NCBI GenBank assembly: GCA_963575745.1
Contig: CAUYUJ010000670.1
Span: 274,166 to 338,165, forward strand
DNA from: Prorocentrum cordatum
Lineage: Eukaryota > Sar > Dinophyceae > Prorocentrales > Prorocentraceae
DNA: 64,000 nt
Direction of reading: 5' to 3'
Numbering within the stretch: position 1 is the stretch's first letter; the number at the start of each line of letters is the position of its first letter. A model generated the notes under the pieces. It had not been told where the DNA came from and made no database searches. It saw only the letters and a list, made by a program, of their open reading frames with translations. This document shows positions 1 through 64,000 of the stretch, piece by piece. The position numbers and the translations under genes are program-made.

Positions 1-1603
1 CCACACAACTCGTCCGTTTCACATTCCATCCCAAACATCCGCACCCGACCATCACCACAATGCATCACCTAAGTATCCCCACCGCGTCCAGATAAAGCGG
101 CCTTTTACAGCCCTGGGCGAGTGAAGTCAGTCAGCCAGTTAATTGTTTCCCCTTTTTTTCGGGGAGCCACATAACATCGAATACGGGCTCCTGCAAAGCA
201 TTTCCAGGTCATCCGCAGAGCGTCAAACCGTTATGGCAATCGCAGAGGAAGGAGCACATTTGTGGCAGCGGTGATGGGTACAAACACGTAGACGTGGAAT
301 TACAAGTGAACGGCGATGTGGGAGGGAAAGATTGGTACCGAGATCTAATATTCGATCTCAAGACGGTGATGGAGTCGCTGTCTAGGGCCCTTGCTTTGGA
401 ATGACGTTTCTAATTTCTGGAGCTCGGGGCTCATCAACGAAATATGATGTTCCTCTCCTTTCCCTCCTCGCCCCTCACAGCCACGCCTCCCTCCCGCAGC
501 ACGCACGCCCGCGTGAAGAAGCCGATGCCCATTACAGCGCCGACAACTTCCTGGTCTGTCGAACTGTCTACTTAGATATGGGTCCGGAAAGCACGTAGCA
601 CACGCAGAACGGGACAGTGTGACAGTGCAGCAGCGGAGTGTCGCACACGCCACTCCTGCAAATCCGCGTTCCCCCCAAGGACGTCAGGCGCACGATAGCA
701 ACCCCGACCCGCAACAAGAACGCCCGCGCGCGCGGGGCCAGAGTCGGCAAGTCAGCAACCGACGCCATGGCGGTTTGCGCAGCAATTGCCGACACGACGA
801 CAGGCACCAACAACGGCCAGAGTGGATTGGCACAGAAGGCCAGTTTGCTGGAGAACCTCTTGGATGTCACTCCTCCCGGTCGCACCCCACACGTGTCGAT
901 TGGGCGGGCAGGACTACTGGCTTGAGTTTCCATCACCGTCGAGGATCTTGAAGCAGAACTTTGCAACAGCAACATGGATTGAAGGCGAGGCGTTTTCAAA
1001 TTGTTGCTCTCGCTATAGCGTCGCGCACATTCGTTTGAACATGTTTCGGCTCTTTCACGGTTGGAAGAGATGGCGTTTTCAAAGCTTGGTTCTCGATTTG
1101 ATGCCGCGCACGGCCGAATTCAAAGTTCGCAGCAGTTTCAAAAGTGGAGGGCATTTCTTGTTCAACATGTGGTTCTCGTCTTAGCGTCGCCAACATTTGT
1201 CTTGAATAATCAAGCCGTTCCAAGCATTTGTACGGTTGCACTCCCAGGAAAGGATTCTTGGCGCGATCGTAAGATTGTCTGGACGCGTCATTCAACATCG
1301 ATTCGAAGTGCTGCAGTTCCAGGAGCGGTGCTCGAGCACCACATCCCACTACTGCCTGGACGCGTGAGTCAGGTTGTTTTGCAGCGCTGAAGCCCACTGA
1401 TTAGCTATTTGACACGATTGAGGAATATCATATGGTTGGTTATTTTCCATCGCGGCACTTCCCGCAATGCCAAGCGAATCTTGTAGGCATTTTTGAAGAG
1501 GGAATTCGGAGGGATGGTTCATGGCAACATCGTTGATCCGCCTTGGGTTCGCACTGGTCCTCCTTCCCTGTCATGGCCACTGGCTTGCGCTTCTTTTGGT
1601 CCC

Positions 1604-1790
1604 TCCGTTGCGTGAGTCTGTGTGTCTGAGTGTCTGCGTGTCTGTGTGTCTCTATGTCTGTGTATCTGTGTTTTTTCTTCGTCATCTGTGAGTCAGTGTG
1701 TCGGTGTATCTGTTTGTCTGTGTATCTGTGTGTCTGTCCGTGTGTCTGCGTGTGTGCCTTTGTGCCCGCGTGTCTGTTTATCAGTCCTTC
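1604..1790. repeat. TG/TCTG-rich low-complexity tract
   Basis: Degenerate repeats of 'tgtgtctg' run through this stretch; the translations are Cys/Val/Ser runs and are not counted as genes. Confidence 0.8.
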
Positions 1791-3135
1791 GGCCCCTCGC
1801 CCTGTCGTGTTTTCGGTCTTGGCCTGTCACGTGCTCTCTCGGGCCTTCTCGTCGTCTCTGGACCTCGTTGCTCGGCGGAGCGTGCACCCGAAAGCCGTCG
1901 CCGTCCTGCGCGACCGTTGGCCGAGAGGGCCCTGGAGTCACTGGAAGGGCCAAAACAAATGGTCCAGACCTTGACCCTCGCGTACACCTTAGGCGATGCT
2001 TAAGAAAACTTAAGCTTTCGGCCGTAGTCTCGATTGTTCTTAACGTCCCAATGTAAATGTTAAGATTTTAATGGGAATGTTTGGTTTTTTATTCAAGTTC
2101 TGAGACTATGAATTTCTTAACCCATGATTTCTTAAGCATTTCGCAGGGTGTATGGAGGTTCCGACGACGACGGGCGCGACGATGGCAGCCACGACGACAG
2201 CGACGCGACAAAGACAACGGAGGCAATAACGGAGTCGCGCCCCAGATCGGTAAAACGCATGCAGCAGTCTCAGTTGTTTGAGGCCGCGATGGCCCTGGTA
2301 TAATTACAACAAAGACGCCATTGTGAACAACAGCACGAGTGGAGCCCTCGACCCCAATATTCTTTTTCGGCATTTCTCGAGCTGAATTGATACGCGATGA
2401 CCTGGGGCCAAATTTGGGCGGAACCGCTTGGCGCGAACCAAAGTGCGACGCCAAGACCTCAGGGTCACGAAACACCCGAACGAACGCAAGGACGACGACG
2501 AATGCGCGCCCGCCCGCGGTGGGCCCAGGAAAAACCGATTTCGCTTCTGGAGTTTGGAGGCCCGGTATGGACCAACATCCCCCTTCCAAACTTCGATCCT
2601 CGAGGATCTGGGTTCCGACGGCGACGGAAGCGACGACGATTACGAAACCGTCACGATGCCAACGAAGGCAACGGCGACGAAGACGCGCCTACCCAGGAGG
2701 GGACGATTCCCCATGTGTTTGACGGGACGCGTGATGTGATGCCCATCACTCGGGCTGTCCACCCCGCTTGTCCCCGCTGGACCTCCCAAGAGATCCGATG
2801 CATTGTTTTTGTAATGCCAGGTGCCCAGAAGTCCCCGTTCGTTCCCCCGGGGGGCCAGCTTGGCCCCAGGGGCCCAGCGAGGGCCCCCACGAGGCCGAAC
2901 ACAAAAAAAGCCTCCGCCTTGGACGTCTGGGCCCGAGCGGCACTTCGGAGGCAACGGCAGCGAAGACGCGCCCGCCCGAGAGAAGCGCGTCGCCAGCGGC
3001 GCCAGCGCGCCCGGGGGCCGCCGTGCTGGCGGCGTCGTATTGCGCGGCAGGACGGGACGCGCGCCGCCGCGTCGGGCCGGGGCCGCCGGGTTTCCGAGGT
3101 TCGAGGTCTCCGAGGCTCGGGTTTGAGGTTCGAGG

Positions 3136-3336
3136 TTCGGGCCGGGCGAAAGGGGGGGATTGGGAAAGGGGGGGTTACGAAATTTGCTGCATGCAGCTGA
3201 TTTCGGCCTCACCGAGGGGCCCATTCCTCGATACATGGGCGCCTCCCGGCGCCGGGAGGCGCCGGGAAAATCAGCTACGTGAGCTGATTCTCAAACCCCC
3301 CTTTTGCTATCCCCCCCTTTCGCCCGACCCGAGAGG
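3136..3336. repeat. Fold-back (MITE-like) inverted repeat with central palindrome
   Basis: The left arm (about 3136-3178) contains 'cgggcgaaagggggggat' and the right arm (about 3293-3335) carries its near-exact reverse complement; about 33 of 41 aligned positions agree. Between them lies a perfect 26-bp palindrome at 3238-3263 (centred on 'cccggcgccggg') and an 8-bp inverted pair 'aatcagct/agctgatt'. No protein is encoded. The nested arrangement suggests a non-autonomous fold-back element, but no target duplication was defined. Confidence 0.6.
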
Positions 3337-4447
3337 TGTTCGGCCGTTTTCGTGTGTTCTCGATGGTCATGTGTGGAATCGAGTCATGAACCGGCAGCCA
3401 GGGAGCAATGACAACGGGGGGGGGAATGGCCCAATGGGGATCACATCGACCCCTAAATGCCGATGTTTCGCCGGGCCTGACGGGCCTGATAGCCCACCCC
3501 GCCAAGAAACGATCGACTTCGCGATCGAAGGCCTCGATGGCCGATCGATCGGCGATGCACCGCCGATTCAAGCTCGATGTTCCCCCTCTGAGCCGGTCCT
3601 CCCCTATCGTTATCCCCCCTCATGCAAAGACATCGAGGCTCGAAGTCTCCTGGAGGATAGAGTATCGAGGATGAAGTCCGTCCCTGGATCGATGTTCGAG
3701 GATCGAGGTTCGAGTATCGAGGTTGGCCGACGCCAGAGGCCGGATCGAGATCCCAGGATCCAGATTTTCCATCGTTGTTACTTCCAGCTCCTCAGGACCG
3801 CTTCAAGCCCAAAGTACCTTCAACGAGTTATCTGGGACGCCGTTGGTCCCCTGCCTCCCACGCCCGCCGTTTTACAGGGTAGGACCGCGCCCCCAAGGGT
3901 GGACGCCGGCGGGTCGCGGCTCGCTTCTGCGCGCGAGCCCAAGCTGCAGGCGGAGGAGAGGAGAGAGCAACTGAAACATTCGGGAGACACTGGAACTTTG
4001 TCGCTTGCCTCCCACCCCCGCCGTTTTACATTGGAGTGCTTCCGATGGGACCGCGCCCCCAATGGATACCGATGGAACACGACGGGGGAACCATTACATC
4101 GGAATTGCATATCTGTCCGAATTCATGCGCAAAGCCACGGCTAAAGGGATTCAGTTGTAGAAAGTGGGACGTAGACCGCGACGGCTCTGTCCCGCAGTTC
4201 CCGTTGCGCATGTCGCGGCCAAGCCGTCAGAATCAAGGAAGTCTCTTGCGGCCCTGTGGCGGAACGCGTGGGAAGCTATCGCAGAGGCTTGTGCTGCCGG
4301 CGTGCCGACGGCAACGCGGAGCTAAGCCACACAATTGTTGTAGTACCCTTGAAGGAAAACAAGTTCGTTCGAGCCACCGCGGCCAGCAAGACACCATGAC
4401 GCCCACATGCGCACGCAAAGCACAGGGCCAACTTTGCAAACGCGCGC

Positions 4448-5500
4448 TTGGCTTCGAGCGTGGAAGTCCTTTTTGCGACCTGCGGCCTTGAGCCGCATGC
4501 GGCCCAGGGGCCTGCCTGGGATCCTGAGCGGCCCCATCACCGCGATAGTGCTCTCGATAGGGCTGCGAGGACAGCCGCGTCCGCCTGGGCCGCCTTGCCA
4601 GGAACCGCCATACTGCGAGTGCACCTCCCCCGACTTGGGCGGGCGCGACGTGCCCCGAGCTGGCTCCTTGTCCGCCGTGCCCGACGCTGGCGGGCGCCGA
4701 CGGGGCGGCGGGGATCCTGGACCTTCGCCCGGGCGGGCGGCGGCCGCGGCTGGACAAGGCAGCCGTCGAGCTCAATGATGTGGTGGTGGGCCTGGACGAC
4801 TTGGAGGGCTACGCCTGCGCTGGTCGACGCCCGCATGGCCCTCGAGGGCGGGGCGGCGGCGGGCGACCGGCCAGTGGAGAGCGAGGGCGCCGTGACTCCC
4901 GACAAAGATGTGTTGCTGTTGGGCACGATGTTCGGGGGCCGCTTCCTGGCTCGGCGGGCGGCGCTGCGCCCCGGAGGAGCAGCGCCTAGCGGCGGTCCTC
5001 AGGAAGACGAGGCGGCGGGGGCGGCCGGCGGGGCCTCCGATGGCAACGGTGTTGCTGAGGGCTACCTTCAACACGGGCCGCTGGACACGCCAGAGGGGCA
5101 TGCGCGGTTTCCGATGGAGGGCGCCCGTGTCGGCGAGCTGGGCAGCGAGGTGGCGTTCGGTCCCGACTACTTTTGGCTTTCGGGCTGCGACGCCACGCCG
5201 CTCCGTCGAGGCCAAGGCCGCCGCGGTGAGCTCGTCCCGCTGACGGAGGTGGACGATGCTAGGAGAACCCGCCGGGAAGAACTAGCTGCCCAGCTGGGGG
5301 CCACGCTCGGCCCGACGCCGACGCCGACGCCCCTGGAGCCGCCTCCCCGGCCCGCCCCAGCTGTGCCCGAGGACGCGGACGCGGCCGGCGGCACGGCCGC
5401 TCAGCTTGCAGTGGCCGAGGAGGCTCGGCCGCTCTTGATAGACTACGACGACCAGGGCGAGAGGTGTAAGGCACACCGCGAGGCGGTGCAGGACCCTGAG
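4448..5500 (+). pseudogene. Retroelement segment 1: gag-like N-terminal region
   Basis: One open frame runs to the insertion point. The upstream half is compositionally biased; the last 150 residues look like real protein: a charged stretch (D-A-R-R-T-R-R-E-E-L), a Pro-rich linker (repeated P-T and P-P) and then I-D-Y-D-D-Q-G-E-R-C-K-A-H-R-E-A-V. The D-Y-D-D-Q-G-E-R block is one I recall at the equivalent place in dinoflagellate RT polyproteins. The frame ends in D-P-E at 5500, where element 1 begins; the matching continuation (E-T-S-G-E-S) starts at 25280. The true start codon is not clear and may lie upstream in another frame. Confidence 0.6.
5497..5500 (+). repeat. Candidate target duplication of element 1, left copy (TGAG)
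   Basis: TGAG here and TGAG at 25279-25282 flank element 1. Removing the insert plus one copy joins codons ...CCT-GAG-ACC-TCT... in frame. The duplication may be 3 bp (GAG) or 4 bp. GAGGTCTC is nearly palindromic, which leaves the exact end open by a few bases. Confidence 0.55.
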
Positions 5501-5580
5501 GTCTCATCCGGCTAAAATATAGCTGTCTTTCGCTACGGCTAAACAAAAAGCTGCCACAGCTATTTTTTAGCTGTGTACAT
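5501..5580 (+). repeat. Element 1 left end with subterminal AGCTGT/GGCTAAA motifs
   Basis: In about 80 bases: ggctaaa (twice), agctgt (twice), aagctg, agctatttt. The same words in both orientations recur at 25197-25276. Repeated short subterminal motifs are transposase binding sites in CACTA-type elements; that function here is inference. Confidence 0.55.
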
Positions 5581-5784
5581 ACATATGCTATGTAAAGCAG
5601 CATTTGCACATATATACACATCTATTCGACCGACAACTTAATACCTAACGAATTTGTGCATATGATATATTACAACAGATGAAATTCATCAAAGAATATC
5701 ATCCCTCTCTCTCACACACGTAAATATGAATGCATATACACACTACACACACGCACCTGCTGCAGCATGCAGTTTTTGAAAGCG

Positions 5785-6205
5785 AGCCGACCTCCATCCA
5801 GATATATGTTGGGTCCTGGTCTCCACGGGGCGTGCCCAGAGAGGGGAATGCGAGCGGTGCTTGGAGCGATGGCTAAGTGTCGGTGCGTTTGGCGCCGCCA
5901 CTGGGCCACCCGCGGGCCGTTTGCAATTTCGTCTCTGGGTTGCCTCGGAGTGGAGCCCAGGGGGGCGTCTAGGTGCACAGAGTCTTGGGTGGGAGTCTAG
6001 GGATCAGGAGTCTAGGGATCAGGAGTCTAGGGATCAGGAGTCTAGGGACCAGGAGTCTTGGGCGGGAGTCTAGGGACCAGGAGTCTAGGGCGGGCGTCTA
6101 GGCACAGGGAGTCTGTGTGGGTAGTCTAGGGCGCGAGTCTAGGGCTAGGGGTCTAGGGCGGGCGTCTAGGGACAATGCGTCAGTCTAGGGCAGGTGGTCT
6201 AGTTG
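5785..6205 (+). repeat. Direct repeat A plus GTCTAGG minisatellite (left copy)
   Basis: Positions 5785-5973 match 22903-23083 at roughly 80% by eye in the same orientation (shared blocks include cgtgcccagaga, cgccactgggccaccc and tgcctcggagtgga). Both copies are followed by an array of degenerate units built on 'agtctaggg' (here 5969-6205). The copies are 17.1 kb apart, near the two ends of element 1. Confidence 0.75.
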
Positions 6206-6263
6206 AATAGCCTATGGCGTTGATGTCTATGAGGGCGCCTGTCCGATCACACTGTGTATCATG

Positions 6264-6281
6264 CCGCAGTTCTGGGTCAAG
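6264..6281 (+). other. Weak candidate relict spliced leader before the KRPAA gene
   Basis: The stretch ccgcagttctgggtcaag resembles the 3' part of the dinoflagellate spliced leader (ttttggctcaag; 10 of 12 aligned) with a 3-base gap further 5', and ends two bases before the ATG at 6284. The match is poor enough to be chance. Confidence 0.2.
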
Positions 6282-6283
6282 GC

Positions 6284-8792
6284 ATGGCCTCTGGAGGGAA
6301 GAGGTCGGCGTCGTCCGCCTCCCGCGACGGCCTCCAGGCCATCGCCAAGCGCCACATCACAGTTCCAGATGGTGTGAACGGTGTCAAGTACACCACGAAG
6401 TTGGATGGCCCGCTCAACAGCACAGCGATCACCGCTGTGAGAGACATGCTCATCGAGATCCGAGCGTTGTCGCCGCATGGCGGCATCCAGCAGTCCATGC
6501 TCGCAGAGGCGCTCGCAGCGCACGGCAAGTCAATGGAGAGAGAGTGGCACCTCGGTCCCGAGGTGATGGCATGGGCAGAAGACGTTGCCAGGAGCATCCG
6601 TGCGATGTTGCGGCACGTTGCGACCGCGACGTGCAGGCCAGACCGGGTGCCGAGCTGGGCCGCCGTCTTCGTTGAGGACATGGGCCTTCCAACCCATCAT
6701 CGCACCATCCTCACACCCCCGTCTCCACGCCTCCCCCGCACAGTGGGGGGGCGAGGAGGACGAGGACGATGATGCTGATGATGATGATGATGATGATGAC
6801 AGTGATGATGATGCTGATGATGTTGGTTTTGATGCTGATGATGATGCTGATGATGATGATGCTGATGTTGATGATGATGGTGGTTATGCCGATGGTGGTG
6901 ATGGCGATGGTGATTGTGATGATGATGATGATGATGATGATGAGGATGGTGTTGATGATGGTGACGATGATGCTGGTGGTAACGGTGATGATGGTGCTGG
7001 TGACGATCTTGATGCATGTCGAGCCCGATCCAGCAGGACTCGGATGGTGCTGCTGTCGGGGACGGTCGCGATGACGAACGTGATGTGGTGGGTGGCGGTG
7101 CTGCGACGGACCAGCGGGTTGAAACGCTGGACGGTCCGAACTCCAGGTATCAATGCAGCGCCAACGGGGTGTCAATGCATGCGTTGACACCCCGTTGACG
7201 CTGCGTCGACGGTTGGCGCTTCGTGTGCTGGCACCCGTCACTTCCCTCACTGATTCAATCTCGCACGCCTCGTCATTGTGTCTCGCGTGTCGTGCCGATC
7301 TATCCATCCCTCTGTAGATACGTGCGTATCTTGAGGTCATGTAGCACCCATGTCTTTCATAGTCCTGTATATACACCTGTCTCCCTCCCCATATCTTTCA
7401 ACATGGTTGTGCACATACGCATATACGTGTGAAGAAATACATGCGTGGTCACTCCCATCCTGCATTCCGCCACCTCGATAGGACTCGACTGCCGACACGA
7501 CGTGGACGCACGGCATTGCCGCGGACATGCAGGTGGACGCACTCATCCAAAGCAACCGATCCAGCTCATCATCCTCCTGCTCCTCCTGCTCATCGTTCGC
7601 TCCATTCGTTGCTCTGCCAATCGTATCCTTCATCGTTCAGTCCCGTCCCATGGATCACCTGGTGGTCAACACCACGCCCACATCACCCTCTGCCGTAATC
7701 CTCCTGTCGTGATCGGCATGCCTCCTTTTCGTAATGACCCTCCTCGTCGGCAGACCCACCTATCGCACCCGTTTCGACCTCCATTCCTAATCGCTCTCCT
7801 TCTCGTCGCCTTCCTCCCCTCAACGTCCGTATCACTATATTCATTGCCTCCGCCTCGGCTTGTCGTCGTCATCGCCATCTCCGCCGCCGTTCCCGCCTGT
7901 TTGCGGCTCTCGGTAGGTGGCGTGGCGCACGCGCAGGACGAAGCCGGACGGGCGCATGGAGTGCGCCAAGGCCATGGCGAAGATGACGGATGCCGACGGC
8001 GTCGGGTACACTGTCGCGAAGTGGTCCGACGGTGACGTGTGGAGGGTGCCCGACGACCTCGGGCTGAACGACGGGCCTAAGCAGAGGTCCGAGGACGGCG
8101 TCATCTGGGAGGGCCACGCGCCAGACGACGCGAACTACAGGATCGTGCTGAAGAAGGTGAACAAAGTCAGCACCAGCTGGCTGGTCTTGTGGCATCCGCG
8201 GGCTGGTCAACGCGACGAGCAGAAGTGCCAGCTCATGGGGTGCGCGTCCGAGGAGGCGGCGAAGGTGTGGATGATCAGCGCTGCCAAGCGCTTGCTGTCA
8301 GGAGAGATCGACAAGCCGCAGATGGAGGCAGAAAAACGAGAGTGGCTTTCTACTAACGGCCTGGCGGTGAGGAAAAAACCAAGTGGTCAGACGAAGATCC
8401 TCAAGAGGCCAGCGGCATCCACGAGCATGCCAACTCCCAAGAAGCCGAAGGGGACGTCGGACGACGACATCGGGGGGCCCGAGGAGCACGCGGCGGACGA
8501 GGAGGGCGACGAGGACGGCTCCACCAAGGAGGAGAAGCTGGACGTCAACGAGGACGAGGAGGAGGAGGACGAGGCCAATGACGAGGTGGATGACGAGGAC
8601 GCGGAGCCAGAGCAGCAGCTGGCCGAGGCCATCGGGCGCAAGCCGAGGCCAGCGGCGAGTACGCAGCCCGAGGTGATGAAGCGCCCAGCCGCAGTGACAG
8701 CGTCTGCGCCGCCTCCGCCGTCGTCGCCGCAGCAGGCGACGCCAGGGGGAGTGCCAGCCATGCCGCAGATTCCAGATTTTTTGTTTGATTGA
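6284..8792 (+). CDS. Acidic KRPAA-motif protein of unknown function (at least two exons)
   Basis: I do not recognise a named family. Exon 1 (6284 to about 6690) starts M-A-S-G-G-K-R-S and encodes about 135 residues of helical-looking sequence (R-D-M-L-I-E-I-R, A-W-A-E-D-V-A-R-S-I-R). Exon 2 (about 7936-8792) encodes a folded-looking part with Trp-containing motifs (V-A-K-W-S-D-G-D-V-W, T-S-W-L-V-L-W-H-P), then a tail with two K-R-P-A-A motifs, a long Asp/Glu run and a Pro-rich end before TGA at 8790-8792. The intervening 1.2 kb has a GAT microsatellite and no coding signal; splice sites were not resolved. Basic KRPAA patches next to acidic runs suggest a nuclear or nucleic-acid-associated protein, which is inference. 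It is the first gene inside element 1. Linking the two exons into one gene rests on context only. Confidence 0.45.
6766..7016. repeat. GAT/ATG trinucleotide microsatellite
   Basis: About 250 bases of 'gatgat' with gct/ggt interruptions, inside the putative intron of the preceding gene. It generates poly-Asp, poly-Met and poly-His open frames, all discarded. Confidence 0.95.
7151..7202. repeat. Hairpin with 21-bp arms (cgttgacacc family)
   Basis: The left arm around gcgccaacggggtgtcaa and the right arm around ttgacaccccgttgacgc are reverse complements over 21 bases with one mismatch, separated by an 8-base loop. The word cgttgacacc recurs at 14090-14230, and related words occur at 21490-21530 and 24000-24015, all in element 1. 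Confidence 0.8.
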
Positions 8793-8954
8793 TGGGCGCT
8801 CCGTCGAGCTCGCAGCCATACAGCACTGCTGCCACACATGATCGCATGACAGATGCAGCTGGCAGCGTTTGCTCGACTTGCCCAGAGCTCAGAACATCTG
8901 ATTGTGAATGTACAATTCGCTGGTGCGAACCTTCATCATCCGTCGAGGCTGCCT

Positions 8955-9110
8955 GCGCACCGAGAGCCGAGAGCTGAGTTTCGCCGAGAGCTGAGTTCCG
9001 CCGAGAGCTGAATCACCGAGAGCTGAATTCGCCACCCCGCCGAGAGCTGAATTTCGCCGAGAGCTGATTTAGCTGGGCACAGCAGCTGAGCGTCGCCGAG
9101 AGCTCAATCG
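8955..9110. repeat. Short tandem repeat of 'gccgagagctga'
   Basis: Nine or so degenerate copies of ccgagagctga(att)cgc lie between the KRPAA gene and the next gene. No open frame of interest. Confidence 0.85.
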
Positions 9111-9398
9111 CCACCCCGCCGAACCCCCGAACGCCCGAACGTCCGAAAGATCGCCTAGGGGAAATTGACATTCGTCATCTTCCTCCTCCTCCGCCTCGTC
9201 AGCATCATCAGCATCGTCGTCATCAACATCATCACCCTCATCCTCGCCATCTTCCTCGAGATCCCAAATGGTTACTATGTCTCCTCTTTCTCATAGCCCG
9301 ACTCCCCGCCCTCCTCCTCTACTCCCGTTCATCATCATCCCCCCCATCTTTATCCCCCTCCACCTCCACCCACATATTGGGGGTCACCCGCAGCAGCG

Positions 9399-10114
9399 AT
9401 GCCCAAGAGGGAGGGCCCTGAGGGGTCCGTGCAGTGGGGACAGACTCCACCGAACTGGCTCCGCATGACGACCATCGGACAGGTGATTTCTCGCGGCGCC
9501 GCCGCCGCCAAGAAGAACGACGTGGAGGACATGCGGGGGGAACAGCAGCAACACCAACACCGACAACAACAAACGCATCACGAACCTCAACATTACCAGC
9601 AACAACGGCAGTCGCACCACCAACAACAACAAAACCAACAACAACAACGATAACAACAAGATGAATACCAATGAAACCGCCACCCATAACCACAACCACA
9701 CCAATATCAACAGCAACACCAACAGCACAAACAACAACATCAACACCAACATCAACACCAACAACAACACCACCGACAACAACACCAACAACAACAGCAC
9801 CACCAACAACAACCACCACAACACCATCTCACATCTGGCCCTGGGACTCCGAGCGCACGCACGCGTGGACCCTCCCCGCCGATGCGCGCGCCCACCCCCG
9901 CCCCCCCTATGGTCGACGAAGATCGGCACCCCCTTGTTTTCCTGCGGGTCGGGCAATGTGCGACTGGGCCTCAATAGATCAGAGCTCGGACGAGGATGGG
10001 ATGAGGAAAACAACAAACATAATCAGGAGGAAGGGACTCGAGAGAGACGGGAGGGACCAACAGATAATGATATTGACAGCAAGATGATGATGGAGGGGGA
10101 GTGCGAGAAGGCGA

Positions 10115-10164
<50 letters not shown>

Positions 10165-13100
10165 ACGTGAGAAAGACTGCGCCCCCAGGAGCAGCCATCG
10201 CCATCTCGGAGGAGCCAGTCACCGACGCCGCCGACTGCAGCCCGCGCCGTGATCGATCTCAGTCCCGACACGCTGGCAGTCGAGAACGGTTTCAGGATTG
10301 GCGACGAGTTGTTCGTCCCCGATGGCTTCGACGACCAGCTGCTGCGCGATTTAGGCGTCCCCAGCTTGCCCGACAGCGCCGGCCCGCCAGATGTCCCTCC
10401 CCAGTGCGCGCAATTCACTGACGCACAGCGCCCCCTTGGTGATTCCCAGGGCACGTACCCGCAGGACTCTCCACCGTCTGGCCCCTGGTCCTGTCGCGAG
10501 CTCGGTGAGCCACAAGAAGCTACCCTGGTCGAGGACCTCGACTGGTCCATCCAATACCCCTCGGCCCGCGCCCGCCACGTGCCACGCACGGACCCCGCCC
10601 CTGCCCCGTTCCCCGTCGCCCCGCTTCTTGGGATCGATGGGGCGCGCGGAGGAGACGCTCTAGGATGGGCCGCAGGATGGCGAGGGGGATGTTGGAGCTC
10701 GAAAGTGAGTTCGGAGATGGGGGACTGGGGCGAGGAGAAAGATCACGAGGAGGAAGATGGGCTGAATCAGGAGCCATAGGATGATGACGAGGATGCTGAT
10801 GATGATGATGATGATGCTGATGCTGATGCTGATGATGATGATGATGATGATGACGATGCTGATGCTGATGCTGATGATGATGATGATGAGGAGGATGATA
10901 TGGAGGAGGAGATGGGGGATACAGACATCGGAACCCGACGTGACCCTCGCAAGGACGGAGCGGCCTATGGGGACACGCTGAAGGAAGGGCCCGAGCTGAT
11001 CAACACGGGCGAGCTGGTCAACAAGGGCGAGCTGGTCAACAAGGGCGAGCGGGTCGACAAGGGCGAGCGGGTCGACACGGGCGAGCTGGTCAACAGGGGC
11101 GAGCTGGTCAACAAGGGCGAGCTGGTCAACAAGGGCGAGCGGGCCGACAAGGGCGAGCGGGTCGACAAGGGCGAGCTGGTCAACAAGGGCGAGCTGATCA
11201 ACAAGGGCGAGCTGGTCAACACGGGCAAGCTGATCGACAAGGGCGAGCTGATCGACAAGGGCGAGCTGGTCAACACGGGCGAGCTGGTCAACACGGGCGA
11301 GCTGATCGACAAGGGCGAGCTGCTCGACTCTGACCCGACGCCGTTCCAGATCTTCGAGTGGGTGAACATGCTCATCGATCAGACCATCGACGAGAAGGAT
11401 ATACCCCCCATCTGTCTCATCGTACTAACTGGCTCCCTTCTCGTTCCACTCCTCCATCACCTCCACCCCTCCCCTCACCCTCCTACTCCTCATCCCTCTT
11501 CTCGCCATCCCCCCACATCCTCATCTTGATCCTCCTCCTCCTCAAACCTCCACGGAACAGTGTTGACTCGAATCGGCCAATGGCGATCCAGCCCGCCCTT
11601 CTCGCAATCCACCTCCTGAAGCCGCTGATCACTATCACATCCTCCTTCTCGATCGCGAGGACAATGAGGACGACCTCCTGAAGCCGCTGATCAAGACTTC
11701 GATCACCGACGGCGCGACGATCGACTGCGAGCCCGTGCCCGAGACCGATGCAGCGGACGACGAGGTCGCGCGGGCGGCGGCAGCATCATCACGCATGCCG
11801 AGATGTGCGGCGGCGGCGGCAGGCGGTGGCGCTCCTGTGCGCGAGCTCCGTCGTCTCCCCGATTCCGCCCCCGCCGCCATCGGCAGGCCCCTCGAGACGC
11901 CGACGAAGAGTGTGAAGAGGACACCGGTGTTGTCAGAAACCGACATCCGAGCATGATGGGGGAGCGTGTTGGTCTTACACCTCCTCATGTCTGGACCCTC
12001 CTCTCCATTTTGTTCACCCGCAACATCCCGCCTCCGCGAACGCATCGCATGCCTCTCCCATGGCAGGCGAGGAGGGGGGTGAGGAGGAAGAGGAGGAGGA
12101 GGAGGTGGAAGAGGACGAGGAGGATGAAGAGAAGGATGAGGCCAAATCATGCAACCTCAGCCCCAGGAGCCCCCTGGACGACTTCAACATCAAGGCTGAT
12201 GAGATCAGCGGCATGGTGGACAGCTCGGAGCCAGACGAGGACAAGATCATCAAGGAGCTCAAGGAGCTCATGCGGAGCCCCCCCCTCGAGCAGATGAGAA
12301 AGTGGGCTGGCGCGAACAGCAGCTTCGCCGACGCCAGTGCGCAGAAGCCGATGAGCGAGAAGGACAGGCGCGAGAAGGAGTTCTGGGAGGCCCTCGAGCA
12401 GGATGGGTACAAGTTCGGGGCCAGAGGCGCCGCGGGCAACCCAGCGGCAGGGAGGTGGCAACGCGAGCTGGCCAACAACGAGGACCTGGCCAAGAGGTAC
12501 TCCGAGTGCGGCGTCGGGCTCAAGGGCAGGGGGCTCTGGGCGAAGCAGGAGCAGTTCAGGGCGGAGTGGGCCAAGGGGGAGCACACGTCGTTCAAGGAGA
12601 CGAAGGAGCTCACCGCGACCATGCGGAAGGAGTGGGAGAAGAAGGGTCAATACCTTCCATTGGCCCGCATAGCCTGGAAGGAGGGCGGCGGCAAAAGTGG
12701 TTGGGCCGCCGCGGTGAAACATTACACGAAGTGCATCGCCATGGGAGGTCCGTTCATCCTCTACGATGGGTCCACGGAGAACCTCAAGGTGCTCTACACG
12801 ATCCAGACCTACACCGAGCACTTCTCGGAGGCGTGGAGCCGCCACCAGCAGTGGGCCCACGCTGCATCGACGGCGACGGCGACTGGATCGGGCAGCGCGG
12901 CGGCGGCGACGGCAGATGGCCCCGAGGCGAAGAAGATCAAGACGGACATCGAGGCGCCTGCATCTGACCAGGCGGCAGCTGCTGCGACCTCCGCGGGCTC
13001 AGGATCCACAGCCGCGGTGGCCAGCGCCAAGAAGAAGGCCAACAAGAGGGGCGCCGACGAAGCTGGAGGGCCACCTGAGAAGAAAGAGAAGAAGGCGAAC

Positions 13101-13321
13101 CCGCTGCTCGAGTACATGAAGCCCGCCAAAGATATCATTGCCCTGTACAAGTCCGCGATGGTGCAGGCGCACACGATTTTGTCCAACATCGAGTGCGACG
13201 AGTCCTGGAAATTCGCGAAGGATGACCCGTCCCGCACCAAGGATCTGAAGCAGGACGCGTGGGGCCTTGATATCTTACCTCACTCGTCTTCCTCTCATCC
13301 TCGCCGCCACCCTCCTCTCTA

Positions 13322-13359
<38 letters not shown>

Positions 13360-13830
13360 CTCATCCTCCTCGTTCTCATCATCCTGATTCTACCCCCCCT
13401 CCCCTCGCCCCCCTGTGCGAGGGGTGAGGGGTGAGGATCAGGAGGGATCTGAGTGCTAGGAGGATGCTTGAATGAAGCACGCAAGTTTGGATATCGAGGG
13501 GAATTGATAGCAGGAGGACGAGGATGAGGAGGATGAGGACGAGGAAGAGGACGCCAACCTAAATGATGGGGAGGACGCTGGCTTTCCAAACTTCTGTTGT
13601 CATCCCAGGCCCAGAAGCACGTCCTGGATGAGATTAACAAGGCCCCGAACCTCAGAGACCTCCTCTCCCGAGACATGGCCGAGGTCAGGAAGGCATTGGA
13701 CGAAGACGCGACGAAGGCCGCCCTCATTGGCTCCGTGAATCTCGCCAAGCCCCTGGAGAAGCTGCGCCGCCAGAACAAGACTCTCCTTGGGGACCGCGAC
13801 GCGAGGGCCAACCTGGGCGGCAGCGACTAG
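9399..13830 (+). CDS. Multi-exon protein with 19 hexapeptide repeats and a Trp-rich domain; dinoflagellate family, function unknown
   Basis: The likely start is ATG 9399 (M-P-K-R-E-G-P-E-G-S). Exons I can join in frame: 9399-9527 to 10189 across a GA-AG intron (V-E|E-Q-P-S); a repeat exon ending at 11397 to 11669 across another GA-AG intron (D-E-K|D-D-L-L); and 13256 to 13609 across a GC-AG intron, ending at TAG 13828-13830. The boundaries between the exon from 10189 and the repeat exon, and near 11955-12067, are unresolved. Order: basic/Ser-rich start; acidic region; nineteen E-L-V-N-K-G-type hexapeptides (10992-11333); a poly-Glu start at 12067; a domain with W-Q-R-E-L, F-R-A-E-W-A-K and Y-L-P-L-A-R-I-A-W; an Ala/Ser/Lys-rich linker; a C-terminal helical domain. 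I recall this domain order from dinoflagellate hypothetical proteins only. No enzymatic motif was seen. Confidence 0.55.
9540..9832. repeat. CAA/ACC-rich low-complexity tract
   Basis: Runs of caacaac, accaac and cagcaa fill most of the first intron of the hexapeptide-repeat gene. They produce Asn/Thr/Gln-rich open frames that are not counted. Confidence 0.9.
10107..10163. repeat. GA dinucleotide microsatellite
   Basis: An almost pure (ga)n run in the first intron, about 25 bases upstream of the acceptor at 10187-10188. Confidence 0.95.
10778..10897. repeat. GAT/GCT trinucleotide microsatellite
   Basis: Runs of gatgat and gctgat lie between two exons of the hexapeptide-repeat gene. Confidence 0.95.
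10992..11333 (+). repeat. Coding minisatellite: 19 x 18 bp (E-L-V-N-K-G type)
   Basis: Nineteen back-to-back 18-bp units on the model gagctggtcaacaagggc. Substitutions give the variants E-R-V-D-K-G, E-L-I-D-K-G and E-L-V-N-T-G. The array keeps phase throughout, which supports its being translated. Confidence 0.95.
13324..13357. repeat. TA dinucleotide microsatellite
   Basis: A (ta)n run inside the last intron of the hexapeptide-repeat gene. Confidence 0.95.
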
Positions 13831-15360
13831 CGGGGGGTGCGCAGCTAAAAAGGTCGAGGGTGATCGTTGCGCGGGAGAAATGTCGAGTGGAAGGCGTTTT
13901 CTCATAACCACGGCTGGATTCAATTCGAATGCGCGTCGATCCAGGTCGGGGCAGGTTGAAAACCGAAAAAACTGATCTGGATGCGAAATATCACGCGAAA
14001 CCTAGGCGAGCCGGTAAAACCACGCCCGAGCCGGAAAAAACCACACTGGGGCCGGGAATCTTCGGGGCGTCATTGCGTTGAAGGTCCGTTGACACCTGGA
14101 TGTTGAAGGTACGTTGAAGGTGTGTAGAAACGACCGAATGGCCCGATACATCCGCACGTTGTGGCGTTGACACCCCGATCCGTTGATACCCCATGTGCCG
14201 TTGACGAGCCGTTGAAGGTTCGTTGACACCTGGTAAGTGACCAGTAGCTGCAAAAATCCTTGAGTTTCGTTGTGTTTGGTGGGAAACCCCGCAGCGATCA
14301 CCCCGACCTTGAGCGTACTAGCTTGGTCACGGATATCAGGCATCAGCCATCGTATATCGCCCACGATATCCTCTTACCTGGTACGCCAGGTGATCTAGCA
14401 TGTGATTCCTGCAGCTCGCGCTGCAACGTGGCTTTTGTTCTATGCGCGTGTTCTTGAGATTCAGGATGCACCATCGACCATGGGCTCGGCTGACATCTCA
14501 GCCACCTCGACCCCTCCAGAAACGTTCGCAAGGCTCGCGCAGCCCCTAGCCTTTCCAGAAACGATTGAGTCCTGGTTGTAAACATTGGTGTGCATCATTC
14601 GATTGCAGTTTGAAGCTTCGCCGCGCTGTCAGACGGTTTTTATCTTACTCCTCTTCTGTCTTTCCTCCCTCCCTCCTCCGCCTTCACCTTCCTCTTCACC
14701 TCCTCCTCATCATCATCCTCGTCTTCCTCCTCATCTTCCTCCTCCTCATCCTCGCTATCCTTGGTCTGTCACTTTTCCTCCTCCTCATCCTTCACCTCCT
14801 TCTCCGCCTCATCATCCGCCTCATCCTCCTCATCCCCCTCCATCTCCACATCCCCACCCCCTTTTTCTGCCTCCACCTCATCCTCATGATCCACCTCTTC
14901 CGCCCCAACCATCCGTCCTTTCTATTCGATCCCAGTGGCTGCAATGCCCGCGCCGAAGCTGCTTGCACCGTCTGCGTTTTTTTTGTCTCTGCACACTGCC
15001 GAAGCTGCTTGCACCGTGTGAGCTTGCCCCGCCAGGGCTCTTGGGGCACTTGCCCTGGTGCGTGACATCTCGGTTGCGTCTGAGATGAATCAGGATGGGC
15101 TGGCGCGGATCGTTCGACCCAAACGTTTGATTCTATCGGATCGACAATGGCTCTACATCCTAGACATCGTCCTAGACCACCAGCTTTTAAACCTGTGCTT
15201 TAAACCTGTGAGGCTCCGCAGCCGCCCAAATCAAACCCCATTGCGCGAACGTGCACAATACCCCTCTTGTCCCTCGGGCTCGCCATGCCGAGATCGAGGA
15301 GTCGGAGCAGACGAGCATGGCGACATACTGACCATGCTCAGCGTGTGCATGGAGCAGAGG
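13831..15360. other. Interval between repeat-protein gene and transposase
   Basis: About 1.5 kb without a supported gene. 14055-14235 has interspersed cgttgaaggt/cgttgacacc repeats. 14640-14900 is a C+T-rich tract (tcctcctcat) typical of intronic sequence here. 15070-15360 may hold an N-terminal transposase exon (a frame reading V-A-S-E-M-N-Q-D-G near 15070) but no splice join could be shown. Confidence 0.5.
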
Positions 15361-18300
15361 CCCTCAAATTATTGTTAGGCCTGTATGCTCAGTGTAAGAT
15401 TTCGGCGCAGGACTTCGCGATCATTTGCTGGCACCTCGACCGAGCGGGTACGCCAGGGGGTGGTTTCGCCATGTACGGGCAGAGCCCAGGCCAGCAGACT
15501 GGCAAGTACCAGAGCAACCTAGATAAAGTATTACCCCAGCCCGCGCCGCTGTACACTATAGTTACTCCTGGGAATTGGAACGCGAGTGCATCTAGGAAGC
15601 CATTGTCGATCCAATTCAGAAGGGCGTTTGAGTCCATTGACGCCGAGCTGCGGTCGAACAGCCAGTGTTTGACCATTTTAGACGGAGCAGATGAGGATCG
15701 CGCCAAGTGCGCGCTGGATACAAAGGCATATCGTTTCCACCCAGCTGTTGTCCGAGCCAGGGACGTCCAAGAACCTATACCCCTACCCGTTGGACTGTAT
15801 ATCGACGGTATTTCGTATCAAAATGGGGCTTCTGGTAGACAAGACTCCGTCATCGGGTTCTGGGCAATAAACTTAGTGACGTCGAAACGGCACCTGCTGG
15901 GAGGGATAAAAGATCGCGATGGATGCCGCTGTGGGTGCAAACATTGGTGTACTTTGTATCCTGTGCTCTGTGCGCTGTGCGCGCCTTAGTGCCGCGAATC
16001 CCACGGCGTGTGTGATGTGTGGGGGTGGGTATGTCACGTGTTTGACTGGTGGTCGGGCAGCTCGCCACGCGCTGGACTCGGCTCGAATTGCTGGCAAGAT
16101 GCAGCGTGTTGTGCACGGGATCGGACCAGGTCGGGGGTCGGTGGTGCCTCGTGCCATGGGATTCAATGGCATCTGAGGCAATGGGTGTTTGTGGCGCTCG
16201 GAATGGGGCGATTTCCTGAACGTCGGCACGACGGGACGGAGTGGGATGACTCTGACCCTCTTGGAGACCAACGGGCCATGGCCAGAAAATGCGTGTTACT
16301 CTGGATTGAAGGTGATTGGTCAGAACACAGTAAGACCTTGGGGCTGTCGTCGTGGGCCAGCCGCTACAACCCGTGTCAATACTGTTGTTTGGTGAAAGAC
16401 GAGCTTCACTCAATGAATGAGTGCATGGTATGCGATCCCACCACTCCGACGTTCACATTGCGACAGCACGATGACTACGAACGTTCCTGCGCTGTTTGCG
16501 AAGTTCACATAACGGTCGAGACCCATCTCGATCGGAAGCGCGTCGCCGATTGCATCGATTGGGCTCCTAAACCTGGCAGGAGGGGGCCCACTCTAATATC
16601 GGACCTGGTCGTCGGGGGGGTGCAGCTCAAGATTGGGGACCGACTCGACCCGTCGCCCTCCCTGTTGGACATCCTCACATTCCCGCGCGCAGCCCTCCCG
16701 CTAAAAGCTGTATTCTGGAGGTCCAGACGGGGTGCCGATGGTCTGGTATTGGATGCGGTCGTGCACAGGCCACAGGAGAGGGCCAGACGGGGACCCCGCC
16801 AGGAATGTGAGGTGGAGATCGGGCGTTGGACGGGGATTAACACGTGGGGGGTATTTGGGGGGGGCGATGTAATTCAACACATGCTCCTGGGCCCCTGGCA
16901 ACCCGACCCCCGACCGTGCTCACCCGCCCACTAATCCTCCGAATCATCACCCCCCCTCAACCCCTCGCCCATCGCCATATCTCCTCCACCATTCCAACGA
17001 GCAAGGATCGATCCGTCTTGTCAAGGTGTCCGCTGTTTGACGGGTCCTTGGAATCATCTCCAGCAAGGACCCTTGCTATCGATAGCCTCCACACCCTTTA
17101 TTACGGCCCAGTGCAAAAGTTCGCTTCGGCCAGCCTCTGGAGAGCATTGAATTCGAACCCCTGGGACTGCCGTCCTTCAGATCCACATGGGGGTGGCGGA
17201 GACGGGGGGGGCGATCAAACCGCCGCTGAGTGAGCCAAGGGGTGTTCAAAACACAACCAAACACGCTCAAAACACAACCAAACGCACGCGGCTGCACAAC
17301 AATGCGCAACGTCCAAGGATGCCGCTATGGAGGAGGGCCGCCACGCGAGACCACTTCGACGCAGCGGGTCTGTAGAATGGGCGCTTTGCAACAATATTTC
17401 GGCGCAATCACACAACAGCGTGACAGATATAACGACGCAGAGGTTTCGTACATTTACACAAGCGAACCGCCGCCAGAAGCCTGATCGGACCCTTTGGCGG
17501 TATCCCCAAGTCCACTGCGCCTGCAAGCATAAACCAGTTGCAAAATGACGACAGCGACGCATCGTTCCTGCAACGCACAACGTACCACAAATCCGGATCA
17601 TCATTATTTCGGCATGTGCATCTGTATTTGCACATGCACATTTGCATATGTTTGTGCGTTTGCACTTTGCAAGCCCCCCGGAGGACGAGCCCCCCGAGGC
17701 ATCCAAAGGCTTCCAGACATCCCCGACGACCCCCGAAGAGCCCAAGCAGACACCAGGGACCACAAAGGGTCTCCGAGGGCTGCCATGGACCTCCGAGGAT
17801 CGCAAGGGGGATTCCCGGAGACCACCGAAAGCCGCCAGAGGCAGCCGAAGCCCCCCGAAACCCACCGGCCCCCAAGACGATCACCAGGACCGCGAGCCCT
17901 GGCGGCTTCCAAGGGTCCCGAGGACCCTGGAAAGGCTCGGGGCTTCCGAGAGCCTCCAGGGGCGGCCGACAACCTGCAGAGGCTTCGGACATACGCCGAA
18001 GACCTCGCATGACTGCCAAGGACTCCAGGGACGGCCCTAGGAGGAGCGCTGGAGGCCTCCGACGGGGCCACGCCGAAGGGCTTCCCACCGGCGCTTCGGG
18101 GAGCCCGCCCTCCCCCGAGCAGCGGGCCCAGGGGGCAAGAGGAGCGGGCGCCGGCCAACCGCCGCCGCGACGACGACAACGACGACGAGGGGGAGGGGGG
18201 AGGAGAGGGACGGAGGGAGGGAAGGGGGGAGGCAGGAAGGGAAGGGGAGGGAAGGGGGGAGTGATGTGGGGAGGGATGGAGAGTCAAGGCGGGGAGGGAG

Positions 18301-20690
18301 AGGATGGAGTCAAGGCAGGGAGGGAGAGGGTGGACGGGGACCCTATTCTCGATTACCTCGAGAGGCAAGGGAGCGGGTCGGGGAGCCGAGGGCATTCCCA
18401 GGGACGTCGCGAAAAGGTCTTTTGAGAGAGCAACGGCCCATCAAGATGCTGTTGTGTAGTAGCGCTTTCTCCTGGTAAGCTATATTGAGAGGAATTGAGA
18501 ATATTTGAGAGATTTTGAGAGGAATTGAGAGAAATTGAGAGAAATTGAGATATAATATCCTGGGGGCGACCCAAATTGAGAGAAATTGAGACAGAAAGGT
18601 TCGCTTGGTTGGAAACTTTGAGACAAATTGAGACAACTAGTGCCGTCTGGTTCAGGACAATTGAGACCGCGTAGCCTGACTTGGCGAAGGCAGCTGACCG
18701 TGTTCGATGGCAAACCGCATCGGAGACCCTCACGGGACCGCGGCCGCGCAGTGGCGCCCGGACGCCATCCTCGCTTCTATTCCTTCCTCCTCTTCCCTCC
18801 TCCGCTGTCCACTCCTTCCTCCTCGCCCCCCATCCTTCCCCCCCCTCCCTCCTCCCCCCCGCTCCCCTCCTCCTCCCTCCTCCTCACTCCTCCTCCTGCC
18901 TCCCCCCGCCCCCTGGGCAACGACGACAGCAGTGAGAGGCGATGCGCTTTGAACGCGAGGTGCAGCGATGACCCTGGCCTGCCCAGGTAGGGGCTTGGGG
19001 GGGGCAACGGGGCGGGGAGGGGCGTGCGAGGGGCCTCGGACAGGGGGCCAAAATACTCTTGTGAAAGGGCCCGCTAGCATGCGCCCGTCCCGCACCAGTC
19101 GCGAACACCAGAAACATGAAGATAGCGGGGGCGGTGTCTAAACGAGCAGCAGGGTCAAACCATGCGCCCCCGCGATGTTGTCTCATTACATCGTGTGCCA
19201 TTCTAGCTAAGAGGATTCAGACGCGGCCTTGCTCAGAGAACGCGTCGTCTAGAGTACGATGGGCCTTGACCTGGGATCAAGAAATCCGGGGCCCCGGCGC
19301 GACGCGGCCCCGCGCCCTCCAGTAGTGGCTGAAGAAGGTGGCACCCTTCAAGATTTAGGCGCGCTGCGCGACTCCTCGGAAATGAGCCATGCAATCCAGT
19401 GCCAATTATAAGGATCATTCGAGAGCGCGACCTTAATGGCGCATCACTTCGCGCGAGGACAAGGGCCATGCCAGACGACCGCTCCTGAACGCTAATGCGC
19501 GCGCGCCCCAAACCTGTTCGCTTCGCCCGAGCGCGAAGCCGGCCGCCACGAAGCCCGCCCAATCACCAAACTGCAACATGGACACCGCGACGGTGAAAAA
19601 CTCGCGCGCAATGGGCACCCTCCGAGGAAGATAAAGATCATCTCGCGCCGGACGGCGCGCTCAACTTTCGCCCCCCCCCGTCGACGCCACCCCCATGTGG
19701 ATCTGCATGATGCCGAGGGAGCCTCCAGCAACGACTCGAGATAGGGTGTCGACGGCTGTCGGCAGACATGGATGATTGGTTCGCTGCTAATTACATGCGC
19801 CATGGTAACACTAGAAAAATAGGATATTTCACGTTGAAGTCTATGGGGCAGACGGCTACTAAGAAAGTGCACAATCTATCCAAGCATCCAGGGCGCACGA
19901 TGAGTTTCAAAGCTGCCGAGAATGGTATTCTCCTAGAGTTCGCGGTGCATATGCTCGAGACGTCAGGCGGGTCTGCTAAATTTGGTGAGCCGCTGATGCA
20001 TGCAGGACATTCCCTAATTCGATACTTGGATCTTGTGCGGCAGAATCCGTGCATAGTGGACGATGATGTGTGTGCTGAGCTTATGGCGTGCATGTGCGTG
20101 CACCTACGTTGTTGCGAGCTGACGGGCATCGACCTCACTCCGAAGCATCATCTGTGTGTCCATATGACCGACAGGCGAGCTCTCGGATTGTGGATTGCCT
20201 CAAGCTGGATCAAACAAACCGCAACCACTCTCACACGTATAGTTGCTCCTACATCGGGGTCGCTCCCTAGCTTGAGGCAATCCTCATTCCAAATCTCGGC
20301 CCCCAAGGGGGTAACGGGTTGCGTGGCGCCTCGCACCCATTCGCCAGTCGCGCCGCCTCCGCCCTCTGGCACTGGGCCCCGCGCCCTCGACCAGACGCAG
20401 TTAAACCTGCTACATCTATCTCTCGGCGTAGCGGGGGCGGAGGCAACGCGGGTGGCAAACGGGTGCGCGGCATCACTCTCTGGACCAGGATCCAAGATCA
20501 CGGCTCCCTGAAAATGTACAACTGTTTCATTGACGAAACATTGAATCTGCCAGTGAGGAACATTGCGCGCTTCGCTCATAGGCTTACGTTTTACAGGAGG
20601 ATCCACACATTCATAGATCTGCAATCCCAGTTGAACCTGATTCCATATATACCAGGGGGGGAATGGCTCGCGCTGGCGCGTGGCTACTAA
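15361..20690 (+). CDS. DDE-transposase-like protein, element 1 copy (five exons)
   Basis: Exons: 15361-15976, 16178-16720, 17027 to about 17200, 19729-20174, 20489-20690. Joins are in frame: GT-AG introns of 201 and 306 nt, a 2.5-kb third intron with unresolved donor, and a GC-AG intron of 314 nt that gives M-T-D-R-I-Q-D-H-G. Candidate catalytic residues are Asp in L-Y-I-D-G-I (15804-15806), Asp in A-I-D-S-L-H (17081-17083) and Glu in C-F-I-D-E-T (20535-20537). They align with the element 2 copy, as do P-K-H-H-L (P-K-W-H-Y there) shortly before the Glu and Cys pairs C-R-C-G-C and N-P-C-Q-Y-C. D, then D-x-x-H, then E after a P-K-x-H block is the pattern of CMC/KDZ/Plavaka-type transposases; the superfamily call is inference. 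It should cut and paste element 1. The true N terminus upstream of 15361 is unknown. Confidence 0.7.
17211..19728. other. Large third intron of the element 1 transposase
   Basis: About 2.5 kb separating the exon with the second catalytic Asp from the exon starting Q-R-L-E-I-G at 19729. It holds Pro/Arg-rich frames at 17540-18430, a GGGGA/GGAGG tract at 18185-18340, ATTGAGA short repeats at 18478-18630 and a CCTCC-rich tract at 18780-18905. No inserted gene was recognised. The length is unusual beside the 200-315-nt introns in the same gene, so a later insertion is possible. Confidence 0.5.
18478..18635. repeat. ATTGAGA tandem repeat
   Basis: Repeated 'gagaaattgaga' and 'gaggaattgaga' units within the third intron of the transposase gene. 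Confidence 0.85.
20193..20470. repeat. Two inverted repeats inside a GC-AG intron
   Basis: The 314-nt intron 20175-20488 holds a perfect 15-bp inverted pair (ggattgcctcaagct near 20193; its reverse complement near 20270). A second imperfect pair of about 35 bp follows (20330-20368 against 20430-20470, sharing gcacccgttt/cattc and gcctccgccc). The intron could fold into two stem-loops, a trait of introner-type introns. Confidence 0.7.
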
Positions 20691-22239
20691 CATTGGCATT
20701 GCTGGTGCGTCTGGTCGGGGCAGGTAAGAAGGCCTCAAAGAGGCCCGCGTGCTGCATTGCTGATCATCCTGAGCATCCAGTGTTTGAGGAGGCCCGTCGT
20801 TGGGCCCGATCCCGCGCTGAGTTCTATTCTGAACGTGGCTATGTGTGCAATTTTGCGAGCCCTGGTGTCGAGCTATCGACCTACAACGAATTATTTCGTG
20901 AGGTGCTGGAGAAGGCGCCTACTATCGCTCGCACCGTTGCCTTTGCAGAATTATTTGCAGGTTATGCCGACACCACCGCTTGCGTTACTCGTCGGGGATA
21001 TCGCGCGTACGCGTTCGATAGGAAGCACGGCGATGAGTTACAGAACATATGCACAGTGGGGGGGATCATGTACGCATTCTATCTGGTCACAGCTGCGAGT
21101 CGGTCTGGCCTACTACATTGCTCGCCACAATGCAGCTCTTGGATTGGAATGGCTCGCGGCCACAGTGGCCGGCGCAACAACTCTATCGAGGGCGATGTGG
21201 GACGCGAGGACGTGAGGGAGGCAAACTGGACAGCTTTCATCTTGTCAGGGGGCTGGGTAACACCACAAGACAATCACTACCCCCAAACCTATTGACGACA
21301 CGAGCTAATGTTGTTAATAGGGGCTGTTGAATGGTGTAGGTGGTGTAACACGTGACAGGGACGTGGGAATACGACGCGGGGCGAAACCTATGAACAGGAC
21401 ATGATGACGATGAGGGGGAGAGGGGATGTACGCTCAACGCTGGCATGCCAAACTCCTTTAATTTTGGAGGTTGGCAATGCACGCGCACGTCCATCAACGC
21501 ACCGTCAACGTGCATTCAACGCATCCGTTGGATGTTGGTTGTCGTGTGCGCGTGTTATGACAGCAATTGCCCCCCGCCCATCACCACCCCTTCCCCCGCG
21601 CCTCTACGCATGCCCCGTCGGCATCAATGCCACCCGCTCACGGTTGGTGGACGGGCGGCGACGTGACCTTGTATGATGCTGGTGAACATGTGATACAAAG
21701 AAGACGACGAGGCGCGGGTGTGCGGAGGGGCGGTGCGGGGCTGGGGCCAATTACGATCCGCTTGCGCGGGCCATCCACCCTCCCTCCGAAGGTCACAATT
21801 GGTGGTGTATTCGGTCACGCGGGGTGTGAGAGTGGTGATTGAGCAACCGTTGAATTCGTTACTTTACAAGTGGACAGACCTTCAAAGTGCAATGGATCTA
21901 GTGGGGATGGTACGTTTCACCTCGTGCATGGGAGGGTTCGGATACAAGACCCTCAAACGCCTCGAGTTTTACGCCACATGTGACGTTGCGAATGATAGCC
22001 TGGTCAAGGGGGTTAAGGATTTCAAACGGCCTGATGACGCAGAGAGTGCGATCTATGATATGACTCCCCGATCGGCGAGCGCTGATGTCACGAAGGGTTG
22101 GAAGCGCAGGGGTTGGGTGACTGGCAACAAAGATGGTCTTAAGGACTCAGCGCGATACCCTGGGCCTTTTTGTGCTGCCTTGGCTGAGGTCGCAATTGGC
22201 GGCATGAGCGACGCGGGGCGTTTGGCCACGCGACTTTAA
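20663..22239 (+). CDS. C5-methyltransferase-like protein, element 1 copy (two exons)
   Basis: Exon 1 runs from ATG 20663 to about 21240, exon 2 from about 21797 to the TAA at 22237-22239; the splice join is not resolved. The start overlaps the last 28 bases of the transposase frame. The first 20 residues are hydrophobic (M-A-R-A-G-A-W-L-L-T-L-A-L-L-V), so a signal-anchor or a wrong start are both possible. Motifs in order: F-A-E-L-F-A-G-Y (residues 94-101, like SAM motif I), Y-R-A-Y-A-F-D, L-H-C-S-P-Q-C-S-S-W (151-160, near the catalytic Cys of C5 enzymes), V-I-E-Q-P-L-N-S-L in exon 2 (in place of the E-N-V motif), and Y-P-G-P-F-C-A-A-L-A near the end. The same series appears at 36979-37899. 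It is not a textbook enzyme: the Pro-Cys pair is altered and activity is unproven. It may modify element or host DNA. Confidence 0.5.
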
Positions 22240-22619
22240 TATGACTATTGACGTTCGGGAAGGAAGGACATGCGATATAGGGGTGACTATGTGTACACCA
22301 ATGAATAAACATGATATACGCACACTGTACACGTATGCTCATGGCACCGCCTACCTTCATATGCGGCGATGCTCGCTGTGCTGTTTTTTTTTTCGCTTTC
22401 ACCGACGGTGATCAGCCGTGCGGCGTGCCTCGCAGAGCAGGAGTTTTGGGCCGCATACCGCCCTCAGCCATGCTCAGTCATGCAAATGCTTCACACACAT
22501 CTCCATCATCCTAAGCTGTTCCACGCAATCCGATCAGTCATACAATGCTTGTGTGGTAGCTTACAAGCGTGCTAGACTAACAGTGTGAACCCACGCCCAC
22601 CAACCGACATCTTTGAAAC

Positions 22620-22870
22620 ACAGGCACGTACACAACCACCTACGCAACTCCGTACCTATACGTACGCACGCACGCTCACACGCACACGCACACACACATA
22701 CACACATATATATATATATACACACGCACACACACAACCATTAGCAACGCACAGACACAAAAGCATACACCCATTTCGTCACACACACACCCATACACGC
22801 ACACACACACACACACACACGCGTCCCATCTCTCTCTCGCCCGCGCATACGCACACACGCCTGTGACCTA
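22620..22870. repeat. CA/TA dinucleotide-rich tract
   Basis: Runs of cacaca and tatata follow the methyltransferase-like gene and lead into direct repeat A (right copy). No gene seen between 22240 and 22900. Confidence 0.9.
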
Positions 22871-22902
22871 GCTGCACAGCGCACCGCATTCTGACATCGA
22901 AC

Positions 22903-23345
22903 CGCCCTCCATCCATACATAAGGTGGACCTTGGTCCACACGAAGCGTGCCCAGAGAAGGGATTGCGAACGGGACGTGGAGCGCTGGCTAAGTGACGGCG
23001 CGTTTGGCACCGCCACTGGGCCACCCACGGGCCGCTTGCAATGGCATCTCGGGGCTGCCTCGGAGTGGAATCCAGGGGCGTCTAGGGACTATGGCGGGGG
23101 TCTAGGGGCCAGGAGTCTTGGGCGGAATTCTAGGGCAGGCGTCTAGGGCGGGAGTCTAGGCACGGGTGGTCTAGGGAATGCGTGAGTCTCGGGCATGAGT
23201 CTAGGAGTCTGGAGTCTAGGGCCAGGAGTCTCGGGCTGGAGTCTAGGGACAGGGAGTCTAGGGGGGCGTCTAGGGCCAAGGAGTCTTGGGCGGGCGTCTC
23301 GGGACCAAGAGTCTAGGGCGGGAGTCTAGGGACAACTGGTCTACG
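22903..23345 (+). repeat. Direct repeat A plus GTCTAGG minisatellite (right copy)
   Basis: Positions 22903-23083 match 5785-5973 in the same orientation. The following 260 bases are degenerate 'agtctaggg' units, as at the left copy. Confidence 0.75.
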
Positions 23346-25194
23346 GCATCGGTGCGAATCTCAAATCTCGGTGTCCACCCACCCGACCCTTCAGGCTCAA
23401 AACCGACAGATACAAGCAGCCGAGTGTCCGAGGAGAGTCCAGCGACGATGAGCATGTCTAAGGAGGATGCCACCGATTGGATCGCTGGCGGGTGGGATCC
23501 AGAGCTGGTGGGGCAACTGACCAGACTTGGCGCGAAATGATTTTTACGGCCGTCGGCAGACCTCGTTGACCATCGATCTCGCCACTCGTATCCACATCTC
23601 CACAAGTTATGCTAACCATGCCCTCCCCATTTCGCGCCCAGTCTGGTCGGGCGCGCCATCAGCCATACAAGTCGACTAACAACCCATCAAATCGAAACAT
23701 CACGGCACATAATAAACCAACAAAACAACCTGACTGAACACGCGATCGACTCACGTCAGACCGAACTCGACCGCCGCATGCACGATAAACTGGGGAGGGC
23801 GTTGAAACGGTTCCGCGAGGATCGGCCGAAAGAGACCGCCAAGTTCAAAATGAAAATCGAACATACATCAGGTGCGTGGTCCGAAATAACCAGGCACTGA
23901 AATATTCTACATCCACCACGTATCCTATCATCCTGCTCCCCCTTGCCCACCTCTCGCGTCCACTCAGGGTGCCAACCCTCGACGATGCATCACTGCATCG
24001 TCAACGCGCGCGTTGACGGTCTGATACTCCTGCACGGTGTGATGCTTCGTGTAGGTTTGGTGCGCACGTGTGGCGCTAGGTGGGGGAAACGGGGGTGATG
24101 GTAGACATGGTGGGTAACTACTTGCGGGGCGCCTTGTCATTTTCAGCCACAGTGCCCAAAACCTGTTCAAGCTCGGCGTTCACCGCAGTGGCGGGGGGGA
24201 CCTCCTGGCTGTCAACCCTTTCGCATCTAGCAACTCGTGCCCTCCCCGCCCGACCGAACCTGACGAACCATAGTCGGATGACGACGCAGCGTTGCCAGAC
24301 CTTTTCGCCCCATACGGGGCCTGGGCACAGCTGAACACCGCATGTACGCCGCATTCGCGGCCGAACACTGAAGCAATAACGGACAAGGGACGAGCGGGCG
24401 GAACGGTGAAGAATAGAGAATGACTACATGATCGGGAGGTCGCGGCATCGTCGGAAGGAAGGGAGCTGGGCGACAACAAGGCGAGGAGAACGATGAAACT
24501 AAACAGATCAACAGGGGGACGCAGATGGTAGGGACGATGCGAAGAAAAGAATACGCCATGGCGGGAGGGCGACGCGGATGATAATGATGGGGACAGAACG
24601 CAGGATTGCGCGAACGAAGCAAACGGGGAGGTTAAATGGCGGAGAACGGGATGCTATGACGAGGGAGTTTCCTCCTCCCGCCACGTTCCCTTCCCCCCTT
24701 GTCTTCGTCAATCTTATCATTATCAGTGCCTCCTGGCCCGTCTTATCGACGCCTCCTCTACGCCTTCCCCAACTTCGCCCCCCCCCCATCGCGTCAACGC
24801 ATATGGTTGTCAATGTAACGTAAACGTGCGGTATGGCATGTATCAGTGCGTTGATTATTTACCATGGCAACGTGTTGCGCGTGCTCGGGCCCACCGCACC
24901 GCCGAAGATGTGCTTACTTTGTAACATATCCTTAAACGTATTACGTAATGGCATATCCATATAACGACGGGTGATATGCCATGTTGCACGATTGCGGGGA
25001 ACGTCGCACCATATCTTGCTTACGCTGGCTAAACTAAGATTAATGTACGTTCGTCATTAAATCTTCCAGTCATCATTGCACGTCCCTTCGTAGTTATAAT
25101 CGATGTTGCATATTGCGCGGCTGAAAAGTGGCGCGGTGCACGCCGCGCGCGCGCAAAACAACGCTTGCGCTGCGTTTATCTTGCAGTTTCATCA
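23346..25194. other. Right part of element 1, no supported gene
   Basis: A 30-residue frame starting M-S-M-S-K-E-D at 23451 and ending at TGA 23540 has normal-looking composition but no recognised family. The rest holds short inverted repeats (gcgcgcgttgac near 24003; ggcatatc/gatatgcc near 24950-24980) and A+T-richer sequence from 24800. Nothing else can be supported. Confidence 0.4.
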
Positions 25195-25278
25195 GCGCAC
25201 CCAAACCCGCAGCTAAACGATATTATACTACAGCTAAAAAAAAAGCTGTTCGTACTTGCCGGCTATTTTTAAGCTGTT
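25195..25278 (+). repeat. Element 1 right end with subterminal motifs
   Basis: Contains agctaaa (twice), aagctgt (twice) and ggctattttt, the same vocabulary as 5501-5580 but reversed, ending one base before TGAG at 25279. Confidence 0.55.
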
Positions 25279-28200
25279 TGAGACCTCTGGGGAGAGCTAT
25301 CATGCCCCTGATCGATACTGGCCATTGGAGGGCCCGCCGACGCGCTTGCCGGTGATGAAGCACATCGAGAGAGGCGGCGGAGACCCAAGGCTATGGCTAG
25401 AGCTCTGGGCGCGAACCAAGCAGGTAGGTTTGCATGACAGAGTGATGCACGAGCTGACTTGTCTGGTCGTGGTGTTCTACGCATCGACGTTCGACCAGTG
25501 GAATGCGCCCGCGCCAGCCAGCTTCGAGGCGCTGTCGCGACGCGCCCAGACCATCCTGAACGCCGACAGGATCCCGGGGCGGGCCCCGGACAGGCAGATG
25601 GCTCGGTTCTGCAGCGGAGCGACGGCGGCAGTGGATGTCAGGGCCGAAGAACTGAGGCAGAACAACGCCAGGCGTGCCATGCAAGGACGAGATCGATTTG
25701 GAGACGGGGGCCCAACGTGTGCGAGGGCCCCCAGGGGCGGGCAGCGGCTCTGGCGCCGACGACGTGCCCGAGGGCGAGTCCGGCGCGGGGCCCAAGGGTC
25801 ACGGTCGGGGGCGCAGCGGCGGCCGGCGAGGCGGCAAGGCCGAGATCGCCAGGGAGTGGGCCCCCCCTCGGCGCGCAGCTGTCGCGGCCTGGTGCTGGGC
25901 GCCTGCCAGCTTCTCGCGGCAAACGTCATCTGCCCCCTCGGCCCTTGCCGCGTCTGGAGGCGCCGCAGACAGCGCGTGGAGGCGGGCGCCCCCGTCGCGG
26001 GCTGCGTGGCCGCCACTTGCACATCAAGCTGGTCGACGGAGCGCTCGACGCCCGGAACTGGCTTGCGCGGGCGGCCGGCTCGCAGGCAGTCGGCCGCGGC
26101 GGCGACGTGGACATCCGCAGCGAGGTGACTGCGCGCATCGATGGACTGGCGCGAGCCCAGGAGCCGCCGCCTGACGCGCCCTCGCCGAGGGAGGCCTGCC
26201 TTGAGTTGCTCCGAGGTCGCGGCTCATATGATGGGCTGGGCCAGCCGAACATAGCCCCCTTCCACCTCGGGCTCGTCTCGCTGGCGGAGAGCACCCAGGC
26301 CGCCCTGCGCCTGGAACAGCTGTTTTGGGAGGTTGTGGAAGGTTCGAGAGCGGGCGCGGCGTGGTGTCCCTGATGTTGAACGCCTCCGGCACGACGACCC
26401 AGCGCGGCCTCAGTCTGACCCCGCGCTCACGTAGGGCAGGCGGCTGCTGGTTCGTTTGCTGGTGAGGCTGCATCCGACGGGCATGCCGCCATATACATCG
26501 GAGCCCGTTGATTTTGCCCAGACCTTCGTCTAGAAGAAGGGCAGACAGAAGATGGGGGTGATTGCAGATGCGCGCGGCCAACCAGCGGCTGCTTCCCCCA
26601 CCTCGCGTGGACCCGCTGATGGCGGGGAGCGCGTCGCTCCTCGGGGTGGTCGTGGACGACGGCCCCTGTCTGCTCGAGGCCTCGAGCTAGGTGTTGGCGA
26701 TGTGGCGAAGTGCTTCCACGGGATGGCGATGCTGGCTTGGATTAGCCCGCTGTGCGCCTTCCCCGCCCTGTCGGTCAACGAGCTTCGCTTGGGCTCTCCC
26801 GAGGCAGTTGAGGGCCGCGTGGCAAGCAGCGGCGACATGGTATATCCGCGTTGCCGCGCCCTGCCTGTGAGGTGCTCGTGGTCCCTGTGCCGCAGCCAAA
26901 ACGCCAGCGCGAATCTAGCTCGGCGGTGCAACTTCGCCGCGGGCGGCCCGTCTGGCCACCGACCGCGGCGAGCCCGCGGTCTTCAGGCTGGGCGACTCAT
27001 GCGAGCAGAGTCTCTGGCGCGGAACCTTGGGTTTATCGGCCAGGGCTCTGACGCGGCCAGGAGGGCGCCGGGCCACAGGGTGGAGGCGTTTAACACGACG
27101 AGGCTGGACAACCATGAGGTGAAGCTCTTCTAGTCGAAGGAGTCGGCCCTCGGCGTCTTCGTGGAATGCGAACGCCTCTGCGCGGCGACCACCAGCAAGC
27201 GGCGCTGTCGCTCGGAGAGGGCGTTGGCCTGCGCGCTGCAGCGAGGCGAAGCTGTCAGGCTGGGGCCTGGAGTGCCTCCTGGGCCACTGCGCCAATGCGG
27301 GTCCGGGCAGGCGCGAGGTGCTCAGCGTTTTCACCGCCTGCTGCGCGTTCGCGCAGGCTAAGTATTGGGGGCGGCAGGAGATGTGTGCGTCGATGCGCGA
27401 GGAGCTCTGCTGCTTCCGGGGCCTCCTGGTTTTCCTTTCCAGCGACTGGGCGTTGCCCTGGAGCCGCTGCGTCGCGTCGTCGGACGCGTCCCAGAGCGGC
27501 TTCGGCGCCGCCTCCACCATGATCGACGCCAGGGGGGTCGCGCGGGTCGGGCGCGTCGCCGAGCGGGGCCGATTCCGTCTGGACCTGGAGCCGGCGCCGC
27601 GCCCGCGCGCCGCACAGCGCCGGCGCGCCGCGCAGCGCGCGGGTTCGCGGGTGAACCGCAGGAATTTACAATTACAGCCAAGCCTGAATATCGCGAATAT
27701 TGCCTCACCAGCGAAACGTGAACGTCATGACTCACATCAACAGGTACGCCCCTCCAGCCAGTCCCGCTCCCGTCGGTGGCCTTGAGGCTCGTGGCCGCGG
27801 AGCGGGCCTCAGCCGCGATTCGGGGCCGGGCCCGCAGCCGCCGCCCATGCCGCCCCGAGCGGCTTGTCGGCAGTGAGGCCCCCGGCCGCGCCGACGCCGA
27901 CGCCCCGGGCGAGGGCGCGCGCATTGTCGGCGGCCCCGAAGCAGGCGGGCCGCGCGTCGGCGCAACCGCGGCGGGGGCGGCCGGGCGGCCCGTGAGCCGA
28001 CGGGCGTCGGACAGCCCGCCCCCGGCTGCTGCGCCGGCAGGAGCCCGGGCGCCGGAGCAAGCGGCGGCGGCCTTGCCCGTGCCAGCGAGCGGCGACTTCG
28101 CCGGGCGGCCCGACGGTCGTCGGCGGAAGCGCTCGCCCTCGTCGAGCACTGGCACCGCGTCCGTCAGCGAGGGCTCCAGCGCCATGCGCCTGCGGACGCT

Positions 28201-28690
28201 GCTGGATCGCTCCAAGTCGCGCCTCCGTAGGTGCCTCGAGGGGGCCATGGGGGCGAGGATGGGCGGTCTGGCGCCGCTGGAGAGGCGGGCTGTGGCGCGG
28301 CCCGTGCGCGCAGAGCACGGGCTAGGGGGCGCCGGCCCAGGCAGCGCGCGGACTCGAAGGGCAAGGGCATCTATCGCACCGAGCACGGCGAGCTGGACGG
28401 CCTCCTCGCCGAGCATTCCGATAAGAGTTTCTTGGCGTGGGGGCGTCGAGCGGTGCTGAGACCCTGGCGGGCTGGATGCGCCTCCGCCCGGGCTTGAACC
28501 GCCTGGGCCCCAGGCGGCTTCCGCGGGCCTGCCGTGTCCGCTCGGGGCGCTGTTCGGTCTGATGGGCGCTTTCGTGATGGCGGGGCGCCGCGAAGTGGCG
28601 CCGTTCGCGCTGGCCATGCTGAGCACGTACCTCAGGCTAAGACAGCCACTGGGAATTCATAGCACAGGACTGACGCCCCCCGCTCACCGG
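25279..28690 (+). pseudogene. Retroelement segment 2: gag C-terminus, reverse transcriptase, RNase H, recombinase N-terminus
   Basis: Pieces in several frames read in the expected order. 25280-25690: E-T-S-G-E-S then W-P-L-E-G-P-P-T and H-E-L-T-C-L-V, the gag-like helical region. 26160-26300: E-L-L-R-G-R-G-S-Y-D-G-L and A-P-F-H-L-G, the linker before RT. 26500-27120: T-F-V-[TAG]-K-K-G-R-Q-K-M (RT start, broken by TAG at 26531), G-V-G-D-V-A-K-C-F, M-V-Y-P-R-C-R-A-L-P, N-L-G-F-I-G. 27270-27560: L-L-G-H-C-A, W-A-L-P-W-S, S-S-D-A-S-Q-S-G-F-G, an RNase H-like block keeping its Asp. 28390-28690: E-L-D-G-L-L-A and A-L-A-M-L-S-T-Y-L-R, the recombinase N-terminal domain. The RT catalytic Y-x-D box is not visible (the position before N-L-G-F-I-G reads L-A-R). 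Frameshifts and stops make it non-functional. Confidence 0.65.
28687..28690 (+). repeat. Candidate target duplication of element 2, left copy (CCGG)
   Basis: CCGG here and at 50338-50341 flank element 2. Removing the insert plus one copy joins A-H-R to Q-K-V in frame. CCGG is its own reverse complement, so it could equally belong to the inverted repeats. Confidence 0.5.
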
Positions 28691-28862
28691 GTAGATCCGA
28701 TGGCTCGCTTTCCGAGCTGGTTTCGGTAAACGAGCCTTCGTGTGCCAAAATGGCTCGCGTGTAGTCGCGAGCCCTCGTGAGCCTCGCATCGGGCTCGCAT
28801 GTCGCTCGCATATAATCGCATATGGCTCGCATGTGCTCGCGCATGTGCTCGCATGCGCATGC
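28691..28862 (+). repeat. Element 2 left terminal inverted repeat and subterminal array
   Basis: The 14-bp inverted repeat is followed by about ten copies, in both orientations, of ggctcgc/gcgagcc and gctcgcatgt up to 28862. Such clusters near a terminus are typical transposase binding arrays (inference). Confidence 0.7.
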
Positions 28863-28865
28863 TTA

Positions 28866-29345
28866 GCATATAATAGGCTTCGCGAGGGAAGGAGAGGATG
28901 GGTGGTGGGGGCGCTGGCTCACTCGAGCGGCGGCCCCCCCCTCGCGGAACGGCCTCTGTGGGCAGAGCACCCCCGCGCGGTGCAGGCCACCCCCGCACGG
29001 TGCAGACCTGGAATATGTATACAAGTCATATGAATGCATACATGTATGATAATTATACATAGTTCTGCGAGGGTAAGGAGAGGATGGGTGGTGGGGGCGC
29101 TGGCTCACTCGAGCGGCGGCCCCCCCCTCGCGGAACCGCAACCGAAGCCGTGGCCGCCACCGCCGCCGTGGCACCGCCGCCATGGCCGTGCCCGCCCGCA
29201 GACCCATATCATTATATATACATACATATATATATATATATGTGCACACACATATACACATATGTGTACCTATTTGCATGAATCCGCGAGGGCTGGAAAA
29301 GGATGGGTGGCGGGAGGGCTGGCTCATTTAAGCCTCGGGCGCGGC
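28866..29345 (+). repeat. Three-copy repeat with 'gaggatgggtggtgggggcgctggctc'-type core
   Basis: Copies start near 28876, 29065 and 29283. The first two share about 75 nearly identical bases (tgggtggtgggggcgctggc, ctcactcgagcggcggcccc); the third is more diverged. A TA-rich spacer lies between copies (29030-29060, 29205-29260). Confidence 0.8.
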
Positions 29346-30360
29346 CCCTTTCGGTTCGAGCGCGGTTGAACATTTAAGTTAAATAAATGTAAATGTAATG
29401 TAAGTGCGAATTGAAGTTAGCCCATATCATGATACTTCACTCCGGTGAACCTCCCATGAACCCACGAAAATGGCAGCGCCTTCACAGGTCGCTTTGAATT
29501 TCAATTACAATAAGGAGCGCGCGTGCGCTATACAAAGAAGTTGCCTTTTGCACAACAGTTTTTCTTGGTTTGATACATAACATTGCAAAACATCCCCCCC
29601 AGGAACTCACGAAAAAATGACGACGGTTTCGCAGGTCGTAGCCCCCATGCGTGGCGCGGCGATTTGAAATGTATTCGCGTGAGCGGAATTGTGTGGGCCT
29701 CCAGCGTCGCCAGCTGCAGCACGGAGACCTGGCCAGGGGGGGCCATCACCACTCACCCTCATCCCTGTGCCCTCCATTCCTGTCACCATTCCCCTTCCTC
29801 CCCGCCCCCCCCCCCTCCCCCCTCCCTCTCCCTAAAGGAGGGGGGAGGGAGGGAGGGGGACTGAGGAGGAAGGAGGAAGGGAGGGAGGGGGAGGAGGCCA
29901 AGCTAGGTGCGCTCGCGTCAACATCTGACATCCTACCCCTCCTGCCCATCCCTTCCCCTTGCGCTACTTCATTGTCTTCTCACCGAATCGGGCGTCGTAT
30001 CTTACACTCATGCCTAGGAGGAAAAAGAGGGCGACGACGACGAGGAAAACGACGACGACGACGACGACAGGAGGAGGGGATGAGTGGGAATGTTGTCGCG
30101 AGCTCTCACTCCTTCAGGGGGTCGGCGGAATGGTGTGAGGACTGAGGAGGACTGAGGACTCTTAGACTAAGGACTCTGAAAGACCTGAGGACTGAGGACT
30201 CTTAGACGGATGACTTGAAAGATTGAGGACTGGGGACTCTGAAAGACCTGAGGACTGAGTATCCTTAGACTGAAGACGTGGAAGATTGAGGACTGAGGAC
30301 TCTGAAAGATCTGAGGACTTAGGAATGTGAAAGCTCTTACGGACTGACCCCTCCATCCAT
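29346..30360. other. Interval before the spliced-leader relict gene
   Basis: Two related segments near 29460 and 29600 share 'cccacgaaaatggc'-like text. 29780-29900 is a C-rich then G-rich purine/pyrimidine tract. 30030-30070 is an ACG run. 30135-30320 is a minisatellite of gaggactgaggactcttag/gactctgaaagacct units. No gene is supported. Confidence 0.5.
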
Positions 30361-30382
30361 TCCGTAGCCTGTCTGGCTTTAG
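30361..30382 (+). other. Relict dinoflagellate spliced leader
   Basis: The 22 bases read tccgtagcctgtctggctttag. Against the conserved dinoflagellate leader tccgtagccattttggctcaag, 17 of 22 positions agree without gaps, including the first nine. It ends immediately before the ATG of a single-exon gene. This is the signature of an mRNA with its trans-spliced leader having been reverse-transcribed back into the genome. Confidence 0.75.
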
Positions 30383-31231
30383 ATGCATTTTTGTGATTTG
30401 GGCTGCGGCGTGAGCATCACAAGCCCACGCATGAACATTGATTGTGCTAATTTTGGTACCCATCGTGCAGTATTGGAAAGTCTATTCCCATTTCGAAAGC
30501 TAATTCTCACGGACCTGGAAGAGCAACCGCCCCCGCTGGATACGGATGACGAGGATACAAAAAGACTGTATGCTGACAGGTTGAAGTATTCAAAAATATT
30601 GTGCGACCTAGGCGCAAAAGGGCCATGGTACGGCAAATCAGGGTTCAAGGGAGCCGCCGAGTTCCAAACGATCAACGAGATGGGCTATCCAGTCGGTCTA
30701 GTGTTCTGGGGCTCCCCACATTGGGGACAGATTGTGAAAGACGACGGATGCAGCAGAGGGTTTAAGGGTTCTGCAGAATTCAAGACCAATGCATTTGAAT
30801 CGCTATCGTGGCTATGCCCCAATGCTCTCGTCTTAATGACTTTCTCAGAATGTTACAAAACTGAATGTTGGGGGCCGACCTTCAATAAAACTAACGAGGC
30901 CGATTGCCGGGTACAGCGGGAACTCAGAGTCGCCCAAGGATATTTCAGACAATATTCCCCAATCGGCTCCGGCTCAAGATACGTGCGATTGGCAGGCGAT
31001 AAGAAGGTCATGGTTGGGCTTTTAGTGCCGCTCCGCTTCCGGGATGACATTACATATCAAGGGCACATGTGCGACGTCGGAGTCACGATGTACAAAATTA
31101 TGAGAAAGATATCGGAAGGACCTGAGTACGCAGTAGAGGTCGGGGGGCAAACCATCGAGCTGGCGCACGAGCTTTTTCTGGCAAAACAATATCTAGACAC
31201 ATTAGAGTCACAGTGGCCTCCTGCAGCTTGA
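30383..31231 (+). CDS. Single-exon 282-residue protein of unknown function, retrocopy-like
   Basis: ATG 30383 is preceded directly by an in-frame TAG (end of the relict leader), so the start is well defined; TGA is at 31229-31231. I recognise no family. It begins M-H-F-C-D-L-G-C-G-V, reminiscent of a SAM motif I (D-L-G-C-G) but placed at the extreme N-terminus. Two related blocks, G-F-K-G-A-A-E-F-Q-T and G-F-K-G-S-A-E-F-K-T, lie about 40 residues apart and suggest an internal duplication. Between them is G-L-V-F-W-G-S-P-H-W. The C-terminal half is well ordered (V-G-L-L-V-P-L-R-F-R-D-D). Codons end in A/T more often than in neighbouring genes. The lack of introns in an intron-rich element agrees with retroposition of a spliced mRNA, later captured by element 2 or inserted into it. 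Confidence 0.65.
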   Translation: MHFCDLGCGVSITSPRMNIDCANFGTHRAVLESLFPFRKLILTDLEEQPPPLDTDDEDTKRLYADRLKYSKILCDLGAKGPWYGKSGFKGAAEFQTINEMGYPVGLVFWGSPHWGQIVKDDGCSRGFKGSAEFKTNAFESLSWLCPNALVLMTFSECYKTECWGPTFNKTNEADCRVQRELRVAQGYFRQYSPIGSGSRYVRLAGDKKVMVGLLVPLRFRDDITYQGHMCDVGVTMYKIMRKISEGPEYAVEVGGQTIELAHELFLAKQYLDTLESQWPPAA

Positions 31232-31299
31232 ATGGTGGTGCGAGCGACGAGTTACTGCAACATTCTGGTGGTGCGTGGTTGGACGCTCGTGCCGAATAC

Positions 31300-31500
31300 T
31301 ATGATGAATGATACTTGTGGAGGTGCAAACTATTCAATGAAGGTGCACACTATTCAATGAATGTGCAAACAGTTCAATGGAGCCCCGAACACTATGATGT
31401 ATGATACCTGTGGAGGTGCACACTTTTCAATGAATGTGCAAAGTATTCAATGAATGTGCAAACTATCCATTGGAAGTGCAAACTATCCAATGGCACTGGT
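31300..31500. repeat. Tandem repeat of 'ttcaatgaatgtgcaaacta'
   Basis: About eight degenerate 20-bp units, arranged as a duplicated block: actatgatg(a/t)atgatac(t/c)tgtggaggtgca occurs near 31300 and 31390. Confidence 0.85.
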
Positions 31501-31950
31501 GGAATTGTTCAGACCGCTTTCTCGCCCGCGGAAGGAATTGCACATAGCGCTGCTAAGTCTTCCAATTAATGCCTAGCATTTCCAAATCGGCAGCAACGAT
31601 CTGACAAGCAAGCTGGCCAGAAAAAGAGCCACATAACTCCTTGCCGCAACCACCAGTGTTCGAAGGGTGAGAGGGGGGACTTAAAAAACTATGATCCGAA
31701 GGTTTCGCCAGCGAGTTCAACTTCTCAATTTTCTGAGGATGTCTCAGACGAAACGCTTATGTTTAGGATAATGGGTCTTAAACCAGCCTTCTCAACATCC
31801 CACTGTGTCGAGGATGTCTCAGGCGAGAGCGCCATGGTCGAAGATCCGAAGATCGGGCCAGCGATTTCAACATCGCCATTGTGTGCTCCCCCCGTGATGT
31901 GAGTGCCCTCCTTGTGTCCGTTGCTGCTCCTCTCGAGCCCCATGGGATCG

Positions 31951-32437
31951 CGCCCTCGGGGGAGGGCATCGAGGGAGGCGCCATTCGCCACTTCGAAGTC
32001 CGAGCCCCTCGCCTGCCCGGATGTCGCTTCGGATGGCGCTCCTGGGCAATCCCAGGTGCCAATGCGGAGCGGCATTGAGACAGGAGGGGGCATTGAGCCT
32101 CGAATTGGTGAACGGCGCCTTCCTCCCCGGCGGCTCGGCCTCAAGTACAAGTACCCTGCGTGTTTATCATGCGCCCGCCCGCGAGGAGGAGGATGAGGAG
32201 GTGATGAGGAGGAAGAGAAGGATGCATATGACTAATTAGAGGGCGCCCTCAGGGGAGGGCACCGAAGGAGGCGCCGTTTGCCGCTTCGAGGTTCGATCCC
32301 CTCGCCCGCCCAGATGTCGCTTCGGACCGCTTTCCTGGGAAATCCTAGGTGCCAATGCGGAGCGGCATTGGAGCGGGGAGGGGGCATTGGGCCTCGAATT
32401 GGCGAACGGCGCCCCCCTCCCCGGCGGCTCGGCCTTC
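31951..32437 (+). repeat. Two-copy repeat of about 190 bp
   Basis: 31951-32143 and 32241-32437 match closely (gcgccctc-ggggagggc at the start, ggtgccaatgcggagcggca in the middle, ccccggcggctcggcct at the end). A GAGGA-rich spacer separates them. A Pol III B-box-like word at 32287 is discussed under rejected items. Confidence 0.8.
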
Positions 32438-32741
32438 AAGGGGGACGATGGTGGCAAGGAGGGGGAGGAGGAAGAGGAGGGGGCATAGGGGCCAGCAGGA
32501 GCCAGTGTGAGGGCTTGAGCGTGACCAGAATTAGGAGGACCGCTAGGAGGAGGACTCAAACTAGGAGCAGGAGTAGGACCAGTAGGAGCAGGAGTAGAAG
32601 CAGTAGGGGAAGGAAGGGGAAGACCAGTAGGAGCATGGGGACCGGCAAGAGCAGGAGCAGAGCATGAGTAGAAGGATCTCCCCCTCCTCTCCTTGTCCTC
32701 TAGCATGCAGGTTCGAGGTCCAGAGGTCTCAGAAAACGCCG

Positions 32742-34104
32742 ATGGCGACGATCTCCAAAAACTTTGATGTCTGGAGGATGTTGTATGAGAGGCACGGACT
32801 ACCCCCCATCGTTATGCGAGCAGGGCCCCCAGATCCGAGGGCGCCAAACACAGGATTCATCGGCCCCATCCTCCCACCGCCCACGCAAGAAGAGATCGAT
32901 GCCGTCAATGGAGCCCCTCGTCAGAGACCTCGTCCCGAGATCATCGAAATCGAGTCCTCCTCCGACGGGGGCCCTATGGACATCGAGCCCTCCTCCGACG
33001 AGTGGGGCCCCATCGACGTCGATTGATGAGGACCCTGGCCCATGTAGCCTCTTTCGGCTGAGGAAGGCACTGGGGGGCAAGGGAACGCGCAGCCGCCCTC
33101 GGCCCCTTGGATGGAGAGGGGTTGCGGTCCCTTTTCGCTCTGCTCTTCCTCCTTCTCCTCCTCCTTCTCCTCACCGCCCGCGGGTTCCTTGTCCTCCTCC
33201 TCAGGGCCATGCCCCCCCTCCTCCTCCTCGCTGCCCCTCCTCCTGCTTTTCATTACTGCTCCATCGTGCCCAACCCTCCTCGGGACTTCTTCGCCCCTTT
33301 CCCCGAAAAGGGAGGGGCTGGGGTGGGGGATCAGGAGACATGTAGACCAACCAGGGGGCGGGGGGCGGCTCGCGCTGCGGCGTCGGGCGGCCATGTGCGA
33401 TAGCAGCGCGGTGACACAGAAGGCCCCATGGCCCTCCAGATCGGTTGCCCGTCCACCGAAATGGGGAGAATACGAGGTCATTGAATGTGCGAAGTTGTTG
33501 CTCGATACACTGCCGCCCAAATGGAAGAGGATCGCAAAACATGGTCACAGCATCATATCGTGGGACCCCAAACACCCAGTCAGTGAGGACGACGTTGACA
33601 TGCACTTTCGCATCCTGTACCCTGTTGTCAAGCTTCATCCCGCCAAAGTTAGCTCGGCATATTTCTTGGCAGACGTGATCCTGGAGTTCGATGATATCCT
33701 GGATGGCGACTACTTCCAATCACTTAAGACTATGAGGGAGAAGATACAGGAGGCTGTGCAGATGGGGGCCCAATGGAAATCCTTATGGCAGAAAGCTCGA
33801 AAACTGTGGCGCCCCAGCTCCGGGTCCAAGAAAAACAATATCAAGGCACTCAAAAACATGATGCTGCCAGGTGACTCTCCTCGAGCTTGCCGGCAAGCCA
33901 TCGCTCAGGACGGCCCAAAAGAAGACATTCAACGACCCCGCTCTTCTTCCCATAATGTCATCCCTCTGTCTCCTCGCTGCCCCTCGTCCTACGAGGACGC
34001 CATGACCGTGGTGGAGACCCTGGAGGATAGTCTCGCTGGTTACCAAGGCGGGGCGGGGTAGTCTGGCAAGGAAAAGAGGGGGGGGAATAGCTATATATAC
34101 ATAT

Positions 34105-34166
<62 letters not shown>

Positions 34167-36000
34167 ACAGAGAGATAAAGAGAGAGAGAGAGAGAGAGAG
34201 ATACATAGTTCGTGCGTGGAAGGATCAGGAGGGTGGGGGAGAGTAATCACGAGCCTGGCTGACCTCCGCTTCTCTTCTGACTGACCTCCCCATCTCCCTA
34301 CTTCCCCGATTGACTTCTTCCCATCTCCCTCCAGCGTCAAAGTCGAGTGTCTCCATCCTCTTCAACGGTGCTCCCCTTCTCCTTCGCTGCCCCTCCACCT
34401 CCACATCCACCTCCCTTCGCTGCCCCTCCACCGCCCCTCCGCATCCACCTCCACCTCCACTTCCACCCTTACTTCGCGCCCCGGCGGCGCGGGAGGTGAC
34501 CGCGACACGGAGCCCGAGGACATGTCGGACACGGACCTCGAGGGCAAGCTCGGAGACGTCTCGACCCAGCTGGGAGAGCCGCTCGATGACAGCTGGGAGG
34601 AAGGAGAGCCCGTCGATGACAGCTTGGTGCCAGGAGAAACCCTCGGTGACAGCTTGGTGCCAGGAGAGACCCTCGGTGACAGCTGGAAGCCAGGAGAGAC
34701 CCTCATGGACAGCTTGCCAGGAGAGACCCTGATGGACAGCTTGGGGCCAGGAGCGCCCCTCATGGACGACTCGCAGCTAGGAGCGCCCCTCATGGACATC
34801 TTGGAGCCCCTCCAGGACAGCATGGAGCCCCTCCAGGACAGCATGGAGCCCCTCCAGGACAGCAGGATCTATGACGATGGGTCCCAGCCAGAGACGTACA
34901 TGGGTTCGGCAAGTGCTGCTCCTGCGTGGTGGGACGAGGAGCTCATAGTAGTCGACTCGGACGACGGCGGCGCAGACCTGGCATGCGAGACGACGCAGAT
35001 GCTCGGCATCACGGGCGAGGAGCTGGACTTCGAGAAGGATCCTGCCGACGTTGCAGCGACTAAGTCGGCCTTGACTGTGCCGATGCCAACTACCCCGAAG
35101 CATGCTCGCAGCATGGCGACAGCGTTGCGCCAAATGACGTTCCCGCCAGTGGATGTCCTGGCGCAGGGCAAGCTGCAGGAGACGCTACCGAAAGCAAAGG
35201 CGAAGGAGACGAAGCCTGGCGAGAAGCCGACCAAGAAGGCTAACTTCACCAAGGGCGCAAAAGGACCGCCCAAGCTAGCGAAGGCGATGCAAAAGCACAT
35301 CAAGCGCAGGATTACGACCAAGCGGGCGCCAGCTCCCGGCCAGAGCGACAAGCCTGGAGAGGCCGTCGGATGGTTCGCCGAGGAAGCCGCGGAGGAGTAC
35401 CAGGAGGACGAGGGCGAATGCGAGTACCAGGAGGACGAGGGCGCCGATGAGTACCAGAAGGACGATGGCGCCGATGAGTACCAGGAGGACGATGGCGAAT
35501 GCGAGTACCAGGAGGACGAGGGCGCCGATGAGTACCAGAAGGACGATGGCGCCGATGAGTACTAGGAGGACGATGGAGCCGATGAGTACCAGGAGGACAA
35601 GGAGTACCATGAGGGCGCCGATGAGTACCAGGAGGGCGAGCCGATGGACGCAGACACCCTGCCCTGGGCGCCCGGCGAGCCATGGGTGGCTGGGCCAGCG
35701 GAGGCTGAGCGAACAATGGCCGAGATCCCCTCGGACATGCCATATGCGGCAGTGCCTCAGGTAGAGAGGACGGGTCGCCTCTCGTACACGATCAAGGATG
35801 ACAGCGACTCTGCGGTCGAGGTCCTCTTGCACGGCAAGGCGTTCAAGGTGAAGAAGAACCAGGGCATGAAGGTCAAGGGCCACGAGTGGTTCTTCAGTTG
35901 GGCGAAGATGGGCGGCATCGAGAAGGCGTGGGCGGCCTGCAGCAACGCCGTCGACTGGTGGGTGCAGGACTGGTGGCCAGACCAGGAAGGCTCCCCGTGA
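32742..36000 (+). CDS. Repeat-rich acidic protein, three or more exons, broken by one in-frame TAG
   Basis: Exon 1 starts at ATG 32742 (M-A-T-I-S-K-N-F-D-V-W) and runs to about 33020. Exon 2 (from about 33386) ends at 33870. Exon 3 (34496-36000) joins exon 2 in frame over a 625-nt GT-AG intron, giving M-L-P-G-D-R-D-T; both boundaries carry AG|GTGAC. The exon 1-2 join is unresolved. Exon 2 encodes a helical domain with L-P-P-K-W-K-R-I-A-K and L-W-Q-K-A-R-K-L-W. Exon 3 encodes G-E-T-L-G-D-S-type repeats (34580-34860), a Lys-rich linker, D-E-Y-Q-E-D repeats (35390-35640) and a C-terminal domain with five Trp (V-D-W-W-V-Q-D-W-W). In the D-E-Y-Q repeats one CAG codon reads TAG (35563-35565), which would cut the last 145 residues; the frame stays open beyond it. 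Function unknown. Confidence 0.55.
34108..34202. repeat. GA dinucleotide microsatellite
   Basis: A nearly pure (ga)n run with short ACAC interruptions inside the GT-AG intron 33871-34495. Confidence 0.95.
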
Positions 36001-36978
36001 GGCTGGGCTCGGCTAGAGCCCCCACCCCTATTCTTACCTCAAGCCTCCCTCCAGCCTCCACCCATCTCGCTTCCCTGCAACCTCCCTTCTCGCTTCCCTT
36101 GTCCCTCCCTCCTTCCATCCAACCTCCCTCCTGCCCACCATCCAGCCTCGCGTCCTCCTTCTCTCCCTCCAGCCCCAGTGCTCTTCCTGTCTTTCTCGCT
36201 CCGTGCCTCTCCATTCCCCTGGGACTTCAGAAAGATTCCCTGCGCTTTGAAGCAGGGTCAATTCTAATTGAGGGGCGCGCGAACACACATGTGTCACAAG
36301 GTGCGCGTGCAGGGGAAGGGGGCGAGAAAAGCTATTGTTCTTCCCCTCAGCTGGCCTAGTCAGCTCGAGGATGTAAGGGATGGGTGTCCAGGGCGCGCCA
36401 GCTTTGAGTAGGTCCAGGGGGCGCCCGGAAGAGCGTGAAGGGAGATTGAGGGGGATGGCGAGCATGAGAAGAGGTGGGGGCCCCCAACCCTGCGCTCCCA
36501 GGTCCAGGGGGGGCAACGCAGATCCACGATCCTGGCTAAGACTATCCCTGGCCCTGGGATCGGTGCATGTGCCGTCCTGGCCAAGCCAGGGGGCGCTCAC
36601 GCATGCGACGATCCCGGGCCGAGGGTAGGCCTGGCCAGGATCGGAGGGACAGTAGGTGGGTTTAGAGTGTGTGGCGACGCTCGGAAAGATGAGGACGGGG
36701 AGGGGTATGGAAATGGGCGAGCAGAGGGCGGAGGAGGGCGATGGGGGGGATCAGGAGGAGGGGGATGAGGAGGAGTAAAAGGAGCAAGCAATCAGGGGCT
36801 TGGCCGAGCAGGTCAGCAGATAAGCCCCACCCCCCTCTTTGGGGGATGATTGCCCCCCCCCCTTTGGTGGCTTATTGGCGCCCCAGATCAGTGAAGCCGC
36901 AGTGGGCTCGAGCGGCGTCTGATCTCTCTCCTACTTTGCTGCCTTCCTAAACGCGCCCACTGAGTAGAGACACTTACC
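36001..36978. other. Interval between the repeat-rich gene and the methyltransferase-like gene
   Basis: 36030-36220 is a CCTCC-rich pyrimidine tract. The rest is GC-rich with no coding signal I can defend. 36830-36875 has runs of C and G. Confidence 0.5.
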
Positions 36979-37899
36979 ATGGGTAAGACGGCGCCCCTCG
37001 AGGCCGCCAAGATCCGCTTCAAAGGGGGTGCAAAGGCAGGGCCCCAGCACTCCGAGCGCGGCAGCATCATTCTCAAATCGCTCATGCTCAACAAGGCTCC
37101 AGCCACATTCTTGTTCATCGTGAGCATGTTGCTCTCCGGCCTGAGCGACGTCGACGGCCTGGACAGCGTTGAAGCATTCGCTGGGTACAAGGCCATCACG
37201 AACGCCTACCGCAGGAACAACTACAAGGCTGTAAGTTTAGAGTATAACGACGATGAGCTGTTCCAGAACGTGCTCACAGACGAGGGCTTCGCACATTGGG
37301 TTGCCCAGTACTTGCGTCTCAAGCCTGGCGGCGCCAGCAACGCGGGCATAGTGTGCAGCAGTTGGGTGTTCATTTGCATGGGTAGCAGCGGCAGACGTAT
37401 GTGGAAGCCTTTAGGGAACACTAGGAAGGAATATGTTCGCGATGGGAACTTAATGGTTTCACGACAGGTGCTGCTGGTACTAATTCTGATTGCGAAAGGG
37501 GTGTTCTGGTTGTGGGAACAGCTCATGTCGTCGCTGATGCCCTTTCATCCTCGCTTCAAATGGTTGCTCAAGACGTTCGGGGTGTACCGCCAGTTCGTGT
37601 GGTTGGGGGCGTATGGAGCGCCTTCGAGAAAGGGTATCTTCCTGTGGTCCATGCACCCAGAGGTGAAGGAGCTCTACCGCCCGCTCCCCAATGGATTCAG
37701 GGGCTCCGGGGACCTGGTCATAGTGGACAACAATGGTGGTATCGCAGGGGCAAAGGGTAAGCTCAAGGAGAGTCAGACTTATCCACCAGCCTTCGGCAGA
37801 GCGGTGGCGAACCTGTACATGAAGCACGAGGCCTCCTTCATCATGCGAGCCCAGGAGGCCCAGGCAGCTGCGCAAACCAAAATGAGGAGGAGTCGATGA
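36979..37899 (+). CDS. C5-methyltransferase-like protein, element 2 copy (single exon)
   Basis: 306 residues from ATG 36979 (acc before the ATG is a good start context) to TGA 37897-37899. Motifs: V-E-A-F-A-G-Y (64-70, SAM motif I-like), D-D-E-L-F-Q-N (91-97), G-I-V-C-S-S-W-V (123-130), S-G-R-R, W-L-W-E-Q-L (177-182, in the place of the C5 enzymes' E-N-V), Y-G-A-P-S-R-K (212-218), Y-P-P-A-F-G-R-A-V-A (268-277). They occur in the same order as in the element 1 copy. Two hydrophobic stretches (42-54; 163-178) are long enough to be buried helices or membrane segments. Unlike the element 1 copy it has no intron and lies upstream of, not next to, the transposase. I recall this family from dinoflagellate genomes only. 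Methyltransferase activity is inference; the Pro-Cys catalytic pair is replaced by Val-Cys. Confidence 0.55.
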   Translation: MGKTAPLEAAKIRFKGGAKAGPQHSERGSIILKSLMLNKAPATFLFIVSMLLSGLSDVDGLDSVEAFAGYKAITNAYRRNNYKAVSLEYNDDELFQNVLTDEGFAHWVAQYLRLKPGGASNAGIVCSSWVFICMGSSGRRMWKPLGNTRKEYVRDGNLMVSRQVLLVLILIAKGVFWLWEQLMSSLMPFHPRFKWLLKTFGVYRQFVWLGAYGAPSRKGIFLWSMHPEVKELYRPLPNGFRGSGDLVIVDNNGGIAGAKGKLKESQTYPPAFGRAVANLYMKHEASFIMRAQEAQAAAQTKMRRSR

Positions 37900-39535
37900 A
37901 AGTGAATGAGAACTGAGGGAAGCGGGAGGAGGGACTGGGGGAGGGGAGATGGGGACTGGAGAGAAGGGGCGGATAGAAGGGGGATGAGAGGAGAGGAGAG
38001 GGGAAGATGGTGGGGGGAAGGGAGGGGCAGGAGTGAGGAGAGGATGGGTAAGATAGAGGCGGGGAGGTGTGTCCGATCCCTGAGGCCAAGCTGAAAGCAA
38101 CACCGATGCCCGAGACGGTCTTCAGACATTTGCATTGGGTCGCCGGTGCCGCATGCCACCCACTCCTGCATGCATGAGTCAAATAGTAAGGCCTGCAGCG
38201 CCATCGATATAGCCCATCTCCAGGGCCACCCCCGCCCCCGCATGACTCAAGCCATGTTAAGAGTGGGTAGCTGGGCAGCTCGAGTGCCGCAGTGCGAATG
38301 GGCGATCGAAGGTGGTCGAGCTCGAAATGACGCCTACCAAGAGGTGGGACGATGCCAAGCTCAAGTCTGTGTATCAATTTCTTTGCAACTGCAAGTAGTG
38401 GGCCTGCCAATGTGCGCACAATTACTTTAGCCTGTGCATATGCAGACTCTATGCGCCCGCGTGCGTATGCGCATGCCCGGGAGCTCTAATTGCACGTTGC
38501 AAGCTTAAGGCATGTATAATGCATTGGGATGGGCACTGCGCGGTGATGATAACAAGCTAGCAGTTTGCAAGTTGCAAGTATCGGTCGGTGTGTGCGGGAC
38601 GTTAGTCGTGACGCAAAGAGCCTCCACCGTTATGACAGGACCCATGAGGGAGTAAGAGGTGCGGGGCGCGGACCCCTCAGAGCCCCTGGGCCATGGCCAG
38701 GGCAATTATCCCCCTAAGGTGCATAAGCCACTAAGAGCCCCTTCCCATGGAGTCATGAGAGGCGTGAGATGCCCCAGCCCCCGGCTCAGAGCGTCGCGGG
38801 AACAAGATCCGCCGCCCAACCTCTCGCTGGGAGGGTCGACCGCTACCCCGCTTATGAGGTCTAGGCTTTGGGAGTGCCCTCATCACTCAGAGCGTCTTTC
38901 AACCATCTCGTCTTCCCCTCCCAACTCATGCCATCTTATCCCACCCTTTCCAATTCACCCCTGCCTCTCCCCTCCCATCACTCACGGGCTTGAGGAACAT
39001 GCGGGAATGCCTAGGATGTGAGAGCCCTACTCCTAGAAGCCGCGTGGCGGCCGTCATTCCGCTGCCCCCTGTAGGAGAGGTCTCGGCTTTGAGTACTATC
39101 CCATCGCCTCCGACACATCGCCCACTGTTCCATCCCCTTTCTTACCTCCCAGTCCCTCAGTATATCCTTTCATCTCCCCCATCCCGCCCCTCGCTCCTCG
39201 TCCTCACCGCTCCCACCCCATCCCGCCCCACGCCATCCCATCCCCTGCCGATCCCACTCAGCTCCTGATTCTGGGCTTCCCCTCTTCGCGCGGCCAGGTA
39301 CCATGCATGCATGATCAAGAAGTGCAAGGCCGCATGGGGAGGCACGCCCACTGCCGCTCCGCGCGCCGCGGGGTCGGGGCCTGAAAAACCGAGAACCGAG
39401 AAGTAGGCGTGAACACCCGCGAAATCGGCGCGCCTAAGCGAGAAATTTATCGCTTCTCGCCATCCCCACTCGAAGAGAATCTTTTTTTTTTAAAATAAAA
39501 AAAAAAGGCCATGGGAATGTGATCTCGTGTCCATG
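37900..39535. other. Interval with purine-rich DNA, no supported gene
   Basis: 37915-38060 is GGGAGA-rich. 38100-38430 has open frames on both strands but no recognised family. 38880-39270 is CCCATC/CTCC-rich. 39480-39510 contains poly-T next to poly-A, a possible small hairpin. Confidence 0.5.
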
Positions 39536-39539
39536 GATG

Positions 39540-40012
39540 AAGTCCTCGGCTTCTCGGATTCTCGGGTTCTCTGGGTCTCGGGTGCTCGGATTCGTGTTAT
39601 CGGATTCTCGGTTTCTCGGGTTCTCGGGTTCTCGGATCTCGGGTTCTCAGATTCTCGGGTTCTCGGATTCTCGGATTCTCAGGTTCTCGGGTTCTCGGGT
39701 TCTCGGTATCTCGGATTCTCGGATTCTCTGGGTCTCGGGTGCTCGGATTCGTGTTATCGGATTCTCGGGTTCTCTGGTTCTCGGGCTCTCGGATCTCGGC
39801 TTCTCAGATTCTCGGGTTCTCGGGTTCTCGGATTCTCAGGTTCTCGGGTTCTCGGGTTCTCGGGTTCTCGGGTTCTCGGCATCTCGGGTTCTCGGGTTCT
39901 CGGGTTCTCGGGTTCTCGGGTTCTCGGGTTCTCGGGTTCTCGGGTTCTCGGGTTCTCGGGTTCTCGGTATCTCGGTTTCTCGGGTTCTCGGGTTCTCGGG
40001 TTCTCGGATGCT
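39540..40012. repeat. TTCTCGGG octamer minisatellite
   Basis: About 470 bases of (ttctcggg)n with ttctcgga(t) and ctctgggtctcggg variants. Because 8 is not a multiple of 3, every frame stays open and gives G-F-S-G-S-R-V-L-type peptides on + and E-P-E-N-P-R-T-R on -; none is counted as a gene. Confidence 0.95.
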
Positions 40013-40070
40013 CAGCCAAATTCCGACCTCCCCCACTCAGCTGTCTTCGCGCGGCCTTCTGTGCTCAAGT

Positions 40071-42926
40071 ATGTGCCTAGACCAACGTGCACCCACACAT
40101 ATGCCAGAGATACAGCGTCGTTTATCAGCGATGTTCGGAACCCTCGCCAAAGGCAAGCCCCGCGGCCCGCCCCCTCAGCAGAATTCCCTGGTGCCGACGC
40201 AGTCGCTCAAGGGCGGCAAGAGCAAGGCGGGCGCTGACGCATCAGGCAAGGGGAAGGTCGCCCCGAAAGCCGCGAGCAAGAGCTCCGAGGGCAAGGGCAA
40301 GGTGGGCGCTGACGCATCAGGCAATGGGAAGGTCGCCCCGAAAGCCATGAGCTCCGAGGGCAAGGGCACTGAGCCGAAGGGCGTGGCGAAGGGCTCGGCG
40401 AAGGGCAAGGTCGACTCATCGAAGTGCGTGGCGAAGGGGAAGGTCGAGGTGTCGAAGGGCAAGGTCGATGGTTCGAAGGGCGCTGTCAAGGGCGCGAAGA
40501 GCGCGGCAAAGGGTAAGGAGTCCGGGGCGCCAGAGGTCACGAGTCTGCCAGCCGTTCCGCCCGCGCACCCGGGGGCGCCAGAAATGACCCCGCCGCCCGC
40601 AGAGAAAGCAAGATCGCCAGCCACGCCAGCCAGCCAGATGAGCCCGCCAGCCACGCCAGTGCGCACCGCAGCCAAAACGATCTCCCCGGACCATAGCCCG
40701 ATGATCAAGCCCGAGTTGTCCAAAGCTGGCGCCCCGGTGCTGACGCCGCCGCCAGTGGGGCCGCCAGCCCAGCCCGCCATCAGGACAGCTTGCTCAATCC
40801 TCGATTGCCTCCCTCTTCTGTGCCCTCACCTGCACCCTCCTTGCCTTGCTCTGCGACCTTCCCCCTCGTGCTTTATTTGAGCTGCCCCTGCTCTGCTCCT
40901 CCTGCAACAATCCTTGCTACTGATCTGCATTTCTCCCATGCTCCCCATGCCTCGCGAGGAAGAGGGCTGCCATGGACAAGGACGCATTTCTGGCCATGGT
41001 AGAGAAGTCCGCGCGCCTGAACGGTTTAGACATGGGCGAGTTGTTCCCCCCCCAGCCGCCCCAGGAGGAGGACCCTGGCAATCCAACAAGTTGAAAGTGG
41101 AGGAAGAGGGATGGTGAGGAGGGATGGTGAGGAGGGATGGCGAGGAGGGATGGCGAGGAGGGATGGTGAGGAAGGATGTTGAAGAGGATCCACTCCATCA
41201 ATTCAAAGATCGAGGGGTAAGGTGTTTTTTCAATTGGAATTCTTGGGGTGTGGGGCGTGGGGGCAGGTGATATGGCCCCAGGGCCCAGGGGCCCAATGAA
41301 ACTTGTGACGTCTGAAACAGTTTGTTGAGATCCGCCCTGATGCCCTGACAGGACGCTGAGGCCCTGGAGCGCCTGGCAGAAGAAGCGCTGGTGGGTACAG
41401 CGACGCCTCCACTCGCAGAGGCCGACGAGCCCATGCCTCTCGCCGACGACAAAGACGGCGACTGGTGGGCCTCCACAGGCCATGATCGTCTTGCAGAGCC
41501 AGCCCCTGAGCCAGAGACCGAGGACGGCGCGCCGCCCACCGAGGAGTGTCTTGAGGCTGGCGGGTGGGACGGTGAAGGTGAATACTTGCCCGAGGATGGT
41601 GGAGCCGATGGCGAGTACGACGAGCTCGAGGAGTCCTTGACCGAGCTCCAGGAGGAGGTGGAGGAGGCCGCAGGCGAGTGGTGCCCAGAGGACGGCGCTG
41701 CAGAAGAGGTAGACGCCGCTGGCGGGGACGTCGCTGGCGGGAACGCCGCTGATGGGGAGGGCGCCGCTGGTGGCATCGCTGACGGGGTCACTTCCAACGT
41801 GGGCGCCGCCCCGGGGTCTTTGCAGAAGCTCCAGCAGGCCGCCGCTGACATCAAGAAGAAGACCGACGACGAGGACCCGAACTCAACCACGCACCACGCG
41901 GCGTACTGTCGCTTCCTCCGCGTCTGCGCCAACAAGAGGAAATTTCCTGATTCCTTGATAGCGGAATGGAAGAGTGATAAGAGGGGGCTATTCAAGGCGT
42001 GGTTGCAACACGGGGAATGCATCGCATCGGTGGAGCTGTACTACAAGCGCGCGCGCGAAGTCAAGGAGACGCTCAAACAGCTCTTCGGCTTCAGGACGCG
42101 CGATGACTTGCTCACGATGTACCACGGCAACGAGGCGAAAATCGACGCTCTGATCGAGACCAAGATCAAGAAGAAGCTCTACCGCAAGCACCCGGAGTTC
42201 CCGCACGACCCAGACATGTGGCAATACTACGTCATGCTCGACACCACCTTCTCGCACGAAGACTCGACGCTGGACGCGCTGTCCATGGAGCTGACTGGGT
42301 CGGTAAGCCAAGAGGATGCTGGCGAGATGTTCGAGTCAGGAGTGAGCCGCGGCTTGGCCGCTTCTGGGGAAGCCCAAGCCGAAGCCATGCTGACATCGGC
42401 TGAGCCCGAGGCCTCGACGGGCAAGGGCAGCAAGAACGGCAAGAACGGCAAGAACGGCAAGAACAGCAAGAAGGGCACCCCGGGCAAAGGCGGCAAGGAC
42501 AGCACCCCGGGCAAGGGCGGCAAGGACGGCAAGAGCAAGAAGGGGAAGGGCGGCGAGGACGGCACGAACAATAAGGGCACAGAGAAGACCCCCGCAAGCA
42601 TGATCAAGACCCTCACCGCTGCAGTCCTGAAGGAGATGGGCGACTCGAAGAAGTACGCTATTCAGCTCCAGGGCATGGAGTGCCAAGATCAGTTGGCCTC
42701 GCAGATGCGCGCCCACTCCACCCGCCTGGAGTCATTTGCCGTGGAGCTCCAGGCCCTGACGAATGGCACGCCGACGGAGGAGCAGGCGACGAAGGTGTCG
42801 AACCAGTACAACATGTGGAACACCTGGTATGCGAAGAAGGCCTCCATCGCAATCGCCACGTGCAGGGCGGCCGCGAAGGAGAAGGCAGCCGCGGCTGCGG
42901 CCGAGGCAGCCGAGGAGGAGGCATGA
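40071..42926 (+). CDS. Lys/Gly-rich multi-domain protein, three exons with GA-AG introns
   Basis: The start is ATG 40071, 40101 or 40131 (same frame); 40071 is preceded by gctcaag, the 3' end of the spliced leader, in a weak overall match. Exons 40071-40783, 40959-41070 and 41352-42926 join in phase; both introns (175 and 281 nt) begin GA and end AG, with AG|GA on each side. Exon 1 is low complexity (K-G-K-V, then Pro-rich). Exon 2 reads M-D-K-D-A-F-L-A-M-V-E-K. Exon 3 has an acidic region, a globular domain from about 41850 (Y-C-R-F-L-R-V-C, L-F-K-A-W-L-Q-H-G-E-C, L-F-G-F-R-T-R-D-D-L, A-L-I-E-T-K-I-K-K-K-L), a G-K-N-G-K-N linker (42420-42590) and a C-terminal helical domain ending in an Ala/Glu run before TGA 42924. 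I recall this domain order from dinoflagellate hypothetical proteins; no catalytic motif. Possibly a structural or nucleoprotein cargo. Confidence 0.6.
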
Positions 42927-43139
42927 GGCATGATGTTGATGGGGCTAGGGGATACAGCGACTACATCACCCCTATCAGCTTGTGAGTGCATGTGGGTCGG
43001 CACAGCTTGCCGACAATAATTGTCGGGGTGCATGGCTGCGCTAGGGCGTGTAGCCTTAGGGTGTGGGGGCCGACTGCGCCGAAGCAGCAGGGCCAGAAGT
43101 GAGCGACTAGGAGGGAGAGGAGGGAGAGGAGGGAGGGGG

Positions 43140-43335
43140 ACGGAGAGAGATAGAGAGGGATACATATATAGGGAGAGGCAGGGACAGGGAGGTAGAGAGA
43201 CAGAGTGAAAAGGGATACATATATTTATATATATATATATATCTATATGGAGATAGGGGATAGGGAGAGATAGCTAGATGAGGATATACAAAGCTATAGA
43301 GATAGAGACAAGATAAGGGAGAGAGAATGAGGCGA
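43140..43335. repeat. GA/TA-rich microsatellite tract
   Basis: Runs of gagaga, tatata and gatagaga. Nothing coding is seen in 42927-43370. Confidence 0.9.
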
Positions 43336-43781
43336 TAACTCGAGGGAAGCACGATCACGAGGCCCCCTTCCTTGCATCCCCAGCCGGAGACGTGCGCCCT
43401 ACGCCCTCAGACCTGCGCCTTACCCGCTTCGCTCCTCATAAGGAGCCCCGAGCCGAAGGACCCCACTGCCCCGTATCCAGAGGCTCAGGCTTGTCGATTA
43501 AGCAGGGTCGACCGCCCCCAGGGGGGCCCAGGCTGGGAGAACGGCGATGGTCCTTCCGAATGCCCCCCTTCTTCATCCCTTCTCCTCCTCAACCCTCTGT
43601 TCCCCCTCGTTTCCTCCCCCTGCCCCTCGCCATCCTGCCCCGTGTCTCGATCCTCCCTCCACCATCTTATCCTCCCTCCTCCCGTCCTCTTCCTTCCCTC
43701 GTATCCTCCCTCCCTTTCCCCCCCCTCTCCTTCTTCGCCTCCCCCTTCCTCCCTCTGCCTGACCTTTCGCGCGCCCCGCAG

Positions 43782-46369
43782 GTCAACGTCGGCGAGAGGA
43801 CACAACTGGTCACCGACCTTCTAGACGCAGGAGCTGCCAGCCCCCGGACAGCTTCCATGAGGAAGAGGAGGAGGAGGAGGAGGAGGAGGAGGAGGAGGAG
43901 GAGGGAGTGAAATAAGCAGGAGGAGGAGGAGGAGGAGGAGGAGGAGGGCAAGGGGGGGACGCGATAAAGAGTATCACGAGGGAGAGGGAAACCAGGGGCA
44001 ACTGGAGGACCGATGGGGAAGAGGAGGGGGAGGGGAGGAGGAGCCTGGCAGCTTCTGCTCCGCCCCTCCCTCCCCCCTCGATCCTCCTGCCCCCCTCTTT
44101 TTCTCCTCCTCCTCCTCCTCCTCCTCCTCCTCCTCCTCCTCCATGTCCCCCTCCACTCCTCGTGCATCCAACATCCAGCCACATCCCTCCTTATCCTCCT
44201 CCTCTTCCTTTACTTCTCCATCCCCCCTGCCATCCTCTCCATCCTCAGGGGACTCCACTACGATGAGCTGATGCACTCAGACACAGTTGACAATTGGATT
44301 ACTCGAATTGGGACTGGGAAAACATCGGTTGCAGAATGCTGCCGAACATCTAGGGATCTTGTGACAGATGGCGTGCAGCACCCAGCTATCAGAGAATGGG
44401 CAACGCTAGGTGCTTCCGGGAACCAGGAGCAACATCAAGAGAGAGACCTCCATCGGTGGCTAAAAAAACTCGGGCTCGAGATCGAACCTGATATTTTGAA
44501 TGCTAAGTTGCCGTGTAAAGACGGCATCGGGACCTTCGACATAGACGTGCCCATTCTCTACCCCCACGAGCTCTTCCATGCCATATTTAATGGTGCCGAA
44601 GATCCTGGAGGCATTCAATTCACGACGGCTTTTCTCGGGAGTAAGGGCCAGGAGGGGGTTGAGGAGTTCTGGCAGTGCGCTTGCAGAGAACCATGGGGGA
44701 AGGACGACGGGGCCTCAGGATAGCAAGCAACAGCTGGACCCCAGGGCGCACAGACCGAGAAGGATGGGGCGGAGGAGGAGGGCGACGAGGAAGTGGGAGG
44801 GGGCATGGACAGGAGGAGGTCAAGGAAACAGAAGGATAACGGCCCCCGGGGGGACGGGGCGAGCTCCACTCCCCATTTTCCCCTTGCCACTTCTCGCCCC
44901 CAAATGCCCCCTCCTGCCCATCTCCTGAGATGTCCGCGATGGCAGCCCATCCCCCACCGCCCCAGGAGCACGTGGCGGTCAACGAGAATGATCACAAATG
45001 GATGGTGCCGATTGTCTTGCATTACGATGGGGTTGGTATTAGCAATGAATGTGAATTGGGCGTTTGGCATTGGAGTTCAATTTTAACTCGCGCTGATTCC
45101 TGGGACTGCAAACAACTTATAGGTTCTGTGCCAGTTGAACTGATGACCACCGAGGCCCTCCAAATATATGTTCAAAGGCAAGTGGCAAACGCAATCACAT
45201 GGAGTGTCAAATGGGCCGAAAAAGGTGTGTTCCCAGATGTTGACATGAATGGCGCTCCCTTTCCGGATGGGTCTTGGAGGGCTAAGATGGCAAAACAATT
45301 TATAGCTGACGGTTGGTCTGTTTGCTGCGTGGGGTTCAAAGGTGACCACCCTGCTGCCAAAGTCACCCACGATTTACCCAGGACGTATCAATGCGCACAT
45401 ATGTGCATGAAGTGTTGTGCCGTGAACCCCAAGAAAACAACAAGCGAATTGCTCCGCAAGATGACGTTCGCTGACGCATCTGATAAAGCAAACTGGAGGG
45501 ACACATTGGTTTCTCACGAAATGTATGCTTGTTCGGCTCATGCGAAAAGCCCTTATATAGACATGCACGGCTTTAGGGTAGATCGGATTTTCGATGATTT
45601 GCCGCATGATTTGTATTTGGGGTCAGGGAAAGACCATTGTGCTAGCATTATTATGGATATGCTGGAAAATGGGTTGTTGGATTATGGCGGGGATTATGAT
45701 GATAATCTCAAGGGTCTGTATTCCTGGATGCAAGAGTGGTGCAAGAATAATGGTATATTCTGCCCGCCCCACGGTTTCTCAGTACAATCGCTCGGTCGGG
45801 GAAGCAAGTGGAGACGATTTCCGATATTAGCCAATGTTGTGAAGGGGGCGCACACCAAGATCATCATTTTTTTCGTGGCCCATGTTGCTGAATATCAATG
45901 TGACGGTTCAGAATATTCTAAATTGCGTTCCTTGTGTGCTTGGGCCCTCGCGTCTCTCCTCGGCGTCCTGGACGCAGCCGGCTTATGGTTAACAGATGAT
46001 GAACAAGCTAAGGCACACGAGGCTGGGACCATATGGTTGTTATCTTACCAGGCACTTGCAATCAGAAACATTGAGTTGAAGAGATGCTTATATTTCATTC
46101 GGCCCAAGTGGCATTATCTTGCCCATACAATCGACAACCTGCTATACAGCAAGATGAACCCTCGATATCAACATTGCTTCATGGAGGAATCTTTCATGGG
46201 GGAGGTGGGGCGGATGTACGCCAAGGCCCCCGATCGCAACCGCCTGAAACGCGGCATGGACCGATATTTATTGCAGCTTGGCCACCGCATTCGGAGAACA
46301 GCTCGCGACGAGGCCGAGGCCTGGGGTCGGCGGGCAGGGAGGCGCACTGGCCTCCGCTGCACTTCTTAA
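43782..46369 (+). CDS. DDE-transposase-like protein, element 2 copy (three exons)
   Basis: Exons 43782-43861, 44249-44702 and 44966-46369 join in phase over GA-AG introns of 387 and 263 nt; an upstream exon probably exists because 43782 follows a cgcag acceptor. The main exon holds the whole core. Numbering from an in-frame ATG at 44930 (within the intron, used for reference only), the candidates are D33 in L-H-Y-D-G-V, D223 in F-D-D-L-P-H and E420 in C-F-M-E-E-S; each aligns with the element 1 copy. Cys clusters (T-Y-Q-C-A-H-M-C-M-K-C-C) lie between the first two and may bind zinc. P-K-W-H-Y-L-A-H precedes the Glu. A basic C-terminus ends at TAA 46367-46369. Codons are richer in A/T at third positions than in the cargo genes. 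It looks intact from 43782 onward and is the best candidate for an active mobility protein. Superfamily (CMC/KDZ/Plavaka-like) is inference. Confidence 0.75.
43862..44150. repeat. Complementary GGA and TCC microsatellites within one intron
   Basis: The intron 43862-44248 has (gga)n at 43862-43950 and (ctc)n at 44101-44145. They are complementary, so the intron RNA can form a long imperfect stem that brings the splice sites together. Confidence 0.8.
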
Positions 46370-46901
46370 TTCATATGTGTTTTTGTGCTTTTGACACGAA
46401 GTAGCCGGGGAGCAGGCTTGTGAGTGAAATGGGCCATCAAGTCTCAACCAGGGGTTGGCACGGGGTGAAGGATGGGGGATTGGACGGGGGAGGGGGGGGG
46501 GAGGGAAGGACATGCGAGAGGAGATAGGGAAGTGGGGAGGGAGATGGGGAGAAGGGAAGTGCCGTCGCGAAGCGAATGCGATGTAAGATCAAGCTCTGGT
46601 TGAGACTGCATCTTGGTTATCCTCGTGATTGCTCCCCGTCGTCGTCTTTCGTCAGCGTCGTCGTCGATGTTCGTGCTCGGCGTCGTCGTTATTCGTGACC
46701 TCGTCGTCGTCGTCTTCGGCCTTCACCGTCCTCACCTCCTCATCGACCTCCGAGTCCCGAGCCGCGAGAAAGCTCCCAGATACTTTCACCAACCGCCCTC
46801 CGCTGCCGCGGGCCCCCCCGACCCGGGGGAAGTAGAGATCCAGGCGGAGTCCAGCGAGGATACGCGCCCATCATCGGGCCAACGGTGGGGAAGAGCGATC
46901 A

Positions 46902-46932
<31 letters not shown>

Positions 46933-46943
46933 TTGTCGTCGTC

Positions 46944-46987
<44 letters not shown>

Positions 46988-47968
46988 TGGCTCGATGATT
47001 GGCAAGCCCTGCCCCAGGAGTGCCCTTCCGACTCCGACGCCCAAGACCGAAAGGAGGTCAAGCGGAGGCGCCGAGAGGAGGCCCCAGTGCCCAAAGGGGA
47101 AATATCTCATGCGTGTTGCCGTCGCGGGCGCCCCTCGTCGCCGCGGCTTAAAGCAGCTCGAAGAACTGGGCAATTCTGGACCTCGCCCCGCCCGCGCCCC
47201 GCCCCAGGGAAGATATGGCATGGCGGTATCACGCCGACCGCCAGCGGGAAAAGGATCGAGCAGAGCTTGAAGCCCTGCCCGCCTGGGGGGCAAACTGCCT
47301 CACCAATTCCGCCCCCCCCCCCCCCCATCCTTGAGTTAACCCCTGATCATTGGGCCACCCATTCGCCGAGGTGCGACAGGAAGAGCTGATGGCGGAAAGG
47401 AGGGGGGAACAACAATGATGGGGGGGGGGCGGGGCTGGAGGGGCAGTTCGTTCCCCGCGCAAGATGCCCAGCTCTAGTTTGGGAAAGCCCAGCTGTGTTT
47501 CACCGCGGGCGCCGCGGCCCAAGGCCCAGCCCCCCCGCCCAAACCCTTGCTTTTTCAATCTCAAATGGGAGATACCCCGCTTGCCTGACTGCGAGCTGGA
47601 CATGTTTGTCCGTTGCCGCCCTGGTTGTTTGTGCGAGCGGTGCAGGAGCCGCCGCCTTGAACAGCAACAGTGAAAATATTATTCGTTTTTAGCCTCGGTT
47701 GTCTGTGCGAACGGCTCGAGAATCCCCGCCGACTTTCCACGGCAACCGTGCGGCCCTATATTCCCATGGAGCCTGTCGGCATCGCTCCGACGACCCCGCT
47801 GGAGTTGCTCGTGGCCCGCGGCCCCCACAGACCCAGACTCAGACTCAGACTCGGACTCTGACCAGACTCGTACTCAAACTCAGACTCGCTCGCGACGCAC
47901 GGGGTCGGATATCGTCGCGTCTCACAACAAAAAAAACACACGTTAACTTGGGCACCCAATTCGCGGGG
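46370..47968. other. Interval after the transposase, no supported gene
   Basis: 46620-46740 is GTCGTC-rich; 46895-46988 is a CGT/CGC trinucleotide run. A 70-residue frame at 47464-47673 (M-P-S-S-S-L-G-K-P ... C-E-R-C-R-S) has Cys pairs but no recognised family. 47820-47880 repeats cagactc. Confidence 0.45.
46895..46990. repeat. CGT trinucleotide microsatellite
   Basis: A (cgt)n run with cgc interruptions; it makes Arg-, Val- and Thr-rich frames that are not counted. Confidence 0.95.
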
Positions 47969-48430
47969 GGCCTTGCGAGGGGCCGTGGATTCCACCGTCG
48001 ACTTTTGACATGTCCTGGAAATTATGTCCCCAAGATGGCACGGGAGTCGCACAATTGCTTTGGGCATGCGCAGAGGGCCCCGCGAGGGGCCATGGATTTC
48101 ACCGTCGACTGCATGTATATCGTGTTCGAACGGTTAGTTGCTGTTTGGACCCGCATCGAGCCGCACAGGGCCGCTCGGGCGGGGAAGGCGCCCGAATCTT
48201 TCGGTGCCGAATACAAGGCCCCAGACAAGAAGAAAATCCATAGGACATGGGAGCGCGTTCAAGTGTCGCTCTGCACTTGCCAGCGTTGGGAGCCATGAGA
48301 TGGCGCTGAGCGCTGGCACGTCGTTTGCTCATACAAAAAACATACACATTTACATATTTAAACACAGACCCTTCAGGTTCCCCCCACAAGGCCGCGGATT
48401 TCGCCAGCGACCGTTGACTACATGTATATC
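47969..48430. repeat. Dispersed repeat with 'gcgaggggcc-ggatttcaccgtcgac' blocks
   Basis: Near-copies begin around 47975, 48083 and 48390, and a fourth at 49856. The third and fourth are associated with agatggcgctg-gcgctggca (48296; 49942). The family brackets the satellite array 48655-49690. Confidence 0.65.
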
Positions 48431-48654
48431 GTGTTCAAACGGTTGTTTTTGTGTTGAACCCTCTCGCTCCCGGGCGGCCGTCATGAAAAGCTTGACGGCT
48501 TGGAGCGGCGAGTCACAGGACGTCATCGCCATCTTCGACGCACTGCACGCTTGTAAAATGCGATTATGTCGGTCGGTCGCGCGGCACATTTGGTTGCGCC
48601 ATAGGTTGCGCCCCCGGCCCCATGTGGGAGAACAAAACCAAATTCGATTTTTGA

Positions 48655-49690
48655 AGAAGGAAAAAACGCAATGTTGCGTCAGCCTCCTTAAAAGGTTACA
48701 GAAATTTCAAATTCAGTTTCTGCTCCAAAACAAGTGGCTGTGTGGACAGATTTGCGTGTGCAGGCGCGCACGAAAACAAGTTTTCGTGTGAACCTGTCCA
48801 TGAACCCATGTTGCGTCGGCCTCCTTAAAGGGCCACAGAAATTTCAAATTCAGTTTCTGCTCCAACATGGGCGGTTTCAAGGTTTTCGTGCGCACGTTCG
48901 CACGAAAACAAGTTTTCGTGTGAACCTGTCCACGAAACCACCCATGTTGCGTCGGCCTCCTTAAAGGGCCACAGAAATTTCAAATTCAGTTTCTGCTCCA
49001 ACATGGATGGTTTCAAGGTTTTCGTGTGCACGTTCGCACGAAAACATGTTTTCGTGTGAACCTGTCCACGAAACCACCCATGTTGCGTCGGCCTCCTTAA
49101 AGGGCCACAGAAATTTCAAATTCAGTTTCTGCTCCAACATGGTTTCAAGGTTTTCGTGTGCACGTTCGCACGAAAACAAGTTTTCGTGCGAACCTGTCCA
49201 CGAAGCCACCCATGTTGCGTCGGCCTCCTTAAAGGGCCACAGAAATTTCAAATTCAATTTCTGCTCCAACATGGGCGGTTTCAATATTTTCGTGTGCGCA
49301 CGCGCACGAAAACAAGTTTTCGTGTGAACCTGTCCACGAAACCACCCAGAAATTTCAAATTCTGCTCCAACGCATGTGTGGTTTCAAAGTTTTCGTGCGC
49401 ACGTTCGCATGAAAACAAGTTTTCGTGTGAACCTGTCCACGAAACCACCCATGTTGCGTCGGCCTCCTTAAAGGGCCACAGAAATTTCAAATTCAGTTTC
49501 TGCTCCAACATGGGTGGTTTCAAGGTTTTCGTGTGCACGTTCGCACGAAAACAAGTTTTCGTGTGAACCTGTCCACGAAACCGCCCATGTTGCGTCGGCC
49601 TCCTTATAGGGCCAAAGAAATTTCAAATTCAATTTCTGCTCCAACATGGGTGGTTTCGTGGACCGGTTCGCACGTAAAACTGGTTTCGTG
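48655..49690. repeat. 136-bp palindromic satellite, eight units
   Basis: Units begin with atgttgcgtc at 48671, 48808, 48944, 49080, 49212, (truncated near 49346), 49451 and 49587. Each unit contains two hairpins. One is gaaaccacccatgttg with its exact 16-bp reverse complement about 55 bp downstream. The other is gttcgcacgaaaac-aa-gttttcgtgtgaac, 13 of 14 paired. The first unit is the most diverged. Frames through it are repeats of the same peptide and are not genes. Confidence 0.9.
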
Positions 49691-50159
49691 CAAAACCTTT
49701 AATCCGCGCGCGCGAATGTATGCAGATATGTATATACACATGCGTTCTGTTATCGTGGTTTTTTTTTAAAAAAAAGAAGCAAACACATACATAAACAAAC
49801 ACATAAACAAAAACATAAACATAAACAAGAAAAAGAAACATGCGCGGAGGTCTCCGCGAGGGGCCGCGGATTTTGAAGCACAATTAATATGTTTTGGGCC
49901 TGGGGCGCACATGTCCAAGAGGACATGGGAACGCCAACAAGAGATGGCGCTGGGCGCTGGCATTCCACATATTTTCGTATACGGACTTCTGTTCAGCGCC
50001 ATCTTTTGTTGGCTGCAAACAGCTACTGGTGCCCATGCATGAGCAACACCTGGTGGGCACGGCGCTGGCCGAGTCGAGGCGCCATGCGCTGACAAGGGAA
50101 AGAGACAGACAAAACATCAAAACAACAATCTCCCCAATGACATCGCATCGTCGATTGTA
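49691..50159. other. Interval between the satellite and the right subterminal array
   Basis: Contains an A/T-rich tract with 'acataaacaaac' repeats (49785-49835) and the fourth copy of the dispersed repeat (49850-50000). No gene seen. Confidence 0.5.
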
Positions 50160-50337
50160 CTCGCATGCGGTCGTGCATGCAGTCGCACGTGCACGCGCGT
50201 GCTCGCACGTGCACTCGCACGTGCACGCATGTGCTCGTATACGACACCCATGTTCTCGTATACGGACACGAAAACGAAAGCGCGCCTAGTGGTGCGCTTT
50301 CGCCAACTAGGCTCGTTTTCCGCGCCATCGGATCTAC
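50160..50337 (+). repeat. Element 2 right subterminal array and terminal inverted repeat
   Basis: Repeated gtgctcg, cacgtgcac and tcgtatacg words lead into gaaagcgcgc/gcgctttc and gccatcggatctac (50324-50337), the reverse complement of the left terminus. The inner array is purine/pyrimidine-alternating and mirrors the left array's gctcgcatgt vocabulary. Confidence 0.7.
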
Positions 50338-51560
50338 CCGGCAGAAGGTGACAGCCCGCCAGGCACTCCACGCCCACCCCGAGGAGCTGCCGAGCAGGAG
50401 CGAGACATGCTATATCAACGCGTCAATCCTCATGGGCCCACAATTGGCGAAGTGGATCGGCACCGCGCTGGCGGATCTGAAGGCGGCGGCTGCCGGCGGC
50501 CCTCTGTGGGCGTTCGACTACGGCGGGCTGCTGAAGTGCCTCCGGCGCGCAGCGTGCGACATCGGGGTGCGCGAACTGGCGCCGCACCAGGCGCGCCAGT
50601 CGGGCCCCGCGGTAGATGCGGCCAGGCACTTAATTAAGGACATTGGCCGACCTCGAGCCACATGGGGCGTGGCGCAGCGACGAGCTTCCTGCCCCACCAG
50701 CGGCGCGCGCTGTTCGCCAGCGGGCAACGCGAGCACCCGGTCAAGATCCTGGGGCACGCCGCTCAGTGCGAGCGACGAGCAGAGGCGATCATCCTCCACG
50801 GACGGGTCGCCCCGCTGCCGCTGGGGGGTGTCCGCGCGTGAAAGATGCGTATTCCTTGACGCCTTCGCCGGCAAGGGCGGCGTCGCCCGCGCCATCAGGG
50901 GGCGCGGTTTCCAGTCGAGAGCGCGGGGGAAATCGCGCGGCGATCGCGACGTCTTGACGTGCAGCAGAGTTCCGCGCCGTCTCGTGTCGGGCATCAGGTC
51001 CAATATATGTTGCGGCGTCATGTTGGCGCCGCCGCGCTCTAACATTTCGATTGCCAAAGTTCGGTCAGCCCCGGGAAGAAGTCAAACTCGACCCCAGGGT
51101 TTCTCCCGCCCAGAGATGTCAAGGAAATAGTGGCTAAATGTAACTGTAGGTAACAAGTGTTTGCGAGCTGTGCTCAATATAATTGATGCGTGCAATCGTT
51201 CGGGTGCTCTCTGGTCTCCGGGGAACCGCATAGCACCCACATGTAAAGACCCCTGAGTTAGTGGAACTCGCTCAGAAGTGTTTCGTTTCAGCGGTTGTCT
51301 CGGATTTCTGTTCGGAACCAGATAGTGTTCGCGAGCTCGTTGATATATGTATATATATAGGCCATCTTCACCCTGATGAGCTCACAAGGTCGTCTAGAGC
51401 TTGCGCCGGGCGTGCCGGGATATGTAGTCGCACCCGCAGGCCGCGCCCGCAGCTCCAGAGGGCCTCTCCAGAAGGGGCGAAATGGATCACCATTGCCCGG
51501 ACGTGTCCGCAGGCTCTCTGCAGGGCCTCGCCCAAAACTCTGGCGTCTCGGGCCATGTGT
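50338..51560 (+). pseudogene. Retroelement segment 3: tyrosine recombinase C-terminus and methyltransferase-like tail
   Basis: It starts at the CGG codon shared with 28688-28690 and continues R-Q-K-V-T-A. 50520-50640: L-W-A-F-D-Y-G-G-L, then E-L-A-P-H-Q-A-R-Q-S-G-P, matching the H-x-x-R box II of tyrosine recombinases (H-Q-A-R). The following region, where the catalytic Tyr is expected, is scrambled by frame changes. 50840-50910: F-L-D-A-F-A-G-K-G-G-V-A, a SAM motif I-like block. 51010-51070: G-V-M-L-A-P-P-R-S-N, where related proteins have a P-P-C/T-P-C motif. In other frames C-L-R-A-V-L-N-I-I-D-A-C (51160) and G-I-C-S-R-T ... C-P-Q-A-L-C-R-A (51410-51530) extend the methyltransferase-like module. 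Several frame changes make the piece non-functional. Confidence 0.6.
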
Positions 51561-51640
51561 GAGCTTTCAAAATTTGAGCGAACGTCCGTTTCTGGGATGA
51601 CGGGGGGTCGCGAGTGTGCGCGCGCGTGTGCGTGTGTGTG

Positions 51641-52205
51641 CGCGTGAGCAAATGGCAGTAGATGTGCGTATATATATATACAGTTCCCGCGAAGACTCAG
51701 TTAGTTATACATGTTCACGAGATAATCGCCATCGTAAGATAAACAGTTTATTGCTGGCGCAGTTCCCCGACCCAGCTCTGTGGCAGCATGGGGGCGCGGG
51801 CGCATGAATGATGCCAGAGAGCGCCCTTGTCGCGGCTCGTGGGGCCCCTTCCCCGTCGGCGCGCGGGCGCTCTGATGACTGCGCGTCGCCCCGCGGGGCC
51901 CTGCCTCCGCCGTTGTGCATGCGCTGTCTGGGGGGGTGGCCCTGCCATTCGGCTCCCTGTAGCTGGTCGTTTTTTGGCTCCCGCCGCCAGCCCAAGGCTA
52001 TTTTTTCCCCTTCTTCCGAATGCTGTGCTGTTGAAGGGCCTTGAATGTGTGCGCGTGAGCACGTGGCAGCAGCTGCGCGTATATCTACACATGTATGTAG
52101 CCCCCGCGGCGACTCTGTTATGGTCACGAGGTAATCGCCGCAGTCAAATACTGGGTTTGTTGTTGGCGCACTTCCCCGCCCCAGCTCTGGAGCAGCATTC
52201 GCATG
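51641..52205 (+). repeat. Direct repeat of about 150 bp, two copies
   Basis: 51641-51795 and 52053-52205 share gcgtgagca-(a/c)-tggcag, cgaga/cgaggtaatcgcc and gttccccg(a)cccagctctg. They are separated by 260 GC-rich bases and follow the end of the retroelement; whether they belong to its terminus is unknown. Confidence 0.7.
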
Positions 52206-52740
52206 TTTGTGATTGGGAGCATGGTGATGTTTGTCCTGTAATGGCCATGAGGCCATCTTGGGCGTCTTGGACCGATCTATCGGTGATTCGTGGCTTTCTT
52301 GGGTCGTCTGGGGGGCCACTCGGGGCCCTGCCGGCCCGTCTTGGGCCTTTCGGGCTCGAAAGAGTCATGGGGTGTCGTTCTTGGGGCCCCAGAGGGCGCG
52401 CGGGGGGGCTTCGAGAGATGAAAGCTCGGGGCGCGGGCCCGCGGATAATTTTTGCGCTCGATGACGGAGGCTGGGGATTGAGCAAGGAGCCTGGGCAAGG
52501 GTCGTTCTGGCGCCTCTGGGACCTTGGGGGCTTCTTGGGGGCCGTTGGGCCCCCCGCCCTCGAGCGCTAAATGCGTCGGGACTGGCGCCCCCCCCCCCGC
52601 CCGGGGCGCCCTGGCGGCTTCCTGTGGGCCCGTGGGCCCCCCCCGCTCCCGGGCGCTAGGTGCGTCGGGGGCGCCCCGCTCCGCCCCCTTGCAGAGCGAA
52701 GCTCGAGCGAGCTCAAGTCGACGCCCCCAGATGCTCACGC
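52206..52740. other. GC-rich interval with two-copy short repeat
   Basis: Around 52535-52675 a block of roughly 75 bp (ggcttc-tg-gggcc-gttgggcccccc ... gcgct-a-tgcgtcggg) is present twice. No gene. Confidence 0.6.
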
Positions 52741-55700
52741 GCTGGATCGGTGGATTCAGCCGCCGCGTCGCCGGCGGCGCAGCGAGCCATGCCTGTTTCG
52801 CCGCCCCCCATTGACTCGCGCGGCCCCCCTCGCTCATTCGCGCTCGCGCGCGCTGCCGGCGGCGGCGGCGGCGGCGGCGGCGGGCCGACGCCCCAGCTCT
52901 GGGCCCCGCCGGGGGCGGGGAACGGATTGGGGCCAGCTTCTGGCTGAGACGCGGCCCTGCGCGGCAGCTCTCGACCCCGCGCGCGAAGGGCGGCGGGGAT
53001 TGGCGCGCCTCCGCGCCGGAGCAGGCGCCGCCCGGGCCGTCGCCGAGGTGTCGCCGCCAAAGCGCAGCGAGACACAGCGGTTTCCTTCGCGTCGCAGACG
53101 TCGCTCGCCAGTCTCGGGCATTCGCCGTCGTTCGGCGGCCGGCCTCCGGCCCGGCCCCGGCGCGGGGGGGGGGGGGGCGACGGGCGCGAATGGCGGCGGA
53201 GGCGACGGCGATGGCGGGGCTGCAGAAGCTGGCGCGACGGCGCCCACCTGGCGCCAGCCGCATGCCAGAGCAGGTTCGGCGACGAGGCGGCCCAGCAGGT
53301 CGCGCGGGCGACCCACAGGCGCGCGCTTCGCAGGCGGGCGCCCCACCATACTTCGGCGCTCGGGCAGCGCGGCGTGACGGGATTGTTCGCGCCCTTGCGG
53401 ATGACGCCCTCGGCCGCGGGGCCGCCCGCGCCGACGGTCGCGTCGGCGCCCTCGAGGTGGCGGCCCCGCGTCTGGACAGCCACCTGCGCCGGCGAGGTTG
53501 GACCCAGCCACGTGGGTCCGTTGATGCTTCCTGGCTGCAGGAAGCGCTCGAGGGCCGCGTCCAGCGGCGCGACGAACAAGTCTGCGACTAGCTGTCGCGT
53601 GTCCAGGAACGCAGCGCCGAGGGCCTCCGCGCCGCGCGGGCCCCCGCGGCCTCTGGCGTCGCCGACTTGCGCGCAATGCGGCCGTGATCGAGGTGCACGC
53701 AACGCCAGACGGAAAATCAGTCCGGGCCTGGGCGCGCCGAGCGTCGAACTCGCGGAGGCCGACAGAGGCAATTTGGAAATACCTGTCCGCGCGCGAGGGG
53801 TTGACCCGCGGGCCCGGTTGCGCACGTTGGAAGAACGCGCGCGCCGACGCATGCTGGAACCAGCTTGGCTGCGTTGTTCGACAACGGTTGCGAGGCCCAG
53901 GCTCGCTTCTCTGACCGTCGACGCGGTTGCCGCGCGTCATGTCTGAGCTCTTAGCGCCCCCGCGCGAGGTGGGCCCCCGCGTCCGTCGCGCCGCGCTCGG
54001 GCACTGCCATCTCCACGTTCTGCTTCCAGATTCTTTCGTTCGCATTCAGCTCACCCCCCCCCTTCCCCCCGGGCCCGGGCGCCCCCCCCCGCGCCCGCTC
54101 GCGCCGTTGCGCCCCCTCTTTTGCTCGCGGTCGCCCCGCTCAGCCTCCTGATCGCAATCGGGGCGGTTGCCGCCCCCCTTCCATGCGCCCCCCTCGCCGC
54201 GACGCGGCCCAAGGCCAGGGTCGCGCGGCGCAGATGTGGTCGCGCGCCACCTTGGGCGCCCGCTCGGCAGACGGCTCGGTCGCCAGCGCCGCGACCGCGG
54301 CGGTCGGCCGCGGGGGTTCCCCCATCGAGCCGGCCCCGCGGCGGCTGCGCGGCCGCACGGAGACGGCCGTGCAGCCGGGGTCGTTGGGCGCTCCCCCGCA
54401 AGAGCAATGCGCCGAAGGTTCGCGCGGTCGAGTTGGGGCCCCCGCTGGGGCGCCGCCCGATCGGCCCCCGTGCTGCGCGGGCACCTCGTCGCGCAGAGGG
54501 GCGCGCGTTGCGGCGCTCTGAATTCGGGGGCAGCCGCGGGCGTGGGCCATTTCGGCGCGCTCGTTGCGCCCCCCGTCATCCACCCCCTGGTCGCGAAAGG
54601 GCTCGCGCTCATAAATGACGCAACGCCCGCGAATGTAGGGCGCCGCCCCGTGGCCCCGCCCGGGGGCCGCCCGGATAAATCGCGGGGGTTCGTTTCAGTG
54701 CATAGGAGCGTTTTGGCGCATGGGTCACGGGGCAGTGCCCATGGCGCGCTCCCGTCGCGGACTGAAGTCTCGGGCGCAATCGCGGGCGCACCAGAGCATG
54801 CCCCCCCCCGGGCTTCGGCGGGGATTGAGGGGCCCGGGGTCTGGGCAGCGTTCCCGGGCGGGCGTCGCTGGATTCGCTTTTCGAGCCGCGAGCATGGCGG
54901 CGGCGCGGAAATCGTGACCCGCGAGAGGAACGATTGCCATGCACGAAGCATCGTGGAAGCGGAAGCACGGCGCGGCCGGGGAGAGGGGCGCTTGGCGCAC
55001 CCGGGTGCACTTCCGCATGCCCACCAACAGATGACGGGGACCGCGGCCATAGGCTGGCCCTGTTCGAGTGGGGAGTGAGACGCCAGGGGGGCTGACGCGC
55101 CCGAGGCGCCCGCCGCCCGAGGCGCGAGCGGCGGCGCCCGGCGCGGGGTCGCGGGAGCAGCCGCCGCGCGCTGCCGGGGGGCCGCGGGCCGGCGGGTCGC
55201 GTCGACTCCGCGCTCGACGCAGAGCTGCACAGCCCGGGAGGCGCGCGCCGCGAGCGTGCATGTTGCATTCTCCGTCAGCGCGCGAGCCTGGCGCGATTGC
55301 GAGCCAGGCGCCGAAGGATTCGACGCCGCTGGCCCGAGTGCGGCTCCAGGGCGTGCCGTCGCGCGCTGGGCCCGATTGGGGCCCGGGGTCTCGCGGCCAG
55401 CCCGGGGGGGCGCCAGGTCTCGGCCGAGCGGCGGCCGCGGCGGCGGGCGCCGATTCAGAGGGCGTTGGGCCGCGCCAGAAGTCCCCCATGAGATCCCTCG
55501 CGAACATCGAGGACGCCGGAGGCCCACAGTCCAGGCGCGGCGGCTGGAAGGGCCGAACGCCGCAGACAGTTGCCGCGCGACGCCGCATTATTTTGCCGCC
55601 GTGCCGCCGGCAGCGCGGCGAGCTCCATCTGATTGGCAGCGCGCCATTGACGCGCGCGGCCCCCTTTCATTCATCCGCGCTCGCGCGCTCTGCCGCGGCG

Positions 55701-58300
55701 GCGGCAGCGGCGGCGGCGGGCCGAGCGGAAGGCCGCGGCCCTGGGCCCCGCCAGGGGCGGGGAACCGGGGGGGGGGGCGGGGGCGGGGGGCGGGGGGCGC
55801 GAGAGGGGGCGCCGGGGGGGGCGTCCGCCCAGCCGCGGCCCTGCGCGACTTCCCTCGACGCAGCGCGGGCGAAGGGCGGCGGGGATTTGCGCGCCCCCGC
55901 GCGGGGGCATGCGTTGACCCGCCCGTCGCCGAGGCGTCGCCGCCAAAGCGCAACGAAACAAAACGGTCTCCTTCGCGTCGCAGACATCGCTCGCCAGTCT
56001 CGGGCTTGCGCGTCGATCGGCGGCCCGCCTCCAGCTCCGAAGCGCGTCGCCCTCGGCCCCGGCGAGGGGCGGGGGGGCCGGCGGAAGCGAATGCGACTGC
56101 GATGGCGGAGCTGCAGAAGCACGAGACACAAGCGACGGAGGTAACATTGGTCACATCCAATCGCCCATTGCCAAAGCACGCGCGTTCACGATGCGTCGTG
56201 GTGCGATGACGACGAGAAGGGGCCGACCTTGCGCCGCCGCGAGCCCGATGCGCCGGGCGCCCCCGCCCAGAGAGACTGCCGGGGAGGTCTGAGCCGCGCC
56301 CCGGGTGCATGCGCGGGGGCGCGCGAGCAGCTCTGCCCCGCTGCGCCAACAGCCCGCGCGGGCGATCGCCGACCCCGCAGGCGGGGATCAAAGCGCCGCT
56401 GCGCCTGCCCGACGGCGCCTACAGGGCGCCAGCCGCGTGCCAGAGGGGGCGCGGCGACGAGGCACTTCAGCGGGTCGGCTGGGCGCGTCCGACCAGGGGC
56501 GCGCGCATCACATGTGCGTTTCCCGCCAGAAATTCGGCGCTCGGGCGGCGCGGCGCGATGGGCTTGCTCGCGCCCTTGCGGACGACGCCCTCGGCCGCGG
56601 AGTCGCCCTCGCCGACGGTCGCGCTGGCGCCCTCGAGGTCGCGGCCCATGTCTGGAGAGCGGCCCGCGCCCGCGAGGCCTGACTCAGCCTCGTAGATCCG
56701 CTGCTGCTTCCCGGGCTGCAGGAAGCGCTCGAGGGCCTCGTCCAACGGCGCGACGAACAAATCTGCGACTGGCTATCGTGCGTCCAGGAGCGCGGCGGCG
56801 AGGGCCTCCGTGCCGAGTGGGCCCTCGAGGCCTCTGGCGTCGCCGACGAGCCCGCCGCGCGGCCGTGATCGAGGGGTGCACAACGCCAGGCGGGAAACCA
56901 GTCTGGGCATGGGCGCGCCGAGCATCTCGCGGAGGCCGTCAGAGGCCATCCGGAAAGGCCTGTCCGCGCGCGGGGTCGACCCGCGGGCCTGGCAGCACGC
57001 GTTGGAAGCACGCGTGCGTCGACGCATTCTGGAAGCGGCTTGGCTGCGTGGTTCGTCGACGGTTGCGAGGCCCGGGTTCGCTTCTCTGACCGTCGATGCG
57101 TATGCCGCGCCGCGTGCGCCTTGGACGCCCCCTGGCGCCCCCGCGCGACGTGGGCCCCCGCGTCCGTCGCGCCGCGTCCAAGAAAATTGACATCTCTACT
57201 TGATTTTCAAGCTTCTTCCTTCATGCTCAGCTTATCCCCCCTCGTCCGCCCCAGTCCCCCCCCGCGCCCGTTCGCGCCGTTGCGCCCCCTCTTGCGCTCG
57301 CGGTCGCCCTGCGCAGCCTCCTGGCCGCAATCGAAGCGATTGTAGCCCCCCTTCCATGCGCCCCCTCGCCGGGGCCCAGCGCTGTCTCTCGCTGCGCTTC
57401 GCTGGGGGCTTCTCGGGGCCATCTTCTCGTCTGCAGAATTTCCGCGGCGCAGGTGCGGTCGGGCGCTTCCTGGGGCGCCCGCTCGGCAGACGGCTCGGCC
57501 GCGGGCGCGGCGACCGCGGCGGAAGGGGCCGTCGAGCTCGGCCGCGGGGATTCTTCGTTCACGCAGGTCTTGCGGCAGTTGCGCTGCCGCGCGGAGACGG
57601 CCGTGCAATGGGGCTTGTTGGGCGCTTCTCTGCAGGGGCGTCGCGCTGACGGTTCGCGCGGTCGAGTCGGAGCCCCATCTGGGGCGCCGCCCGAGCGGCC
57701 CCAGAGTTGCGCGGGCACCTCGTCGCGCAGAGGAGCGCGCGATGAATTCGGGGGCGGCCACGGGCAATTTCGGCGCGCCAGCCGCGGCCCCCGCCGCCCG
57801 CCCGCTGGGCGCGAAAGGGCTCGCGTTCATGAGTGGCGCAGAGAACGGGGGCGTAGGGCGCCGCCCCATGGCCCCGCCCAGGGGCGCCCGGGTAAATCGC
57901 GTGTGTTTGTATCAGTGCATAATGGGGGTTTTGGTGAATGGCGCGCGGGCCGCAGGGCAGTGCTCGAGCAAGCTCGAGCGCAGTCGTGGGCGCGCCGGAA
58001 TTTGCCCGCATTCCGGGGATTCACGGTCTCGGGGCGGCGCCGCGTGCTCCCGCGCAAGCATCGCCAGACGCGAACTTCGAGCGCGAGCATGGCGCTGGAG
58101 AGGAAACTGCGGCCTGCGAGAGGAACGACTGCCGCGAAACATCGTGGAAGCGGAAGCGCGGCGCGGCCTGGGAGAGGGGCGCCTGGCGCACGTGGGTGCG
58201 CATGCCTACCGAGAGATGACGGGGGCCGCGGCCAGGGTCTAGACCGCCGAAGTGGCCTCTGTCGCGCCCCAAATTCATCGCGCCGCGACGCGCGCCCCTG
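52741..58300. repeat. Diverged tandem duplication, about 2.9-3.2 kb period
   Basis: Landmarks pair as 52780 with 55625 (gccattgac-cgcgcggcccc), 53360 with 56525 (cggcgctcgggc), 54167 with 57345 (gccccccttccatgcgccc) and 54950 with 58135 (gtggaagcggaagc). The spacing grows from 2.85 to 3.19 kb, so the second copy carries an insertion between 55.9 and 56.4 kb. On the - strand both copies read F-V-A-P-L-D-(A/E)-A-L-E-R-F-L-Q-P-G; in the second copy a TAG stands where the first has CAG. Whether this was ever a gene is unclear, since stops are rare at this GC content. Confidence 0.65.
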
Positions 58301-58620
58301 CGTGCGACGGCGTGATCGCGCAGCTCCCCGGGCGCTTTGGGCGGCCTTCCAGCGGGGTCTCCAACTTGGCCGAGCGAACCTTCAGCGCGACCGTTTTCGG
58401 GTGGCCGCCCCGAAGGCTTCTTCTGCGAGGCCGTCATCGCGAGGCCGCGCAGCCTTTGGAAAACTTGCTGAAACGAAGGACTCCCGCGGGGGTGCTCGGA
58501 GGCCGCCTCCACTCCGGCCGCCGCGCTGGCGGCCGAGCCGTCTGCCGGGCAGGCGCCGGATTGGGCGGGCAACCGCCTTTGCGTCGCGCGACCCGTGGGC
58601 CTTGTGAATACCCCGGGCAA
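58300..58620 (-). repeat. Inverted third copy of part of the 3.2-kb unit
   Basis: The reverse complement of this segment matches 57470-57750 and 54260-54530 (shared: ggcagacggctcgg, acggcc, ggttcgc-cgg-c-agt, cgcaga/ggggcgcgcg). It makes a large inverted pair with the second tandem copy. Confidence 0.55.
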
Positions 58621-59540
58621 GGAACCTCGAGAGGCCGCCGGCGGTCTCCCGAGAAGCAGAGCAGATTCGGAACAAGGGGCGGCGGGGGGGAGGCGATGCC
58701 GCGATGCAAGTAGGAAGAGTACCAATCTCTTGGGTGGCATTGCGCCCCCACTGTTTGTTCGGGTCGGCACGGCCAGAACTGCAGCTTCATGCATTTGGCC
58801 TTGATTCGAGCCGGGCGCGCCCGCCGCCGTTGCCCGCGGTCGCGGGAGAAATCGCTACAGTAGTAGTTTGGGGATTCGGTGGCATGAAAAATTGTTTACT
58901 CGAGTGTGCGACGGGCCTCCTGCCAGTCTGCAAGCGAACGTGTCGAGCCTTGGTAGCCCTTGACAAGCATCACAATTCCTGGCTCTTTGGGCTTGCAGAC
59001 CCCTTTGCAGGTGGTTGGGCGGGAGGCTTGCGCGACCACGATATTTTGCCCCGTCGCCCATGCAGCATATGGGTTCAAGCCGCCCCAGGCAGGCTGGCAC
59101 CGCCCTTCCTCGCCCTCTGCAGAAAAGCTACGCTCGCGCACTCGTTTGTCGCGAATCAAATTGAGGACCCAGTGCGGAAAATAAGGCAAGATGGACACGC
59201 GCGCGTCGTCGCGCACGCATGCCGAAATCCCCCCCGCACTCTGTCGTCCGCGAGGATTTCAAAAACGAGCGCCCCGAAAACGCATCAAACAACACATGGC
59301 GTCGCAACGCAGCGGTTTTCACAGAACGCCTGCGCTCGAGCTCTTGCAGATAAGCAAGAAAGCACTATTGTGTAACATGTTCACCAAGTGCTGCCAGACG
59401 CGCCTCTCGCGCGCGCATGCCGGCATCGCTCGAACGCCCCCGCCCGTGCGTGCGGGAATTCTGCGAAGCGACAATAGTCTTCGTAGGGTTGTGTGAGTCG
59501 GGTGGTCAGACAAGCATTTTTAACCGCATGATTTTGCACC
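58621..59540. other. Interval between repeat blocks, no supported gene
   Basis: A 223-residue + frame (58704-59375) and its partners carry no recognised motif. The word gcgcgcgtcgtcgcgcac near 59195 recurs near 60842 and 62283. Confidence 0.4.
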
Positions 59541-60173
59541 GTCGGTCTTCGGAAATGCTTGCGCTCGCGCTCCTGCGAATTCGCACGAACACCGTCTATT
59601 TTTTAACGTTTCCATTCGTTTCGGCCAAACGCCTCTCGCGCCCGCGCGTCGGAAAAATTCGAACGCCCGCGCGCGCGTGCTGGGGGGGGGGCGGCGCGGT
59701 CCGTGAGACATATTGACTTGCGGGCCCCTCTCAAGCCCGTTGGCCGCGCGCGCATGTGGAACTCCAGCCGCGACCTCCATCGCCGTCGCGAGGGCGCCGT
59801 CATCGTCGTCGGCGCGATCCGCATCGCCGGCCTCGTCGTCGTCGATGTCCTGACTGCCATCAGCACCGCTACTGCCATCACCGCGTCTACCGATGCTGAC
59901 GTTGGCGCGACGCCGCGCCCGCCCAAGGCGCCGACGCGCGCCGAAGTGCCCGCTGGGAAGCGCCCCGCGAACAGCGCCGCGGCGGCCGCGCCGGTCGCGC
60001 CAGACTCGCTGGCCTTCGCGCGCGAGCGCGCGCGTGCTAGCGCGGCCGCAGAGATGCCCCAGCCGACGCCGAGCACTCATCGCAATCGCCGCAGCATGGA
60101 TTCTGCGCGCCAAGTTGCGGGTAGGCGGTTGGGGCGATTGCGCGAGCAGCGGAGCTGACTTTTCAAGTTTGGC

Positions 60174-60560
60174 AGGGCGAATTGCATCGCGTAGATTGCA
60201 TCGCATCAATTGCAGGACATAGATTGCGCACAGTGAATTGCAACGCGTGGGCTGCACCACATGAAATGCACACCGCGTAGATTGCACTAGAGCCATTGCA
60301 TCGTTCTGATCGCGCAACACATGTTGCCCAACTTGTATTGTTCAACATTGTTTGTACCACATTGTGCGCCACGCATGCTGCCCCACACAGACTGCGCCAC
60401 GACGTTTGCGCATCATAGGTCGCCCCCACACTTTTACAGCGTAGTCTTCTTCGCGTAAATTACGCCGCGTAAATTGCATCACGCACTTTGCAGAACAGCA
60501 GGACATATAATGCGCCACATAAGTTGCACATCGTATCTCCTACCAGAAGCATTGCACCAC
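60174..60560. repeat. Degenerate 'gattgcatcgcgta' short tandem repeats
   Basis: Around 25 imperfect 13-16-bp units built on attgca(t/c)c-cgta; a short remnant occurs at 63095-63125. Confidence 0.85.
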
Positions 60561-61189
60561 GTCGATTGCACTGCAAGGGTTACGGACAACCTCGGCTCTC
60601 TTTTCGAAGAAGTTATTGTTGGACCCCCCCCCCTCCCCCCCCCCGCTCGGAATGCAATGGGTTGCGTTGTCCTTGGATGTTTCCGCCGCGTCGTCCGTTC
60701 TAAATGTGTCTTCGCGCCATCCGAGCCAAGCAGGCGTCGCCCGCCCCCCCCCGCCCCCCTCCCTGGCAGAGAACAAGCTGCTCCCGCATTCAAAAAGTGC
60801 CTAGCTGTTCTAAGCAATCCACTGCGCGAAACGGATAACGCGCACGCGCGCGCCGTCGCCCGCGCATCCCGAGATGCCCTGCATGTTTTGGATGTAGTAA
60901 TGATTTCGAAATTGAGTGTCCCTGAAACAAACGCGTGGTTTCGCGGTGCCAGCTGCCAGACATAATACTAACACGCAAACGCAAACGTCTAACCTGGTGA
61001 AGGGCCCAATCATGCACGGTCGTGCGAGCCGCAGTTGCGAGCATCGCCTTCGGCGGAACATTCTGGGCCACGAACTGCGCGAAGTGCCTGCCAGTGGCGC
61101 GGATGCCAGTGCCGCCGCTGGGGCTTTGGGCGGATCTTTCTGCGGGGCCGCGATGCGCGTGGGAGTCGCGCCGGCGCGGGAAGCGGGGG

Positions 61190-62110
61190 CGTGCGCGAGC
61201 GGCGCCATTGCGGCCTGGGGCGGGGCCTCGGGCTGCGAAGCGCGTGACGGGCGCGCCGAACTGGGCTGGGGGGGGGGGCGGGGGGCGCGGCAGCGGCCGC
61301 GTCGCGGCTATCCCCTTCGAGCCCCCCGCGCGGCCGCGGAGCGCGCGAGGGGGCGCGGGGGGGGGGGGGTGCGGCGCGAGAGCGGCGGCGCTGCGGTCTT
61401 CGGCGCACCATTGCGGCCTTAGGCGGGGCCCCCTGCGAGGCCATGGCGCGCGCGAGGGGCGCGCCGAAATTCGGGCGAGGGGGGGCGCGCGAGCGGCGCC
61501 ATTGCGGCCTTCGGTTGGCCCCCGCATGAGGCCGCGATGCGCGCGAGGGGCGCGCCGACATGGGCGAGCGGGGGCGCGCGCGCGAACGGCGTCGTTGCTG
61601 CCGCGGGCGGGGGCCCCAATGGGGCCGCGAGGCGCGCGGGGCGCGTGCTTTGGGGGCGCGCGCGAACGGCGCCATCGAGCCTTGGGCGGAGTTCCCTTTG
61701 GGGCCGCGAGGCGCGCGGGGCGCGCGCCGAAATGCGCGGGGGGGGGCGCGCGCGACCGGCGCCGTGGGGCCGCGGGGCGCATGAGCGGCGTGCTGAAAGA
61801 CGTGGGTCGGAGGGCGCGTGCGACAGGCGCGGTTGCGGCCTCAGGTGGGGCCCCTTCAGGGCCGCGAAGCGGGCGAGGTGCGCGACAAACTGGGCGCCGA
61901 AATGCGGGGCGGGGGGCGGGCGCGCGAGCGGCGGCCTTAGGTGGGGCCCCCTGCGGGGCCGCGGAGCGCGCGGGGAGCGCGCCGCAAATCGCGGGGAAAG
62001 GGGCGCGCGTGAACGGCGCCGCTGCGTCCTCGGGCGGGCCCCTTGCGGGGCGGCGACGCGCGCGAGGGCGCGCGTTGGCGACGATGAGAGGAGGGGGGGG
62101 GGGGGCAGGC
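61190..62110. repeat. GC minisatellite, about 90-bp units
   Basis: About ten units with gcgcgcgaacggcgcc-ttg, gggccgcgaggcgcgcg and ggcgcgccgaaatg landmarks (for example near 61480, 61570, 61657, 61747, 61816, 61917, 62005). It creates the long Arg/Pro/Ala open frames on both strands of this region. Confidence 0.85.
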
Positions 62111-63120
62111 GAGGGAACGCGGGGCGCTGACTCCTCGAAACGAGGACCCAACACCACGGGATGGTTGGGAAAAAGTATGCGCGCACGCCCCTGCTAATGC
62201 CCAGGGAACACAATGTGTCCCTCGCTCGCGCGTGACAACATTATTCGAAAGCTCTTGCTCGCGCGTTGTCGCAGTGCACGTGCGCGCGCGTCGTCGCGCA
62301 CGCGTCGCGAAAACCTTCAAACACCTTGGGTTGCGTGCGGGCTTCAACACCGAGTGCCCCGATAACATAAGTAACGCATGGTTTCGCGACAGGAGCGAGC
62401 TGTCCAAAAAGCTTGCGCTCGCGCTCTTGCGAAGCCTAAACAGAGCCATCGGTTGTTCTCAACATGTCCATTGCATGCGTCCAAACGGGGCCCTCGCGCG
62501 CGAATGCCGCAATCATTCGAACGCCCGTGCGCGAGTGCCCCGTGGGGGCGCGCAATCTTTTTCAAATGACACCATGCGGGCCACCGCGCTCGTCGGCCGC
62601 GCGCGCGTCGAAATCCTTCCGAGACCTTCATCGCCGTCGCGTGGGCGCCATCATCGTCGCCTTCGTGATCAGCATCGTCGCCGTCGTTGTCCGCGCCGTC
62701 GTCATCGTCATCGTCGCCGCTAGCATCGTCGCGAGCACCATCGCGTTTGCCGTTTTCGACGTCACCATGGCGCCGCGGCCGCCCAAGTCACCAGCTCGCA
62801 TTGAAGTGCCCTCGCGTCAGCTCGGCCTGTGAAACTCGCTGGGGCGCCCCCGGCCCAGCAGCGAGCGCCGCCGCGGCCGCGTTGGTCGCGCCAGACTGGC
62901 CGGCCGCTCTGCGCGCGAGCTTGCGCGCGCTAGCGCGGCCGAGGCGACGCGCCAGCCGACGCCGGGCAGGCGCCGCAATTCCCGCCCCATTGGTTTTGCG
63001 GACCATGTCGCGGGCGCGCGGGTGGGTGAAGGGGATGATTGCGCGAGCATTGGTGTTGACAACTCATTAGTCATAATTTGTTCAGTGCGCCGCGTAGATT
63101 GTTCCACGTAGATTGCACAA

Positions 63121-64000
63121 CAAGCTTACTAGAAGCACATTGTTCGGGGTCCACTTTGTGCCGGGGTATCTCGTTCAAGATTGGAGGCGCGCCGGGAATT
63201 GGGGCCACCTGGGACAATCCAACGATCCGCGGCGGCCGCGGGGCCGCCCGTCCGCCCTGGGCCAGGGGGATGGGGCAGGGGAAAATCTAGCCCTCCCAGA
63301 CGCGAGGTTGGAATGGCACATTCGTCAAGCACCTACGCCCAAAGGGCGAGGGTTTCTCCTGGGCTCCAACGCGGCTCGGTCCTTGGCCTTGCCGGCCTGC
63401 CGTTCCAGTTTAGCGTGCGACGTTGGCGTCGGCCCGCGGCCCTGTGCCGCGCCGCATCTGGTCCCTCCAGCGCCTCCTCCTGGGGCCCCTCTCTGACAAT
63501 CTCTTTTGAGAGGCGACCCTCGCCCCAGCGGCTGCCCGAATCGCGGTGGGTCTAGCAGTTACTGGCCCGCGCGGGGAGCCCAGCTCTTGATGGGCGAAAA
63601 GCAAGCATGCTCGCTGTGGCAATCCCGTCGCAAGGTGAATTCTCCGCTGCGATCGAGGTGTTCGCGGGCGCCGTCCGCAGCGTTGTTGGCTCAAACGTTG
63701 GTTTGGGTCTGTGTTCAACAAATGTCAGAACCAGGGCGATGAATAGGGCGGGGATGCATGTCATGCCCGCGTGCCTGCGCGGGTTGGCAGCGTCGACTCT
63801 GGCCGAGTTGGCCGACGAGATGTCGGCGCCTCTCGGGGATATCTGGCAGCCCGCGCGCGGATGACCTCTCGGTCATGTTTGGTGGCGAGGACGTGGGGGC
63901 GGGAGTCCTTCGAGTGGCGCGACGACTCGGCAAATTCACGGCGCGTTGACATCAAGACGCCCACTGCGAGGCATGGGGAGCCGTCGGCCATCGTGAACAG
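63121..64000. other. Right edge, no supported gene
   Basis: Frames at 63181-63555 and 63607-63864 (the latter with L-A-E-L-A-D-E-M-S-A-P-L) have ordinary composition but match nothing I recognise; the window ends at 64000. Confidence 0.35.

Follow-up and report, generated by a model that had tools for sequence, protein, structure and literature searches.

A 64,000 bp stretch of the Prorocentrum cordatum genome (hereafter, the window) contains a nested arrangement of mobile elements. With a probability of about 93%, this arrangement is a DIRS-like retroelement that has been broken in three by two giant DNA transposons, E1 and E2, which have terminal inverted repeats (TIRs) and a DDE transposase of the CMC kind; E1, in turn, carries a third element, E3. 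An earlier note on this DNA had proposed that one retroelement was later struck by two large DNA elements. That proposal is borne out by paralogues with empty sites, by TIRs and 2 bp target-site duplications at the insert ends, and by further copies of the inserts with other flanks.

The three retroelement segments, delimited by blastn to paralogues, all lie on the plus strand: (i) a decayed left segment from the gag region (4465–5493; the leftmost matches begin at 4465–4476), (ii) a middle segment with the rest of gag, RT, RNase H and the start of a recombinase (25292–28686), and (iii) a right segment with the recombinase end and a methyltransferase-like region (50342–51600; homology reaches 51557–51625 in most loci extending that far). 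The family is matched at 29 other genomic places, 20 of which were retrieved for comparison. In paralogues the segments are consecutive (blastn), and the single family recognized in the earlier note is upheld. A blastn search of the window against itself (hits more than 1 kb apart) revealed no second copy of the retroelement.

The domains of the right segment were named by reading motifs in one paralogue, L018, and those of the middle segment, RT excepted, by motif only. A possible RT lies in L018:2148–3896, where Pfam RVT_1 (E = 3e-4) scores 20.9 bits, short of its cut-off of 29.6; in ten scanned pieces of the window's retroelement region (one on the minus strand), RVT_1 had no match and no Pfam family scored above its cut-off (best E = 0.24). 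Tyrosine recombinases share the pattern R-H-R-Y. Comparison with this pattern suggests such a recombinase in L018:4852–6384, where Pfam gave no match; the recombinase region also had no match in protein databases at E ≤ 0.001. A cytosine methyltransferase is a possible reading of L018 from the motifs FAGGGGG, PPCSTF and ENP, which were picked out by eye; Pfam gave no match. Terminal repeats of the A-coding-B-A-B form are no more than hinted at, by a match of window positions 51357–51557 to paralogue L012 in two successive stretches (blastn). The gag, RT, RNase H, recombinase and methyltransferase-like regions, the last two named by motif only, point to a DIRS-like retroelement.

Paralogues provide the empty sites. 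At gap 1, between the left and middle segments, homology stops at 5493 in 20/20 loci and restarts at 25291/25292 in 18/20; at gap 2, it stops at 28680–28685 and restarts at 50347–50377 in 16 loci (blastn). The uninterrupted paralogues that the earlier note had called for were found: 18 of 20 run through gap 1, and gap 2 is crossed without a break in each of the 16 in which both of its flanks are present. The note had named extra paralogue sequence at the gaps as counter-evidence; none common to the loci examined (20 retrieved) was found at either gap. One of the 20 paralogues, L023, diverges near gap 1, departing from the family sequence ~8 bases beyond it and rejoining at window position 26525, and homology is lost ahead of gap 2 in L009–L011.

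Comparison with the paralogues also corrected the joins. With one GA retained, gap 1 aligns gaplessly with 17/20 paralogues; with one CA retained, gap 2 shows two extra and two missing bases (net zero) against 14/16. The joins proposed earlier contained 18 extra bases (six false residues) and none missing at gap 1, as compared with 18/20 paralogues, and six extra bases (two false residues) at gap 2, as compared with 14/16. The shared codons at those joins, GAG and CGG, are parts of TIR ends and not target-site duplications. The ends first assigned to the elements (5500/25283 and 28690) fall inside the inverted repeats; the true ends are 5494/25291 (E1) and 28687/50341 (E2). The absence of loss that the earlier note described at the gaps holds there but not elsewhere in the retroelement: the window copy contains many stops and frame shifts, and is shorter than its paralogues at 27610–27877 (266 bp, versus 805–2,401 bp in 15 paralogues and ~970 bp in most of these) and at 4544–4692 (148 bp, versus ~450 bp in most paralogues, and 252 and 297 bp in two; blastn).

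E1 occupies positions 5494–25291 on the plus strand (19,798 bp including E3), as delimited by the paralogue empty site and by other copies. Its TIRs take the form CCC[T/A]GAGGTCTCA: CCCTGAGGTCTCA on the left (5494–5506, plus strand) and, as the reverse complement, CCCAGAGGTCTCA on the right (25279–25291, minus strand), with 12/13 positions alike. They are flanked by the target-site duplication GA (5492–5493 and 25292–25293). Taken alone, the inverted repeats score 30, a value that the top-scoring of 1000 base shuffles also reaches. E1 copies with both ends occur on eight other contigs, and measure ~17.1–17.3 kb in seven of the eight; a 2 bp duplication is perfect in 8/9 copies (window copy counted), and the copy on contig C4669 is flanked by TG/TA, an imperfect duplication. 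Ten of ten internal samples of one copy are collinear. A 3 bp duplication, GGA, was considered for E1 and rejected: the same G follows 13/13 other right ends, and is therefore part of the element.

The 19.8 kb insert of the earlier note is not a single element: it consists of ~17.3 kb of E1 and the nested, 2,538 bp E3 (17173–19710; no strand assigned), which lies between the two parts of the E1 transposase region. E3 has inverted repeats of ~38 bp and the duplication TGCCG at 17168–17172 and 19711–19715; the E1 copy on contig C10147 is without E3.

E2 (28687–50341, plus strand; 21,655 bp) is bounded by an 18 bp left TIR, CCGGGTAGATCCGATGGC (28687–28704, plus strand), and a right TIR that is its perfect complement over 18 bp (50324–50341, minus strand), with CA as the target-site duplication (28685–28686 and 50342–50343). 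These inverted repeats score 37, as compared with 30 for the best of 1000 base shuffles. Besides the paralogue empty site, a second copy with both ends (C15665:94053–115787; ends 21.7 kb apart, duplication CT) supports the element. The exact ends, 28687 and 50341, were set by the inverted repeats, other E2 copies and the register with the paralogues; the paralogue register and the second copy also eliminated CCGG and CGG as duplications. Across three internal stretches, the two copies show 195 differences over 9,592 aligned bases. Silent and changing codons number 13/29, 5/13 and 3/24 in three frames; the transposase frame carries two 1-base indels, and the other two frames one stop each. Since the frames differ without sign of selection by these codon counts, the genes of the E2 copies may be dead.

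Four open frames were annotated in E2, all on the plus strand: a 282-aa frame (30383–31228) and a 525-aa frame (41349–42923; GC3 0.81), neither with an assigned function, a 311-aa methyltransferase-like gene (36964–37896), and a 509-aa putative transposase (44840–46366). The last contains all of D-D-C(2)C-H(3-4)H-E (here, H3H), the order of the CMC group (EnSpm, Plavaka and kin). In its own genome it has 84 scored matches among 2,994 candidates. Across eight rows (seven in alignment A2, plus L077 apart), the first D is present in 5/5 and the second D with C2C in 6/6 of the rows covering them, the E in 8/8, and H3H in 6/8 (L078 and L081 are without the second H). The transposase had no match in protein databases at E ≤ 0.001 and no significant match to a Pfam family. 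A profile search of A2 against the PDB matched six chains (the best being a designed helical repeat, E = 5e-4), which were judged to be chance.

The E1 transposase region is in two parts on the plus strand: 15204–17172 (YIDG, GDW and CQYC by eye; a stop interrupts the frame between 15986 and 15990) and 19711–20508 (PKHHLCVH by eye). Aligned to the E2 transposase profile with hhalign, 15990–16931 gives a probability of 84% (E = 7.5e-6) and the second part 71% (E = 3.9e-5). At this profile level, the putative E1 transposase is a distant relative of that of E2.

Both giants also carry a methyltransferase-like gene. The E2 protein has seven database relatives (alignment A1), and the family has 127 scored matches among 1,201 candidates in its own genome. 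In E1 the gene spans 20582–22236 in two plus-strand pieces (20582–21292 and 21694–22236), collinear with the E2 gene (blastp, E = 2e-8 and E = 0.02, respectively). None of eight members matched a methyltransferase profile in Pfam, where the single match was weak and to an unrelated family (E = 0.14), and A1 had no match in the PDB by sequence profile. In A1, CSSW stands at what we take to be the PC position and EQP at the presumed ENV/ENP position, and the PC dipeptide of C5-methyltransferases is absent. Transposase and methyltransferase-like genes recur together: 30 pairs lie at most 30 kb apart, where 0.13 are expected under uniform placement, and 30/30 are co-oriented with the methyltransferase-like gene upstream. 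Recent copying of a single element may account for some of these pairs, which would then not be independent. Members of the pair with long open frames occur, for example, on contigs C2271 and C17608. By contig, the transposase family lies near a methyltransferase-like gene on 28 of 64 that bear the transposase.

Several other explanations were weighed. Unrelated contigs joined within a common repeat could mimic nesting, the 4.13 Gb draft is repeat-rich, and RNA scaffolding was used for the P. cordatum assembly (PMC10666404). Such a misassembly is nevertheless very improbable: the window contains no N, each of the two pairs of junctions bears inverted repeats together with 2 bp duplications, and the same element ends adjoin other flanks on other contigs. 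It is hardly credible that recombination brought together segments from different retroelement copies; the family has the many copies required (29 other matches), but restoration of the paralogue register by a single GA or CA is unexpected under recombination.

The nature of the inserts invites two further alternatives. Large size, several genes without assigned function and inverted repeats would also suit integrated DNA viruses or virus-like elements, and endogenous Polinton-like viruses have been reported in a dinoflagellate (PMC12721341). The 2 bp duplications and the CMC-order transposase speak against a viral origin, as do the 13 E1/E2 open frames, none of which exceeds a curated Pfam cut-off (the best match, Astro_capsid_p, falls on acidic sequence within 7917–8789, with E = 0.0012 and 18.5 bits where 25 are required; in a set of ten of these frames, the best E was 0.14). 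Searches of viral contigs with three queries confirmed no match, and tblastn against phages gave none. We consider a viral origin highly improbable. Finally, E1 and E2 could be mobilized by a transposase from elsewhere, with the resident transposase-like genes as passengers. The absence of a sign of selection between the two E2 copies favors this, but the recurrent proximity of the transposase to the same partner gene and the presence of a member in both giants make it unlikely.

For the preferred reading, a retroelement broken by E1 and E2, the insertions, ends, duplications, further copies, transposase motif order and recurrent methyltransferase-like pairing are demonstrated. The retroelement copy landed first, with E1 and E2 inserting into it afterwards; E3 entered E1 either here or before E1 arrived. 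A DDE-type CMC transposase (EnSpm/Plavaka motif order) would move E1 and E2, pairing their short, CC-ended inverted repeats and excising the element by cut-and-paste rather than copying. Joining to a target opened by a 2 bp stagger would then repeat the dinucleotide on each side. The methyltransferase-like protein may alter DNA bases, such that the element escapes silencing.

Nested insertions are common; here, nesting shows precisely where two giant transposons end and which target duplications flank them, and it ties a divergent transposase to a methyltransferase-like partner, a pairing seen at many sites of a single genome. It therefore becomes testable whether dinoflagellate transposons carry a base-modifying enzyme against silencing. 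We see even chances that E1 and E2 represent a large, unnamed dinoflagellate lineage of giant CMC-type DNA transposons that bring along an enzyme for modifying DNA bases, much as fungal transposons do with TET/JBP, and that have inserted into retroelements and broken them up. No title or abstract opening in the literature searched describes such elements in dinoflagellates; subscription papers lie mostly outside that search, and absence from print is unproven. Of two dinoflagellate papers, one reports for Alexandrium a 119 bp match that RepeatMasker labels EnSpm6_SB (PMC3229502), and the other reports two putative transposases in Amoebophrya (PMC7789003).

Among known systems, Zisupton (KDZ) differs from E1 and E2 in its 8 bp target-site duplication, as opposed to 2 bp. 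The wider CMC group includes termini other than CAC, with duplications of 2–4 bp. E1 and E2 resemble EnSpm/CACTA and Plavaka in the D-D-C(2)C-H(3)H-E order, in their inverted repeats and in the extra genes carried by some families (PMC12730594). EnSpm/CACTA elements have CAC termini and 3 bp duplications, whereas E1 ends in CCC and E2 in CCG, with 2 bp. Plavaka elements have duplications of 2–3 bp, a likeness to the 2 bp of 8/9 E1 copies and 2/2 two-ended E2 copies, but their termini are TGT (PlavakaA) or CATCA (PlavakaB) (PMC12730594). E1 and E2 differ from both in having no significant Pfam match and a methyltransferase-like partner in place of TET/JBP. The TET/JBP gene, which encodes a DNA-base-modifying enzyme, is carried by fungal DNA transposons of several kinds (PMC12730594); the parallel is a DNA transposon with a base-modifying enzyme gene, here methyltransferase-like by motif only. 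The retroelement, for its part, resembles SymbioDIRS-Dnmt3, Symbiodinium retrotransposons that unite RT/RNase H, a tyrosine recombinase and a cytosine methyltransferase (PMC5890265), with the difference that the methyltransferase-like region here follows the recombinase, both being named by motif only.

The three segments of the decayed, DIRS-like retroelement (4465–5493, 25292–28686 and 50342–51600) run directly into one another elsewhere in the genome. A search of the assembly (4.13 Gb, 21,875 contigs) with the end of the first segment (5300–5500) returned 29 other genomic places, 20 of which were fetched with flanks and the remaining nine left out. At gap 1, the first-segment match reaches 5493 in all 20 loci, and in 18 of them the second-segment blastn match begins directly on the other side, at 25291 or 25292. 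In one further locus (L021) the blastn match begins only at 25394, yet the family sequence continues across the gap by eye; the last (L023) departs from the family sequence ~8 bases past the gap and picks up again at 26525. At gap 2, the middle segment joins the right segment directly in 16/16 loci having both sides; in the 10 kb retrieved for each of L009, L010 and L011, homology stops ahead of the gap, while the contig of L023 ends short of it. Since the loci run from segment to segment, both gaps are spanned by uninterrupted paralogues, the check that the earlier note had set for one retroelement split in frame.

The retroelement's recombinase and methyltransferase are putative, named by motif, and its reverse transcriptase gives only a sub-threshold profile match, in one paralogue. 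In paralogue L012 (3019–4534), the retroelement 3' end (window 51357–51557) is present as two successive stretches, a hint of DIRS-type terminal repeats. To the right of the retroelement lies a long direct duplication of 73–75% identity (53232–55049 and 56407–58234; also 52759–53229 and 55595–56120), in DNA of 69–78% G+C.

The gaps are filled by two giant DNA transposons, E1 (5494–25291) and E2 (28687–50341). Gap 1 reads GCGGTGCAGGAGAGCTNTC or near-identical in the paralogues; the window carries GCGGTGCAGGA, E1, and then GAGAGCTATC. The same G follows the E1 right end in 13 of 13 other right ends, and the E1 terminus is therefore GGG (25291). The inverted repeats of E2 exceed every one of 1000 base shuffles (37 versus a maximum of 30), while those of E1 (CCCTGAGGTCTCA and CCCAGAGGTCTCA) do not rise above the same number of shuffles (30 versus a maximum of 30), so that the E1 ends rest on the other copies. 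The E2 right end, GGATCTACCCGG, is common to three other right ends, with divergence beyond it. The E2 copy on contig C15665 (94053–115787) begins CCGGGTAGATCC, and its flanks, ACCT and CTGTAG, give the duplication CT.

With ends corrected in this way, gap 1 joins without gaps relative to 17 of 20 paralogues (AVQESYHAPD, versus AVQESFHVPD in L018), and at gap 2 the overall length is unchanged relative to 14 of 16 (two surplus bases offset by two missing ones; LTPPAQKVTARQALHAHPEE versus LTPPTPGVTSHWSLLVRPEE in L018). The joins of the earlier note leave 18 extra bases at gap 1 (versus 18/20 paralogues) and six at gap 2 (versus 14/16); the codon coincidences themselves (GAG; CGG) derive from the inverted repeats.

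Queries with the E1 ends found 16 places for the right (the window, 13 with the entire end, two partial) and 14 for the left. Both ends occur at consistent spacing on eight other contigs, seven at ~17.1–17.3 kb and C4669 at ~19.2 kb. A perfect 2-bp duplication flanks eight of nine E1 copies, including the window's (GA, GA, TT, GG, TT, AA, TG, AT); that of C4669 is imperfect (TG/TA). The C10147 copy is collinear with the window E1 in 10/10 150-base samples (eight at 98–100%, the others at 90% and 94%) and is without 2,538 bp that the window carries between two copies of TGCCG (17168–17172 and 19711–19715). The single 19.8-kb element first proposed is thus ~17.3 kb of E1 plus a smaller element, E3 (17173–19710; inverted repeats of ~38 bases, duplication TGCCG). 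In the E1 transposase region, E3 separates the two parts that can be recognised; it shows no discernible gene and is perhaps non-autonomous. Lengths suggest that six further E1 copies are also without E3, the sequence comparison having been made for C10147. Near both E1 ends is a 76% direct repeat of GTCTAGGGCGGGA-rich DNA (5774–6181 and 22889–23285), possibly subterminal binding repeats, and an 18-bp tandem array in an E1 open frame (10992–11322) encodes the repeated hexapeptide ELVNKG.

The E2 right-end query found 10 places including the window; of the three others sharing the end, C15665 also has the left end. This copy, read over its left 1.4 kb, three inner stretches and right end, is 94% identical to the window E2 on the left and 97–98% in the inner stretches (195 differences in 9,592 aligned bases). 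Silent and changing codons number 13 and 29 in the transposase (with two 1-base indels), 5 and 13 in the methyltransferase-like frame (one stop) and 3 and 24 in a 525-aa frame (one stop); on these raw counts, the frames appear to show no sign of selection. Close to the E2 right end is a tandem array of ~136-bp units with internal inverted repeats (48671–49657). In an E2 relative (G000, C3236 157774–186463), the transposase lies ~19.5 kb from the right end rather than ~4 kb, and a further insertion may be present.

The E2 transposase frame (44840–46366) has at least 84 scored matches in the genome, from 2,994 candidates. Seven relatives were fetched; six were aligned with E2, and the seventh, which has a stop, was read separately. 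The first D of the motif is present in 5/5 rows covering the site, the second D and C(2)C in 6/6, H(3)H in 6/8 (L078 and L081 are missing the second H) and E in 8/8. The two E1 transposase pieces match the E2 profile in correct order (hhalign probabilities 84% and 71%). None of the seven transposase proteins has a Pfam transposase match; two weak matches are to uncharacterised families (E 0.23 and 0.25).

E1 and E2 have a second protein in common (E=2e-8), encoded in E2 at 36964–37896. The E2 protein has seven database relatives, the best of them a P. cordatum protein that is 76% identical across 47% of the query. The majority consensus retains FAG, CSSWV, NLMVSR, EQPxSSL and WLGAYGAxS, in blocks placed where C5 methyltransferase motifs I, IV and VI would stand. 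Few columns are identical in all eight sequences (G108, S132, S133, W134, L237, R239); the PC dipeptide of C5 methyltransferases is missing from this alignment, and neither Pfam nor PDB sequences give a methyltransferase match.

This partner gene has at least 127 scored matches, from 1,201 candidates; part of the candidates was scored in both searches, making all these counts lower bounds. After merging, at least 68 transposase places (64 contigs) and at least 127 partner places form at least 35 same-contig pairs. At least 30, on 28 contigs, lie within 30 kb, versus 0.13 expected under uniform placement, and in 30/30 the partner is upstream of the transposase on the same strand; the remaining five are separated by 74 kb to 1.9 Mb. 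Copying of a single element may account for some of the pairs. In E1, exceptionally, the order is reversed, with the partner gene downstream of the transposase region.

What the transposase and its partner do in E1 and E2 is predicted from sequence. By motif order the transposase is of CMC type; we file it under neither EnSpm nor Plavaka, because the ends of E1 and E2 and their duplication, taken together, match no single named family.
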